The translations under genes were made by a program, and so were the position numbers. The notes under the pieces were generated by a model. That model saw nothing but the letters and a program-made list of their open reading frames with translations. It did no database searches and was not told where the DNA came from. Shown here piece by piece: positions 1-44,354 of a DNA stretch of 44,354 bases. This DNA is from an uncultured Lachnospiraceae bacterium (GTDB taxonomy: Bacteria; Bacillota; Clostridia; Lachnospirales; Lachnospiraceae), in assembly GCA_947627365.1 (NCBI GenBank), contig CANQVT010000020.1, positions 1-44,354 of the forward strand. The letters run 5' to 3'. Position 1 is the stretch's first letter. Every line of letters begins with the position of its first letter.

Positions 1-76
1 CTGCCTTCGCGGCGATCTCGGTGATTGGCGACATAGTTGTCTCCTGTGCAATCTCGATGTCTGATTTGTAGCCCAT
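1..76 (-). CDS. fhs: Formate--tetrahydrofolate ligase, N-terminal end only
   Basis: The gene runs off the left edge, and only about 25 residues are visible. They start MGYKSDIEIAQETT and continue MSPITEIAAKA, which matches the N-terminus of formyl-THF synthetases (SDIEIAQ...ITEIA). The enzyme joins formate to tetrahydrofolate with ATP, the second step of the Wood-Ljungdahl methyl branch and a source of one-carbon units. An AAAGGAG ribosome binding site lies about 10 bases before the ATG at 76. The gene follows a roughly 370-nt leader from a sigma-A promoter at 456-484. The metV and metF genes 4-8 kb away fit the same pathway. Confidence 0.88.
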   Translation of the reverse strand, partial: MGYKSDIEIAQETTMSPITEIAAKA

Positions 77-120
77 GTGTGTCAAACTCCTTTCTTTAAA
101 TAAAATTATTATTTTGCTGT

Positions 121-299
121 AATGCAGAGCCGTGCTCAGCCTCGAAAAGCCTTCGGCTTTCCTCGGTCGCGGGCCCCTCGCCGGGGTGGCATCGCCCTCT
201 TTCAGAGAGCGATTACTTCGCCCTATCATCTGTCACGCAAATCGGCTTCTGTGAGCAAGCTCCTTCAGCCGATTGCGTTCCATCTGGCACGGCTCATTG
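121..299 (-). ncRNA. Structured leader RNA upstream of fhs (unassigned)
   Basis: Read on the minus strand, this stretch is closed by a perfect 9-bp stem: GAGCCGTGC (complement of 287-295) pairs with GCACGGCTC (complement of 127-135). AATG/CATT can extend it outward past a small bulge. Inside are at least four more hairpins: 237-276 (AATCGGCT/AGCCGATT), 191-213 (ATCGC.CTCT with a 3-nt loop), 174-186 (CCCC/GGGG) and 146-160 (AAAGCC/GGCTTT). This multi-branched design of about 180 nt is what a riboswitch or conserved ncRNA looks like. I see no clear match to the folate or ZTP riboswitch consensus. A raiA-type RNA is one possibility I cannot test. No terminator separates it from fhs, so it is probably a leader. 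Confidence 0.6.
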
Positions 300-455
300 T
301 TTACGCGCAAAAAAACTGCGCAAAAATAGCCAATGCCATTTCACGCAGTAGCGGAAGCGATACCATAACGCGGGAGATTCCCTTCGTTCACATAAAGACC
401 TTCCCATCGTGTGACACTTAACGTACAGTATCTTCTCTACTTTTTATTCGTTGGT

Positions 456-484
456 ATTATAACAAATGATTTCGAGTTCGTCAA
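456..484 (-). promoter_or_regulatory. Sigma-A promoter of the fhs leader
   Basis: On the minus strand there is TTGACG, a 17-nt spacer, then a perfect TATAAT (456-461). Transcription would start near 448 and run leftward through about 150 nt of unremarkable sequence, then the structured RNA at 121-299, then fhs. The stretch from 300 to 448 holds a small GCGCA/TGCGC hairpin flanked by T-runs and no convincing gene. Confidence 0.85.
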
Positions 485-531
485 GAATTTATCAGAAATT
501 TTGCAGAATCATTTTGGGTCCTTTGGGCACT

Positions 532-1293
532 TCAAAGCAGGCTTTGCACCCATTCCGCCAACACCCCGCAGGTCTCCCGCAGGACATTGTGCGGCTGCAT
601 CCCCAGATCGGCCGACGCCGGGATTCCGGACACATGCGCGTATCCCTGCTTTTCCGCCAGCATCATCGCACGGTATACGTGAAAACTGTTTGTGAGCACT
701 CCGACCCTGTCCTCAGACGGATTCAGAAATTTTGCCGAGAAGCTGAGATTTTCCCGCGTGCTCGTCGACTTGTCCTCCAGAAGCATGCGTTCCTCTTCGA
801 TCCCCTGCTCCGTCAGATAACGGCGCATACACTCCGCCTCGCTGATGCCCTCATCGGGTCCCTGACCGCCCGAGAGGATCAGCATGGTATCCGGGTTCTC
901 CCGCGCATACTCCGCCGCCCGGTCCAGCCGCCTGCGAAGTGCCCGGGACGGACGTTCTCCGCGCACCTGCGCTCCGAGCACGATCACATAATCCAGCCCT
1001 GCCTCCGGCTGTACATGCATCGATGCCACAATACGGCTTCCCACCAGCACCAGCACAACAATTCCGGCGATCAGCAGAGCAAACATCCCTCTGATCACAT
1101 ACCGAAGCATCGCCGCCTCCGGCTGTGCCGCCGCACGGATCTGCAGCCGCCACAGCAACAGAAAAAAGAGTCCGCCAAGCACCCAGAGCCAGGAAAGGCT
1201 TGTTCGTATCCCTGCGTACGCTGTGATTCCAATATAGTAAATAAAGCAAAGGATGCCCAGCACCAGGCATCCCGTCTGCAACACATGTTTCAT
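532..1293 (-). CDS. YdcF/SanA-type DUF218 membrane protein
   Basis: The protein has about 253 residues. Its N-terminal third is hydrophobic, with three likely membrane helices (about residues 5-27, 33-48 and 68-88). A soluble DUF218 domain follows, with the family's blocks: YVIVLGAQVRG with an RL(D)RA helix, LILSGGQG with E(A)xxM, EDKSTSTREN and TNSFHVYRA. DUF218 proteins are linked to envelope and cell-wall functions, but their reaction is not settled. I chose the ATG at 1293 because GGAGG lies 5 nt before it. An in-frame ATG at 1305 with AGGAG only 3 nt away is the alternative. Upstream in-frame sequence overlaps the SEC-C gene and is not protein-like. The gene may share a transcript with the SEC-C gene. 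Confidence 0.8.
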   Translation of the reverse strand: MKHVLQTGCLVLGILCFIYYIGITAYAGIRTSLSWLWVLGGLFFLLLWRLQIRAAAQPEAAMLRYVIRGMFALLIAGIVVLVLVGSRIVASMHVQPEAGLDYVIVLGAQVRGERPSRALRRRLDRAAEYARENPDTMLILSGGQGPDEGISEAECMRRYLTEQGIEEERMLLEDKSTSTRENLSFSAKFLNPSEDRVGVLTNSFHVYRAMMLAEKQGYAHVSGIPASADLGMQPHNVLRETCGVLAEWVQSLL

Positions 1294-1444
1294 TTCGTCC
1301 TCCATGTACTCCTGCAAACCAGACGACAGTTTCGATTCAGGAAAGCCCGTCTGCCATCGCGGGACTACAATGCCAGGATCGATCTGCGGCACTGCTCTTT
1401 CAATCGCAGCAGCGCATGATTTCCAGATCGCTCTGACAGGTACA

Positions 1445-1945
1445 TTACCGTCCGCAGCAATACTTGTACTTCTTACCGCTCCCGCACGGGCACGGATCGT
1501 TCCGCCCCACCTTCGGTCCCTTGACAATCGTGTGCATCTTCTTTGCCTCAAGATACAGCGTCTTGCGCTTCTCCTCGTCGAAGATCTTCTCCCACGCCGG
1601 AAGCCCGTAAAGCCACTCTGCCTTCGCGTCGACCATGTTCCTGTACAGGCTTTCGTTATCAAAATCGAGACTGACGACCGTATCCTCCTCCATCTCCTCG
1701 ATCGGGTTCGGCTGCTTCAGGCTGTCGTTGATCCCGTCCAGAAAACCGACCATCGTCATTACAGAAAGTCCGTACTTCTCCGCCAGCTCCTTCACCGTGC
1801 CGGAAACAGCCTCCTCCGGGTTCTCCAGAAGCTGCTCGTAGACGCCCTTCTCCTGCTTAAAATAATCCGCCCAGAACCGCTCCAGCTGCCTCTTGTCCGC
1901 TTCCTGTGAATAGGCTGTCTCTCTCCATGCCTCCAACAATCCCAT
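1445..1945 (-). CDS. SEC-C motif metal-binding protein
   Basis: The protein has 166 residues. The last 20 form a SEC-C zinc motif ([17 protein letters not shown]), as found at the C-terminus of SecA and in many small stand-alone proteins. The N-terminal 110 residues are a charged, mainly helical region of no family I can name. The role is unknown; SEC-C modules bind zinc and often mediate contact with protein or nucleic acid partners. The start ATG at 1945 opens [13 protein letters not shown]. Confidence 0.85.
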
Positions 1946-2111
1946 TTTACTCTACCATCCTTTATCAAATCTGTCGTTATAATCTTGGCTGCCAAGCCGC
2001 GGCGTCCTCGCCCTTTGAATCCATCTGCAAGCACTCCTTCTGCTGCCCGCGATTTCACAGCCGACTGCCTTCGCGAAGAGTATATCCCATTTTTTCCGCT
2101 CTGGCAAGCCC

Positions 2112-4274
2112 CTATGATCGCAGCAAGGTCAACAGCTTCTTGATATCGACCGGCTTAGCGACAAAATCATCCATCCCGCACTCGATCGCTTTCTCCCGAT
2201 CCTCCTCGAAAGAGTTCGCCGTGCACGCAAAGATCCGGACTGTCTTCGCGTCCGCCCTGGGCAGCGCGCGGATCTCCTTCGACGCCTCATAGCCATCCTT
2301 CTCCGGCATTCGAAGGTCCATGAGGATTACGCGGTACTCGCCCTCCGCGGAAGCCGCGAAAAGATCGACCGCCACCTGCCCGTTCACAGCGAGAGTCGTC
2401 TGGAACCCCTCCTCCCGCAGGATCTCCGTGAGGATCTGCCCGTTCAGCTCGTTGTCCTCCGCAATGAGAATGTGACAGCCCTCCGGGATCTCTCCACCGC
2501 GCGCCTCCGCGCTCTGAATCGCGGTTTTGAGTTCTTCACGCACGATCTCGGCCGGGAAAGAAAGCGTAAAGCAGCTTCCCTGTCCGAGCTTACTCTCAAC
2601 GCTCAAGCTTCCTCCCATCAGCTGGGCGAGCAGATAGCTGATCGACATGCCAAGCCCCGTACCCTGGTTGCCCTTGGAGACCGTGTTCCGCTCCTGCGTA
2701 AACGAGTGGAAGATCTTCTGTTGGAATTCCTCGCTGATCCCGCAACCCGTATCAGACACCTTGATCTCTGTGGACGTCTGTCCATCTCCGGACGGCGTCT
2801 GGCGCACCTGCACACGGATACTTCCGCCCACCGGCGTGAACTTATACGCATTGTCAATGATGTTCAGCACGATCTGCTCCAGACGAATCTCATCCCCCAC
2901 AATGAACGGGTGCGGGATGTCCATATCCATCTGAAAATCGATCTCTTTGTCCGCCATACGGCTCTTCTCGATCGTCTCGATCATCGTCAGCACATCTTTC
3001 AGGGAAAACGGACTGCTGACCAGCTCCATTTTGTTCATCTCAAGCTTCGACATATCCAGAATATCGTTGATCAAGGACTGCAAATACTTCGCCGTCGCCG
3101 ACGACTGGTGCAGATAATCCTTCAGCTTCTGCCGATTGTCAATGTTCTGCTCCATCAGGTAATTAAGCCCGATCATACCGTTTAACGGCGTGCGGATCTC
3201 ATGGCTCATCGTCGAAAGGAAATTGCCCTTCGCCTTTGCCTCTGCCTGTGCGTCCGCCGTCCGCAGACGATAGCGGGCAATCATCGCGATCATAAAGAGA
3301 ACCAGAACAAACGCCGCCGCCAGCGCGAGCAGTGCATAGCGATATCGGTAAAAGAGATCCCCATAAGTGAGATCATAGATGTTTTCCATCGTCTCCTCTA
3401 TAATATAGCTCGTCACCTCGTCCTCGGTGAGCAGGCTGATCGTGCGGTCAATCACTTCGATCAGCTCCTCACAGCGCTCCCACGCTTTTCCCTCCTTCTC
3501 CTCCAGAGGAGTCACGGCAGAAAAGCAGAGCTCGTCGTCCATCCCAATCACCGGAACGACGATCAGTTTCTCGTACACAGGCTTGTACAGATAGCGCTCC
3601 GCGACAAACTGATTCTGAATCAGAAGATCCACACTGCCGTTGTTCACGGCGTCAAAACAGTCCTCCATCGTCTCATAATCGACCAACTCAAAATTCGGGT
3701 ACATGGACGCCATAACCTTCTTGAGCGTCTGTGATCCGGTCGAGACCGCCACCCTCAGCTGCGCGTTTGCATCGAACACGAGATCCGGCCGCCCCACGAC
3801 CACCTTCTTGCTTGTGAGATACGGATGGCTGATGAGGATTCCGCGGGCCTTCTTGTTCTCCTCGTTGTACTCCACACTGGTCACGAAGTCGAAGCCCTCT
3901 CCCAGCAGGTAATCGTATGTCACCGGGCCGCTCGGCAGCTCTACATACTCAAACTGTAGTCCGCTGATCTCCTGCATATGATCAAAGATCTTTCGGGAGA
4001 TGCCATCGAACTCACCGTCTTTATTTTTAAAAGAAACCGGATTGCGGTCGCCGACGTATCCGACCTTCAGAACACCGAATTCTCCGTTGCGCTCCCGCTC
4101 CTCCTGCGTGAAGTCCGCCAAAACTCCGTCGACATCTGTGCCCGTCGCTGCAGTTTCGCCAGAAAGCGTCTCTGTCTCCGGTTCCGCAGCTCTTCCGACC
4201 AGCAATCCTGCGCACATAAAAATACCGAACGCCCACGCAATCGCAGCTATATTTCTGAACCTGGCGCTGTTCAT
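2112..4274 (-). CDS. Hybrid sensor histidine kinase with solute-binding sensor domain
   Basis: The protein has 720 residues. Order: N-terminal membrane/signal segment (about 10-28), an SBP_bac_3-type periplasmic binding domain (about 65-295), a membrane helix (about 314-334), a HisKA domain with the phospho-acceptor in MSHEIRTPLNG (His358), an HATPase domain (N-box NIIDNAYK near 471, G-boxes DTGCGI and GTGLGM), and a C-terminal receiver with acidic pair ED near 606, phospho-site Asp653 in LMDLRMP and Lys707. This is the BvgS/EvgS layout: ligand binding outside triggers an internal His-Asp relay. No downstream regulator or Hpt gene is adjacent, so the output partner is unknown. A perfect sigma-A promoter lies 66 nt upstream. 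Confidence 0.93.
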   Translation of the reverse strand: MNSARFRNIAAIAWAFGIFMCAGLLVGRAAEPETETLSGETAATGTDVDGVLADFTQEERERNGEFGVLKVGYVGDRNPVSFKNKDGEFDGISRKIFDHMQEISGLQFEYVELPSGPVTYDYLLGEGFDFVTSVEYNEENKKARGILISHPYLTSKKVVVGRPDLVFDANAQLRVAVSTGSQTLKKVMASMYPNFELVDYETMEDCFDAVNNGSVDLLIQNQFVAERYLYKPVYEKLIVVPVIGMDDELCFSAVTPLEEKEGKAWERCEELIEVIDRTISLLTEDEVTSYIIEETMENIYDLTYGDLFYRYRYALLALAAAFVLVLFMIAMIARYRLRTADAQAEAKAKGNFLSTMSHEIRTPLNGMIGLNYLMEQNIDNRQKLKDYLHQSSATAKYLQSLINDILDMSKLEMNKMELVSSPFSLKDVLTMIETIEKSRMADKEIDFQMDMDIPHPFIVGDEIRLEQIVLNIIDNAYKFTPVGGSIRVQVRQTPSGDGQTSTEIKVSDTGCGISEEFQQKIFHSFTQERNTVSKGNQGTGLGMSISYLLAQLMGGSLSVESKLGQGSCFTLSFPAEIVREELKTAIQSAEARGGEIPEGCHILIAEDNELNGQILTEILREEGFQTTLAVNGQVAVDLFAASAEGEYRVILMDLRMPEKDGYEASKEIRALPRADAKTVRIFACTANSFEEDREKAIECGMDDFVAKPVDIKKLLTLLRS

Positions 4275-4339
4275 ATATACACCCTCACATTCCTAAAAAC
4301 ACAATTTTTCCTTCATCTGACAACTTACTTACTAGGCGT

Positions 4340-4368
4340 ATTATAAACCCGCTTTGCGCATCTGTCAA
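4340..4368 (-). promoter_or_regulatory. Sigma-A promoter of the hybrid kinase gene
   Basis: On the minus strand there is a perfect TTGACA (4363-4368), a 17-nt spacer and a perfect TATAAT (4340-4345). It is divergent from the rnfC2/metVF promoter about 65 bp to the right. Confidence 0.88.
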
Positions 4369-4425
4369 AATAATACAGAAAAATTTCCGTTCCTCCTATA
4401 TTTAGACTGGATAATAAAAAGGTTC

Positions 4426-4436
4426 TATGCTATACT
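4426..4436 (+). promoter_or_regulatory. Probable extended -10 promoter of the rnfC2-metV-metF operon
   Basis: TATACT (4431-4436) is preceded by TG one base upstream (TGCTATACT), an extended -10 element. The -35 region is weak (TGGATA at 17-nt spacing). Transcription starting near 4442 would place the real start codon after that point. This argues against an upstream ATG at 4427 and for GTG 4463 or TTG 4475. Confidence 0.55.
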
Positions 4437-4474
4437 TGATTATACAATATTCCTCATGGAAGGTGGGTGAGCAA

Positions 4475-6439
4475 TTGGAAAACTATACCAAGTATCAGTT
4501 GAAAGAGCATGACGAGCTGGCTTCGGTACTTGCCGACAAAGACCATCTGTTCGTCATCGCCTGTAACAAATGCTTCAAAGAGTTCGAGACCACGGACGAG
4601 CCTGAATGCGAAGAGTTCGCGAAGATCGCAGCCGAGTGCGGCAAGACGGTCACAGGCAGCATGAAGGTCGACTTTTTGTGCAACAAGACCCAGACGGCGA
4701 AAAAGCTGGTAGACGCGATCCCGGAGGGCACACAGAATGTGTTCGTGATCTCCTGCGGACTGGGCGTCCAGACCATCGCCGAGCTCGCCGAACTTCCCGT
4801 ATACACAGCCACAAATTCGCTGAACTATACGGGACATCACGGCATGGCTCTCACGAAGAAGAGCTGCGACGCCTGCGCGCAGTGCTACCTGAACGTGACC
4901 GGCGGCATCTGCCCGATCGTCGACTGCTCCAAAAGCCTCGTCAACGGTCAGTGCGGCGGCGCGAAGAACGGCAAGTGCGAGGTCGACAGCAACAAGGACT
5001 GCGCGTGGGAGAAAATCTACCAACGGCTCGCGAAGCAGGGACGTCTGGAAGAATTCCTGAATCAGCCCGTGCAGCTGCGCGACTACTCAAGGACCAGCCA
5101 CAAATTCGTGGCCGACTATGTGAAGTCGATCCGCGAGAACCGTCTCGACGGCTACTACGGCGGCGTGCATCCGTCGGAGCGCAAGGAGTACTCCGAGCAT
5201 ATCGCCCTTGAGCGCTTCCCAGAGCCGGAGACCGTCGTGATCCCGCTGTCCATGCACGCGGGCGCCCCGGCGACCCCTGTCGTCGCGGTAGGCGACGAAG
5301 TTAAGGTCGGCCAGAAGATCGGCGAGTCCGCCGGCTTCATCAGCAGCCCGATCCACTCCAGCGTCAGCGGCACCGTCGTCGCAATCGAGCCGCGACTGCA
5401 CCCGACCAGGGGCGACCAGATGATGTCCGTCATCATCAAGTCGGACGGCAAAAATACTCTGCACGAATCCGTAAAGCCGCACGGTGATATTGAGAGCCTT
5501 ACCCCGGACGAGATCATCGAGATCGTCCGCGAGAGCGGCATCGTCGGCATGGGCGGCGCTGGCTTCCCGACCTCGGTCAAACTGAAGCCGAACAAGCCGG
5601 TCGACACCATTCTCCTGAACGGCTGCGAGTGCGAGCCGCTTCTGACCGCGGACCACAGGGTGCTTCTGGAGTTCTCGGACGACATCATCTACGGCCTGAA
5701 GGCGATCCTCAAGACCGTGGGCGCCGAGAAGGGCCTCATCGTGATCGAGGACAACAAGCCCGACGCGATCGAGCTGATGCAGTCCAAGGTGGCGGATATC
5801 GACAATATCGACGTTGTCGTGGCGAAGACGAAATACCCGCAGGGCGCTGAGAAGACGCTGATCAAGCGCGTCATGGGCAGACAGGTGCCGCGCGGCGGAC
5901 TTCCCGCAGATGTGGGCGTCGTCGTGAGCAACATCAGCACCACGAAGGCGATCGCAGACGCGATCCGTACCGGCATGCCGCTTGTGGAGCGCGTCGTCAC
6001 GGTGACCGGCGAGCACATCGCGAAGCCCGGCAACTACATCGTAAAGATCGGCACGAACGTCCGCGAGCTCATCGAGCACTGCGGCGGCATCGTCGGCGAC
6101 GATGTAACCGTCAAGATGGGCGGCCCGATGATGGGCTTTGTACTGAACGATCTGGACGTCCCGATCCTGAAGGGCTCGAACGGCATCATCGCCATCGACA
6201 CCGACCACACCGAGACCGTCGCGTGCATCAAGTGCGGGCGCTGCGTGGACGTCTGTCCGATGGAGCTCTCGCCGCTCTACTTCGCGAAGTACGCGGACGA
6301 GGAGAACTGGCAGGGCATGAAGGACATGAACGTCATGGACTGCGTCGAGTGCAGGTGCTGTGAGTACATCTGCTCCTCCAAGATCCCGCTGGTCTCCAGG
6401 ATCAAGGCCGGAAAAAATGCAGTAAGGGGGATGAAGTGA
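4475..6439 (+). CDS. RnfC2-like electron-transfer subunit with N-terminal MetV-like module
   Basis: The protein has about 654 residues from TTG 4475 (preceded by AGGTGGGTGA; GTG 4463 is the alternative). Residues 1 to about 205 closely resemble MetV, including the Cys block CDACAQCYLNVTGG...CGG..NGKCEVD (MTHFR C-terminal type). Residues from about 230 on are RnfC-like: a barrel-sandwich segment rich in pairs such as VGDEVKVGQKIG, a flavin/NADH motif GIVGMGGAGFPTSVKL, and two ferredoxin clusters (CIKCGRCVDVCP and CVECRCCEYIC). In some acetogens RnfC2 links NADH to the MetVF methylene-THF reductase, which matches the gene order here. The fusion of a MetV-like module to RnfC2, next to a second metV, is unusual. 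The exact electron donor is inference. Confidence 0.85.
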   Translation: MENYTKYQLKEHDELASVLADKDHLFVIACNKCFKEFETTDEPECEEFAKIAAECGKTVTGSMKVDFLCNKTQTAKKLVDAIPEGTQNVFVISCGLGVQTIAELAELPVYTATNSLNYTGHHGMALTKKSCDACAQCYLNVTGGICPIVDCSKSLVNGQCGGAKNGKCEVDSNKDCAWEKIYQRLAKQGRLEEFLNQPVQLRDYSRTSHKFVADYVKSIRENRLDGYYGGVHPSERKEYSEHIALERFPEPETVVIPLSMHAGAPATPVVAVGDEVKVGQKIGESAGFISSPIHSSVSGTVVAIEPRLHPTRGDQMMSVIIKSDGKNTLHESVKPHGDIESLTPDEIIEIVRESGIVGMGGAGFPTSVKLKPNKPVDTILLNGCECEPLLTADHRVLLEFSDDIIYGLKAILKTVGAEKGLIVIEDNKPDAIELMQSKVADIDNIDVVVAKTKYPQGAEKTLIKRVMGRQVPRGGLPADVGVVVSNISTTKAIADAIRTGMPLVERVVTVTGEHIAKPGNYIVKIGTNVRELIEHCGGIVGDDVTVKMGGPMMGFVLNDLDVPILKGSNGIIAIDTDHTETVACIKCGRCVDVCPMELSPLYFAKYADEENWQGMKDMNVMDCVECRCCEYICSSKIPLVSRIKAGKNAVRGMK

Positions 6440-6440
6440 T

Positions 6441-7061
6441 ATGTTGATTACCGAATTGAAATCCAAAGAAACGATCCTCTCACTGGCGGACGGCAAGAAG
6501 GTCTTCATCATCAACTGCCACGGCTGCAAGGAGACCCGGTTCCCGGAAAAGGAAGCTGCGGAATTACAGAAGGAATTATCCGCTGACGGAAACGTGACCG
6601 GATGCATCACCACCGATTACATATGCAACCCGGAGAATCTAAAGCTGCGCCTCGAGCATCACATGAGCGAGATTGAGGCGGCTGACGTGGTGCTCGTCTT
6701 CTCCTGCGGCGTCGGCGTACAGACCGTCGCTGAGTATCTGGAGCCCAAGAAGGTCTGCGCTGCCTGCGATACCTACCGTCTGCCGGGCTTCCAGGGCGTG
6801 ACACCGCTCGAGCACGACTGCGGTCAGTGCGGCGAGTGCTACCTGAACCTGACCGGCGGCATCTGCCCGATCACGGCCTGCTCCAAGAGCCTTATAAACG
6901 GCCAGTGCGGCGGCTCCAAGAACGGCAAGTGCGAGGTCGACTGCGAGATGGACTGCGGCTGGGAGCGCATCTACCGGCGCCTCGAGAAGATCGGACGTCT
7001 GGACGTGCTGAAGTGCCCGACCCAGATCCGCAATTTCGCGACGGACGACGCTGTAAAATAA
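6441..7061 (+). CDS. metV: MetV, zinc-containing subunit of methylene-THF reductase
   Basis: The protein has 206 residues, starts 2 nt after the previous stop, and has GGGGG in front of the ATG. The N-terminal half holds a Cys pair in INCHGCKE and the block VLVFSCGVGVQTVAEYL. The C-terminal half is the MTHFR C-terminal Cys-rich domain (CGQCGECYLNLTGGICP, CSKSL, GQCGGSKNGKCEVDC). MetV partners MetF to reduce methylene-THF to methyl-THF in acetogens. It is a clear paralogue of the N-terminal part of the preceding protein along its whole length, so the pair arose by duplication and fusion. Confidence 0.88.
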   Translation: MLITELKSKETILSLADGKKVFIINCHGCKETRFPEKEAAELQKELSADGNVTGCITTDYICNPENLKLRLEHHMSEIEAADVVLVFSCGVGVQTVAEYLEPKKVCAACDTYRLPGFQGVTPLEHDCGQCGECYLNLTGGICPITACSKSLINGQCGGSKNGKCEVDCEMDCGWERIYRRLEKIGRLDVLKCPTQIRNFATDDAVK

Positions 7062-7092
7062 AAATAAAAAATATGATTAGGAGCATAAAAGA

Positions 7093-7971
7093 ATGAAAAT
7101 TACTGAATTGTTTGAGCGCGGCGAATTCGTAGTTTCTGCGGAAGTAGGGCCGCCAAAAGGATGTCACATCGAGGGTCTTCTCGAAGAAGCGAAAACATAT
7201 CTGAAGGGCGTCACAGCAGTGAACGTGACGGACAACCAGTCCTCCGTGATGCGTCTCGGATCTCTGGCGACATGTAAGGCTCTGCTGGACGAGGGACTTA
7301 CCCCGATCTTCCAGCTCACCTGCCGCGACCGGAACCGTATCGCGCTGCAGTCCGATCTGCTGAGCGCGGCGATGCTCGGGATCGAGAATCTTCTGCTGCT
7401 GACGGGCGACCACACGAAGATGGGCGACCACCCGCAGGCGAAGCCGGTCTTCGACCTGGATTCCGTCTCCCTGATCCACACCGTGAAGCTGCTTGAGTCC
7501 GGCGTGGACTTAGGCGGGAACGAGCTGGTCGGCGAGCCGCCGAAGTTTGCGAAGGGCGCGGTTGTCTCTCCGTGCAGTGACTCTCTCGACGCGCAGCTTG
7601 CGAAGATGGAGCGCAAGGTGGCCGCAGGCGTGGACTACTTCCAGACGCAGGCCGTCTTCGAGCCGGAGAAGTTCATCAAGTTCATGGAGAAGGCGAAGCA
7701 GTTCGGCAAGCCGGTACAGCTTGGCGTCGTAATCCCGAAGTCCGCCGGCATGGCGAAGTACATGAACAACAACGTCGCCGGCATCCATGTTCCGGACGAG
7801 ATGATCGAGGAGCTCAAGGCCGACAAGGAAAAGACCAAGGCTGGCATCACCGGCACCGAGATCACGGCACGCATCATCAAGGAATGCAAGCCGTACTGCC
7901 AGGGCGTACATATCATGGCGCTCGGCTGGGAATCCAAGATCCCGGGCCTGCTCGAGATGGCTGGAATCTAA
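7093..7971 (+). CDS. metF: Methylenetetrahydrofolate reductase, catalytic flavoprotein
   Basis: The protein has 292 residues of MTHFR TIM-barrel type. It starts FVVSAEVGPPKG (the family's acidic residue in the EV.PPKG stretch), with VNVTDNQSS, FQLTCRDRN (folate/FAD contact region), LLLLTGDH and a C-terminal VHIMALGWE. It reduces methylene-THF to methyl-THF, the last step of the Wood-Ljungdahl methyl branch, presumably with MetV and the RnfC2-like protein upstream. AGGAG lies about 10 nt before the ATG. It ends the operon, and a strong terminator follows. Confidence 0.93.
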   Translation: MKITELFERGEFVVSAEVGPPKGCHIEGLLEEAKTYLKGVTAVNVTDNQSSVMRLGSLATCKALLDEGLTPIFQLTCRDRNRIALQSDLLSAAMLGIENLLLLTGDHTKMGDHPQAKPVFDLDSVSLIHTVKLLESGVDLGGNELVGEPPKFAKGAVVSPCSDSLDAQLAKMERKVAAGVDYFQTQAVFEPEKFIKFMEKAKQFGKPVQLGVVIPKSAGMAKYMNNNVAGIHVPDEMIEELKADKEKTKAGITGTEITARIIKECKPYCQGVHIMALGWESKIPGLLEMAGI

Positions 7972-8004
7972 AGCAGCAAATTTTTTTCTCGCGGATCTGC
8001 ATAC

Positions 8005-8056
8005 AAAGAGGGCATCCCTCAAGTCATTTCAAATGACTTTTGGGACACCCTCTTTT
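8005..8056. terminator. Strong bidirectional terminator between metF and the RiPP locus
   Basis: The stem is built of three matched blocks: AAAGAGGG/CCCTCTTT outside, TCCC/GGGA in the middle, and AAGTCATTT/AAATGACTT around a 1-nt loop. A T-run follows on the plus strand and an A-run precedes it, so it can end both metF (plus) and the secreted-protein gene (minus), which converge here. Confidence 0.9.
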
Positions 8057-8085
8057 ATTATCGCTTTGCTTATCTGTATCTGTCT

Positions 8086-9303
8086 TTACGCGGCAGGTGT
8101 GACTTCCGTCTCCATCTCGCTCGTGTCCATCAGTGCCGCAAATACCGGGCTGAGGGCAATGCCCATCGCGTCGATCCCCAGTGTGCTGAACGAAGTGCCC
8201 AGCTCCTCTGCCGCCGCGTCTTCATCCATATCGCTCAGCATGATCGCGCTGTCCATATCCACGGAATCCATGGTGAACGCCTCGCCCTCATGCGTGCCCA
8301 TGGCCGCACTTATGCTCACGCCAAACGGCATCCCCATGCTCACGCCGGTGATAGCGACATCCACCGCATCTCCGCTCTCGCCAAAGCTCTTGTTTGCAGC
8401 CACATGCACTTCGCCGCTCTCCGGCGTGCCGTCGTCAACCTTCACATAGACGTCCGCCAGATTGTTCAGGCCGTCAACCGTACCCTTGGTGACGCTTCCG
8501 GATATCTGAAGCGCGTTGACCTCTCCAAGCAGCTCCTCGCTCAGGTTGGCCGGCTCGCCGTTCACATAAATCATATCCAGGATCTTGCAGAGCGTGTCAA
8601 TGCCAAAGCTGAACTCAGTCTTGTTGTAAGTACCGTCGGCAACGCTGATCTCCTCGCCGTTGATGCCGGTCAGTACGCCGCCCAGCTCGACGGTCTCCGG
8701 ACCGGTGATGCACTCTTCGATCACAGCCGCGATGTCGCCCTCCACGGTAACCTCCTGCAGCTCCTCTTCCGCAACAACAGCCTCGGTCTCCGGCTCCACG
8801 ACAGCTTCTGTCTCCGGCTCTGCCGGCAACTCGGCAGGTATATTCATACCCTGTACGATGCTGTCCGCAACTGCCTTCGTGTCGATGCTCTGGAGGATGC
8901 CGATCAGCGACTGAATCCCTTCGTCCATGTAGCGCGACATCACGACCGCCGGATCAATCAGATAATCCTTAACGCCAAGGGTTGGACTCTCCAGATGGAG
9001 CGCTGCAAGCGTATCCGTGCCGGTGAAGCACACCACGGCAGCTGTCTCGCCATCCACATCCAGATGCAGACTGATCGCCGCCAGCTCATCTTCTGTGGCA
9101 GTGACGTCCACTTCCAGATTCACACCCGTGAGATCAATGACCTGTTCGCCGCTTGTGATGCGCAGGTTCGACAGTTTGATGCTCTCCGTCGTCGCAGCCG
9201 CGGTCTCCTCCGCGAACGCGCAGGTGCAGCTTCCGAGCAGCATTGCCGCACTCAGCACCGCCGCCATCAGCTTCTTGCCTAAACTTCTCTTTCTTGTTTG
9301 CAT
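8086..9303 (-). CDS. Secreted acidic protein of unknown function under the ECF-type promoter
   Basis: The protein has 405 residues with a classic signal peptide (KR-rich start, hydrophobic core to about residue 25, AFA/EE cleavage site; LLGSC could also be read as a weak lipobox). The mature part is very acidic, rich in Ala/Glu/Asp/Val, with a Glu/Pro-rich repeat near the middle (two EPETEAVV units). I recognise no family. It is the last gene of the RiPP run and has its own ECF-type promoter (9337-9361), so it probably belongs to the same regulon. An envelope target, immunity or product-binding role would be a guess. An AAGGAG site precedes the ATG at 9303. Confidence 0.8.
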   Translation of the reverse strand: MQTRKRSLGKKLMAAVLSAAMLLGSCTCAFAEETAAATTESIKLSNLRITSGEQVIDLTGVNLEVDVTATEDELAAISLHLDVDGETAAVVCFTGTDTLAALHLESPTLGVKDYLIDPAVVMSRYMDEGIQSLIGILQSIDTKAVADSIVQGMNIPAELPAEPETEAVVEPETEAVVAEEELQEVTVEGDIAAVIEECITGPETVELGGVLTGINGEEISVADGTYNKTEFSFGIDTLCKILDMIYVNGEPANLSEELLGEVNALQISGSVTKGTVDGLNNLADVYVKVDDGTPESGEVHVAANKSFGESGDAVDVAITGVSMGMPFGVSISAAMGTHEGEAFTMDSVDMDSAIMLSDMDEDAAAEELGTSFSTLGIDAMGIALSPVFAALMDTSEMETEVTPAA

Positions 9304-9336
9304 GTTCTCTTTCTCCTTTTCATGAAAAGATTATTT

Positions 9337-9361
9337 GAAACGCACACGCGTCGTTTCCATA
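9337..9361 (-). promoter_or_regulatory. ECF-type promoter A (secreted protein gene)
   Basis: On the minus strand: TATGGAA, exactly 12 nt, CGTTTC followed by AAAT. It matches five other promoters in this locus in both elements and spacing. It lies 33 nt upstream of the ATG at 9303. Confidence 0.7.
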
Positions 9362-9398
9362 AAATTTTTGCCTCTGTCTCAGTCGCCGGCTCCACTGC

Positions 9399-9641
9399 TT
9401 AGAATAAGAACTTCATCAGATTTACGGCATTCGGCCCGTATGACTTCAGCCAGCTGGGTATGTTCATCCCGCCTGCGACGCTGTCCAGAGCATCATCATC
9501 GAGCTCGCCCTGCGCGCCGGAAAACGCGAGAATCTCTTCCGCCTCTTCCTTCGTCATTTCCTTGCCATACTCCTTCGCAATGGCAATCATCTCTTCCGCC
9601 GACTTTGCATCCTTCAGTTTCTTGAACATTTCTTCGTTCAT
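9399..9641 (-). CDS. Nif11-type RiPP precursor (core with SYGPNAV)
   Basis: The protein has 80 residues. The leader (1-58) is of Nif11 type: AKSAEEMIAIAKEYG, then GELDDDALDSVAGG with a double-glycine end. The predicted core is 22 residues, opens MNIPSWLKSYGPN and closes AVNLMKFLF; it has no Cys, Ser-Trp near the start and a hydrophobic tail. The core shares (K/R)xYGPxxV with the precursor at 10596-10868. GGAGG lies 7-8 nt before the ATG. It begins 24 nt after the metallopeptidase gene, so the two are co-transcribed. As the core lacks Cys, thioether chemistry is unlikely; epimerisation or C-methylation would be possible. Confidence 0.85.
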   Translation of the reverse strand: MNEEMFKKLKDAKSAEEMIAIAKEYGKEMTKEEAEEILAFSGAQGELDDDALDSVAGGMNIPSWLKSYGPNAVNLMKFLF

Positions 9642-9665
9642 GGTAACCCTCCTTAAAAATAAATT

Positions 9666-10514
9666 TTATATATTTTTTTGCCTCTCCTGAAGATACATCA
9701 GAAAATCCCAGCTGTCAATCTCCCGCCTTTCAAGCGACTCCTGCTCAATCCACTTCAGCAAGCCGTACACCTTCGCCGCAAGGTCGGGAATAGAAGCCTT
9801 CTCCTCTTCCGAAATATAATTCTCCAGTCTGCCGCCCGTGTACCCGTTCTCTGACACGCCCAGAAACAAGCCCGCCAGCTTCGCATCGTAATGCCCCAGC
9901 GCCTTTCGGATGCCGATCGCGTCCGCCACGATCTCGTCCCAGACGGCTTCTTTCTGCTGCGGAAACAGCCTCCGGCAGATCACATGCGTGCACTCGTGGT
10001 ACAGCCGGATCTTTCTCGAAATCTCCAGCCAGTCCCCCTGCGGCATGCCCGAGCGCTCGGCGGATACCCCGCTGTACGGCCCGTCGCTCAAAATGATCAG
10101 GGTGTCCCGATAATTCCCGCGGTCCGAGGTGAAGCGCTTCCATTCCTCCGCCCAGTCCGTATGTCCGGCAGCCAGATACGCCGTCCTGTGATCGTTGATC
10201 TTTTTCCAGTTGGCAAGTCCGTCGACCGTCATCGCCCCGAGCGTGAAAGGGATTTCCTCCGGCCGGCAGCGGTAGACCAGCAGCCGGAGCGCGTTTTCAA
10301 AGTCCTCCCTGCGGTACAGGTACAAGACCTTCACCGGACCCGCCGGCGTCTGTTCCTTCGTCAGCAGATCCCTGCCGCTTCCCCTGAACAGCTCCAGGGA
10401 GGGATTCTCCGGCCTGTTTCCCCGCAGCGCCGCGTCCTTGTACGCGTCCTCCATGCCCTCCCCGGGTCTCAGGTATAATTGCGGATAGCACTCCGCCAAA
10501 GCTTCCAGCACCAT
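9666..10514 (-). CDS. Putative zinc metallopeptidase (HExxH) between two Nif11 precursors
   Basis: The protein has 282 residues from ATG 10514, chosen because GGGAGG lies 7 nt upstream; an in-frame TTG 33 nt earlier has no good site. The only recognised motif is YHECTHVICRR (HExxH, gluzincin-like), followed about 20 residues later by WDEIVADAIGI, a likely third metal ligand as in EExxAD-type endings. There is no signal peptide and no membrane helix, so it should act in the cytoplasm. I do not recognise the rest. It sits in one operon with two Nif11-type precursors, so a role in removing leaders or in immunity is a reasonable inference. It might also be catalytically active on something else. 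Confidence 0.68.
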   Translation of the reverse strand: MVLEALAECYPQLYLRPGEGMEDAYKDAALRGNRPENPSLELFRGSGRDLLTKEQTPAGPVKVLYLYRREDFENALRLLVYRCRPEEIPFTLGAMTVDGLANWKKINDHRTAYLAAGHTDWAEEWKRFTSDRGNYRDTLIILSDGPYSGVSAERSGMPQGDWLEISRKIRLYHECTHVICRRLFPQQKEAVWDEIVADAIGIRKALGHYDAKLAGLFLGVSENGYTGGRLENYISEEEKASIPDLAAKVYGLLKWIEQESLERREIDSWDFLMYLQERQKNI

Positions 10515-10595
10515 CTGGTTTCCTCCCGTCTCCTGCCAGCCCTCCAAAATCCTGAAACGGCTTCTGCTGTAAAAAGCTGACTTTCCTTCTCCTGA

Positions 10596-10868
10596 TTAAA
10601 TGTCATAATACGCACACAATGCCGGCACTACACCGGGTCCATACTTCCTGATCTGCTCATCTACGTAACCCCAGTCAATCTTTCCGCCCGCAATGCCCTC
10701 CAGCTCGTCATCGGCAAGCCCGCCCTGCGCACCCATCTGCTCGGCCAGGGTCTTCATCTGTTCCCCGGTCACCTCCCCGCCATATTCTTTGACAATGGCC
10801 ATAAGCTCCTCCGCGGACTTTGCCTCTTTCAGCTTCGCCACCATCTCGCTTGCCAGTTTCTCGTCCAT
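10596..10868 (-). CDS. Nif11-type RiPP precursor (core with KYGPGVV)
   Basis: The protein has 90 residues from the ATG at 10868, which has GGGAGG 7 nt upstream. Longer in-frame upstream sequence runs through the promoter and is not protein-like. The leader (1-62) carries AKSAEELMAIVKEYGGEV and ends LADDELEGIAGG. The predicted core is 28 residues, starting KIDWGYVDEQIRKYGPG and ending LCAYYDI, with a single Cys. It shares (K/R)xYGPxxV with the precursor at 9399-9641. It has its own ECF-type promoter (10897-10921). Confidence 0.86.
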   Translation of the reverse strand: MDEKLASEMVAKLKEAKSAEELMAIVKEYGGEVTGEQMKTLAEQMGAQGGLADDELEGIAGGKIDWGYVDEQIRKYGPGVVPALCAYYDI

Positions 10869-10896
10869 AGTGATCCCTCCCTGCCCTGATTTATAT

Positions 10897-10921
10897 GAAA
10901 CGCGCTTGCATCGTTTCCCTG
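10897..10921 (-). promoter_or_regulatory. ECF-type promoter B (Nif11 precursor, metallopeptidase)
   Basis: On the minus strand: CAGGGAA, 12 nt, CGTTTC followed by ATATAA. Spacing is identical to the other five. It lies 28 nt before the ATG at 10868 and can drive the precursor, the metallopeptidase and the next precursor. Confidence 0.72.
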
Positions 10922-10940
10922 AATTTGCTTTCCTGATATT

Positions 10941-10965
10941 GATACGCCGCAATACGCGCCTCTAA
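10941..10965 (-). promoter_or_regulatory. Possible second ECF-type promoter (weak -35)
   Basis: A perfect CGTATC-AATAT -10 block (10941-10946) lies just behind the stop of the zinc-ribbon precursor, but the -35 position reads TTAGAGG rather than AACAGAA. It may be a tandem partner of promoter B or a decayed copy. Confidence 0.35.
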
Positions 10966-11165
10966 AACGGCCTCTCCTGCAAAAGACCGACGGTAAATTT
11001 CCCTTTTTCCTTGCAGGCCTTGCTGCAATACGTCTCTCCGTAGGTTGCGAATCTCTTCCCGCAGACCGGGCAGGTCTTGTTGTACATTCCGTATCCGCCC
11101 GCCGCGCTCTCCGTCTTCTCGTCTGAAAGCTCCTCATTCCCTTTTTTGTTTGTCTCTTCACTCAT
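10962..11165 (-). CDS. Short-leader RiPP precursor with zinc-ribbon-like core
   Basis: The protein has 67 residues. The first 24 end NEELSDEKTESAAGG, the same leader terminus seen in the NHLP and Nif11 precursors of this locus, but without their long helical part. The remaining 43 residues hold CPVCGKRF and YCSKACKEKG, a four-Cys zinc-ribbon pattern like that of small DUF2116-type proteins. It has its own ECF-type promoter (11227-11251) in the same position as the true precursors. It may be a precursor whose core binds metal, or a small regulatory zinc protein using a leader-like tag for export. Confidence 0.72.
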   Translation of the reverse strand: MSEETNKKGNEELSDEKTESAAGGYGMYNKTCPVCGKRFATYGETYCSKACKEKGKFTVGLLQERPF

Positions 11166-11226
11166 GTTAATTCCTCCTTCTTATTTAATATTCTATTTCA
11201 TCCTGATTTTTGCTTTCCTGTTTATT

Positions 11227-11251
11227 GATACGCCGCAGCGTGCATTCTGTT
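11227..11251 (-). promoter_or_regulatory. ECF-type promoter D (zinc-ribbon precursor)
   Basis: On the minus strand: AACAGAA (11245-11251), 12 nt, CGTATC (11227-11232) followed by AATA. This is one of the best matches to the consensus of the locus. It lies 61 nt before the ATG at 11165. Confidence 0.78.
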
Positions 11252-11293
11252 AGGATAAAAAATCAGGTACCATCCCTTTTTGCGATTATAATT

Positions 11294-12646
11294 TCACGCC
11301 CACCGCACATAGCCTCTCTCATACAGGTACTGAAATTTCTGCCAGAGCAGAAGCGCGCGGCGATCCTGCGCAGAAAGCGTCCGGCAAAGCTCTGCAAATG
11401 TGACCGGCGCCTCCCGGACGAGCCGGACTGCCTGCAGGAAGTCCTCGTCCTTCGCCAGGCTGCAGCCCACGCCGTCTCCCCAGAATTCCAGGGTGTCTTC
11501 CTTTTCCGCGATCCTGCACGCCGCGTTGAAGTACAGCGCTCTGTCTTCGGGTAGCTCTGCGCGCGCCCACGTCCCGAACAGACGCCTCATGCCTGCCTCG
11601 AACTCGCCAGCGTCCGCGAATGTAAGTGTCTCACGGATGGAATATCCATTCGGATACTCCGCCGACGGCAGCTCCGGTTCCATGAACTCCATGGTCTTTC
11701 TCACCATATTCACCCGCAGCCCTGCGGTGCAGCCGATCCCGTAACGGATAAATTTCTCTCTGCCCTCCTGACCCATGCGCTCGCAGAGGCGGAAAGCCCT
11801 CCCTGAAAGGGAATACTTCGTCATCGACTCCGGGTTGCCCGGCAGAAGCTCAATGTTCTTCAGCTCATCCTGACTGTAGATCTCCTGTATCTTCTCCAGC
11901 TGGCGCAGACTGCGTACGCTGAAACGCAGCGCCGCCCTTTGCATGGCGTCCGGCCCCAGCTCTTTCATGTAGGCGCGGATGCGCTTTGGATCCCGCTCCG
12001 CTATGGCCGTCGTCGTCTGCGGAACCAGCCCTGTGACCGAGCGGAAATCATATATGAATCTCTCATAGTCCGGATTGTCGAACGGTTCCGTCGCCATGTA
12101 GCAGGCGCCCGCGCCCCCGATACGCCCCAGATAGCGGACGCCGGCCTTAAGAATCTCTCTCCACAGCGCGGCGTTCTCCGGCGTGTAGGCAAAATTGCCT
12201 TTCCATCGCGGCGCGTCCACGCCGCAGAACGGACACTGCACGCTGCATCCGTCGCTCAGCTCAAACACAAGCGGGTAATAATAGACCGCCCCGTGCTTCC
12301 GGATCAGACGGCTCTCCATGCAGCATCTTCTGTGCACCTGCCGGCTCCAAAGGCGGATCCCGCGGTCGGCATAGGCGTCGTCCGCGATCCTGGCCTCATA
12401 TTCCTCCATGGCTTCCCTCTGGTGCTCCCGGTATTCCCTCAGATAGCGATTCTGCTCTTCCGGAACACGAAGCTCCCGCGTATGCCCGAGCAAAATATCG
12501 CACGCTTCCAGTGCCAACTCGGCATCAAGAGGGATGCCGCGTTCCTGCAGGGTCTCCAGCGGCCGCGTCCGCATCTGCTCACGGAAGGAAGGATCCGCGG
12601 TATAGTTTTCCACAAAATATTTTATGTATGGAACATCTCTGTGCAT
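11294..12646 (-). CDS. PoyD-like radical SAM peptide epimerase
   Basis: The protein has 450 residues. The radical SAM cluster motif is Cys134-x3-Cys138-x2-Cys141 inside FELSDGCSVQCPFCGVDAP, which closely recalls the ELS.GCSVGCWFCG block of the PoyD family of RiPP epimerases (D-amino-acid formation). The first 50 residues (FREQMRTRPLETLQERGIPL) look like the degenerate leader-like helix of NHLP precursors and may be a recognition domain. It is the last gene of the exporter operon, 25 nt behind ABC2. Likely substrates are the NHLP or Nif11 peptides of the locus. Assignment to this family is from motif memory and not from a search. Confidence 0.75.
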   Translation of the reverse strand: MHRDVPYIKYFVENYTADPSFREQMRTRPLETLQERGIPLDAELALEACDILLGHTRELRVPEEQNRYLREYREHQREAMEEYEARIADDAYADRGIRLWSRQVHRRCCMESRLIRKHGAVYYYPLVFELSDGCSVQCPFCGVDAPRWKGNFAYTPENAALWREILKAGVRYLGRIGGAGACYMATEPFDNPDYERFIYDFRSVTGLVPQTTTAIAERDPKRIRAYMKELGPDAMQRAALRFSVRSLRQLEKIQEIYSQDELKNIELLPGNPESMTKYSLSGRAFRLCERMGQEGREKFIRYGIGCTAGLRVNMVRKTMEFMEPELPSAEYPNGYSIRETLTFADAGEFEAGMRRLFGTWARAELPEDRALYFNAACRIAEKEDTLEFWGDGVGCSLAKDEDFLQAVRLVREAPVTFAELCRTLSAQDRRALLLWQKFQYLYERGYVRWA

Positions 12647-12671
12647 TTCTTCGCCCCTGTCTTTGTATTCG

Positions 12672-14858
12672 TTAGGAATTCTTTTGGCTTTCCAGCTGCT
12701 GGCGCTCCACCAGCTTCGCGAAGAATCCGTCCGCCGCGATCAGCTCGTCGTAGCTCCCGTCCTCCACGATATGCCCGCGGTCGAGCACGATGATGCGGTC
12801 GCACTCCCGGATCGTGGAGAGCCGGTGCGCGATGACGATGCGGGTGCAGTCCAGCTTTCTCATGGTATCCGCCACCTGCTTCTGCGTGATGTTGTCCAGC
12901 GCGCTCGTCGCCTCGTCGAGCATCAGAATTCCCGGCTTCGGGGCAATGGCCCGCGCAATCATGATCCGCTGACGCTGACCGCCCGAAAGGCCTCCCGAAC
13001 CGCTCGTAACGTGCGTGTACATCCCCAGCGGCATGCTACGGATATCCTCCGCGCTCCCGGACATCTCAGCCGCCTCCCAGGCCTCCTCCTCCGTCAGATG
13101 AGGCGCGCAGATTGCGATGTTGGAAAAAATGGTTCCCGCGAAGAGGTCGCCGTTCTGGTTGACGACGCCGATCCGTCTGCGCAGCATGCGCAGGTCAAAG
13201 TCCGCGATGTTCCGCCTGTCGTAATAGACCGCCCCCTTCTGCGGAGCTTCCAGTCCGAGCATAATGCGCATGAGAGTGGACTTCCCGCAGCCGGTGTTGC
13301 CGACGATCGCTACGTATTCGCCGCGGTTGATCTTCAGGCTCAGGTCGTCCAGAATGAGCGGCATATCGCTGCTGTACTGAAAGGATACATGGTTCAGCTC
13401 GATCGATCCGTTGAGCTTGCGGACCATCTCCTTGTTCTGCTGCTCTCCCGGCGTCTCCTCCAGGATCGGTCCGACCATGCGCAGGACGGGTCTCACCTGG
13501 GCCAGCAGGAAGGACACATCCGAAAGCCGGAGAAACGCGGCGGACACCATGCCGTACGCCGTGCAGAACGCATAGTACTCCGAGACGCTGACGCCGCTTT
13601 TTATGGCGGCGGCGTAGGTCCACAGCGTGCCGAGCAGCAGGATAGCCGAAGAGATCACCTGACGATACCGCAGCATCGGTCCGGGACGGTTGTAGATCTC
13701 CTCCACCTTCGTATAGCTGTCCGCCCAGTGCGCGAAAGCCCTCTTCTCCGCCCCGGCCGCCTTGATCTTCTGGATGCCGGACATCAGCCCGAATTCCAGT
13801 CCGGAGGACTTCACCTGGTACTCAAGCTGCCGGTCCATCTGGCGGATCTTCGCGGCGGCGGTCATACCGGAAAAGATAGCCCCGGCGAAGATCACCGCAA
13901 GCGTCGGCAGAACCAGCGCGGGCGCGAAGGTAAAGATCTGCACCACATAGGCGAGCGACAGCGCCGCCGTGAGCGCGTGGGTCAGGACAGCGGAGGTCAG
14001 CAGGGTACACAGATCCCCGATCCTCTGCAGCCTGCTCGAGAGCTCACCCGGACTGTACTCCCGGAAAAACGACAGCGGCAAATTCAAAAGCCGCATGTAG
14101 ACGGCCGAGGTGGCGGCCGTGTTGATTTTGCTGCTCACCCTGGAGATCAGAAGCCGGTTCACGGACTTGATCAGCGGGATGGCGAGCGTGATGCAGAGGA
14201 AAAAGATGGCCGTCGAGGCGAAGAGGCTGAAGCTGTCCCCCGGAATGACCTCGGCAATCATAAAATTGCTCAGCAGCGGCAGCAGCATCCCCAATATGGT
14301 GAAAGCTGCCGTCACGCCGACGATCATCAGAAACTCCGACCTCGAGACAGCCTCCATGCAAAAGCGCAGGAGCTTCCCCGGGGTGATGCGCTCCCTCGGC
14401 AGAGGACGGTAAAAGCAGATTGCCTCATTCTCGAACTGAGCCTCACCAGCGCGCGTCACCTTCTTCCACACACCCCTGTCGTAGCAGCGGTATCCGAACA
14501 GCAGGGACGGCAGAAACGCCACGACGCCGCCGGTCTTCTTCATCCCGATCATCGGCCCCACGGCGGTATTTCTCCACCCCTTCTCCAGGCGGACGGTGCT
14601 GTGCATGCTCCCGGACGGGCGGAGCTGATATTCCAGCATCTCGCTGATATCCTCGATCTCTATGGGCAGCTCCCTCGTCTGAAAGCCGTAGTATTTCAGG
14701 ATCTCGTCGATCGCATTCTTCGCGACCTGACGCTCGTTGTTCATCGCCTCGGTGATCTTTTTCCCCATGACGGCGCCGACCATCCCCGCGAACGCTTCCT
14801 GAAATCTCTCCTCGTCATTCTTCAGCCTGCCGCGTATCTGTTCCTCATAGATTCCCAA
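12672..14858 (-). CDS. NHLM-type exporter, ABC2 subunit (copy 1)
   Basis: The protein has 728 residues. A cytoplasmic N-terminal domain (about 1-170, no peptidase) precedes the six-helix membrane domain (about 175-440) and an ATPase domain with Walker A GNTGCGKST, signature LSGGQRQR, Walker B ILMLDEATS and H-loop AHRLST. This layout is that of the second ATP-binding subunit of NHLM bacteriocin exporters. It pairs with ABC1, which ends 12 nt upstream. It is a full-length paralogue of the protein at 24073-26283. Confidence 0.9.
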   Translation of the reverse strand: MGIYEEQIRGRLKNDEERFQEAFAGMVGAVMGKKITEAMNNERQVAKNAIDEILKYYGFQTRELPIEIEDISEMLEYQLRPSGSMHSTVRLEKGWRNTAVGPMIGMKKTGGVVAFLPSLLFGYRCYDRGVWKKVTRAGEAQFENEAICFYRPLPRERITPGKLLRFCMEAVSRSEFLMIVGVTAAFTILGMLLPLLSNFMIAEVIPGDSFSLFASTAIFFLCITLAIPLIKSVNRLLISRVSSKINTAATSAVYMRLLNLPLSFFREYSPGELSSRLQRIGDLCTLLTSAVLTHALTAALSLAYVVQIFTFAPALVLPTLAVIFAGAIFSGMTAAAKIRQMDRQLEYQVKSSGLEFGLMSGIQKIKAAGAEKRAFAHWADSYTKVEEIYNRPGPMLRYRQVISSAILLLGTLWTYAAAIKSGVSVSEYYAFCTAYGMVSAAFLRLSDVSFLLAQVRPVLRMVGPILEETPGEQQNKEMVRKLNGSIELNHVSFQYSSDMPLILDDLSLKINRGEYVAIVGNTGCGKSTLMRIMLGLEAPQKGAVYYDRRNIADFDLRMLRRRIGVVNQNGDLFAGTIFSNIAICAPHLTEEEAWEAAEMSGSAEDIRSMPLGMYTHVTSGSGGLSGGQRQRIMIARAIAPKPGILMLDEATSALDNITQKQVADTMRKLDCTRIVIAHRLSTIRECDRIIVLDRGHIVEDGSYDELIAADGFFAKLVERQQLESQKNS

Positions 14859-14870
14859 GCGCGTCTCCTC

Positions 14871-17063
14871 CTACTCCGTATTCACGAGCGTGTGATACAG
14901 CCCGCCCGCCGCCAACAGCTCTTCATGCGTGCCCCGCTCTGCGATCCTCCCCCGCTCCATGACAATGATCTCATTGCAGTCGCGGATCGTGGAAAGCCGG
15001 TGCGCGATGACAATCGTCGTGATTCCCCGCTCGCGGATCGCCCGGACCACCTGATCCTCTGTCACCGCGTCGAGCGCGCTGGTCGCCTCATCCATGATCA
15101 GCAGGGTCGGCTCCTGAGCCAGCGCCCGCGCAATCTCCAGCCTCTGCCGCTGTCCGCCGGAGAGATCCCTGCCGCCCTCGGTGAGAACGTAATTAAAGCC
15201 CCCGGGACGGCTGACAATATCACTGTGGATCTGCGCGTCCCGCGCCGCAAGCACCATCTCATAATTCTCGATGGAATCGTCCCACATCTTGATGTTGTTC
15301 GCGATCGTATCCTCAAAGATCGTGATATCCTGATCCACGACCGCCAGGGACGCACAGAAGGTGTCGCGGTCGATCTCCGCGATCGGGATGCCGTCGATCA
15401 GAATCTCGCCGCTCCACGGCTGATACAGTCCCGTGATCAGCTTTCCGATCGTAGATTTCCCACAACCCGACAGTCCGACAAGCGCAACGCTCTCTCCCGC
15501 GCGAAGCGTCAGGCTGAAATCCTTCAGAATCGGCTCCTCCAGTCTGGAGTAGCCGAAGGTGACGTGGCGAAGCTCGACGTTACCCTTTAATTTCTCATAT
15601 TTGCGCGGATCATCGTCCGAGTACCGTCCTCTCTGGGACGCCATCAGGGCATCCTCCGGATAGGCCATGACATCCTCCACCCGCTCCATCTGGGCGCGCA
15701 TCTCCTGAATGCTCTCTCCGGAACTCACGAGCGCCTCGGCGGGAGTCAGGAACGATTCGAGAAAGCCCTGAAACGCCATAATCATGCCGACAGAGAATTT
15801 TCCCCTCATCGCGAGCCAGATGCCGAGCACAACGACCAGCGCGTTGGCGAACTGGACGACGAGCTCCGGGAGGAAGCCGAAATAATTAAACAGCTTCGTG
15901 TATCCGACCTGGGCGTTGTTCAGGCTGTTCTGATAACCCGACCAACGGTTGTAGAAGCCGTCCTCCGCGCCGAGCAGCTGAATCGTCTCGACCATGCGGA
16001 TGCCGGAGGTGGTCACCTCCGAAAGCCGACCCTTGCTCTGTACCGCCCGGCGCGACAGGTTGACGCGCTGCTTCATAATCATTCGGGAAAAGAAAATGTT
16101 CAGCAGCACACTGATCACACCGACCACGGTCAACGGCGCGCTGTACCGCAGCATGACGACAAGGTAGAACACAACCATCGCGGCATTCAGCAGGATCGGG
16201 ACGCACACGAGAACCAGGGTGTTCGCGATCTCCGCATTGACCTCCTGCCGGTTCTGAAGATCCCCGGGCGTGCGCTGGAAAAAGAATTCCATGGGCATAT
16301 GCAGAACATGCCAGAAAAAACTGCTGTTGCTCAGGATCGACATCTTGGAGCGGATCTTCACCAGATGGTTCTCGCGGATCGCCATCGCGACGATCTGAAC
16401 TACAGCCACCAGCAAAAACAGCAGCAGAAACGGAACCGTCCACTCTTCGTAGGAACCGGTCAGCATGCGGTCCGTCAGCACCCTCTTGAAGATCGGCAAC
16501 AAAATCACGGTCAGCGTGACCGCGAAAGCCGAGAGCATGATAAAGGCTATTTCCGCGTAGGTACCTCTCATCCGCTTCGCCGCGTAGGAGATCATGCTGG
16601 TCTGCTTCCCACCCGGCACAAACCTGTCGGTAGGCGCAAGCCTTATGTACTCCCCCTCGTACTGCGCAAGGAAATCCTCCTCCGAAAGACAGACGGAGCC
16701 GTTCTCCGGATCACACAGGTACACACGTCCCCGGCGGAATCCGCACAGGACGGCGAACCTTCCCTCCTTCCACTTGACAATACCGGGATAGCAATCCTGC
16801 TTCAGCGCCGCGAGATCACCCTTGCACATAGCCGCGTCCAGGCCGTAGGATGCGGCGGCCGTGACAATATTTTTCAGTTTTGAACCGTCGCGCGAGATGC
16901 CGCAGTCGATCCTCGCCTGCGCGAGCGGAATCCACCGCCCGTAGTAGGCAAGCACAGAGGAAAGACTGGCAGCGCCGCTCTCCTCGGCGTCCATCTGCAT
17001 GATGACCGGCACCGACGCGACGCCCGCGCGGACCGGCTCCTTGTTTCGTCTCTTCATCTCCAA
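14871..17063 (-). CDS. NHLM-type exporter ABC1 with degenerate C39 peptidase domain (copy 1)
   Basis: The protein has 730 residues: C39-like domain (about 15-145), six-helix membrane domain, and ATPase (Walker A GLSGCGKST, signature LSGGQRQR, Walker B LLIMDEATS). NHLM ABC1 proteins normally cut the double-glycine leader during export. Here the expected Cys in the ECGAASL block is Ser29 (codon AGC) and the expected His before the VVLCGF block is Arg102; Asp118 and the oxyanion Gln23 remain. The paralogue at 26296-28479 keeps Cys28 and His102. So this copy has probably lost peptidase activity and may only bind leaders, as the C39-like domain of HlyB does. ATPase motifs look intact, so it is not a pseudogene. 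Confidence 0.92.
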   Translation of the reverse strand: MEMKRRNKEPVRAGVASVPVIMQMDAEESGAASLSSVLAYYGRWIPLAQARIDCGISRDGSKLKNIVTAAASYGLDAAMCKGDLAALKQDCYPGIVKWKEGRFAVLCGFRRGRVYLCDPENGSVCLSEEDFLAQYEGEYIRLAPTDRFVPGGKQTSMISYAAKRMRGTYAEIAFIMLSAFAVTLTVILLPIFKRVLTDRMLTGSYEEWTVPFLLLFLLVAVVQIVAMAIRENHLVKIRSKMSILSNSSFFWHVLHMPMEFFFQRTPGDLQNRQEVNAEIANTLVLVCVPILLNAAMVVFYLVVMLRYSAPLTVVGVISVLLNIFFSRMIMKQRVNLSRRAVQSKGRLSEVTTSGIRMVETIQLLGAEDGFYNRWSGYQNSLNNAQVGYTKLFNYFGFLPELVVQFANALVVVLGIWLAMRGKFSVGMIMAFQGFLESFLTPAEALVSSGESIQEMRAQMERVEDVMAYPEDALMASQRGRYSDDDPRKYEKLKGNVELRHVTFGYSRLEEPILKDFSLTLRAGESVALVGLSGCGKSTIGKLITGLYQPWSGEILIDGIPIAEIDRDTFCASLAVVDQDITIFEDTIANNIKMWDDSIENYEMVLAARDAQIHSDIVSRPGGFNYVLTEGGRDLSGGQRQRLEIARALAQEPTLLIMDEATSALDAVTEDQVVRAIRERGITTIVIAHRLSTIRDCNEIIVMERGRIAERGTHEELLAAGGLYHTLVNTE

Positions 17064-17101
17064 TTACCTCGTGATGTTTTATGAAAGATGAAAGCAGGGA
17101 A

Positions 17102-17584
17102 CTATGGCATGAGGAAGGATAATGGCGACAGGCTCTCCGTCACGACCTGCGCGCGGTAGATCCCGTCCGCGATCCCTTCCTCCGCCGCTCCGGCCTCAAG
17201 CTTCCGAATCCAGTCCCCGTACTCGAAACCGCCGACGTAGCGGATATACTCTTCAAAGTCCCCGTCAACACAGATCGGAGAGTCGGAGACGGCGCTGATC
17301 TCACAGCCTCCGTCGTCAAAAAGCAACGTCTTGCCGGGCTCAATCTCCTGCGCATCGTCGTCCAGGACGTATGCGTATACGACGCCGTCCTCCACCTCGA
17401 CCGCAGCGCGAACCTTCGTGTCGATCTTCCCGAAAATACCCCAGGCAAACAGCCCGAACAGCAGCAGAAATACCGCCATCAGGCCAAGCCATGACCCCGG
17501 AGTCGCAACCTTAATATATTCATTGAGCTGACCAGGCGAGGCGATGCTCTGCCCGGATCGATCTGATCGGGAGCCTGTCTTCAT
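17102..17584 (-). CDS. Minimal HlyD-like membrane fusion protein of NHLM exporter (copy 1)
   Basis: The protein has 160 residues. An N-terminal SPGQLNEYIKVATPG motif precedes one membrane helix (about 32-52), then a small beta-rich extracellular domain ending SPLSFLMP. NHLM secretion proteins start the same way but are usually much longer; here the coiled-coil hairpin is missing, as suits a cell without an outer membrane. The gene lies directly upstream of ABC1, and a paralogue (28488-28961) sits in the same position in the second locus. Confidence 0.72.
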   Translation of the reverse strand: MKTGSRSDRSGQSIASPGQLNEYIKVATPGSWLGLMAVFLLLFGLFAWGIFGKIDTKVRAAVEVEDGVVYAYVLDDDAQEIEPGKTLLFDDGGCEISAVSDSPICVDGDFEEYIRYVGGFEYGDWIRKLEAGAAEEGIADGIYRAQVVTESLSPLSFLMP

Positions 17585-17599
17585 AGCGCGGTCTCCTCC

Positions 17600-18532
17600 T
17601 TAATTGTCCGTATTTTTCCCCGGCAGGTTTTCTTTGTTTTCAATCTCTATTCGGAGTGTCTTTCCGACATATAGCTCTCTCAGAGCCTCCTTGAAATACC
17701 GGCGGCAAAACTGCAGCATCGTCCTGTTGTCCGCACGCACAATGAACTCTATGTCCTCGTACCGCGTGGAAACGTAGTCGATCCATCGTCCGATGAGGCA
17801 GGCTCCCGCCATCTTCGCCCTCCGGCTCGGGAAAGCGTACCAGCGCCTCACCTCCAGCGCCGTGGGATCCATAAGACGGCAGATCACCCAGCCGCACAGG
17901 AGATCACTCTCCTGCTCCTGCAGAAAGAAGCTGGTGTCCTCGTCGAACTCCTCGACAAACGGCTGCAAACCCTTCAGCTCGTCCCGTTCATCCGCCGAGC
18001 GGATCTGGTCCATCAGCCGGGTCTTCATTTCGGAAGTCAGCTCTGAGGCTCGCAGGATGCGATAGCCCCTCCTCGCCAGATATTCGTCCGGATAATACTC
18101 TGCCCTGGTGCGAAAGCCAGGCAGATGCACATGGTATCTGTGATAAGACGGCTCTGCGTGCGCCGTGGCTCCCGGTATCCCCTGCGCAAGTCTCTCTATC
18201 AAATCCGTCCTGCCGGCTCCAACTGTATAGCGCCAGAAAAACAGCTTCGAATGGTAGCGGCGCCGGGCCTGCGCGAGCAGTTCAGCAATCATCTCCTGAA
18301 GCAGCGCAGCGCTTCTCCACTCGGGGAGCACCAGAAGCATCAATATCTGAAATTCCGCATTCTCCGGAATGAACCAGCCGCGTATCACTCCAATCTCCGC
18401 TTCGTCCGTTGCCACAGACAAAAACAGATGCTCCAAGGAGCCCGCGGCATTTGCCGCCGGCTCTTTGGAACCAAGCTTTCTCAGAAGCCTGAGCTGTCTG
18501 TCAGGATCGTCAATGCTCTGATACCGATACAT
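17600..18532 (-). CDS. GNAT-like acyltransferase-related protein in the RiPP operon
   Basis: The protein has 310 residues. Two halves each have the feel of a GNAT fold: a first part with beta strands followed by a helix (LMLLVLPEWRSAALLQEMIAEL), and a second part (about 170-300) with an acceptor-like EVRRWYAFPSRRAKMAG helix and ending in EFIVRADNRTMLQFC. No classic Q/RxxGxG/A acetyl-CoA loop is obvious. It overlaps the end of the SPASM gene by 23 bp and is 15 nt from the HlyD-like gene, so it belongs to the operon. It could acylate the peptide or provide self-protection. I am unsure of the family. Confidence 0.6.
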   Translation of the reverse strand: MYRYQSIDDPDRQLRLLRKLGSKEPAANAAGSLEHLFLSVATDEAEIGVIRGWFIPENAEFQILMLLVLPEWRSAALLQEMIAELLAQARRRYHSKLFFWRYTVGAGRTDLIERLAQGIPGATAHAEPSYHRYHVHLPGFRTRAEYYPDEYLARRGYRILRASELTSEMKTRLMDQIRSADERDELKGLQPFVEEFDEDTSFFLQEQESDLLCGWVICRLMDPTALEVRRWYAFPSRRAKMAGACLIGRWIDYVSTRYEDIEFIVRADNRTMLQFCRRYFKEALRELYVGKTLRIEIENKENLPGKNTDN

Positions 18533-19853
18533 CCTTCTGCTCTGCCTCTCTCTTTATCTTCTCCTCGTAATGCAGCTCCAGCAGCTCCTCCAGATGCCCC
18601 TTGAAATAGGAACAGCAGCTTCCGGTCTTTCCGTCACGCCGGTGGTTCATGCGCACCTTGTGGCAGCCGCCGTCGCAGATGGGAAAGTAGAAGCATTCCT
18701 TACATTCCTGCGAGTCCAGATAGGAGCATCCGGTCATGCCCTCCGCGATCAGCCCCATGTTCCAGTCGTTGAACCGGTCGATATGGCCGACCACAAGGGA
18801 CTCGATCCCCACGTCGTCCCAGCACTTGTACAGCTCGCCGTCCGGTCCCACCACATAGGCGTTGCGCTTTGTGAGCGTACAGCCGGCGCGTGCCCTTCTC
18901 GGAAACAGCGATAACGGATCGATCCCGTACTTCTCGTGGGTCTCGGCGATGAACCGGCCCTTGTCCTCCGGGTCGAAGAAGCAGCTCACATCCGGATGGT
19001 CGTCCCCCTTCACGAAGCCCGGGTAGACCGACACCTGCTTCTTTTTGTCCTCCGGACAGAGCGCCATGACCTGCCGGTACACATCGATGAATTCGTCTTC
19101 ATTTCTGGTATCCACGTTCACGCGGATGTGGATCTGCCCCTCGTAGCCGGACTTCAGAAGACCTTCCAGATTCCGGAGGATGCGGTCGTAGGTAGGACCG
19201 CCGTTTTTCAGGTAACGCCGCTTGTCATGCGTCTCCTTCCTGCCGTCCAGCGTGATCTGGATCGCTCTGACATGCAGGTCGTTCAGTTCGTCCGCGATCT
19301 CCCCGGTCAGCAGATAGCCGTTCGTTATCATGCTGGCTCCGTATTTCTTATCCATTTTTTCCACTTCCCGCGTGATGCGGCGAATGGTATTGATCGCGAG
19401 CAGCGGCTCGCCGCCGTACCACACAAGCCCGACGTTCTTAAGCCCCGTGTGGAACCGGATGAACTCGATCAGCTTATCCGCCGTCTCGTCGGACATCGGG
19501 ACGCCGCTTCGGTTCCCCTCGTAGCAGTAGGAACAGTCGAAGTTGCAGTTTCGCGTGATCGCCACGGTCAGCAGCAGCGTCTGGGTGGCGTAGGTCTCGG
19601 TCAGACGGTGCATCTTCAGGATATTGTACAGCGCGTCGTCCTGTCCGTCCTCCACAAGAAAGCCGTGGCTGCGCAGCAGGAAATAGAGCTGCGGCTGCCC
19701 GGAAAAATCAAAGCCGTCCGCGTCCCTTTGAATCGCCTCCAGTGCCGGAACCAGGTTCTCCTCTACCTGAAGGAAGGAGTTGGACGCTGAGTTGTACAGC
19801 AGCCAGCCGTTCCGCCTGGAGCGGAACAGTCGGCTGTATCTGGACCAGCGCAT
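18510..19853 (-). CDS. Radical SAM/SPASM peptide maturase
   Basis: The protein has 447 residues. Cys103-x3-Cys107-x2-Cys110 (TRNCNFDCSYCYEG) is the radical SAM motif, with VWYGGEPLL as the GGEP strand. The C-terminal SPASM region has CTLTKRN, KCWDDVG and a dense CxxxxxC-x2-C-x5-C-x3-C run near 385-405 with a final CC, for two auxiliary iron-sulfur clusters. SPASM enzymes of this size install thioether or carbon crosslinks in RiPPs. The gene starts 2 nt after the NHLP precursor, so the Cys-rich NHLP cores are its most likely substrates. Whether it forms thioethers is inference. Confidence 0.88.
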   Translation of the reverse strand: MRWSRYSRLFRSRRNGWLLYNSASNSFLQVEENLVPALEAIQRDADGFDFSGQPQLYFLLRSHGFLVEDGQDDALYNILKMHRLTETYATQTLLLTVAITRNCNFDCSYCYEGNRSGVPMSDETADKLIEFIRFHTGLKNVGLVWYGGEPLLAINTIRRITREVEKMDKKYGASMITNGYLLTGEIADELNDLHVRAIQITLDGRKETHDKRRYLKNGGPTYDRILRNLEGLLKSGYEGQIHIRVNVDTRNEDEFIDVYRQVMALCPEDKKKQVSVYPGFVKGDDHPDVSCFFDPEDKGRFIAETHEKYGIDPLSLFPRRARAGCTLTKRNAYVVGPDGELYKCWDDVGIESLVVGHIDRFNDWNMGLIAEGMTGCSYLDSQECKECFYFPICDGGCHKVRMNHRRDGKTGSCCSYFKGHLEELLELHYEEKIKREAEQKDVSVSEH

Positions 19854-19855
19854 GC

Positions 19856-20155
19856 TTACTTGTCGAGGCTGACGCCGGTGCCCTGCGCGGCGCAGGCATT
19901 GCCGCCGCAGCTGCCGCCCGCCACATTGTCGAGCTCCTCGTCGCTCAGCGGCGCGCCGTTGGTGTAGACTGCGTCGATGCCGTCGCCCTTCTCGATCACC
20001 TGGATGGAGTATCCCTCCGGGACGGCAAGCCCTGTAAACTCCTCTACGGTCTTGACCGGATCCTTGCAGAATTCCTCGCGGAACGCCGGATCCTGTGCCG
20101 CCTTTTCCTTTATCTGCGCGTATACCTCGTTGATCTTTTCAGCTGTCCATGCCAT
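19856..20155 (-). CDS. NHLP-type RiPP precursor, short Cys core
   Basis: The protein has 99 residues. The leader resembles the nitrile hydratase alpha subunit (NHLP): AFREEFCKDPVKTVEEFTGL, VPEGYSIQVIEKGDG and the end LSDEELDNVAGG. The predicted core is 18 residues (SCGGNACAAQGTGVSLDK) with two Cys. The motif CGGNACAAQG is shared with the other NHLP precursor (CGGEACAAAG). The gene ends 2 nt before the radical SAM/SPASM gene. A GGAGG-like site precedes the ATG at 20155. Confidence 0.9.
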   Translation of the reverse strand: MAWTAEKINEVYAQIKEKAAQDPAFREEFCKDPVKTVEEFTGLAVPEGYSIQVIEKGDGIDAVYTNGAPLSDEELDNVAGGSCGGNACAAQGTGVSLDK

Positions 20156-20250
20156 GTTCTTTTCCTCCTCTTTTCTTTTTTCATCATACTATAGCAAACG
20201 TCAAATATATTTTCCGTTTGCTGCAGTCCCTCCGGGGGATGCGCAATTGC

Positions 20251-20646
20251 TCAGATAATACTTCCCGCTGCGGCGCAGGCTTCCCCGCCGCAAACGAATT
20301 CTGCCACACAGCCCTTTGCCGCGCATGCTCCCACGTCGGGTCCCACGCCCACAGCCGCCGCGCAGGCAGAGACGATCAGGAGCATGCTCAGACCTCCCGC
20401 CGCCGTCTCGGACTCCTCATCCGTCAGCTCTCTCCCGATCATATCGGGGAGAACCATGGTCGCCGTGTAGGACGGATCATTCTCAATCACCTTGAGCTTA
20501 AAGCCGTCCGGCAGCTTCTCGCCTGTGAACGCTTCGATCGCCTTTGTCGGGTCGGCCAGAAGCTCCTTGCGGAACGCCTCGTCGGTCATCGCTTTTTTCT
20601 GCACGCTGACGTACAGCTCCTCCAGTTTCTGTTGTGTCCATTCCAT
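20251..20646 (-). CDS. NHLP-type RiPP precursor, long Cys/Ala/Gly core
   Basis: The protein has 131 residues. The leader (1-85) is of NHLP type: AFRKELLADPTKAIEAFTGEKLP, then LTDEESETAAGG. The core of about 46 residues is hydrophobic at first (LSMLLIVSACAAAVG), then has further Cys and small residues, ending CGGEACAAAGSII. It has five Cys in all and shares CGGxACAAxG with the neighbouring precursor. AAAGGAGG precedes the ATG, and an ECF-type promoter lies at 20683-20707. Targets for SPASM crosslinking, C-methylation and epimerisation are all present in the core, but none is proven. Confidence 0.9.
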   Translation of the reverse strand: MEWTQQKLEELYVSVQKKAMTDEAFRKELLADPTKAIEAFTGEKLPDGFKLKVIENDPSYTATMVLPDMIGRELTDEESETAAGGLSMLLIVSACAAAVGVGPDVGACAAKGCVAEFVCGGEACAAAGSII

Positions 20647-20682
20647 ACAGAATACCTCCTTTCCTACATATGGTATTTATTT

Positions 20683-20707
20683 GATACATAAAGTGTATCC
20701 TTTTGGT
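20683..20707 (-). promoter_or_regulatory. ECF-type promoter G (NHLP precursors and maturation operon)
   Basis: On the minus strand: ACCAAAA (20701-20707), 12 nt, TGTATC (20683-20688) followed by AAATA. It departs from the consensus in one -10 base but keeps the exact spacing. It lies 37 nt before the ATG at 20646 and could drive the whole run from the NHLP precursors to the epimerase. Confidence 0.62.
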
Positions 20708-20720
20708 ATGTCCCGCCGGT

Positions 20721-22532
20721 TCAGAGAACCTTCCGCTTCTCCGGAACGGCCAAAAACAGCACCTCGTCCCCGATCCGCAGGATCAGCTTTTTTCGGATCA
20801 GCTCTTCCAGGACTTCCTCCGCCCTGCCTCTCTCCTGCTTCCCACAGGTTTCCAGCAGCCGGTCTATCCTGACCGCCTGGTCCGCCGCGAGACAGACGTC
20901 CTTCTCAAGGCCGTCAAGCACATAGGTCTCCTGCAGGGCGCAGGGCCGTCCGTCGTAGATCGCGAGAAGACCGTACTGCAGTCTGTAGCTGAGGGTACAG
21001 CCTTTTCGGCTGGCACGCTTCCATTCCAGGACCAGCTTTAAGAGCTCGTCAAAATACGGCGTGCTCTGCGGCGGATCGGCCAGAAAGAATTCGTGGAAGC
21101 GGCTGTCCCCCGCAAGCTCTTCTCCAAAGAGATAAGGGTAATACCCATCGGGCTTCAGCGTCACCCCGTAGTCCGCCGCCCGCTGCGTAAAGATGCTCTG
21201 CCGCTGATAACCGTGCGGGTTCAGCTGCGGCGCGGGCAGGTGGAACAGCAGCGGATAAAACTCCATGTCGTGGTAATACCATTCCGCCTTCTCCCCGGGG
21301 AACGAATACAGCAGGTTCCATGCGAGGTAGATCCCCGCCTCCTTTGCGTTTTTCAAAAATTCCACGTGTTTGATCCCGCGGTTCCCCTTGTGCATCAGCC
21401 GGAGCAGATGATCGTTCAGGCTCTCGATCCCCGGCTGGAAGGATGTGAAGCCGGCCCTTCTCAGCCTTTGAACGTCCTCTCTCGTCATGTTTGTCTTGAC
21501 CTCGGAAAAGAGGGAATATCCCTTTCCGGCCAGCAGCTCCGGCAGCTCTCTGACGTGCTCCCGCGCCAGGATGCAGTCTGTCAGGAAAAAGCTGCGCACC
21601 TGATATCTCTCCGCCAGATACGCCAGTTCATCAGCGAAACGCCGGCTTTCCTTCCTGCGGTAGCACAGCAGCTCGGAATCGGGATGGAGCCCGCAGAAGC
21701 AGCACCTGTGCTTCTCACCCCACCAGCAGCCCCGGGAGGCCTCGACCGGCAGGTCGACACTCACCCTCTCTGCAAGTCCCGATGCAAAGAGCTCCGCAAA
21801 GTAATCGTCAAAATCCGGATAAGGAACCGCGTTCAGGTCCCGGACGGCGTGTACAGCGGGGATCCCGCCCCTGTGCAGCACCTCCGGGAAGCGCGCGTAC
21901 AGCTCCTCGGTCCTGCCCTCCGCGATCAGATCCAGCGCGTCGCAGAAATTGTCGTCCGATTCCCCCACAAACGCGTAGTCCACCTGCCCCATGCGGTCCA
22001 CAAGCGCCTGCCCCCTCTCCGGGCCGACCGAGCTGCCGCCGATCACGGTGACGGTCCCCGGCGCCTTTTCCCTGATCCGCTTCAGAAGCGCAAGGTCGGC
22101 GTTGCACTGGGCAAAGGTATAGGTGCAGCCGACGACGTCAGGCTTTTCCGCGAGGATCTCATCGGACAGCGCGTCCAGGAACCCCGGGATCAGCGAATCG
22201 CACTTTTGGACCAGCGAAAAGAACTCCGCCGTGATCCGTTCGTATCCGGCGCCCCGGAAATACTCCATGGTCTCCTGCCTGGACGGCACATGGCCGTAGC
22301 CGGCGTAGGGCGAAAATACTGCCTCGATCAGCTGCATATACATAGCCGCGATCTCATCCAGCCGGAAATAAGCCTCCGCCCCGATCAGACGCGCAAAACG
22401 GAGGTTCGCGTAGACGACACGCGCGTCTATGCCACGCTTTTTCGCGGCCGCTTTCAGCAGGCTCAAGCCCATCACAGGGGCTTTCGCTGTACAGAAAGGC
22501 ATCGTCACCAGACATATCTTTTTCACGCCCAT
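20721..22532 (-). CDS. B12-type radical SAM RiPP maturase, C-methyltransferase-like
   Basis: The protein has 603 residues from ATG 22532, which has AGGGGG 8 nt upstream. The N-terminal 200 residues look like a cobalamin-binding Rossmann domain (KPDVVGCTYTFAQ...VTVIGGSSVGPERG). The radical SAM motif is the extended CWWGEKHRCCFCG form (Cys269-x7-Cys277-x2-Cys280), typical of RiPP maturation radical SAM protein 1 and its C-methyltransferase members. Near the end lies a winged-helix-like stretch rich in charged residues. It would methylate unreactive carbons of a precursor peptide. It follows the ECF gene by 26 nt and so is probably in the ECF operon. Confidence 0.85.
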   Translation of the reverse strand: MGVKKICLVTMPFCTAKAPVMGLSLLKAAAKKRGIDARVVYANLRFARLIGAEAYFRLDEIAAMYMQLIEAVFSPYAGYGHVPSRQETMEYFRGAGYERITAEFFSLVQKCDSLIPGFLDALSDEILAEKPDVVGCTYTFAQCNADLALLKRIREKAPGTVTVIGGSSVGPERGQALVDRMGQVDYAFVGESDDNFCDALDLIAEGRTEELYARFPEVLHRGGIPAVHAVRDLNAVPYPDFDDYFAELFASGLAERVSVDLPVEASRGCWWGEKHRCCFCGLHPDSELLCYRRKESRRFADELAYLAERYQVRSFFLTDCILAREHVRELPELLAGKGYSLFSEVKTNMTREDVQRLRRAGFTSFQPGIESLNDHLLRLMHKGNRGIKHVEFLKNAKEAGIYLAWNLLYSFPGEKAEWYYHDMEFYPLLFHLPAPQLNPHGYQRQSIFTQRAADYGVTLKPDGYYPYLFGEELAGDSRFHEFFLADPPQSTPYFDELLKLVLEWKRASRKGCTLSYRLQYGLLAIYDGRPCALQETYVLDGLEKDVCLAADQAVRIDRLLETCGKQERGRAEEVLEELIRKKLILRIGDEVLFLAVPEKRKVL

Positions 22533-22558
22533 CGCGCACACCCCCTCTTGCTACAGTT

Positions 22559-23092
22559 TCAAAAAATTCCAGCTTCAGCCAGACAGCGCCGCAGCTTTCT
22601 CATCGCGTTGTGCTGGAGGACGCGGACGTTCGCGTAGCTGACGCCGACGCGCATCGCGGTCTCCTGAGCGGAAAGCCCGTCATAAAAACGAAAGATCACA
22701 ATATTGCGCTCCCGCTCGGGAAGCTGCTCCAGCGCTTCGGCGAGCGCCTCCAACAGCTCCTGCCTCAACAGCCGGCTGTCCACATCCCCGGACAACGAGG
22801 AAACACCATTTTGCGGCTCCATCCGGTCCAGCTCCTCCAGCTCGGTCGGCTCCGGAGAGCGCCCTCGCCTGCGGTAGTAGTCGGTCACCGCGTTGCGTGT
22901 GATGGCGTAGAGCCAGGTCCCGGGCGCAGCCCGCGAGGGATCATAGCCATCCAGCGCTGCGATCGCGTTCACAAAAACCTGCTGCTTCAAATCCGCCCTG
23001 TCCTGCATGTCCGACACATGGGAGCTTATGTACCGCTCTACCTTCTCGTGATAATCCCGGTAGAGCGCTTCGGGCGTGATCGCGGTGCTCAT
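22559..23092 (-). CDS. ECF-type RNA polymerase sigma factor
   Basis: The protein has 177 residues. Region 2 (about 8-85) includes DLKQQVFVNAIAALDGYDP and WLYAITRNAVTDYYRRR. Region 4 (about 122-175) includes LPERERNIVIFRFYDGLSAQ and the helix-turn-helix AMRVGVSYANVRVLQHNAM. No membrane anti-sigma gene is adjacent; instead a 65-residue protein is translationally coupled upstream (ATG inside its stop region). Its own promoter (23320-23344) belongs to the motif set seen before the precursors, so it likely drives them and itself. Confidence 0.92.
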   Translation of the reverse strand: MSTAITPEALYRDYHEKVERYISSHVSDMQDRADLKQQVFVNAIAALDGYDPSRAAPGTWLYAITRNAVTDYYRRRGRSPEPTELEELDRMEPQNGVSSLSGDVDSRLLRQELLEALAEALEQLPERERNIVIFRFYDGLSAQETAMRVGVSYANVRVLQHNAMRKLRRCLAEAGIF

Positions 23093-23286
23093 GGCTTATC
23101 CTCGTCTTTCGTCTGGGTCCGCCAGGCGTCCGCATCCCCGGCAGCGTTCAGCTCCAGCTCGCTGTCGTCCAGCAGCATGCCGTCCCCCGCCTCCTGCGCG
23201 GCCCGGATCAGCCGATCCAGCCGTTTGTTTCCGGCGAAGCGCTGAAAGTCAAACAGCGTCCGCACTATCTGTTCCGTTCTGTCCAT
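23089..23286 (-). CDS. Small ECF-coupled protein with leader-like end
   Basis: The protein has 65 residues. The N-terminal half is a basic amphipathic helix region (IVRTLFDFQRFAGNKRLDRL), followed by an acidic LLDDSELELNAAGD block and a polar tail. The acidic block imitates the leader terminus of the precursors (LSDEELDNVAGG, LDDDALDSVAGG). The stop overlaps the start of the ECF gene by 4 bp, so the two are made together. A role as sigma-binding regulator, possibly tied to export or cleavage through the leader-like block, is inference. It has no membrane helix. Confidence 0.75.
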   Translation of the reverse strand: MDRTEQIVRTLFDFQRFAGNKRLDRLIRAAQEAGDGMLLDDSELELNAAGDADAWRTQTKDEDKP

Positions 23287-23319
23287 AGAATCGGCTCCTC
23301 CTTTTGCCTTTTGTATATT

Positions 23320-23344
23320 GATACGCCGGACATGCAGTTTTGTT
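23320..23344 (-). promoter_or_regulatory. ECF-type promoter C (autoregulation of the sigma gene)
   Basis: On the minus strand: AACAAAA (23338-23344), 12 nt, CGTATC (23320-23325) followed by AATATA. It lies 33 nt before the ATG at 23286, and so in front of the ECF operon. The same motif precedes the precursor genes, which implies positive autoregulation. Confidence 0.78.
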
Positions 23345-23366
23345 TGGATTTTTTAAACTTGTTTTC

Positions 23367-23438
23367 ATTATACCATAGATCAGAAGAGCATTTGTGCCCG
23401 CCGATCTGACGTTTGTGCAATCAGAGCTGACGTTTGTG
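23367..23438 (-). promoter_or_regulatory. LytTR-type triple repeat over a sigma-A promoter
   Basis: Three 9-bp boxes read on the plus strand: GCATTTGTG (23388-23396), ACGTTTGTG (23409-23417) and ACGTTTGTG (23430-23438). Their period is exactly 21 bp, two helix turns, as in AgrA/LytTR direct repeats. On the minus strand a perfect TATAAT (23367-23372) follows at a distance that puts the nearest box over the poor -35 (ACAAAT). This is the layout of a LytTR-activated promoter that reads into promoter C and the ECF operon. The likely activator is encoded at 37573-38292. The stretch from 23439 to 23513 holds nothing else I recognise. Confidence 0.7.
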
Positions 23439-23513
23439 TAATCGGCGGCCCCTTCTCGCAATAGCAGCAAATGCGACAGCAGCAAGTCTTCCTCTCGAGG
23501 GTCTGTGCATAAG

Positions 23514-23549
23514 AAAGGGAGGCTGCCCCAGAATAGGGCAGTCCCCTCG
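23514..23549 (-). terminator. Terminator behind the Cys-rich Nif11 precursor
   Basis: On the minus strand a GGGGACTGCCC / GGGGCAGCCTCCC hairpin (CTGCCC/GGGCAG core, 6-7 nt loop) is followed by TTTCTT. It lies between the precursor stop (23607) and the LytTR boxes and would isolate the two units. Confidence 0.65.
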
Positions 23550-23606
23550 CAGTCCCCTTCCGCATTGATACTTTCATTTTTTACGGCGCAGCGCCGTGCG
23601 CCGCCT

Positions 23607-23972
23607 TTATCGCATCTGTACACGACCGGAACTCCCGGATCCGCCGGTATTTTGCTTGTTCACTTCACAGTACATCCAACCATCGTGGTGCGTATGCGAG
23701 TAACCGCAGAGCGTACACCAATTCAAGCCGTTGGTGCATTTTTTGCAGCCGTAAAACGGCGACACGATCAGATAGCCGTCGTCGGTATACTTGCCGCCGC
23801 CCGCGACTGCGCCCAGCTCCGCGTCTGAGAGCTCTCCGGCGGTATGCGCCGCGTCATAAAGATTCTTCGCCTCTTCCTGCGTGAGCTTCTGCCCCTGAGC
23901 CTGAAAGAGCTCCATGATCTCCTCCGCGGACTTCGCCGCTTTCACTTTCTCCATGATTTCCTTCTGATTCAT
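23607..23972 (-). CDS. Nif11-type RiPP precursor with Cys/His-rich core
   Basis: The protein has 121 residues. The leader (1-59) carries AKSAEEIMELFQAQGQKLT and ends GELSDAELGAVAGG. The core of about 62 residues has YGCKKCTNGLNWCTLCGYSH, then HHDGWMYC, and a Gly/Ser-rich tail. Two CxxC pairs plus His and a fifth Cys suggest metal binding (zinc-ribbon or rubredoxin-like) or multiple crosslinks. It has its own ECF-type promoter (24028-24052) and a terminator, so it is a single-gene unit. The leader is true Nif11 type, which makes it more than a stray zinc protein. Confidence 0.85.
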   Translation of the reverse strand: MNQKEIMEKVKAAKSAEEIMELFQAQGQKLTQEEAKNLYDAAHTAGELSDAELGAVAGGGKYTDDGYLIVSPFYGCKKCTNGLNWCTLCGYSHTHHDGWMYCEVNKQNTGGSGSSGRVQMR

Positions 23973-24027
23973 ACCATGACCTCCTTAATCGTTAGAATTT
24001 GTTTTATCTTATTGCCTTTCACATCTT

Positions 24028-24052
24028 TATACGTCAGGCAAACGTTTCTGTT
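24028..24052 (-). promoter_or_regulatory. ECF-type promoter E (Cys-rich Nif11 precursor)
   Basis: On the minus strand: AACAGAA (24046-24052), 12 nt, CGTATA (24028-24033) followed by AAG. It lies 55 nt before the ATG at 23972, in the 100-nt gap behind the second exporter's ABC2 gene. Confidence 0.72.
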
Positions 24053-24072
24053 AGGAGTGTGCAAAAAAAGTT

Positions 24073-26283
24073 TTACGCCGTCGTCTGATCCGCCTCGTCC
24101 GGAGCGTCCAGGCGCTGGCGCGCCACGAGCTCGGCGAACTTCCCGTTCTTCGCGATCAGCTCCTCGTAGGTGCCGTCCTCGACGATCCTGCCCTTCTCGA
24201 GGTAGACGATGCGGTCGCAGTGTCGGATCGTGGAGAGACGGTGCGCGATGACGATCCTCGTGCACTTCAATCCGTCGAGGGACTCGGACACCTTCTTCTG
24301 CGTAAGGTTGTCGAGCGCGCTCGTGGCCTCGTCGAACATCAGGATCTTCGGCTTCGGCGCGATCGCCCTTGCGATCATCAGACGCTGACGCTGTCCGCCG
24401 GACACGCCGCCGCTGCCCTCAGAGATCATCGTGTTCATCCCCATCGGCATCCTGCGGATGTCGTCCGCGATGCCGGCCATCTCCGCCGCCTCCCACGCGT
24501 CGTCGAGCGTCAGCCACGGCGCGGAGATCGTGATGTTGGAGAAGATGTCGCCCTGGAACAGCTTGCCGGCCTGCATCACGGTGCCGATCCTGCGCCGCAA
24601 CGACTTCAGGTCGATGCCGGAGAGATCCTTGCCATCATAGTAGACCGCGCCCTTCTGCGGCGTCTCAAAGCCCAGCATGATGCGCATGAGCGTGGACTTG
24701 CCGCAGCCCGTCGCGCCGACAATCGCCACGTACTGGCCCGGACGAATCTTCAAGGAGAGATCGTCCACCACGTTCGGCATTTGGTCGTTGTAGCGAAACG
24801 ATACATTGTTCAGCTCGATGCCGCCAGAGAGCCGTGTGATCACCTGCTTGCCCTCGGACACCTCGGGCACGGTGTCCATGATCGGCTTCGCCATGTCAAG
24901 GATCGGCTTGATGTTCGCCGCGGTGAGCGCGAGTCCCGCGAGGGACAGAAACGCCCCGCTCACCATGCCGTACGCCGCGTTGAACGCGTAGTAATCTGCT
25001 ACAGAGACGCTGCTTGCGATTGCCATGTAGTACATGACGAAGGTCCCTGCCAGCGTGATCAGCGTGGTGACCACACTGTTGTAGCGGATGATCGCAGGCG
25101 GATTGTAACATACCTTTGCCTGCTTTGCGTAGAGATCTCCCCAGCGGGCGAACGCGCGCTTCTCCGCGCCGGAGAGCTTGATCTTCTGCACGCCCGTGAT
25201 CAGCGCATAGCTCATGCCGCTGACTTTGGCGCCCAGCTCCATCTGTTTGCGCGACACCCTGATCTGCGTCAGCGCGGTGACCACGGTGACAACTAAGGTT
25301 GCCAGAATGATCAGCAGCGCGGGCGCCACCAGCGCAGGCGCGTAAGCAAAGATCTGCGTAATGTAGATCAACGAAAACAGCGAGGTAAGTCCCGTCGTAA
25401 ACACAGCCTCCACCAGCATGGTGCACAGCGCGTTCATGTTCTGCGTCCGCGAGAAGAGCTCGCCTGAGCTGTAGTTCTTGAAAAACGCGGCCGGAAGCGA
25501 CATGACGCGCGCCATCGTCGCAGCCTCCACGGTGACGTTCATCTTCGTGCGGATCCTGGCCATAAAGAGATTCTTCACCGCCTCGATCATCAGCCGGGAG
25601 ACAGTCACGCAGATCATAAATATCCCGAGGGACGCAAGCAGCGCGAGATCCTTATTCTCCACGACAAGCCCGAAAAGCAGCTGGTTCAGCTTCGGGCCGA
25701 GCATTCCGACGAGGGTGACCGCAAAGGTAGCGACCGCCGCCAGAATGTAATCGGAGGGCGCGAGAATCGAGGCAATATACTTCAGTAAGTCGGCAAAGCC
25801 GATCTTCTTCAGCGGAAACGGCTTGTAGAAGGCGACCGCATCCTCCTCGAAGAGCTCCTCATTTTTCCTGGAAACCTTCACGGTTTTTCCCGTCTCGGTG
25901 TCAAAAAAGGTATATCCGCTCAAGGCTCCCGGGATGAGCGCCACGACGGAACCGTCCGACTTGCGCACGCCGAGCATCGCCCCGATGGCGTCCTTGTACC
26001 AGCCCTTCTCCAGATGAACCGTCCTGCGCATGATGCCATAAGGCCGCATGAGGAATTCAAGTTGTTCGTTCATATCTGTGATAGTCTCCGGCACTTCCTG
26101 CGACTTCACATGGTAAAATCTAAGGATCGCGTCAATCGCGTCCTTCGCGCGGCTTCTGTCGTCCGCGAAAGCCGCGGATACGCGCGCGCCCGTGACGGCG
26201 TCTGAGATCCCGAGAAACGCTTCCTCGAAGGTGTTCTGATCATGCTTCTTTCTCTCTTTTATCTGTTCGTCAAACCAACCCAT
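24073..26283 (-). CDS. NHLM-type exporter, ABC2 subunit (copy 2)
   Basis: The protein has 736 residues with a cytoplasmic N-terminal domain, a six-helix membrane domain (about 180-445), and an ATPase with Walker A GATGCGKST, signature VSGGQRQR, Walker B ILMFDEATS and H-loop AHRLST. It is a full-length paralogue of 12672-14858. It starts 12 nt behind its ABC1 partner and ends the 14-kb same-strand run that begins at the LytTR regulator. Confidence 0.9.
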   Translation of the reverse strand: MGWFDEQIKERKKHDQNTFEEAFLGISDAVTGARVSAAFADDRSRAKDAIDAILRFYHVKSQEVPETITDMNEQLEFLMRPYGIMRRTVHLEKGWYKDAIGAMLGVRKSDGSVVALIPGALSGYTFFDTETGKTVKVSRKNEELFEEDAVAFYKPFPLKKIGFADLLKYIASILAPSDYILAAVATFAVTLVGMLGPKLNQLLFGLVVENKDLALLASLGIFMICVTVSRLMIEAVKNLFMARIRTKMNVTVEAATMARVMSLPAAFFKNYSSGELFSRTQNMNALCTMLVEAVFTTGLTSLFSLIYITQIFAYAPALVAPALLIILATLVVTVVTALTQIRVSRKQMELGAKVSGMSYALITGVQKIKLSGAEKRAFARWGDLYAKQAKVCYNPPAIIRYNSVVTTLITLAGTFVMYYMAIASSVSVADYYAFNAAYGMVSGAFLSLAGLALTAANIKPILDMAKPIMDTVPEVSEGKQVITRLSGGIELNNVSFRYNDQMPNVVDDLSLKIRPGQYVAIVGATGCGKSTLMRIMLGFETPQKGAVYYDGKDLSGIDLKSLRRRIGTVMQAGKLFQGDIFSNITISAPWLTLDDAWEAAEMAGIADDIRRMPMGMNTMISEGSGGVSGGQRQRLMIARAIAPKPKILMFDEATSALDNLTQKKVSESLDGLKCTRIVIAHRLSTIRHCDRIVYLEKGRIVEDGTYEELIAKNGKFAELVARQRLDAPDEADQTTA

Positions 26284-26295
26284 GATCTCACCTCC

Positions 26296-28479
26296 TTATT
26301 CGTTCGAAACGAGCTGCGTATAGTAGCCATTCTTTGCGTACAGTTCCTCGTGCGTCCCACGCTCCACGACCTTGCCGTGATCCATGACGATGATCTCGTC
26401 GCAGTCCCGGATGGTCGAGAGCCGGTGCGCCACCACGACACAGGTGATGCCCCTGTCCTTGATGGACTTCACCACCTCGTACTCGGTCTTGGCGTCGAGC
26501 GCGCTCGTGGCCTCGTCCAAAATGATGATGGTCGGATCCTGCGCCAGGACGCGGGCGATCTCCATACGCTGGCGCTGCCCGCCCGAGAAATCCTGCCCGC
26601 CCTCGGTGAGCACGTAATCATACCCGCCGTCGCGCTGCATGATGTCTTCATGGAGCTGGGCGTCCTTCGCCGCGAGGATCATCTCAAAGTCCTCGATGGA
26701 ATCGTCCCACATCTTGATGTTGTTCCGTATTGTGTCCTCAAAGAGGATGATGTCCTGATCCACAACCGCGAGCGAGCCTGTAAACACGCTGCGGTCGATG
26801 TCCTTCATCGGCTTGCCGTCGAAGAGGATCTCTCCGCTCCACGGCTGATAGAGTCCGGAGATTAGCTTGGAGAGCGTCGACTTGCCGCAGCCTGAGCCGC
26901 CGACAAAGGCCACGCGGCTGCCGGTCTTGAGCGTCAGATTGAAATCCTCGATCAACGGTTCGGCGAGCCGGGAGTAACCAAAGGTCACATTTTTCAGCTC
27001 CACATTGCCCGAGAGCTTATCGAATTCAGCATCCTCGCCGTCCTTGTTCTCATCGTTGTAATTGACGTCGAGCGGGTACTCCATGACGTCCTCGACGCGC
27101 TCCATCTGGGTGCGCATCTCCTGAATGGACTGCCCCGCCTCGATCAGCTGCATCGCCGGTCCCGTGAACGCGCTTAAGAAGCCCTGGAACGCCATCACCA
27201 TACCGACCGTGAAATGTCCCTGGATCGCAAACAGTACGCCCAGGATCAGCACGATGTTGTTGGCCAGCTCGGTGATCACCGTCGGGATCATCCCGAGGTA
27301 TTCGTTCAACTTCGCGAAACGCACCTGCTGGGTGTTCACGCTGGCCTGATAGCCCGCCCATTTCTCATAGTAGCCGGTCTCCGCGCCGCTCGCCTTGATC
27401 GTCTCGATCATCTCGATGCCCGCGACCGTCGAGCCAGCCAGCTTGCCAGCGTCGCGCATCTGCACGCGGGTGATGTTGACACGCTTCGCGGAGATGACGC
27501 GCGACATCGCCACGTTGATCAGGATCGAAGCGATGCCCACCAGCGCCAGCACCGGGCTGTAGCGCAACATGACGACGAGGTAGAAGACCATCATCGCCGC
27601 GTTCAGCACGAGCGGAGCGAAAGTGTTCACGAGCGTATCCGCAATGGTGGCGCTCGCATCCTGTCGCTGCTGGATGTCGCCCGCCATGCGCTGTGAGAAG
27701 AATTCCATCGGCATCCGCAGCACCTTCCACAGGAAGGAGGTGTTCCCGACCGCGGCGAGCTTACCCTGGATCAGGTAATTTGTCTTCGCCTGGACAAACG
27801 CCACCACAAGCTGCATGACAGAGATAAACGCCAGCGCGGCAAAGAACGGCCAGAACCATTCCGGATTCTGATGCGTGAGTAGCCGATCCAGGAAGATCCG
27901 TGAAAATGCCGGCTGGATAATGCCGATGATCGAGGTGATCGTCGTCGTGAGAATGACAAAGACGATCGCCGCCTCCGCACCGACCAGTCGCTTTCTCGCA
28001 AAGGACAACACGCTCTTCGGCTTTCCACCCGGCTCGAAGCTCTCCGTCGGCTCGAACATCAGGCAGATGCCCGTAAAGCTCTGGTCGAAGGTCTCCATCG
28101 AGACGGTATAGTTGCCCTTCGCGGGATCGTTCAGGACGACCTTGTCCCCCTTAAACCCGCAGAGGACGACGAAGTGATTGAAATTCCAGTGGATGATGCA
28201 GGGAAATGTCCCCTTTTCCTTCAGCATCTCCGGCTCGTAGCGGTAGCCCTTCGCCTGCAGGCCGTAGCTGCGCGCAGCCTTGAGGACGTTCTTCGCGTTT
28301 GAGCCGTCCCGGGAGACGCCGCAGTCTGCGCGAACCTGCTCAAGCGGGATCCACTTTCCGTAGTAAGCAAGGATCATCGTCAACGACGCCGCGCCGCACT
28401 CGAGCGCCTCCAGCTGCATCACGACGGGAACCTTCGCCACGCCTTTTGTGATTGGTTTGTTCTGTTTTTTCTTCACCAT
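26296..28479 (-). CDS. NHLM-type exporter ABC1 with intact C39 peptidase (copy 2)
   Basis: The protein has 727 residues: C39 peptidase (about 15-145), membrane domain, and ATPase (Walker A GGSGCGKST, signature FSGGQRQR, Walker B IIILDEATS). The catalytic set is complete: Gln22, Cys28 in LECGAASL, His102 in NHFVVLCGF and Asp118 in NDP. So this exporter should be able to cut double-glycine leaders as it exports them, and it could also serve the first locus, whose own C39 domain is degenerate. Spacing to the HlyD-like gene is 8 nt. Confidence 0.93.
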   Translation of the reverse strand: MVKKKQNKPITKGVAKVPVVMQLEALECGAASLTMILAYYGKWIPLEQVRADCGVSRDGSNAKNVLKAARSYGLQAKGYRYEPEMLKEKGTFPCIIHWNFNHFVVLCGFKGDKVVLNDPAKGNYTVSMETFDQSFTGICLMFEPTESFEPGGKPKSVLSFARKRLVGAEAAIVFVILTTTITSIIGIIQPAFSRIFLDRLLTHQNPEWFWPFFAALAFISVMQLVVAFVQAKTNYLIQGKLAAVGNTSFLWKVLRMPMEFFSQRMAGDIQQRQDASATIADTLVNTFAPLVLNAAMMVFYLVVMLRYSPVLALVGIASILINVAMSRVISAKRVNITRVQMRDAGKLAGSTVAGIEMIETIKASGAETGYYEKWAGYQASVNTQQVRFAKLNEYLGMIPTVITELANNIVLILGVLFAIQGHFTVGMVMAFQGFLSAFTGPAMQLIEAGQSIQEMRTQMERVEDVMEYPLDVNYNDENKDGEDAEFDKLSGNVELKNVTFGYSRLAEPLIEDFNLTLKTGSRVAFVGGSGCGKSTLSKLISGLYQPWSGEILFDGKPMKDIDRSVFTGSLAVVDQDIILFEDTIRNNIKMWDDSIEDFEMILAAKDAQLHEDIMQRDGGYDYVLTEGGQDFSGGQRQRMEIARVLAQDPTIIILDEATSALDAKTEYEVVKSIKDRGITCVVVAHRLSTIRDCDEIIVMDHGKVVERGTHEELYAKNGYYTQLVSNE

Positions 28480-28487
28480 AGCTCACC

Positions 28488-28961
28488 TCAGTTAAACAGG
28501 AATGACATCGGAGAGACCTGCTCCGTGACGATCGACACCTCATAGATGCCGTCCGGAAGCGTTTCGTTCAAGGTCAGAGGATAGACCCACTCGCCTTCGG
28601 AAAGTCCGCCGACGCGCAGTGCGTACTCGGGAAAGCTCTCATCCACGGCAATCGGCTCGGCGGTGATCTCCTTCACCGTATACTCCTTGTTGCCGATACG
28701 CACGATATTGCTCTGCCCGACTCCGTCGATCTCCGTCTCCTTTACGTAGCAGATGGCTGTGCCGTCCTCTGAGATGGCGACCGTGGACAACTTCGTCTCA
28801 AGGGAGCCTACGATACCCCACACAATGAAGCCTACGAGCAGCACGATGACCGCCGAGAGCGTGAGCCAAATCCCGGGATTTGTCACCCTGATGTAATCGT
28901 TCAGCTGCTCAGGTGAGGACACCCGCTCCAGACTCTTTTCCCTGAAAATTGAATTTGCCAT
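28488..28961 (-). CDS. Minimal HlyD-like membrane fusion protein of NHLM exporter (copy 2)
   Basis: The protein has 157 residues. It opens with SPEQLNDYIRVTNPGIWL, has one membrane helix (about 32-53) and a beta-rich extracellular part ending SPMSFLFN. It is a paralogue of 17102-17584 in sequence ends and position. Both lack the long coiled-coil of Gram-negative HlyD. The 86-nt gap upstream has no ECF-type promoter, so this exporter is probably read from the operon upstream. Confidence 0.72.
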   Translation of the reverse strand: MANSIFREKSLERVSSPEQLNDYIRVTNPGIWLTLSAVIVLLVGFIVWGIVGSLETKLSTVAISEDGTAICYVKETEIDGVGQSNIVRIGNKEYTVKEITAEPIAVDESFPEYALRVGGLSEGEWVYPLTLNETLPDGIYEVSIVTEQVSPMSFLFN

Positions 28962-29047
28962 GTCTCTTTTCCTCCCATTTCCTGTTTTCTATTTCCACGG
29001 ATGACATATGGCCTGCTTCACATCCTGCCTCCGGAATTTCGTATCTC

Positions 29048-29455
29048 TTATATATTCTTGGTTATCTTTAGAATATTTTGTCCGTCCTTATACTCATAGT
29101 CCACACCGTCCATGCTCTTCTTGACCATGTAGATGCCGAGTCCGCCGATCTCTCTCTCCTCCGCGGAGAGCGTGATGTCGGGATCCTCCTTTTTGAGCGG
29201 GTCGTAGGGCACGCCGTTGTCGATGAAGGTGATCACCACGGCAAGCGGGGCCTCCTTCAGCTCCACGCGCACCGTAGCGACACCGACGCCCGACTCGTAA
29301 GCGTAGTTCGCGATGTTGCCAAACAGCTCATCGATCGCGATGTCAATCTGCGTCTGCGCCTTCATGGAACAGCCATGCGCCTCGAGCTGTTCATCCACGA
29401 ACTCCGTGACTACGGGGATATTTTCCACCTTCGCCTCGATCGTCATTTCTTTCAT
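29048..29455 (-). CDS. RsbW/SpoIIAB-like anti-sigma-type serine kinase
   Basis: The protein has 135 residues from ATG 29455, which has GGAGGG 8 nt upstream. It is an HATPase_c_2 domain alone: IDIAIDELFGNIANYAYE (N-box), FIDNGVPYDP (G1) and GGLGIYMVKKSMD (G2). Such kinases hold a partner in check and phosphorylate a STAS antagonist. The STAS protein (35704-36000) and a PP2C phosphatase (33469-35637) are in the same run, which makes a complete partner-switching set. The target it sequesters is not evident; no sigma-B or sigma-F type gene is in the window. Confidence 0.9.
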   Translation of the reverse strand: MKEMTIEAKVENIPVVTEFVDEQLEAHGCSMKAQTQIDIAIDELFGNIANYAYESGVGVATVRVELKEAPLAVVITFIDNGVPYDPLKKEDPDITLSAEEREIGGLGIYMVKKSMDGVDYEYKDGQNILKITKNI

Positions 29456-29468
29456 CTGAATCCCTCCT

Positions 29469-30056
29469 TCATCCTGCCTCGCCGTCCGGAGCGTCGCCCG
29501 CGTTTTCATCCTCCAGCTCCAGAACGTACTGCTCGCCATCGCATTTGCAGCGGCCCTTGCAAAAGACGCAGTAGTAATCCTTCATATGATACCAGGGTCG
29601 GGAGACCTTGTGCAGATAGCGGAAGCCGTTCCGCAGATGCGCTCCCCGCGCCGGAACCTTGCCGTCGTACGCCCAGATCAGTGAGGTGACAGCGCCAAAT
29701 TCCCCGCGGCTTTTCAGATCCGCAAGGGCGTCAGCCAACAGCCTGGAGCCGATCCCCTGCCCCTGACAGTCGGAGGCCATGCACATGCTCCGAAATTTGA
29801 CCAGCTTCTTTCCATGCGCCAGCCGATTCAGCTCCTCGAGCGGGATCTTCGTCTCCTCGTGCAGCTTCTGCGCCGATTCCACCCCGAACAGCGTGATCCC
29901 CGCCAGGCGACCATCTTCCCGCCTCGCCGCGTAAAAGAATTCATTTTTATCGCTGATATGCCAGCGCATCTCCTCCTCTGTCATATAACGCTCGCCGAAA
30001 TTCTCGTCGAACATTTCCATCAGAAATGGGATATCTGTCTCCCTCACATAGTCCAT
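29469..30056 (-). CDS. GNAT-family N-acetyltransferase with Cys-rich tail
   Basis: The protein has 195 residues. The GNAT core has the acetyl-CoA loop CQGQGIG after FRSMCMAS, and the usual strands before and after. The C-terminal 40 residues add YYCVFCKGRCKCDGEQYV, a compact set of Cys (CxxC and CxC) that may bind metal. The substrate is unknown. It sits between the MFS gene (54-nt gap) and the RsbW-like gene (13 nt) in the same operon. Confidence 0.8.
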   Translation of the reverse strand: MDYVRETDIPFLMEMFDENFGERYMTEEEMRWHISDKNEFFYAARREDGRLAGITLFGVESAQKLHEETKIPLEELNRLAHGKKLVKFRSMCMASDCQGQGIGSRLLADALADLKSRGEFGAVTSLIWAYDGKVPARGAHLRNGFRYLHKVSRPWYHMKDYYCVFCKGRCKCDGEQYVLELEDENAGDAPDGEAG

Positions 30057-30110
30057 GTCTCGCTACCTCCTGTATATCGTCGTTATTATTTTCTGTCTGA
30101 AAAGTAGCCA

Positions 30111-31277
30111 TCAGGGCTTCCTTGGGATTCTTGCCAGCGCGAGATACGCCCCAAGTCCGACAAACAGAAAAAGTCCCAGGGACATTACGCCTCCGGACAC
30201 CAAAATCAGCGATGGCCCGATCATCTGTCCCACCCGGGACACCAGAATATAGATAATCAGTGCGTCGTTGTCGGAATAGCTCTGTGTGGTCTTCGTCTTC
30301 GTGAATGCGTCCATGATCACCGAGAGGCCGAACGAATCCAGCACTCCGCAGAGCACCACGGCCAGCACCAGCAGCGGCATCACCGCTACCCAGCCGTACA
30401 GCGCGATCAACACCGCGCTCGCCGCCATGTAGAGGTATGTGGCTTTAAGAGACGACATCCGGTCGGAGACAAAGTCGGTCATGAACGGCCCCACGTATGC
30501 GCAGAGCAGGTAATTCACCAGCATCAGCACCGAGGCAACCGTCGCGGAATACCCGTATTCGTTGACAAAAAGAGGCACAATGTACGAGATGAAGACCGAA
30601 CAGGTGTAGACCGGCAGCAGCAGAAACAGCAGGAATTTCAGAGCGTGCACATTCTTCAGCACCCGGAAGATGTCCGCGTAGCTTCCCGCCTCCACTCTCC
30701 CCTCGATCCGCACTCTCAGAGACATCACTAACGGCACCAGCAAAAGCACGGCGGAGCCCAGATAAATGTGCGTGTAGGCCAGCTGATTCGCCAATATTCC
30801 GCCCAGGATCGTTCCCATGCACTGCCCGGCGAACGCGCCGCCGTTCACATACACGAGCGCGCGCATCCTCTGCCTGCCGTCCGCAAAGAGGAACGCGTAG
30901 TAGCGTATGCCGATGAAGAGGCAGCCACTCCCGAATCCGGAGATGCCGAAACCCAGGAACAGCATGAGGTAGTCAACCGCGGCTCCACGCACGATCAGTC
31001 CGAGCATCAACGCGAGTACTCCGACACTCAAAAAGGAGCCAAAGCGCTTCGTCCGCCTGCAGATTCCGCCGGAGACAAACACGCCAAGCGCCGTCATCGC
31101 CGAGAGAAAGGTGATCGGAAGACTCACCAGCAGATCCATATTCCCCTCCGGCACCGCCATCGCCATCTGCCGGATATAGACGACATTGAACGAGTCGCCG
31201 ATCGACGCGGCGAAGAACGCAAACACGAAAATCAGGCGGACAAACGCATTCTGTTTCATGAATTCAGACTGTTCCAT
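30111..31277 (-). CDS. MFS transporter
   Basis: The protein has 388 residues with about 12 hydrophobic helices and the MFS loop features (SGGICRRTKRFG between helices 2 and 3). The substrate is not evident. It overlaps the end of the upstream sensor gene by 14 bp, so it is translated with it. Its place within a signalling module suggests export or uptake of the sensed ligand, which is inference. Confidence 0.85.
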   Translation of the reverse strand: MEQSEFMKQNAFVRLIFVFAFFAASIGDSFNVVYIRQMAMAVPEGNMDLLVSLPITFLSAMTALGVFVSGGICRRTKRFGSFLSVGVLALMLGLIVRGAAVDYLMLFLGFGISGFGSGCLFIGIRYYAFLFADGRQRMRALVYVNGGAFAGQCMGTILGGILANQLAYTHIYLGSAVLLLVPLVMSLRVRIEGRVEAGSYADIFRVLKNVHALKFLLFLLLPVYTCSVFISYIVPLFVNEYGYSATVASVLMLVNYLLCAYVGPFMTDFVSDRMSSLKATYLYMAASAVLIALYGWVAVMPLLVLAVVLCGVLDSFGLSVIMDAFTKTKTTQSYSDNDALIIYILVSRVGQMIGPSLILVSGGVMSLGLFLFVGLGAYLALARIPRKP

Positions 31278-32226
31278 TTTGTCCCTCCGTCAGCGTTCCC
31301 GTATTTGTGACAAAAAACTGATACTCCGCCAGGATCAGGAGCGAAAACGTCAGAAGCAGCACCGCCTGCAGGACGTAGTCCAGCCCCATCTTGCGGCGGT
31401 AATCCGCCGACATCTCATAGGAAATCTCATCGTCCTCCCCGAGGGACAGCTTCTCCACCTCCGGGATCAGATACGTGTAGCGCTGCAGATAGGCCTCCAC
31501 CTCATAAAAGTCCTCCCGCGCGACGCCGAGCGCCTCCACCCTCGCGATGTCCGCCTGCACCGATTCCCCAATGCGCTCACAGAGCTCCCGGGAACTCCCG
31601 GCGTAATCGCGGTACGCATCCACACCTGTCATCGCGCTGAACGCCGCGATCCAGAGCAGGAACACAGCCGCCGCAAGTCGGTACGCTCTCTTTTCCTCCG
31701 GGACCATCCGCCAGACCAGATGGATCAGCAGCAGCACAAGGAGAAACCCAGCCACCGCGATCCCCACGAGCTTCAAAAGATAGCCGCCCATCTCTCGCTG
31801 CATGTCTGAGACCCCGCTGACCGTCAGGATGCGTGCGTCAGCGCCCACCGTGTACATACAGTAGAGGTGATTCCCGTCACTCATATTATTCCCCGCGGGC
31901 ATGGAATACACGCGTTCCGGAAGCATCGCAGGCTCGGTGGAGAACAGCAGCTGATTCTCCGCCGAGAGAATGTGCAGCTGATCCACGTCGTCGATCGAGT
32001 CCCGCAGCTCGAGCAGGTCTTCCTGCATCCCGTAGAACGTCTCGATCCTCTTGCCAAACTTTGTACTGTAATCGGTATTATAGATAAAATCCGCCAGCTC
32101 TACGCCGATCAGATTCTGCCTGGTACTCTTGAGATTGCTGAAATACATCAGCCCGCCCAAAGCCAGCGTGATCACCGTCAGCAGTAATGCCAAAAGCTCT
32201 ATCATGAATCGTTGTCTGTTGCGCAT
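31264..32226 (-). CDS. Membrane sensor-like protein with two extracellular loops
   Basis: The protein has 320 residues from ATG 32226 (AGAGGA just upstream; an in-frame ATG at 32274 would overlap the lipoprotein gene by 32 bp). Membrane helices lie at about 8-27, 149-172, 183-200 and 284-303. The first loop (about 28-148) has a Cache-like look (LHILSAENQLLFST, LYCMYTVGADARIL), and the second (about 201-282) is helical. There is no cytoplasmic output domain, so it probably acts through a partner such as the PP2C phosphatase or the lipoprotein. I do not recognise a named family. Confidence 0.65.
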   Translation of the reverse strand: MRNRQRFMIELLALLLTVITLALGGLMYFSNLKSTRQNLIGVELADFIYNTDYSTKFGKRIETFYGMQEDLLELRDSIDDVDQLHILSAENQLLFSTEPAMLPERVYSMPAGNNMSDGNHLYCMYTVGADARILTVSGVSDMQREMGGYLLKLVGIAVAGFLLVLLLIHLVWRMVPEEKRAYRLAAAVFLLWIAAFSAMTGVDAYRDYAGSSRELCERIGESVQADIARVEALGVAREDFYEVEAYLQRYTYLIPEVEKLSLGEDDEISYEMSADYRRKMGLDYVLQAVLLLTFSLLILAEYQFFVTNTGTLTEGQNGTV

Positions 32227-32242
32227 GGTTCCTCTTCCAATC

Positions 32243-33472
32243 TTAGGTTTCATTTCCCTGATCCGTTCTGGCATTTCCGTCTGTCCCCTGTCCGTAGATC
32301 TTATCCGCGATCAGATACACACTCATCGGGATCTTTGCCCCTACCTTTTCAATCGTGTCCAGATTCAGGGAAATATGTGGCGTGATCAGAAATACCTGAT
32401 TCAGCTCGTTGATCGGAGTGCCGCCTAAGTAATCCTTCAGCGTCTGTGCGAGGAAACCGCCCTCCTCCGGCGCATCCGTCATCGTGATGTGCATCAGCGC
32501 CCCGTACTCCACCTGGCTTTCCGTGGTCTCCGCCACCGTGATGATCCCCGCCTCGTGTACCTCCTCGAGCAGCCACGGCAGCTTATCGTCCTCGATCATT
32601 CCCGTCGTGATGTACAGGACGTCAATGTCCGGAATCAGCTTGTGATATGCGGCCTTCAGCTCATTATAGTAACGGTCATAATCATTATCCTTCGACGGCT
32701 CATCCACATGCAGCCTGTGTATCTCAAACCCGTTCTTTTCACTCAAAGCCTCGAGCTGAGCGATTCCGGAATAGCTGTAGGCAGCCTCGGAATCCTCATA
32801 GACCACGCCAATCGAGTCGAACGGCATGATCTCATAGGCCAGCTCGGTCTGTCTGCCGAGCCGCCCCGGGTCTACATGGGCGAACGAAATGTCGTTGAAG
32901 CGCTCCGTCTCGCTTTTTACGATTCCGCCCGAGATCGGATCGGCGCTCGCAAAGACCATATACTCAAACGGAAGCTCCGAGGCATTCTCTGTAAGCCAGA
33001 CGCCCGCCGCCGTCCCGAAGACCAGCATCAGGTCGACGTCACTCTCATGAAAAAAGACGTCCTCCATCTCACTTTCTTCCATTTGATCCGTGTTGTAGAA
33101 GCTCTCCTTCACAAACTCAGCGTTCTCAACCTGCTGCACCTCGCAGATGTCGTTCCATACCTCCTGCGCAGGGCGTACGCCCCCGGGAGGATCGTATTCC
33201 CCGATGAAGCCTTGCCGGCTTAAGCTTTCCGCTGCCGCAGAGAGCTGCTCGGAGAAGAATCCGTATTCCTCCGCGATGATACAGCCGATCTTCACATCCT
33301 GCCGGGCCACGCGGGCCGTGCTCCCCGGTTCATCCGCCGTGCCGCAGCCCGTGAGTGAAGCTGCAGCCAAAACGGCAGCCGCCACGAGCGCGGCGAGACC
33401 TCCGAATCTCTTTTGAGATCCCTTGCTTCCTGCCCTGTGTTCTGAAAGTCCTTTATGTATTAGAGCTCTCAC
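32243..33472 (-). CDS. Substrate-binding lipoprotein (ABC_sub_bind/TrpX-like)
   Basis: The protein has 409 residues. It starts at GTG 33472, whose bases overlap the PP2C stop (GTGA). A long basic N-terminus and the lipobox SLTGC (Cys near 43) mark a lipoprotein. The rest has the periplasmic-binding style of repeated beta-alpha units, such as VKIGCIIAEEYGFFSE, LMLVFGTAAGVWL, SIGVVYEDSEAAYSYSG and VLYITTGM. No permease or ATPase gene is beside it, so it more likely feeds ligand information to the sensor proteins around it than serves transport. Confidence 0.8.
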   Translation of the reverse strand: MRALIHKGLSEHRAGSKGSQKRFGGLAALVAAAVLAAASLTGCGTADEPGSTARVARQDVKIGCIIAEEYGFFSEQLSAAAESLSRQGFIGEYDPPGGVRPAQEVWNDICEVQQVENAEFVKESFYNTDQMEESEMEDVFFHESDVDLMLVFGTAAGVWLTENASELPFEYMVFASADPISGGIVKSETERFNDISFAHVDPGRLGRQTELAYEIMPFDSIGVVYEDSEAAYSYSGIAQLEALSEKNGFEIHRLHVDEPSKDNDYDRYYNELKAAYHKLIPDIDVLYITTGMIEDDKLPWLLEEVHEAGIITVAETTESQVEYGALMHITMTDAPEEGGFLAQTLKDYLGGTPINELNQVFLITPHISLNLDTIEKVGAKIPMSVYLIADKIYGQGTDGNARTDQGNET

Positions 33473-35637
33473 TGTTTCTTTCTCTCCATCGCCAGCATCG
33501 TGATATCGTCAAACTGCGGGGCGTCGCCCACAAATGCGTCGATGTCCGCCCTCACGTTGACGAGCAGCTGCTCTGGCTTCGCCATCGGATCACGATTCAG
33601 CGCCTCCAGCATACGCTCGGTACCGTACAGCTCATTCTTCGCGTCGGTCGCCTCCGCGACACCGTCCGTGTACAGGAACAGACAGCCGCCCTCCTCGATC
33701 TCAGCTTCGTATTCCTTGTATTTCAAGCCCGGCATCGTCCCAAGCACCATGCCGTGCTTATCTTTCAAAATTTCAAACTTCCCGTCCGCCCCGCGGAATA
33801 CCGGATACTCATGTCCTGCATTCACCGCCTTGAGCTTGCCGGTAGAGATCTCCAGAATGCCCAGCCAGACCGTCACGAACATATCCTCAGCATTGTTCTC
33901 CTGCAGCAGATTGTTCGCCGTCTCCAGGATCTGCTTCGGTGAATCCGAAAACTGCGACTGATTCTTGATGATCGTCTTGGAGATCACCATGAACAGCGCG
34001 GCCGGCACTCCCTTGCCCGACACATCCGCCATCACCATCACGAGGTGATCGTCGTCCAGCAGGAAGAAATCGTAGAAGTCTCCTCCCACCTCCTTGGCCG
34101 GACACATGGTCGCGTAGATATCGAAATCATCCCTCTCCGGAAACGCCGGGAAAATACAGGGCAGCATATCCGCCTGGATCTGCTTCGCCACGGAGAGCTC
34201 CGCGCCGATGCGCTCCTTCTCCGCCGTGATCGCCGTGATATCTACAATATACTGCTCGATGCGCTTCGTCATGGTGCCAAAGGAGCCAGCCAGCACATCG
34301 ATCTCATCGTTCGTATGCTGATCCCAGGTAAAGGACAGGTCGTCTCCCTCGATCTCCCTCACCTTGTCGGTGAGCGTCACAATCGGCTGCGTCAGACGCG
34401 AGGACAGCCTCTTGGAGACCAGGTTCGCAACCAGCATCAGCACCACCACCGCCGCCAGCAGCGTGACAAACGCGGCCAGAAACCTCCGGTCGGACCGCTG
34501 CAGCATCTCGTTGTTTTTCCTCGCCAGCGCGCTTGTCAGGCTCTGGGTCGGCGCAGTGACGATATCCTCCGGCAACACCGAGATCAGCGTCCATCCCACC
34601 GTGCCAAGCGGCGAGCAGGAGACATAAGCATTCTCCCCGTCGACCGCGGTCAGTGAGACCGCCTGCGCGCCGTCGACCGCTTCGGCGAGGAACTTCTTCA
34701 AATCCCCCTCCGTCGTATCGAGGGCGTTCGCCAGTTCCTCATCGCCGGCCGAGAGCTCCCCGGATTTCCTGGTGGAGAAGATGACGTTTCCATTCTCATC
34801 AAGCAGGCAGGCGGAGCCGGATTCTCCGATCACGGCCTCCGACACAGTCTCCTTCAGGCTGGTCAGATACATGCCTGCCCCCGCGACACCCTTCAACTCG
34901 TCCTGATGATAAACCGGAATGCTGCACATGACAGCAAAATCCCCAGTGGATGCGTCGTGCGTGGGTTCTGTAAAATAGAGCCCGTTTGCTTTGACCGCTC
35001 CCTGATACCAGGGGCGCTCCTTCGCCTCAAACGTGAGCAGGTTTCCCTCCTCGTCAAACTGTCCCTGATAGATATTGTCCGCCTGGAGCATGAAGCCGGA
35101 TTCGGCCGCAAAATAGTCCGAGTTGACCTCCTTGTGCTCTGATGTGACCGCCAGCAGATCCCACTGCAGATTGCCGAGCAGCTCCTGCTCCGCCTGAAAC
35201 TCTTTCGAAGACTGATCCGCTTCTTTCGAGTAAGTGACATACACGTCCAGGGCGTCGCCGTTCTTCCGGTCAGGCAGATGAATGTCGACTCCTTCGATCT
35301 TTGCGTCGTTCTCATACAGATACTCCGCATTCTTCGCCAGAATAGAGACTGTCTGGCCCAGATCCGAGAATACCTTATCCGCTGCCGCCGCTTTCTCCGT
35401 GGTCAAACGCAGGAGGTTCTCCTTCATCGTCTCTTCCATTGCCTGTGAGGAAAGCGCTTCCACCTCCTGCCCTGTCTCCACGTTCGCAGTGATCATGCCT
35501 TTTCGAAGCTGCAGAAGCTGGAAAACAATCACAACCCCCACCACCAGCAGTGTGACCAGCAAAAGGCGAAGTATCGCACGGAATACTTTCTTTTCCAGCG
35601 GTACCATCGGTTTGTTCGCGTCGTTCATGAGGTTCAT
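33469..35637 (-). CDS. dCache-HAMP-PP2C phosphatase (SpoIIE/RsbU-type)
   Basis: The protein has 722 residues. It has a membrane helix (about 20-40), an extracellular double-Cache sensor (about 50-370, with ERPWYQGA and a second lobe at GSACLLDENGNVIF), a membrane helix (about 385-405), a HAMP (about 407-460), a short coiled coil and a PP2C domain with metal-binding Asp in GGDFYDF (520), ADVSGKG (538), YTDGV (658) and FDDIT (710/711). Such phosphatases dephosphorylate a STAS antagonist. The STAS gene lies 66 nt upstream. An in-frame ATG 9 nt downstream is an alternative start. Confidence 0.93.
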   Translation of the reverse strand: MNLMNDANKPMVPLEKKVFRAILRLLLVTLLVVGVVIVFQLLQLRKGMITANVETGQEVEALSSQAMEETMKENLLRLTTEKAAAADKVFSDLGQTVSILAKNAEYLYENDAKIEGVDIHLPDRKNGDALDVYVTYSKEADQSSKEFQAEQELLGNLQWDLLAVTSEHKEVNSDYFAAESGFMLQADNIYQGQFDEEGNLLTFEAKERPWYQGAVKANGLYFTEPTHDASTGDFAVMCSIPVYHQDELKGVAGAGMYLTSLKETVSEAVIGESGSACLLDENGNVIFSTRKSGELSAGDEELANALDTTEGDLKKFLAEAVDGAQAVSLTAVDGENAYVSCSPLGTVGWTLISVLPEDIVTAPTQSLTSALARKNNEMLQRSDRRFLAAFVTLLAAVVVLMLVANLVSKRLSSRLTQPIVTLTDKVREIEGDDLSFTWDQHTNDEIDVLAGSFGTMTKRIEQYIVDITAITAEKERIGAELSVAKQIQADMLPCIFPAFPERDDFDIYATMCPAKEVGGDFYDFFLLDDDHLVMVMADVSGKGVPAALFMVISKTIIKNQSQFSDSPKQILETANNLLQENNAEDMFVTVWLGILEISTGKLKAVNAGHEYPVFRGADGKFEILKDKHGMVLGTMPGLKYKEYEAEIEEGGCLFLYTDGVAEATDAKNELYGTERMLEALNRDPMAKPEQLLVNVRADIDAFVGDAPQFDDITMLAMERKKQ

Positions 35638-35703
35638 TCCTTTCTCTGTGCCATTTTCTCAATCAATGCTTTTCCGGATCGCGCTGCGCCCTGTCGCTCT
35701 CTC

Positions 35704-36000
35704 TTACTCGATCGTCAGGATATCGACAAAACCGGTCACCTCAAAGATCTCGCTGATCGTCTCGTTGACATGACGAACCACCATAGTGCCCTGCTTGTTC
35801 ATCACCTTCTGCGCAGACAGCAGCACGCGCAGCCCCGCGGATGAAATGTACTCCAGCTTCGCAAAATCCATCGTCAGAGCCGTGATGCCGTCGATGCTGT
35901 GCTTCAGCTCAGCCTCAAGCTGGGGTGCGGTCGTTGTGTCAAGACGTCCCTCGACCGCGATCTCAAGTGTTGTTCCCTCTTGCTTTTTGTTGATTGTCAT
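35704..36000 (-). CDS. STAS anti-sigma factor antagonist
   Basis: The protein has 98 residues from ATG 36000 (GGAGG 8 nt upstream). The fold matches SpoIIAA/RsbV with the phospho-site in LEYISSAGLRVLL. It would be phosphorylated by the RsbW-like kinase (29048-29455) and dephosphorylated by the PP2C protein. It is first in the module, 82 nt behind the GHKL kinase gene, with no strong promoter visible in between. Confidence 0.93.
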   Translation of the reverse strand: MTINKKQEGTTLEIAVEGRLDTTTAPQLEAELKHSIDGITALTMDFAKLEYISSAGLRVLLSAQKVMNKQGTMVVRHVNETISEIFEVTGFVDILTIE

Positions 36001-36082
36001 AGCTACATCCTCCATTTTTTGTTTTTGCTTTTATATGATGAACCCCGCACTTCGGCATGCTTTTGCCGCCGTCCGGCGCGGC

Positions 36083-37465
36083 TCATTTTTCCTGTATATT
36101 CAGCCAGATTCTCGTCGTGAAGGTCTCCTTCTCTGCATTGAAGCGGAAGCTGGCGCTGCCGCCGTACTTCTGCGCGGTGTTCGCCATGCTGCGCAGGCCG
36201 TAACCGCCGCCGTGGTCGCTCAGAAACGCCTCCGCGGGCGAGAATCCGTCCTCCGTCTGGTAATGGCGGTTTATGCGCACGCCCTTGCAGGAGTTCGAGA
36301 CCTCGATTGCGAGCGAGCCCTGCATCGCGCCGACCTGTACATCGATCCAACGCGTCCCTGGATATTTCCGGCAGGCGTTGATCGCATTCTCCATCGCGTT
36401 GCCGAACAGCACGGTCAGGTCCGAGGACTCGACCGTCAGATCTCCGCACTCGGCCTGAACCCTACAGCGTATCCCCTCGTCTCTGGCAAGGCCGACATAG
36501 TACTGCAGCAGGCCGTTGACCGTCAGGTTTTTGCAATACAGCTCCGTGTCCCGCTTGGCGGTGGTATCGATCAATCCGGACAGGTACTCCTTCATCTCCT
36601 CCGTCTGCCCCCGGTTCAACATGTCGTTCAGCGTGTTGTAGTGGTGCCGCAGGTCGTGGCGCATGCGCCGGGTATTTTCCATGTCGCTGACGATCTTCTC
36701 ATACTGCAGCTGCTGGATCTCCAGCGTCCTCTGACGCTCGTTGTCCCGCTTCTGCCGTACCGATTCCCGAAAGACCAGCCAGTAGAGCGCGACTTGGTCC
36801 ACCAGAATGACCAGCATCAAGACGCAGCGAAGCAGTACGAGGGTTTCCACCTTTAATGAATCGCGGCTGCCTGTGATTTTGTCGCAGTAGAACGTCACGG
36901 TGAGAAAGAGCAGCGTCGAAACGATCAGGATCAGAAATTCCCTCTTCATGTTCTTCGGCTCGATCTCCCGGATATACACCCCGAGCGGACGGAGCACAAA
37001 GAACATCATCACAGGCAGCAATACGACCGTGATGCCCGCATACAGCGACAGGATCTCAGGATTATACGCGTACGAGACCACATCTCCCCCGCCCGGGACG
37101 CACAGTCGAAGCGTATTGACCAGTATAAACACGATGATCGCGTAGAACAGTACGCTGAAGAAAACCAGCAGCTTCTTGAGCAGCGATTCCCGCACCAGCC
37201 AGACATACGCCGCCAGTATAAGCAGCATCGCGGTCAGCATACAAGGATTCGATATGGCGATGTGGCTCCGGTATCTCTGCATGTCGCGCAGACACACAAG
37301 CGCCGCATACCCACAGGCAAACGCCGCCGACGCAAGCGTCAGGCAGAGATAGATCATCCCGCGCCGGAAACGGTACGCCTCCTCGCGAAATGGCAGGAAG
37401 ATCATCAGTGCACAGGGGTAGAGCTGTATGAAAAAGCCCAGCGCCTGCTGCAGATAGATCACCAT
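36083..37465 (-). CDS. AgrC-like GHKL sensor histidine kinase
   Basis: The protein has 460 residues. The N-terminal 235 residues hold about seven membrane helices and no extracellular domain, as in peptide-sensing AgrC-like kinases. A coiled linker leads to the phospho-site MRHDLRHHYNTLND (His270), the N-box LFGNAMENAINACR and the G-box GGGYGLRSM. Its partner is the LytTR regulator upstream (107-nt gap). No AgrB/AgrD-like signal gene is in the window, so the signal could be a RiPP from this locus or something encoded elsewhere. Confidence 0.9.
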   Translation of the reverse strand: MVIYLQQALGFFIQLYPCALMIFLPFREEAYRFRRGMIYLCLTLASAAFACGYAALVCLRDMQRYRSHIAISNPCMLTAMLLILAAYVWLVRESLLKKLLVFFSVLFYAIIVFILVNTLRLCVPGGGDVVSYAYNPEILSLYAGITVVLLPVMMFFVLRPLGVYIREIEPKNMKREFLILIVSTLLFLTVTFYCDKITGSRDSLKVETLVLLRCVLMLVILVDQVALYWLVFRESVRQKRDNERQRTLEIQQLQYEKIVSDMENTRRMRHDLRHHYNTLNDMLNRGQTEEMKEYLSGLIDTTAKRDTELYCKNLTVNGLLQYYVGLARDEGIRCRVQAECGDLTVESSDLTVLFGNAMENAINACRKYPGTRWIDVQVGAMQGSLAIEVSNSCKGVRINRHYQTEDGFSPAEAFLSDHGGGYGLRSMANTAQKYGGSASFRFNAEKETFTTRIWLNIQEK

Positions 37466-37572
37466 GACGAGCCTCCTTTCCTTCGATTCTTTTCGCTGAT
37501 ATTTCTTAAAGTACTGTAATTATCTTGTGATTCTTTCTGTTGTTCTGTTGAAACACTTTTTGCTGTAATTCT

Positions 37573-38292
37573 TTACTGTAATTCCTTCCGCTTGGACAGC
37601 CGGTCGAACACATAGTTGCCGTAGGCCGCCCGGATCGCTGCGCTGTGCCGCACAGCGATCGGTAGACAGCTCCCATCCTCCAGAGTACAGGTGTCCGCCC
37701 CCATCCGCACGATATAGTCCATATTGACGATGAGGCCGCGGTTGATCTGCAGAAAGCTCCCGTCCAGCTTTCCCTGCAGCTCGCCGAAGTTCTGCCAGAT
37801 CTTCAGCCGCCGTCCGTCAGACAGCGAGATGTTCACCGCATGCCCGTCGTTTTCGAGGAGGCTGATCTGGTCCAGGTACACGGTGTTCCACTCCGAGCCC
37901 ACCATGAACGTGATGCTCTCTCTGCGCTTGCTGCGCAGCTCGGTCAGCCTGCGAAACGACTCCACGATCCCCTCGGTCGTCACCGGCTTGACCAGATAAT
38001 GCAAAGCATGCAGAGAGAAAGCATCCACCGCGTGCTCCGTACTGGTCGTCACAAATGCGATCCCTGTGCCGGGGGATACCTCCTGCAAGCTCCTGGCAAT
38101 GTCGACCCCGCTCTCGCCGGGCAGATAAATGTCAAGGAACACGAGGTCAAAGTGCGGCAAGCGCTTTGCCGCCTCGATCAGGGATGCCCCGTCTAAAAAT
38201 TTTTCCGCGCTCCTCGTCGGGTCCCAGCCCTTCAGCGCTTCCTCAAACTGTTCTTGTTCTCTCGGCTCATCGTCGCAGATCGCGATACGCAT
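37573..38292 (-). CDS. LytTR-family response regulator
   Basis: The protein has 239 residues: receiver (1 to about 120; acidic pair CDDE near 7, Asp54 in VFLDIYLPGESG, Lys102) and LytTR DNA-binding domain (about 135-235; FLQINRGLIVNMDYI). Members bind 9-bp direct repeats spaced by 21 bp. Such repeats lie at 23388-23438 in front of the ECF operon, and a weaker pair lies at 38362-38391 in front of this gene. A run of nine G (38301-38309) sits where the ribosome binding site belongs, which may make translation phase variable. Confidence 0.92.
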   Translation of the reverse strand: MRIAICDDEPREQEQFEEALKGWDPTRSAEKFLDGASLIEAAKRLPHFDLVFLDIYLPGESGVDIARSLQEVSPGTGIAFVTTSTEHAVDAFSLHALHYLVKPVTTEGIVESFRRLTELRSKRRESITFMVGSEWNTVYLDQISLLENDGHAVNISLSDGRRLKIWQNFGELQGKLDGSFLQINRGLIVNMDYIVRMGADTCTLEDGSCLPIAVRHSAAIRAAYGNYVFDRLSKRKELQ

Positions 38293-38300
38293 GGCGTTTA

Positions 38301-38309
38301 CCCCCCCCC
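38301..38309 (-). repeat. Homopolymer G9 in the ribosome binding site of the LytTR gene
   Basis: Nine consecutive C on the plus strand (G9 in the mRNA) end 8 nt before the ATG at 38292. There is no other Shine-Dalgarno sequence, so the tract itself must be the binding site. Tracts of this kind change length by slippage, which would alter spacing and translation of the regulator. Confidence 0.6.
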
Positions 38310-38342
38310 ATACGATAAGGGCTCAAAATTCTGTCGTTTTTC

Positions 38343-38391
38343 ATTATATCACAGTATGCATGCTTTTTCACGTAAAACATTGACATTTGTG
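38343..38391 (-). promoter_or_regulatory. Probable LytTR-autoregulated promoter of the response regulator
   Basis: On the minus strand a perfect TATAAT (38343-38348) has a poor -35. A box ACATTTGTG (plus strand, 38383-38391) matches the triple repeat at 23.4 kb, and a weaker GCTTTTTCA lies 21 bp nearer (38362-38370). The layout is like that before the ECF operon, though 2 bp closer to the -10. The 124-nt gap between this gene and the GH3 gene holds nothing else I recognise. Confidence 0.5.
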
Positions 38392-38416
38392 CAGCCAAAT
38401 GCTCTTTCGGATTCTC

Positions 38417-40126
38417 CTACTCCTTGTCGATCAGTCCGAAGAAAAATTTCTCTTTTCGCGGCGTATCGAGCACCCGCACCGGCTTGATCTGGTTCTCGGA
38501 GATGCCTTTTATCATCATCATCATATCACGGTAGAGATAGTAGGTCTCCTGCTGCAGGAAATTGAGCTTCAGAGGCAGCAGCAGCTTCTCCTTCACCTTC
38601 GAGCCGTAGGACGGATTCGCGATCCCCATCTTCTCATCGCAGATGGCCCGGTACCGCTCGTACTCCTCGCGCGGAAGATGCCGCTCCGGCTCCATAAACA
38701 GCACATAGCGCCCTGGGAGATCGTCCGTGTCCGCATAGATGCTAAAGTCCATGATCGACTCCCCGGTCTCCTTCTCAAACTCGTGCACGACCCAGGCGAC
38801 GCTCGTCTCGTTTGTCTTCTCCCCGGCGATGCTGATCATCTGGTTCTTGCGGTACTTGAACAGAAGCCGCGGGGACTGACCATCGTAGCCTGCCACCTCG
38901 ACCACGTCCCCCAGACGGTAACGGTAGAAGCCGGCAAGGTTCGTGACGATGATCTCATACTCATGCCCGACCTCCAGCTCGTCGAGGCCGAGCGTCCTCG
39001 TCGGATCGCTGCCGTCCTCCTCCACCGGAATGAACTCAAAGAAACCGTTGGCCGGGATCAGCGTGTTCTCGACGGTCTCAAAATCCATGGTGGTCGCAAT
39101 CGGACCCTCAGACGCCCCGTAACAATTGAAGTACATAGGGATGTCCCCGGAATAGCGTCTCATTTTCTTGGCATACGTCGCGAATCCGCCGCCGCCGATC
39201 GCCGAAATGAAATCACAGTCCGGCCAGATCTTCGGAATCACAGGCTCCTCAAAGCCCGCCTCGAAGACCGCCCGTAGCTCAGCGGCCCGCTCGGGATCCG
39301 GCGCAAGCTGCGCGTTGAAGCTCTCCCGAAGCTCCCTGTCCATATTGACGTCATCGTCCAGCCTGCCTGCCTCGATGTCTCTGACGAGTGTGCGCCAGTT
39401 GCTCTCTATATAGTACATGCTGTCCACAAGGGCCGTCATGAACGGCGCGATCATGCGCGTGATGCCCCTCTCCTTCAGAGCGTAGAACGCACGCAGGTAC
39501 TTCTGGTTAAGCGAGTGCCCCTCCGGGTACATCACCTCCACCGGCCAGGGCAGAATATAGTGCATAAACTTTTTATTCTGCAGGTAGATCGCCGATGAGA
39601 TCGGCCCGCGCAGCGTCCCGTCCGGCGTGCAGTCAGTCTTGACGACCGCCGTGAGGAACTGCCTGCCCTGCTTCGGAGGACGTCCCTTCCTCTCGCGTAT
39701 GCCAAAATCAAAAATGCAGTTGGAAAGATCCGAGGCATATTTCATATACGCATCCATCGTGCGATCGGATACCGGTATATTTTTCGGGTTGTCCACACTG
39801 CCCGATGTCAGGGCATAGTGCACAATGGGATAGGTGGTAATGAGATTCTTTTCGCCCTTCAGCATCCGCTCGATCGCCTCGGCATAATCATCGTATATGG
39901 TAAAAGGCACACGCTTCTTGTAATCCTCCACCGAATGAATCTCTTTGAAGCCGTATTTCTTCCCATATTCGGTGTCTTCGTTGTCGCGCACGATCTGCAT
40001 CAGCAGCTCATGGCTGTAGCGGCGCGCGTCCATGCACATGTCCACCGTCTCGTTGTACACCTGATATTGCGCGTATAGTGGATCCTTCGGATCAACGTTT
40101 TCGGGAATGTTCCGTTTCTGAAGCAT
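38417..40126 (-). CDS. GH3-family acyl acid-amido synthetase-like protein
   Basis: The protein has 569 residues. It has the GH3/ANL adenylation layout: YALTSGSVDNPKNIPVS as the first ATP loop, FNCYGASEGPIAT as the second, YRYRLGDVVEV as the third (YRxxxGD), and a C-terminal cap domain with GEKTNE. Plant GH3 enzymes join carboxylic acids such as auxin to amino acids through an acyl-adenylate. Bacterial members are mostly uncharacterised. It is the last gene of an operon with two ATP-grasp ligases and two ABC exporter halves, so it likely conjugates a small acid or peptide. The product is unknown. Confidence 0.88.
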   Translation of the reverse strand: MLQKRNIPENVDPKDPLYAQYQVYNETVDMCMDARRYSHELLMQIVRDNEDTEYGKKYGFKEIHSVEDYKKRVPFTIYDDYAEAIERMLKGEKNLITTYPIVHYALTSGSVDNPKNIPVSDRTMDAYMKYASDLSNCIFDFGIRERKGRPPKQGRQFLTAVVKTDCTPDGTLRGPISSAIYLQNKKFMHYILPWPVEVMYPEGHSLNQKYLRAFYALKERGITRMIAPFMTALVDSMYYIESNWRTLVRDIEAGRLDDDVNMDRELRESFNAQLAPDPERAAELRAVFEAGFEEPVIPKIWPDCDFISAIGGGGFATYAKKMRRYSGDIPMYFNCYGASEGPIATTMDFETVENTLIPANGFFEFIPVEEDGSDPTRTLGLDELEVGHEYEIIVTNLAGFYRYRLGDVVEVAGYDGQSPRLLFKYRKNQMISIAGEKTNETSVAWVVHEFEKETGESIMDFSIYADTDDLPGRYVLFMEPERHLPREEYERYRAICDEKMGIANPSYGSKVKEKLLLPLKLNFLQQETYYLYRDMMMMIKGISENQIKPVRVLDTPRKEKFFFGLIDKE

Positions 40127-40141
40127 TTTTCTCCCCCTCTT

Positions 40142-41068
40142 CTATTGATTCTTTTTCAAAAAATCATCCAGGATTGCCCGATGGACCTGCTCCGTGCGCG
40201 CATTGTCGAGACCCGGCATCGCGTTCACCTCGACGATCACATACTCGCCATCCCCGAAGAGCAGGTCGAGCCCCAGAAGCGGCAGGTCGAACAGCCCCGC
40301 GACCTTCTCGCACAGCGCGAGCACCTTGTCGTCAATGGGGCACTCCGTGATCGAGCCGCCCTGATGGACGTTCGAGCGGAACTCCTCGGTATTGTTGGAA
40401 TTGCGCGTCGCGGAATAGAAGTATTTGCCCTTCAGCATGACGACGCGCAGATCGCGCCCGAAGGAGGTGCTGATGTACTCCTGCGCCATATATGCGACGC
40501 CCGGCTCCTGATGGTCCAGATACGCATCGAGCTCTTCCCTCGAATGGATCAGCTCCACGCCGACGCCGCCGTAGCCGTTGTCCGGCTTGATGACAAACGG
40601 GAAGCCCATCTCCTTCACGATCGAATCCCTGTCGCTGTGCTTGAAAATCACATGCGTGCGCGGCACGCGGATCCCGTTCGCGGCAAGACGGCCGTAGGTG
40701 ATGATCTTGCTGCGCGCTGCGGAGAACTCCTCCAGATTTAGGATGCATTTGCAACCCGCCTGAATCAGAAGATGCTCGGCCACAAGCGCGTCCGTATTCG
40801 AGATCGCCGGAAGGAAATACTCCGGCAGCTCCACTTCCTCGCCCAGATAACGCGCCCTGAGCCGATTACCCGGATCGATGCTGAGATCCAGATATTCGAG
40901 GACGACTTTCTTGAAGATCGTAGCCTCCATTTTGTGGACATATTCCTTGCCGTCCTTTCCTAGCACCTTGAAGACCGGGGTATCCGTCTTAAGCATCTCG
41001 ATCCCGTACTTCTCGATCAGGTCGTCCACATTCGCACACAGCATCCATGGCTGTTTAAAATCACGCAT
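40142..41068 (-). CDS. ATP-grasp ligase, RimK-like
   Basis: The protein has 308 residues. The ATP-grasp core has the IKPDNGYGGVGVELI glycine loop, AQEYISTSFGRDLRVVML and the metal site LDLLFGDGEYVIVEVNAMPGL. The N-terminal 100 residues are a distinct preATP-grasp part. RimK-like enzymes form amide bonds between an acyl phosphate and an amine, often adding amino acids to peptides. It lies 15 nt before the GH3 gene and 21 nt behind another ATP-grasp gene. Confidence 0.87.
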   Translation of the reverse strand: MRDFKQPWMLCANVDDLIEKYGIEMLKTDTPVFKVLGKDGKEYVHKMEATIFKKVVLEYLDLSIDPGNRLRARYLGEEVELPEYFLPAISNTDALVAEHLLIQAGCKCILNLEEFSAARSKIITYGRLAANGIRVPRTHVIFKHSDRDSIVKEMGFPFVIKPDNGYGGVGVELIHSREELDAYLDHQEPGVAYMAQEYISTSFGRDLRVVMLKGKYFYSATRNSNNTEEFRSNVHQGGSITECPIDDKVLALCEKVAGLFDLPLLGLDLLFGDGEYVIVEVNAMPGLDNARTEQVHRAILDDFLKKNQ

Positions 41069-41089
41069 AACAAATACCTCCTCCGAACC

Positions 41090-42448
41090 TTATTTGCACT
41101 GCTCTACCAGATAAGCCGTGTTCTTGATCGCGTTCTCGGACACAAGGCCCGGGAAGTCCTCGGCTATGCTTTTAAGCTCCGCCAGAAGCTCCTCGCCCGT
41201 GGCAAAGCCTCCGATGACTACCTCGAAGTGCTCCGAGCGCCTCTCGCCGTACTGCGACACGCTCAGGAACATATGCTTCACGCTCTCGCGCTCGCCGATC
41301 TTTTTGTACGTCTCCTCGTCAACCTTGCAGATCTCAAAGTTGAGCACATACTTGAGCTTAGCCGGGTCCGACAAATCTTCCTTCGGACCGCCGAAAATGC
41401 CCTCCGCGTAGGTGATCAGCGGATTCCTGTTGTCCATGGTCACTGCCACCGTGTTCGTCAGGCCGGAGAATCTCGGGTTGACCTCGATGACGTACCAATC
41501 CCCGTCCTTGTACATCAGGTCGAGGTTGGCTCCTCCGCCGAACTGGTAATCCTTCGCCATCTTAAGCAGCATCTCGCGCAGCTCCTTCACATGGTACTTC
41601 TCCGATGTGACCGGACCGAACTTCACACGCTGGAAGGAGTCCGACACGCCCGTGAACGGAGTTGAATCGCCCATGTACAGGCGGATTGGGTAGGAAGCGT
41701 GGTACACTCCATCTGCGCCGTAGACCTCCGCGCTGAAGTCCTCGCCCCTGATGAGTTCTTCTACGATCACGTCGGACTTGTTGTTCTCGGAGGTCAGGAT
41801 CGCGGCGGCTTCCTCGAAAGTGTCCGCGGTCTGGATCCCGATCGAGCCGGCGCTGACTGTCTCCTTGATGATGACCGGGTAGTTGAACTGGCTCACCCGG
41901 TACAGGATATATTCCTTGTAGATATTGCACTTGATGTTCCCGACAGTCTTCTCCGCCCAGAACTGTTCGTTGTGGACAAAAATGCTCCCTGCGACCTTGA
42001 AGCCGTAGTAGCGCAGCGCCATGGACGAGCGCCACTTATCGTAGAACGCCATGGCCGTCGACACGGGATGCGCGATGGTGCGGATCCCTTTCTCTTGAAG
42101 CTCCTCGGCGATCACTGCGTCCTTAATAAAGTTCCAGTCGATCGGATAGTTGCCGGTCGAGATTCCCATGACCACATCGGGCTTTTGGTCAACGATGATA
42201 TCTACGATCTGATCTGCGCTGTCCGTCGCCTCAGTGAGGATATACTGCACGTTCTTCGGGCGCGGAAGCTCCCCGCCGTTGTCGGCGTCCATGAGGATAT
42301 CGCCGCCCTTGGTCGCCACGAAGCAGATCTCATGCTCCGGATAGTGCGCCGCGAGGCCGTCCCACAGCTCGGCGCGCTGCGGATAGAGCAGCGACAGCTT
42401 GCGGTTCTCCATAACAGATGACGATGTGTTGTAGAATACGATTTTCAT
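41090..42448 (-). CDS. ATP-grasp ligase, carboxylate-amine type
   Basis: The protein has 452 residues. The ATP-grasp core has IKETVSAGSIGIQTA, VEELIRGEDFSAEVYG and the metal site LDLMYKDGDWYVIEVNPRFSGL. It is longer than the neighbouring ATP-grasp enzyme, with a C-terminal extension of about 120 residues. Likely reaction: ATP-dependent joining of a carboxylic acid to an amine. The substrate is unknown. It follows the ABC exporter gene by 45 nt. Confidence 0.87.
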   Translation of the reverse strand: MKIVFYNTSSSVMENRKLSLLYPQRAELWDGLAAHYPEHEICFVATKGGDILMDADNGGELPRPKNVQYILTEATDSADQIVDIIVDQKPDVVMGISTGNYPIDWNFIKDAVIAEELQEKGIRTIAHPVSTAMAFYDKWRSSMALRYYGFKVAGSIFVHNEQFWAEKTVGNIKCNIYKEYILYRVSQFNYPVIIKETVSAGSIGIQTADTFEEAAAILTSENNKSDVIVEELIRGEDFSAEVYGADGVYHASYPIRLYMGDSTPFTGVSDSFQRVKFGPVTSEKYHVKELREMLLKMAKDYQFGGGANLDLMYKDGDWYVIEVNPRFSGLTNTVAVTMDNRNPLITYAEGIFGGPKEDLSDPAKLKYVLNFEICKVDEETYKKIGERESVKHMFLSVSQYGERRSEHFEVVIGGFATGEELLAELKSIAEDFPGLVSENAIKNTAYLVEQCK

Positions 42449-42493
42449 AATAGCTTCCTCCTCTATACTTTCCTATCGGATATTTGATCTGTC

Positions 42494-44284
42494 TCAGTTC
42501 GCGAACTGCGCACGGTAAAGTCTCGCGTACTCGCCGCCGCGCTTTAAGAGGTCCTCGTGGTTGCCCTGCTCCACGATGTGCCCGTTCTGCATGACGAGGA
42601 TGATATCCGCGCCGCGGATCGTGGAGAGACGGTGGGCGATAATGAAGCTGGTCCTGCCCTCGCGCAGCCGGTTCACGGCCTCCTGGATCTGCGCCTCGGT
42701 CTTGGTGTCGACCGAGCTCGTCGCCTCATCGAGAATCAGGATGTTCGGCTTCGTGAGGAACGCTCTGGCGATCGTCACAAGCTGCTTCTCACCGGCGGAC
42801 ACTGCCGTCTGCTCGTTGTCCAGGATCGTCCCGTAGCCTAACGGCAACGATTTCACGAACCGATCCACAAAGGTCGCCTCGCAGGCGCCGAAGAAGTCTT
42901 CACGTGTGATCTCTTTCAGCTTCGGGACTCCATATATGATATTCTCCGCAAGCGTTGCGTTGTACAGCCAGGTATCCTGCAGCACCATGCCGATGTTGCG
43001 GCGCAGCGCCTTGCGGCTCAGCTTGTGCAGCTCAATGTTTCCATCCAGTATGATCTGTCCGCTGTTGATCTCATAGAAGCGCTCGATGAGGTTGACGAGC
43101 GTGGTCTTGCCTGCGCCCGTGCCGCCCACGATCGCCACGGTCTGGCCGGGCTTTACGGTGAGGTTCATGTGCTCGATCAGCTTCTTGTCCGGCGTGTAGC
43201 TGAAGGATACGTCGCGGAACTCGATCTGCCCCTTGAGCTGATACTCGTCGTACGCGTCGTCCGCGTCCGCCGGTTCGTCCTCGCTCTCGAGCATGTCGTA
43301 GATGCGCTCCAGGGAGGCAAGGCCCGACTGCAGGGTGCTGATCATCTGCGCCAGGTTGCTGAACGGCTGCTGGAACTGTCTCGCGTACTGGATGAACGCC
43401 TGCACGTCACCCACGCTCATCTGTCCGCCTATAATCTTGAACGCGCCGAACAGCGCCACGATGACGTAGTTTAAGTTGGTGAGCAGACGCGACAGCGGCT
43501 GGATCAGGTTCGAGATGATCGTCGCCTTCATCGTCGCATTGTAGAGCTCCGTGTTCTGTGCGCGGAACGTCTCGCCGAACGGCTCCTCCTGGTCGTACGC
43601 TTTGATGATGTTGTGACCGTTGAAGCTCTCCTCCACGTTCGCGTTGATCTGTCCCATATACTGCCACTGCTTCGCAAACGCCGGCTTCGAGGCCGTCGTG
43701 ATCTTCTTCACGATCACGCCCGAGAGCGGGATCAGCAGAGCAGTGACGAGCGCCAGCTGCCAGGACAGCGTGAACATCATCGCGACCATGCCGATCAGCA
43801 TCAGCAGGTAGTAGACGAAGTCACCGCCGGTCTGATTCAGCGTCTGAACCACGTTGTCCACGTCGTTGGACGTCCGGCTCATGATGTCGCCGCGCTGGTT
43901 TGTATCGTAGAAATTGAGGGGCAGGGTCCACAGCTTTTCCTCGACCTTGCTGCGCAGGTCCATCGCGATGTGCGAGGTGATCCCCGCAGAGGTCCGGCCC
44001 GCTATCCATTTTGCGACAAACTGAAAGATGTAGACCGCCATCGACGCACACGCCCATAAGATGAACGTCTTCCAGCGGATGCCGCCTGCGGCGAGTCCGT
44101 CCACGATCGCGTCCGTGGCATTTCCCATGATGCGCGGTCCGATCGCCGTGAAGATGCCGGCCACGACCAGCATCACCAGCATCAGCGTGCACGCCGCCTT
44201 GTATCCTCCGAAGAGGCCGAGCAGCTTTCGGAACATGCCCTTCTTTGCTTTCTTTTTCGGTGTTTTCGCTTCTCCGGTACTCAT
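42494..44284 (-). CDS. ABC exporter half-transporter (heterodimer partner 2)
   Basis: The protein has 596 residues: six-helix membrane domain (about 25-320) and ATPase with Walker A GGTGAGKTT, signature VSAGEKQ in place of LSGGQ, Walker B ILILDEATSS and H-loop AHRLST. The altered signature is common in one half of heterodimeric TmrAB/BmrCD-type exporters. The start overlaps the stop of the preceding ABC gene by 4 bp. It probably exports the product of the GH3/ATP-grasp enzymes or acts in efflux. Confidence 0.92.
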   Translation of the reverse strand: MSTGEAKTPKKKAKKGMFRKLLGLFGGYKAACTLMLVMLVVAGIFTAIGPRIMGNATDAIVDGLAAGGIRWKTFILWACASMAVYIFQFVAKWIAGRTSAGITSHIAMDLRSKVEEKLWTLPLNFYDTNQRGDIMSRTSNDVDNVVQTLNQTGGDFVYYLLMLIGMVAMMFTLSWQLALVTALLIPLSGVIVKKITTASKPAFAKQWQYMGQINANVEESFNGHNIIKAYDQEEPFGETFRAQNTELYNATMKATIISNLIQPLSRLLTNLNYVIVALFGAFKIIGGQMSVGDVQAFIQYARQFQQPFSNLAQMISTLQSGLASLERIYDMLESEDEPADADDAYDEYQLKGQIEFRDVSFSYTPDKKLIEHMNLTVKPGQTVAIVGGTGAGKTTLVNLIERFYEINSGQIILDGNIELHKLSRKALRRNIGMVLQDTWLYNATLAENIIYGVPKLKEITREDFFGACEATFVDRFVKSLPLGYGTILDNEQTAVSAGEKQLVTIARAFLTKPNILILDEATSSVDTKTEAQIQEAVNRLREGRTSFIIAHRLSTIRGADIILVMQNGHIVEQGNHEDLLKRGGEYARLYRAQFAN

Positions 44285-44354
44285 GCGCTCACCTCCGCTT
44301 CTTCCGTCGGCTGGGTCGAGGCGATCTCCTGATAGGTCGCGCAGCGCGCGATCA
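44281..44354 (-). CDS. ABC exporter half-transporter, C-terminal end only
   Basis: The gene runs off the right edge. The visible 24 residues (IARCATYQEIASTQPTEEAE and VSA, then TGA) are the usual tail of an ABC exporter ATPase (ARCxxYxEIxxSQ). The TGA overlaps the ATG of the next ABC gene (ATGA), as in heterodimeric exporters. Confidence 0.8.
   Translation of the reverse strand, partial: IARCATYQEIASTQPTEEAEVSA

Follow-up and report, generated by a model that had tools for sequence, protein, structure and literature searches.

A mixed NHLP and Nif11 precursor locus as the likely hub of a LytTR- and ECF-linked peptide regulon in a gut Lachnospiraceae bacterium

The Blp and Com systems are LytTR-controlled regulons of double-glycine bacteriocins. 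Among the described systems closest to the locus reported here are the proteusins of the polytheonamide type, the NHLM exporters, the prochlorosins and the lah cluster of Lachnospiraceae C6A11, and the HdrR/BrsR regulons of Streptococcus mutans. Published LytTR repeats are 9 bp long and mostly 12 bp apart (PMC6193735, in excerpt). LahT150, a C39 domain, is reported to need Leu-12 and Leu-7 and to cleave both Nif11 and NHLP leaders (PMC6363468, in excerpt). Orphan Nif11 precursors that lie far from maturases are hard to assign.

The window is a stretch of 44,354 nucleotides of a Lachnospiraceae contig. All genes named in an earlier sequence-only reading were found on its minus strand, from 28961 to 8086 (Table 1). 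That reading had proposed a mixed RiPP system of six precursors, three leader types and three radical SAM enzymes, and profile searches and coordinates bore this out. The locus holds two precursors with NHLP leaders, three with Nif11 leaders and one with a short leader, together with a B12 radical SAM C-methyltransferase, a SPASM radical SAM enzyme, a PoyD-type epimerase, an ECF sigma factor and two three-gene NHLM cassettes. All assemblies compared were drafts; an independent assembly (L089) has an identical gene order between the first exporter and the 405-aa gene, and the genes lie together in relatives as well, which was a check the reading had named. The GNAT-like gene comes after the SPASM gene in five congeners. 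The 405-aa gene has a 5' dyad that is also seen at Nif11 genes, and comes after the core operon in G016 and G023.

Table 1. Features of the locus and of its predicted regulatory layer, with window coordinates
Feature	Position	Strand	Evidence
Cassette 1 short HlyD-like protein	28488..28961	-	TIGR03794 N-terminus only, 37.1 bits, below cut-off
Cassette 1 C39 peptidase-ABC exporter	26296..28479	-	TIGR03796 951.7 over 853.3; PF03412
Cassette 1 ABC2 exporter	24073..26283	-	TIGR03797 727.3 over 709.4
Predicted ECF promoter before Nif11 gene	24026..24053	-	TAACA-N15-CGTATAAA
Nif11-leader precursor, Cys-rich core	23607..23972	-	TIGR03798 28.4 bits; G016 orthologue 82%
LytTR-type tandem boxes, period 21 bp, then TATAAT	23408..23438	-	Box scan
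Predicted ECF promoter of ECF operon	23318..23345	-	AAACA-N15-CGTATCAA
ECF-associated protein, 65 aa	23089..23286	-	Stop overlaps ECF start by 4 nt (gap -4)
ECF sigma factor	22559..23092	-	TIGR02937 108.7 over cut-off; PF04542, PF04545, PF08281
B12-type radical SAM RiPP C-methyltransferase	20721..22541	-	TIGR03975 481.7 over 281.85; CX7CX2C at residue 272
NHLP precursor 1, Ala/Gly/Cys-rich core	20251..20646	-	TIGR03793 59.5 bits, over cut-off 50.9; core type recurs in relatives
NHLP precursor 2, core SCGGNACAAQGTGVSLDK	19856..20155	-	TIGR03793 47.7, just below 50.9; core type recurs
SPASM radical SAM maturase	18510..19853	-	PF04055; CX3CX2C at residue 103, C-terminal Cys cluster
GNAT-like protein of core operon	17600..18532	-	PF00583 27 bits over cut-off
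Cassette 2 short HlyD-like protein	17102..17584	-	TIGR03794 37.9 bits, below cut-off
Cassette 2 C39 peptidase-ABC exporter	14871..17063	-	TIGR03796 821.1, below 853.3; PF03412
Cassette 2 ABC2 exporter	12672..14858	-	TIGR03797 645.9, below 709.4
PoyD-type radical SAM epimerase	11294..12646	-	TIGR04517 339.3 over 325; CX3CX2C at residue 134
Predicted ECF promoter before short-leader peptide	11225..11252	-	TAACA-N15-CGTATCAA
Short-leader peptide, 67 aa, Cys4 zinc-knuckle-like core	10962..11165	-	Double Gly and CPVCG..YCS..C kept in five sequences
Perfect ECF -10 word, degenerate -35, before second Nif11 gene	10939..10947	-	Word scan
Nif11-leader precursor, core IDWGYVDEQIRKYGPG..	10596..10868	-	TIGR03798 26.2 bits
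DUF7005 protein between two Nif11 genes	9666..10547	-	PF22541 184.8 bits
Nif11-leader precursor, core MNIPSWLKSYGPNAVNLMKFLF	9399..9641	-	TIGR03798 31.8 bits
405-aa protein, signal-like N-terminus	8086..9303	-	No family match (profile searches)
LytTR response regulator, proposed activator	37573..38292	-	PF00072, PF04397 over cut-offs
GHKL histidine kinase, partner of response regulator	36083..37465	-	PF14501 over cut-off

In family searches the small proteins fall among the NHLP or Nif11 leaders, as first read, mostly at or just under curated cut-offs. All three Nif11 scores fall just below the TIGR03798 cut-off of 32.3 bits; the 9399 gene reaches 40.5 bits in a six-frame search when read from six codons upstream of its ATG. 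For the precursor at 10596..10868, whose core type is also found in G016, G005, G023 and G029, the listed reading frame begins at TTG 10952 and the ATG at 10868 is the likely start. The 67-aa short-leader peptide matched no family over cut-off in profile searches. All six leaders end with Leu at -12, Val, Ala or Ile at -4 and a double glycine. The leader-end motif as first written fits four of them and fails in the other two at -7, which is Ser in the first NHLP precursor and Thr in the short-leader protein. Likewise, the claim of two exporters holds in that two NHLM-type systems are present, each of which is really a cassette of a short HlyD-like protein, a C39-ABC protein and an ABC protein. 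The HlyD-like proteins (157 and 160 aa) match only the first 47 of the 421 positions of TIGR03794 (cut-off 156.2), and a search with this model found no full-length NHLM HlyD protein in either cassette. The NHLM pairing of an ABC1 protein bearing a C39 peptidase with an ABC2 protein occurs in both, with cassette 1 over both cut-offs and cassette 2 just below both.

A predicted promoter pattern of fixed spacing, AACA-N15-CGTATMAA, lies before the ECF operon and precursors of the window. Its -10 word, [GA]CGTAT[CA]AA, occurs four times in the 44 kb (both strands searched), always on the minus strand and always shortly before the ECF operon or a gene for a leader peptide, which goes beyond chance. 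Across the window's own genome, all eight promoter sites precede a leader peptide (seven) or the ECF operon (one); five of them lie on four other contigs, before unlinked leader-peptide genes. Six congeneric genomes hold 40 exact sites, 31 of which precede double-glycine leader peptides, the others being found before ECF operons (3), epimerase operons (2), a radical SAM gene (1), a carrier-protein/AMP-ligase operon (1) or nothing recognisable (2). The same leader-peptide rule succeeded at 79 of 4000 random positions (2%) of these stretches, and eight other spacings together gave 26 matches, an average of about 3. Among 37 genomes, the pattern occurs 30 times in the four with an ECF match at E 1e-20, against 5 times for its reverse, and 23 times in the remaining 33, against 46 times for its reverse. 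The 31 promoter-linked leaders share an export signal, with Leu at -12, a double glycine and Val, Ala or Ile at -4 in every one and Leu or Ile at -7 in 28. In G005, the epimerase/NHLP operon carries a site though it lies on a different contig from the only ECF match. A conserved promoter thus precedes both the ECF operon and its candidate targets, nearly all of them double-glycine peptide genes with one of three kinds of leader and many of them unlinked to the locus, in a sequence test with a spacing control, which agrees with the single ECF regulon first proposed and supports a regulon that is not confined to the locus.

Several observations count against a regulon. Five sites occur in G007 without an ECF gene, and five in G029, an assembly 71% complete in which no ECF gene was found. 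Upstream of the window's exporter genes there is no exact site, expression of the NHLP genes would need read-through, and no exact site precedes the Nif11 gene at C10:9350 of the same genome. The sites in G029 and G007 would fit an ordinary proteusin-like cluster beside an unrelated ECF gene, in which the nearby Nif11 genes are hitchhikers and a different sigma factor recognises the promoter word, as would the absence of an ECF match beside the core cluster in 15 of 17 distant relatives (an ECF gene is nearby in only two; several are on short contigs). This explanation is quite improbable, as the ECF operon itself has a site before it in G000, G016, G023 and G071, and high counts with leader peptides behind them occur, among the genomes examined, only in those bearing the cluster. 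Moreover, G071 keeps the exporter, the ECF gene and the site, with no match to the three radical SAM proteins of the window in its 16-kb stretch.

A second regulatory layer is suggested by a histidine kinase and a LytTR response regulator 7-9 kb beyond the interval first considered. Orthologues of the response regulator have at least 76% identity in all five other cluster-bearing congeners and 67% in G071, and at most 58% in the other nine genomes searched. In five of the six genomes with both, the orthologue and the ECF gene share a contig, at a distance of 7-15 kb; kinase and regulator adjoin the exporter in G023, and the kinase is near it in G071. Tandem boxes of the LytTR type stand before the ECF operon and several of the precursors, and hardly any occur in genomes that lack the cluster. 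A scan of 346 kb of fetched loci allowed periods of 20-23 bp, and all 22 tandem pairs had a period of 21 bp; a reversed control gave none. Regulator and tandem repeats before a promoter, with a period of 21 (9 + 12), support the LytTR input that had been proposed, and binding is predicted. On the other side, only 9 of 38 promoter sites examined have exact boxes in the 400 bp before them, one pair occurs in G012 without an ECF gene, none was found in G071, and two boxes on C10 point at genes that do not encode leader peptides.

The NHLP, SPASM and PoyD core is found again in genomes from rumen and gut, so the SPASM enzyme and the epimerase probably modify the NHLP cores. SPASM adjoins PoyD in 17 of 17 relatives (53-62% identity), with NHLP genes in 15. 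The Nif11 peptides look like co-regulated and co-exported cargo. An alternative is trans action of all three radical SAM enzymes on every precursor, whatever its leader type, comparable to that of ProcM on the prochlorosins, where single promiscuous enzymes serve many Nif11 precursors (PMC10783134, in excerpt). The common promoter and leader end would agree with this, as would the Nif11 pair and short-leader gene adjoining the epimerase here and in G009. However, since the SPASM enzyme and epimerase stay with NHLP genes in distant relatives, the assignment of all six precursors to all three enzymes is unsupported. G071 has the exporter, the ECF gene and a Nif11 gene and no match to the locus enzymes in its stretch, other radical SAM genes adjoin Nif11 genes in G016 (C22) and G005 (C102), and the Nif11 cores diverge widely. 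Action in trans on all six is therefore unlikely.

Taken together, these data make it likely that the locus serves as hub for a regulon of secreted peptides. The GHKL/LytTR two-component system, similar to AgrCA and ComDE, would switch on the ECF operon, and the ECF factor would amplify itself and activate the scattered precursors jointly. Three enzymes would act on the NHLP pair encoded after the ECF gene: the SPASM enzyme, probably by forming Cys cross-links, along with the PoyD-type epimerase and the B12 C-methyltransferase. The NHLM exporter or exporters, with their C39 domain, would cut the leaders after the double glycine and secrete the cores, among them Nif11 cores that are probably not substrates of the locus enzymes. 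Several of the peptide cores are short and Cys-free (ISIIIPN, IFWPSKMPVHV), and repeats of the LytTR type control bacteriocin genes in S. mutans (PMC6193735, in excerpt), so that the peptides might instead be mainly unmodified pheromones or bacteriocins of the class II kind in a Blp/Com-like LytTR circuit, the RiPP enzymes being a minor addition. This is doubtful, if worth keeping in mind, given that many cores are Cys-rich and that the NHLP operon, with its three radical SAM enzymes, belongs to or falls under the ECF control proposed for the peptides.

A broader form of the hub reading, to which we lean slightly, has the ECF factor dedicated to a genome-wide double-glycine peptide secretome, fired by the AgrCA/ComDE-like LytTR system and maybe gated by the 65-aa protein. 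Precursors would then be grouped by export signal rather than by maturase or leader family; the regulon part of this reading is well supported. The 65-aa protein matched no family in profile searches, and its relatives adjoin other ECF genes. Its tail, LDDSELELNAAG, resembles a leader cleavage motif and could by analogy report the load of the C39 exporter, a highly speculative role. A common promoter word assigns precursors to a system without physical linkage and turns precursor discovery into a promoter search, which here points to several core families conserved in congeners (Cys-rich, KYGPG-type, ISIIIPN and zinc-knuckle-like). The arrangement suggests a two-tier circuit in gut Lachnospiraceae, LytTR and then ECF, that is open to expression tests.

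Similar to the proteusins, the locus has NHLP leaders (one over the curated cut-off, one just under), and a PoyD-type epimerase and a radical SAM C-methyltransferase each over theirs, with D-residues as a prediction. Unlike them, it has a Cys at about every fifth core residue, a SPASM enzyme, C39-ABC export and ECF plus LytTR control. The Cys spacing recalls CefB (NF038107), the NCBIfam model nearest to the SPASM protein, which reaches no equivalog cut-off in that collection and scores 211.8 bits with CefB against the 600 required. Many Nif11 leaders, divergent cores and a C39 exporter are shared with the prochlorosins and the lah cluster, where the chemistry is that of lanthipeptides and the available excerpts do not mention ECF control (PMC10783134, PMC6363468). 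NHLM systems (Haft et al., 2010, PMC2887384) share the HlyD-like, C39-ABC1 and ABC2 proteins and both leader families, and the words sigma and promoter are absent from the available text of that paper; the present locus differs in its short HlyD-like proteins, its two cassettes and its promoter-linked, dispersed precursors. The S. mutans HdrR/BrsR regulons likewise place 9-bp direct repeats, separated by 12 bp, ahead of peptide genes (PMC6193735, in excerpt), whereas the system described here has NHLP and Nif11 leaders and would add an ECF factor as a second layer, with a promoter of its own.

Upstream regions suggested a starting pattern, TAACA-N15-CGTATCAA, and 37 genomes were then searched for the exact form AACA-N15-CGTATMAA. 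Four genomes among the 37 carry the ECF sigma factor at E 1e-20, and these held eight (G000, the genome of the window), eight (G016), seven (G009) and seven (G005) exact sites, compared with 0, 2, 2 and 1 for the reversed pattern; the other 33 genomes together yielded 23 exact sites (five of them in G007) versus 46 for the reversed pattern. Five exact sites each were found in G023, where the ECF gene is present, and in G029, where the ECF gene was searched for and none found. Across these six genomes the N15 spacing accounted for 40 matches, as against 26 in total for eight other spacings. Because the promoter word was derived from the same set in which it was counted, the weight comes from how the sites are distributed genome-wide, from the controls with other spacings and with random positions, and from the congeners.

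All eight sites of G000 could be assigned: three lie in the window, two before Nif11 genes on contig C10, one before a Nif11 gene on each of contigs C16 and C37, and one before the gene of a 64-aa short-leader peptide on contig C51. Over all six genomes, 31 of the 40 sites have a leader-peptide gene behind them; three sites precede the ECF operon, two an epimerase operon, one a radical SAM gene, one a carrier-protein/AMP-ligase operon, and two nothing recognisable. By the same rule, an ORF with the leader motif was met at 79 of 4000 random positions in the same stretches away from the sites. The sites are not accounted for by simple copying of a single cassette, since the spacer sequences vary from site to site and the genes behind them include NHLP, Nif11, short-leader and enzyme genes. 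G071, a genome of another genus, has two exact sites, the first ahead of an ECF operon that follows the same exporter and the second ahead of the gene of a STAS-domain protein; four further genomes having merely a distant 65-aa-like protein had no exact TAACA site. The carrier-protein-like and AMP-ligase-like genes at locus L076 (G009, contig C202), a pair named by eye, carry an ECF site and hint at a non-ribosomal step within the regulon. The Nif11 gene directly after the ECF gene of G071 (locus L127, 7920-8121) looks broken, as its alignment falls in two frames.

The genes of the locus and other mapped features are listed in the table. The intergenic gaps from the 65-aa gene through the epimerase gene are all at most 95 bp, so this stretch could be a single transcript. 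A conserved 5' dyad, AACGACGC..GTGCGTTT and mostly GGAAACGACGC..GTGCGTTTC, occurs in 12 copies (reversed control 0), upstream of several Nif11 genes and of the 405-aa gene. A structured RNA was considered for the GGAAACGACGC..GTGCGTTTC dyad and rejected, as five copies barely beat shuffles in folding (z -1.32 to -2.23).

Coordinates of the mapped features (window positions; L numbers denote fetched loci)
Feature	Position	Strand	Content
Locus gene order, start	from 28961	minus	short HlyD-like, C39-ABC1, ABC2, Nif11 peptide
Locus gene order, continued		minus	65-aa protein, ECF sigma factor, B12 radical SAM, NHLP 1, NHLP 2
Locus gene order, continued		minus	SPASM radical SAM, GNAT-like, short HlyD-like, C39-ABC1, ABC2
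Locus gene order, end	down to 8086	minus	PoyD-type epimerase, 67-aa short-leader peptide, Nif11 peptide, DUF7005, Nif11 peptide, 405-aa protein
65-aa ECF-associated protein	23089-23286		
Tandem boxes	23408-23438		pair of ACAAACGTCA words
Short-leader core	10962-11165		CPVCGKRF..YGETYCSKAC
5' dyad	10915 and 9355	minus	
5' dyad, further loci	L029, L031, L034, L035, L074, L075, L080, L127, L131		
THF riboswitch (RF01831)	347-441	minus	near left end of window

Proteins with the pattern LFxFQxF..N..L ... AAG form a small family that includes the 65-aa protein and whose members lie beside other ECF genes. The tail of the 65-aa protein is similar to a leader cleavage motif; the protein was set aside as a seventh precursor, given that the tail lacks GG and its relatives adjoin other ECF genes. 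AlphaFold predicted both the 65-aa and the 67-aa protein with low confidence (61.7 and 50.6, respectively). The core of the short-leader peptide, which would be secreted, resembles a treble-clef zinc knuckle, with low confidence in the predicted model. A 64-aa short-leader peptide on contig C51 of G000 ends VAGG-ISIIIPN, and the heptapeptide after GG is identical in L072 (G000 C51:879), L077 (G009 C230) and L130 (G029 C210); as a predicted product, ISIIIPN is possibly a pheromone.

All genomes compared are draft assemblies, including G000 (2.82 Mb, 84.5% complete), the source of the window contig C20, and the arrangement of the cluster differs among congeners. A single exporter is seen in G016 and G023; there the epimerase gene separates ECF from B12, and the GNAT-like gene is immediately followed by the 405-aa gene. 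In G009, where the ECF gene is truncated by the contig end, the order is ECF, B12, NHLP 1, NHLP 2, SPASM, GNAT-like, epimerase, short-leader peptide and Nif11. G005 and G029 have the epimerase through GNAT-like genes in a stretch without ECF, and the sole ECF match of G005 sits on another contig. Locus L089 (uncultured Lachnospiraceae bacterium isolate Lapin-026__bin14) keeps the window arrangement with both exporters and a 98% identical SPASM gene. In 17 distant loci, most of them in metagenome assemblies from rumen and gut, the SPASM enzyme shows 53-62% identity and the epimerase always adjoins it (17/17). Of these loci, 15 have an NHLP match, 11 the two ABC genes, eight the B12 enzyme and two an ECF, several of the contigs being short. 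No epimerase match was found in eight further loci at 28-38% SPASM identity. Two NHLP core types recur among the peptides listed, one starting (I/V/L)S(F/M).L...S.C and one resembling SC..N.CGA.GCAGQ.TK; under a strict ORF filter the NHLP peptides of several relatives escaped detection, and a looser one listed peptides for some loci only.

Both the epimerase and the B12 enzyme score over curated cut-offs. The SPASM enzyme falls below all equivalog cut-offs shown, its nearest model being the Cys-every-fifth maturase; in the NHLP cores, Cys recurs at about every fifth residue. The NHLP cores would be expected to carry Cys cross-links, D-residues and C-methylation, whereas Nif11 cores probably either stay unmodified or are handled by other enzymes; radical SAM genes adjoin Nif11 genes at G016 C22 and G005 C102. 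No solved structure matched the epimerase by sequence at E 0.01.

The LytTR-type tandem boxes, a perfect pair with a period of 21 bp followed by TATAAT, are located upstream of the ECF promoter of the ECF operon. Within 346 kb of fetched loci there were 22 tandem pairs, all of period 21 (at most three mismatches per pair; reversed control 0). A search of 16 whole genomes with one mismatch allowed (reversed control 1 over all) gave hits in every one of the six cluster-bearing congeners (7 in G000, 8 in G016, 1 in G009, 3 in G005, 6 in G023 and 7 in G029), one in G012, and none in the remaining eight congeners or G071. This single exact box lies at G012 C145:3014, in a congener where the ECF search found none. 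The response regulator of the window has a LytTR domain, and in the 16 genomes its matches reach at least 76% identity in exactly the six cluster-bearing genomes, 67% in G071 and at most 58% elsewhere. Its gene lies 7-15 kb from ECF on the same contig in G000, G016, G005, G023 and G071, but regulator and ECF genes fall on separate short contigs in G009. In G023 the regulator and kinase genes adjoin the exporter. Exact boxes occur at most 400 bp upstream of the ECF site in 9 of 38 sites tested. Two boxes on C10 (L035, 6943 and 9183) precede genes other than leader peptides, encoding a 227-aa protein and a receiver/HD-GYP/GGDEF-like protein (both named by eye). Published LytTR sites consist of 9-bp repeats, in most cases with 12 bp between them and frequently some 10 bp ahead of the -35 element (PMC6193735).

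In the open-access literature, where an absence is no proof, neither NHLP and Nif11 peptides tied to an ECF sigma factor nor double-glycine secreted peptides of Lachnospiraceae were found. Methanobactin work alone matched Nif11 precursor peptides with a sigma factor; judged by title, nothing matched RiPP control by an ECF sigma factor in gut bacteria, nor a dispersed Nif11 leader-peptide regulon among the matches listed. The words "sigma" and "promoter" are absent from the accessible text of Haft et al., 2010 (PMC2887384).

The 31 leader peptides behind an ECF site share their leader ends: Leu at -12, V/A/I at -4 and GG are present in all 31, while position -7 is Leu or Ile in 28. For the LahT150 domain, recognition is reported to lie within the last 13 leader residues, with Leu-12 and Leu-7 important, and Nif11 as well as nitrile-hydratase leaders are reported to be cleaved (PMC6363468). 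Given these shared residues and this mode of recognition, one C39 exporter could handle the whole peptide set with its three leader types.
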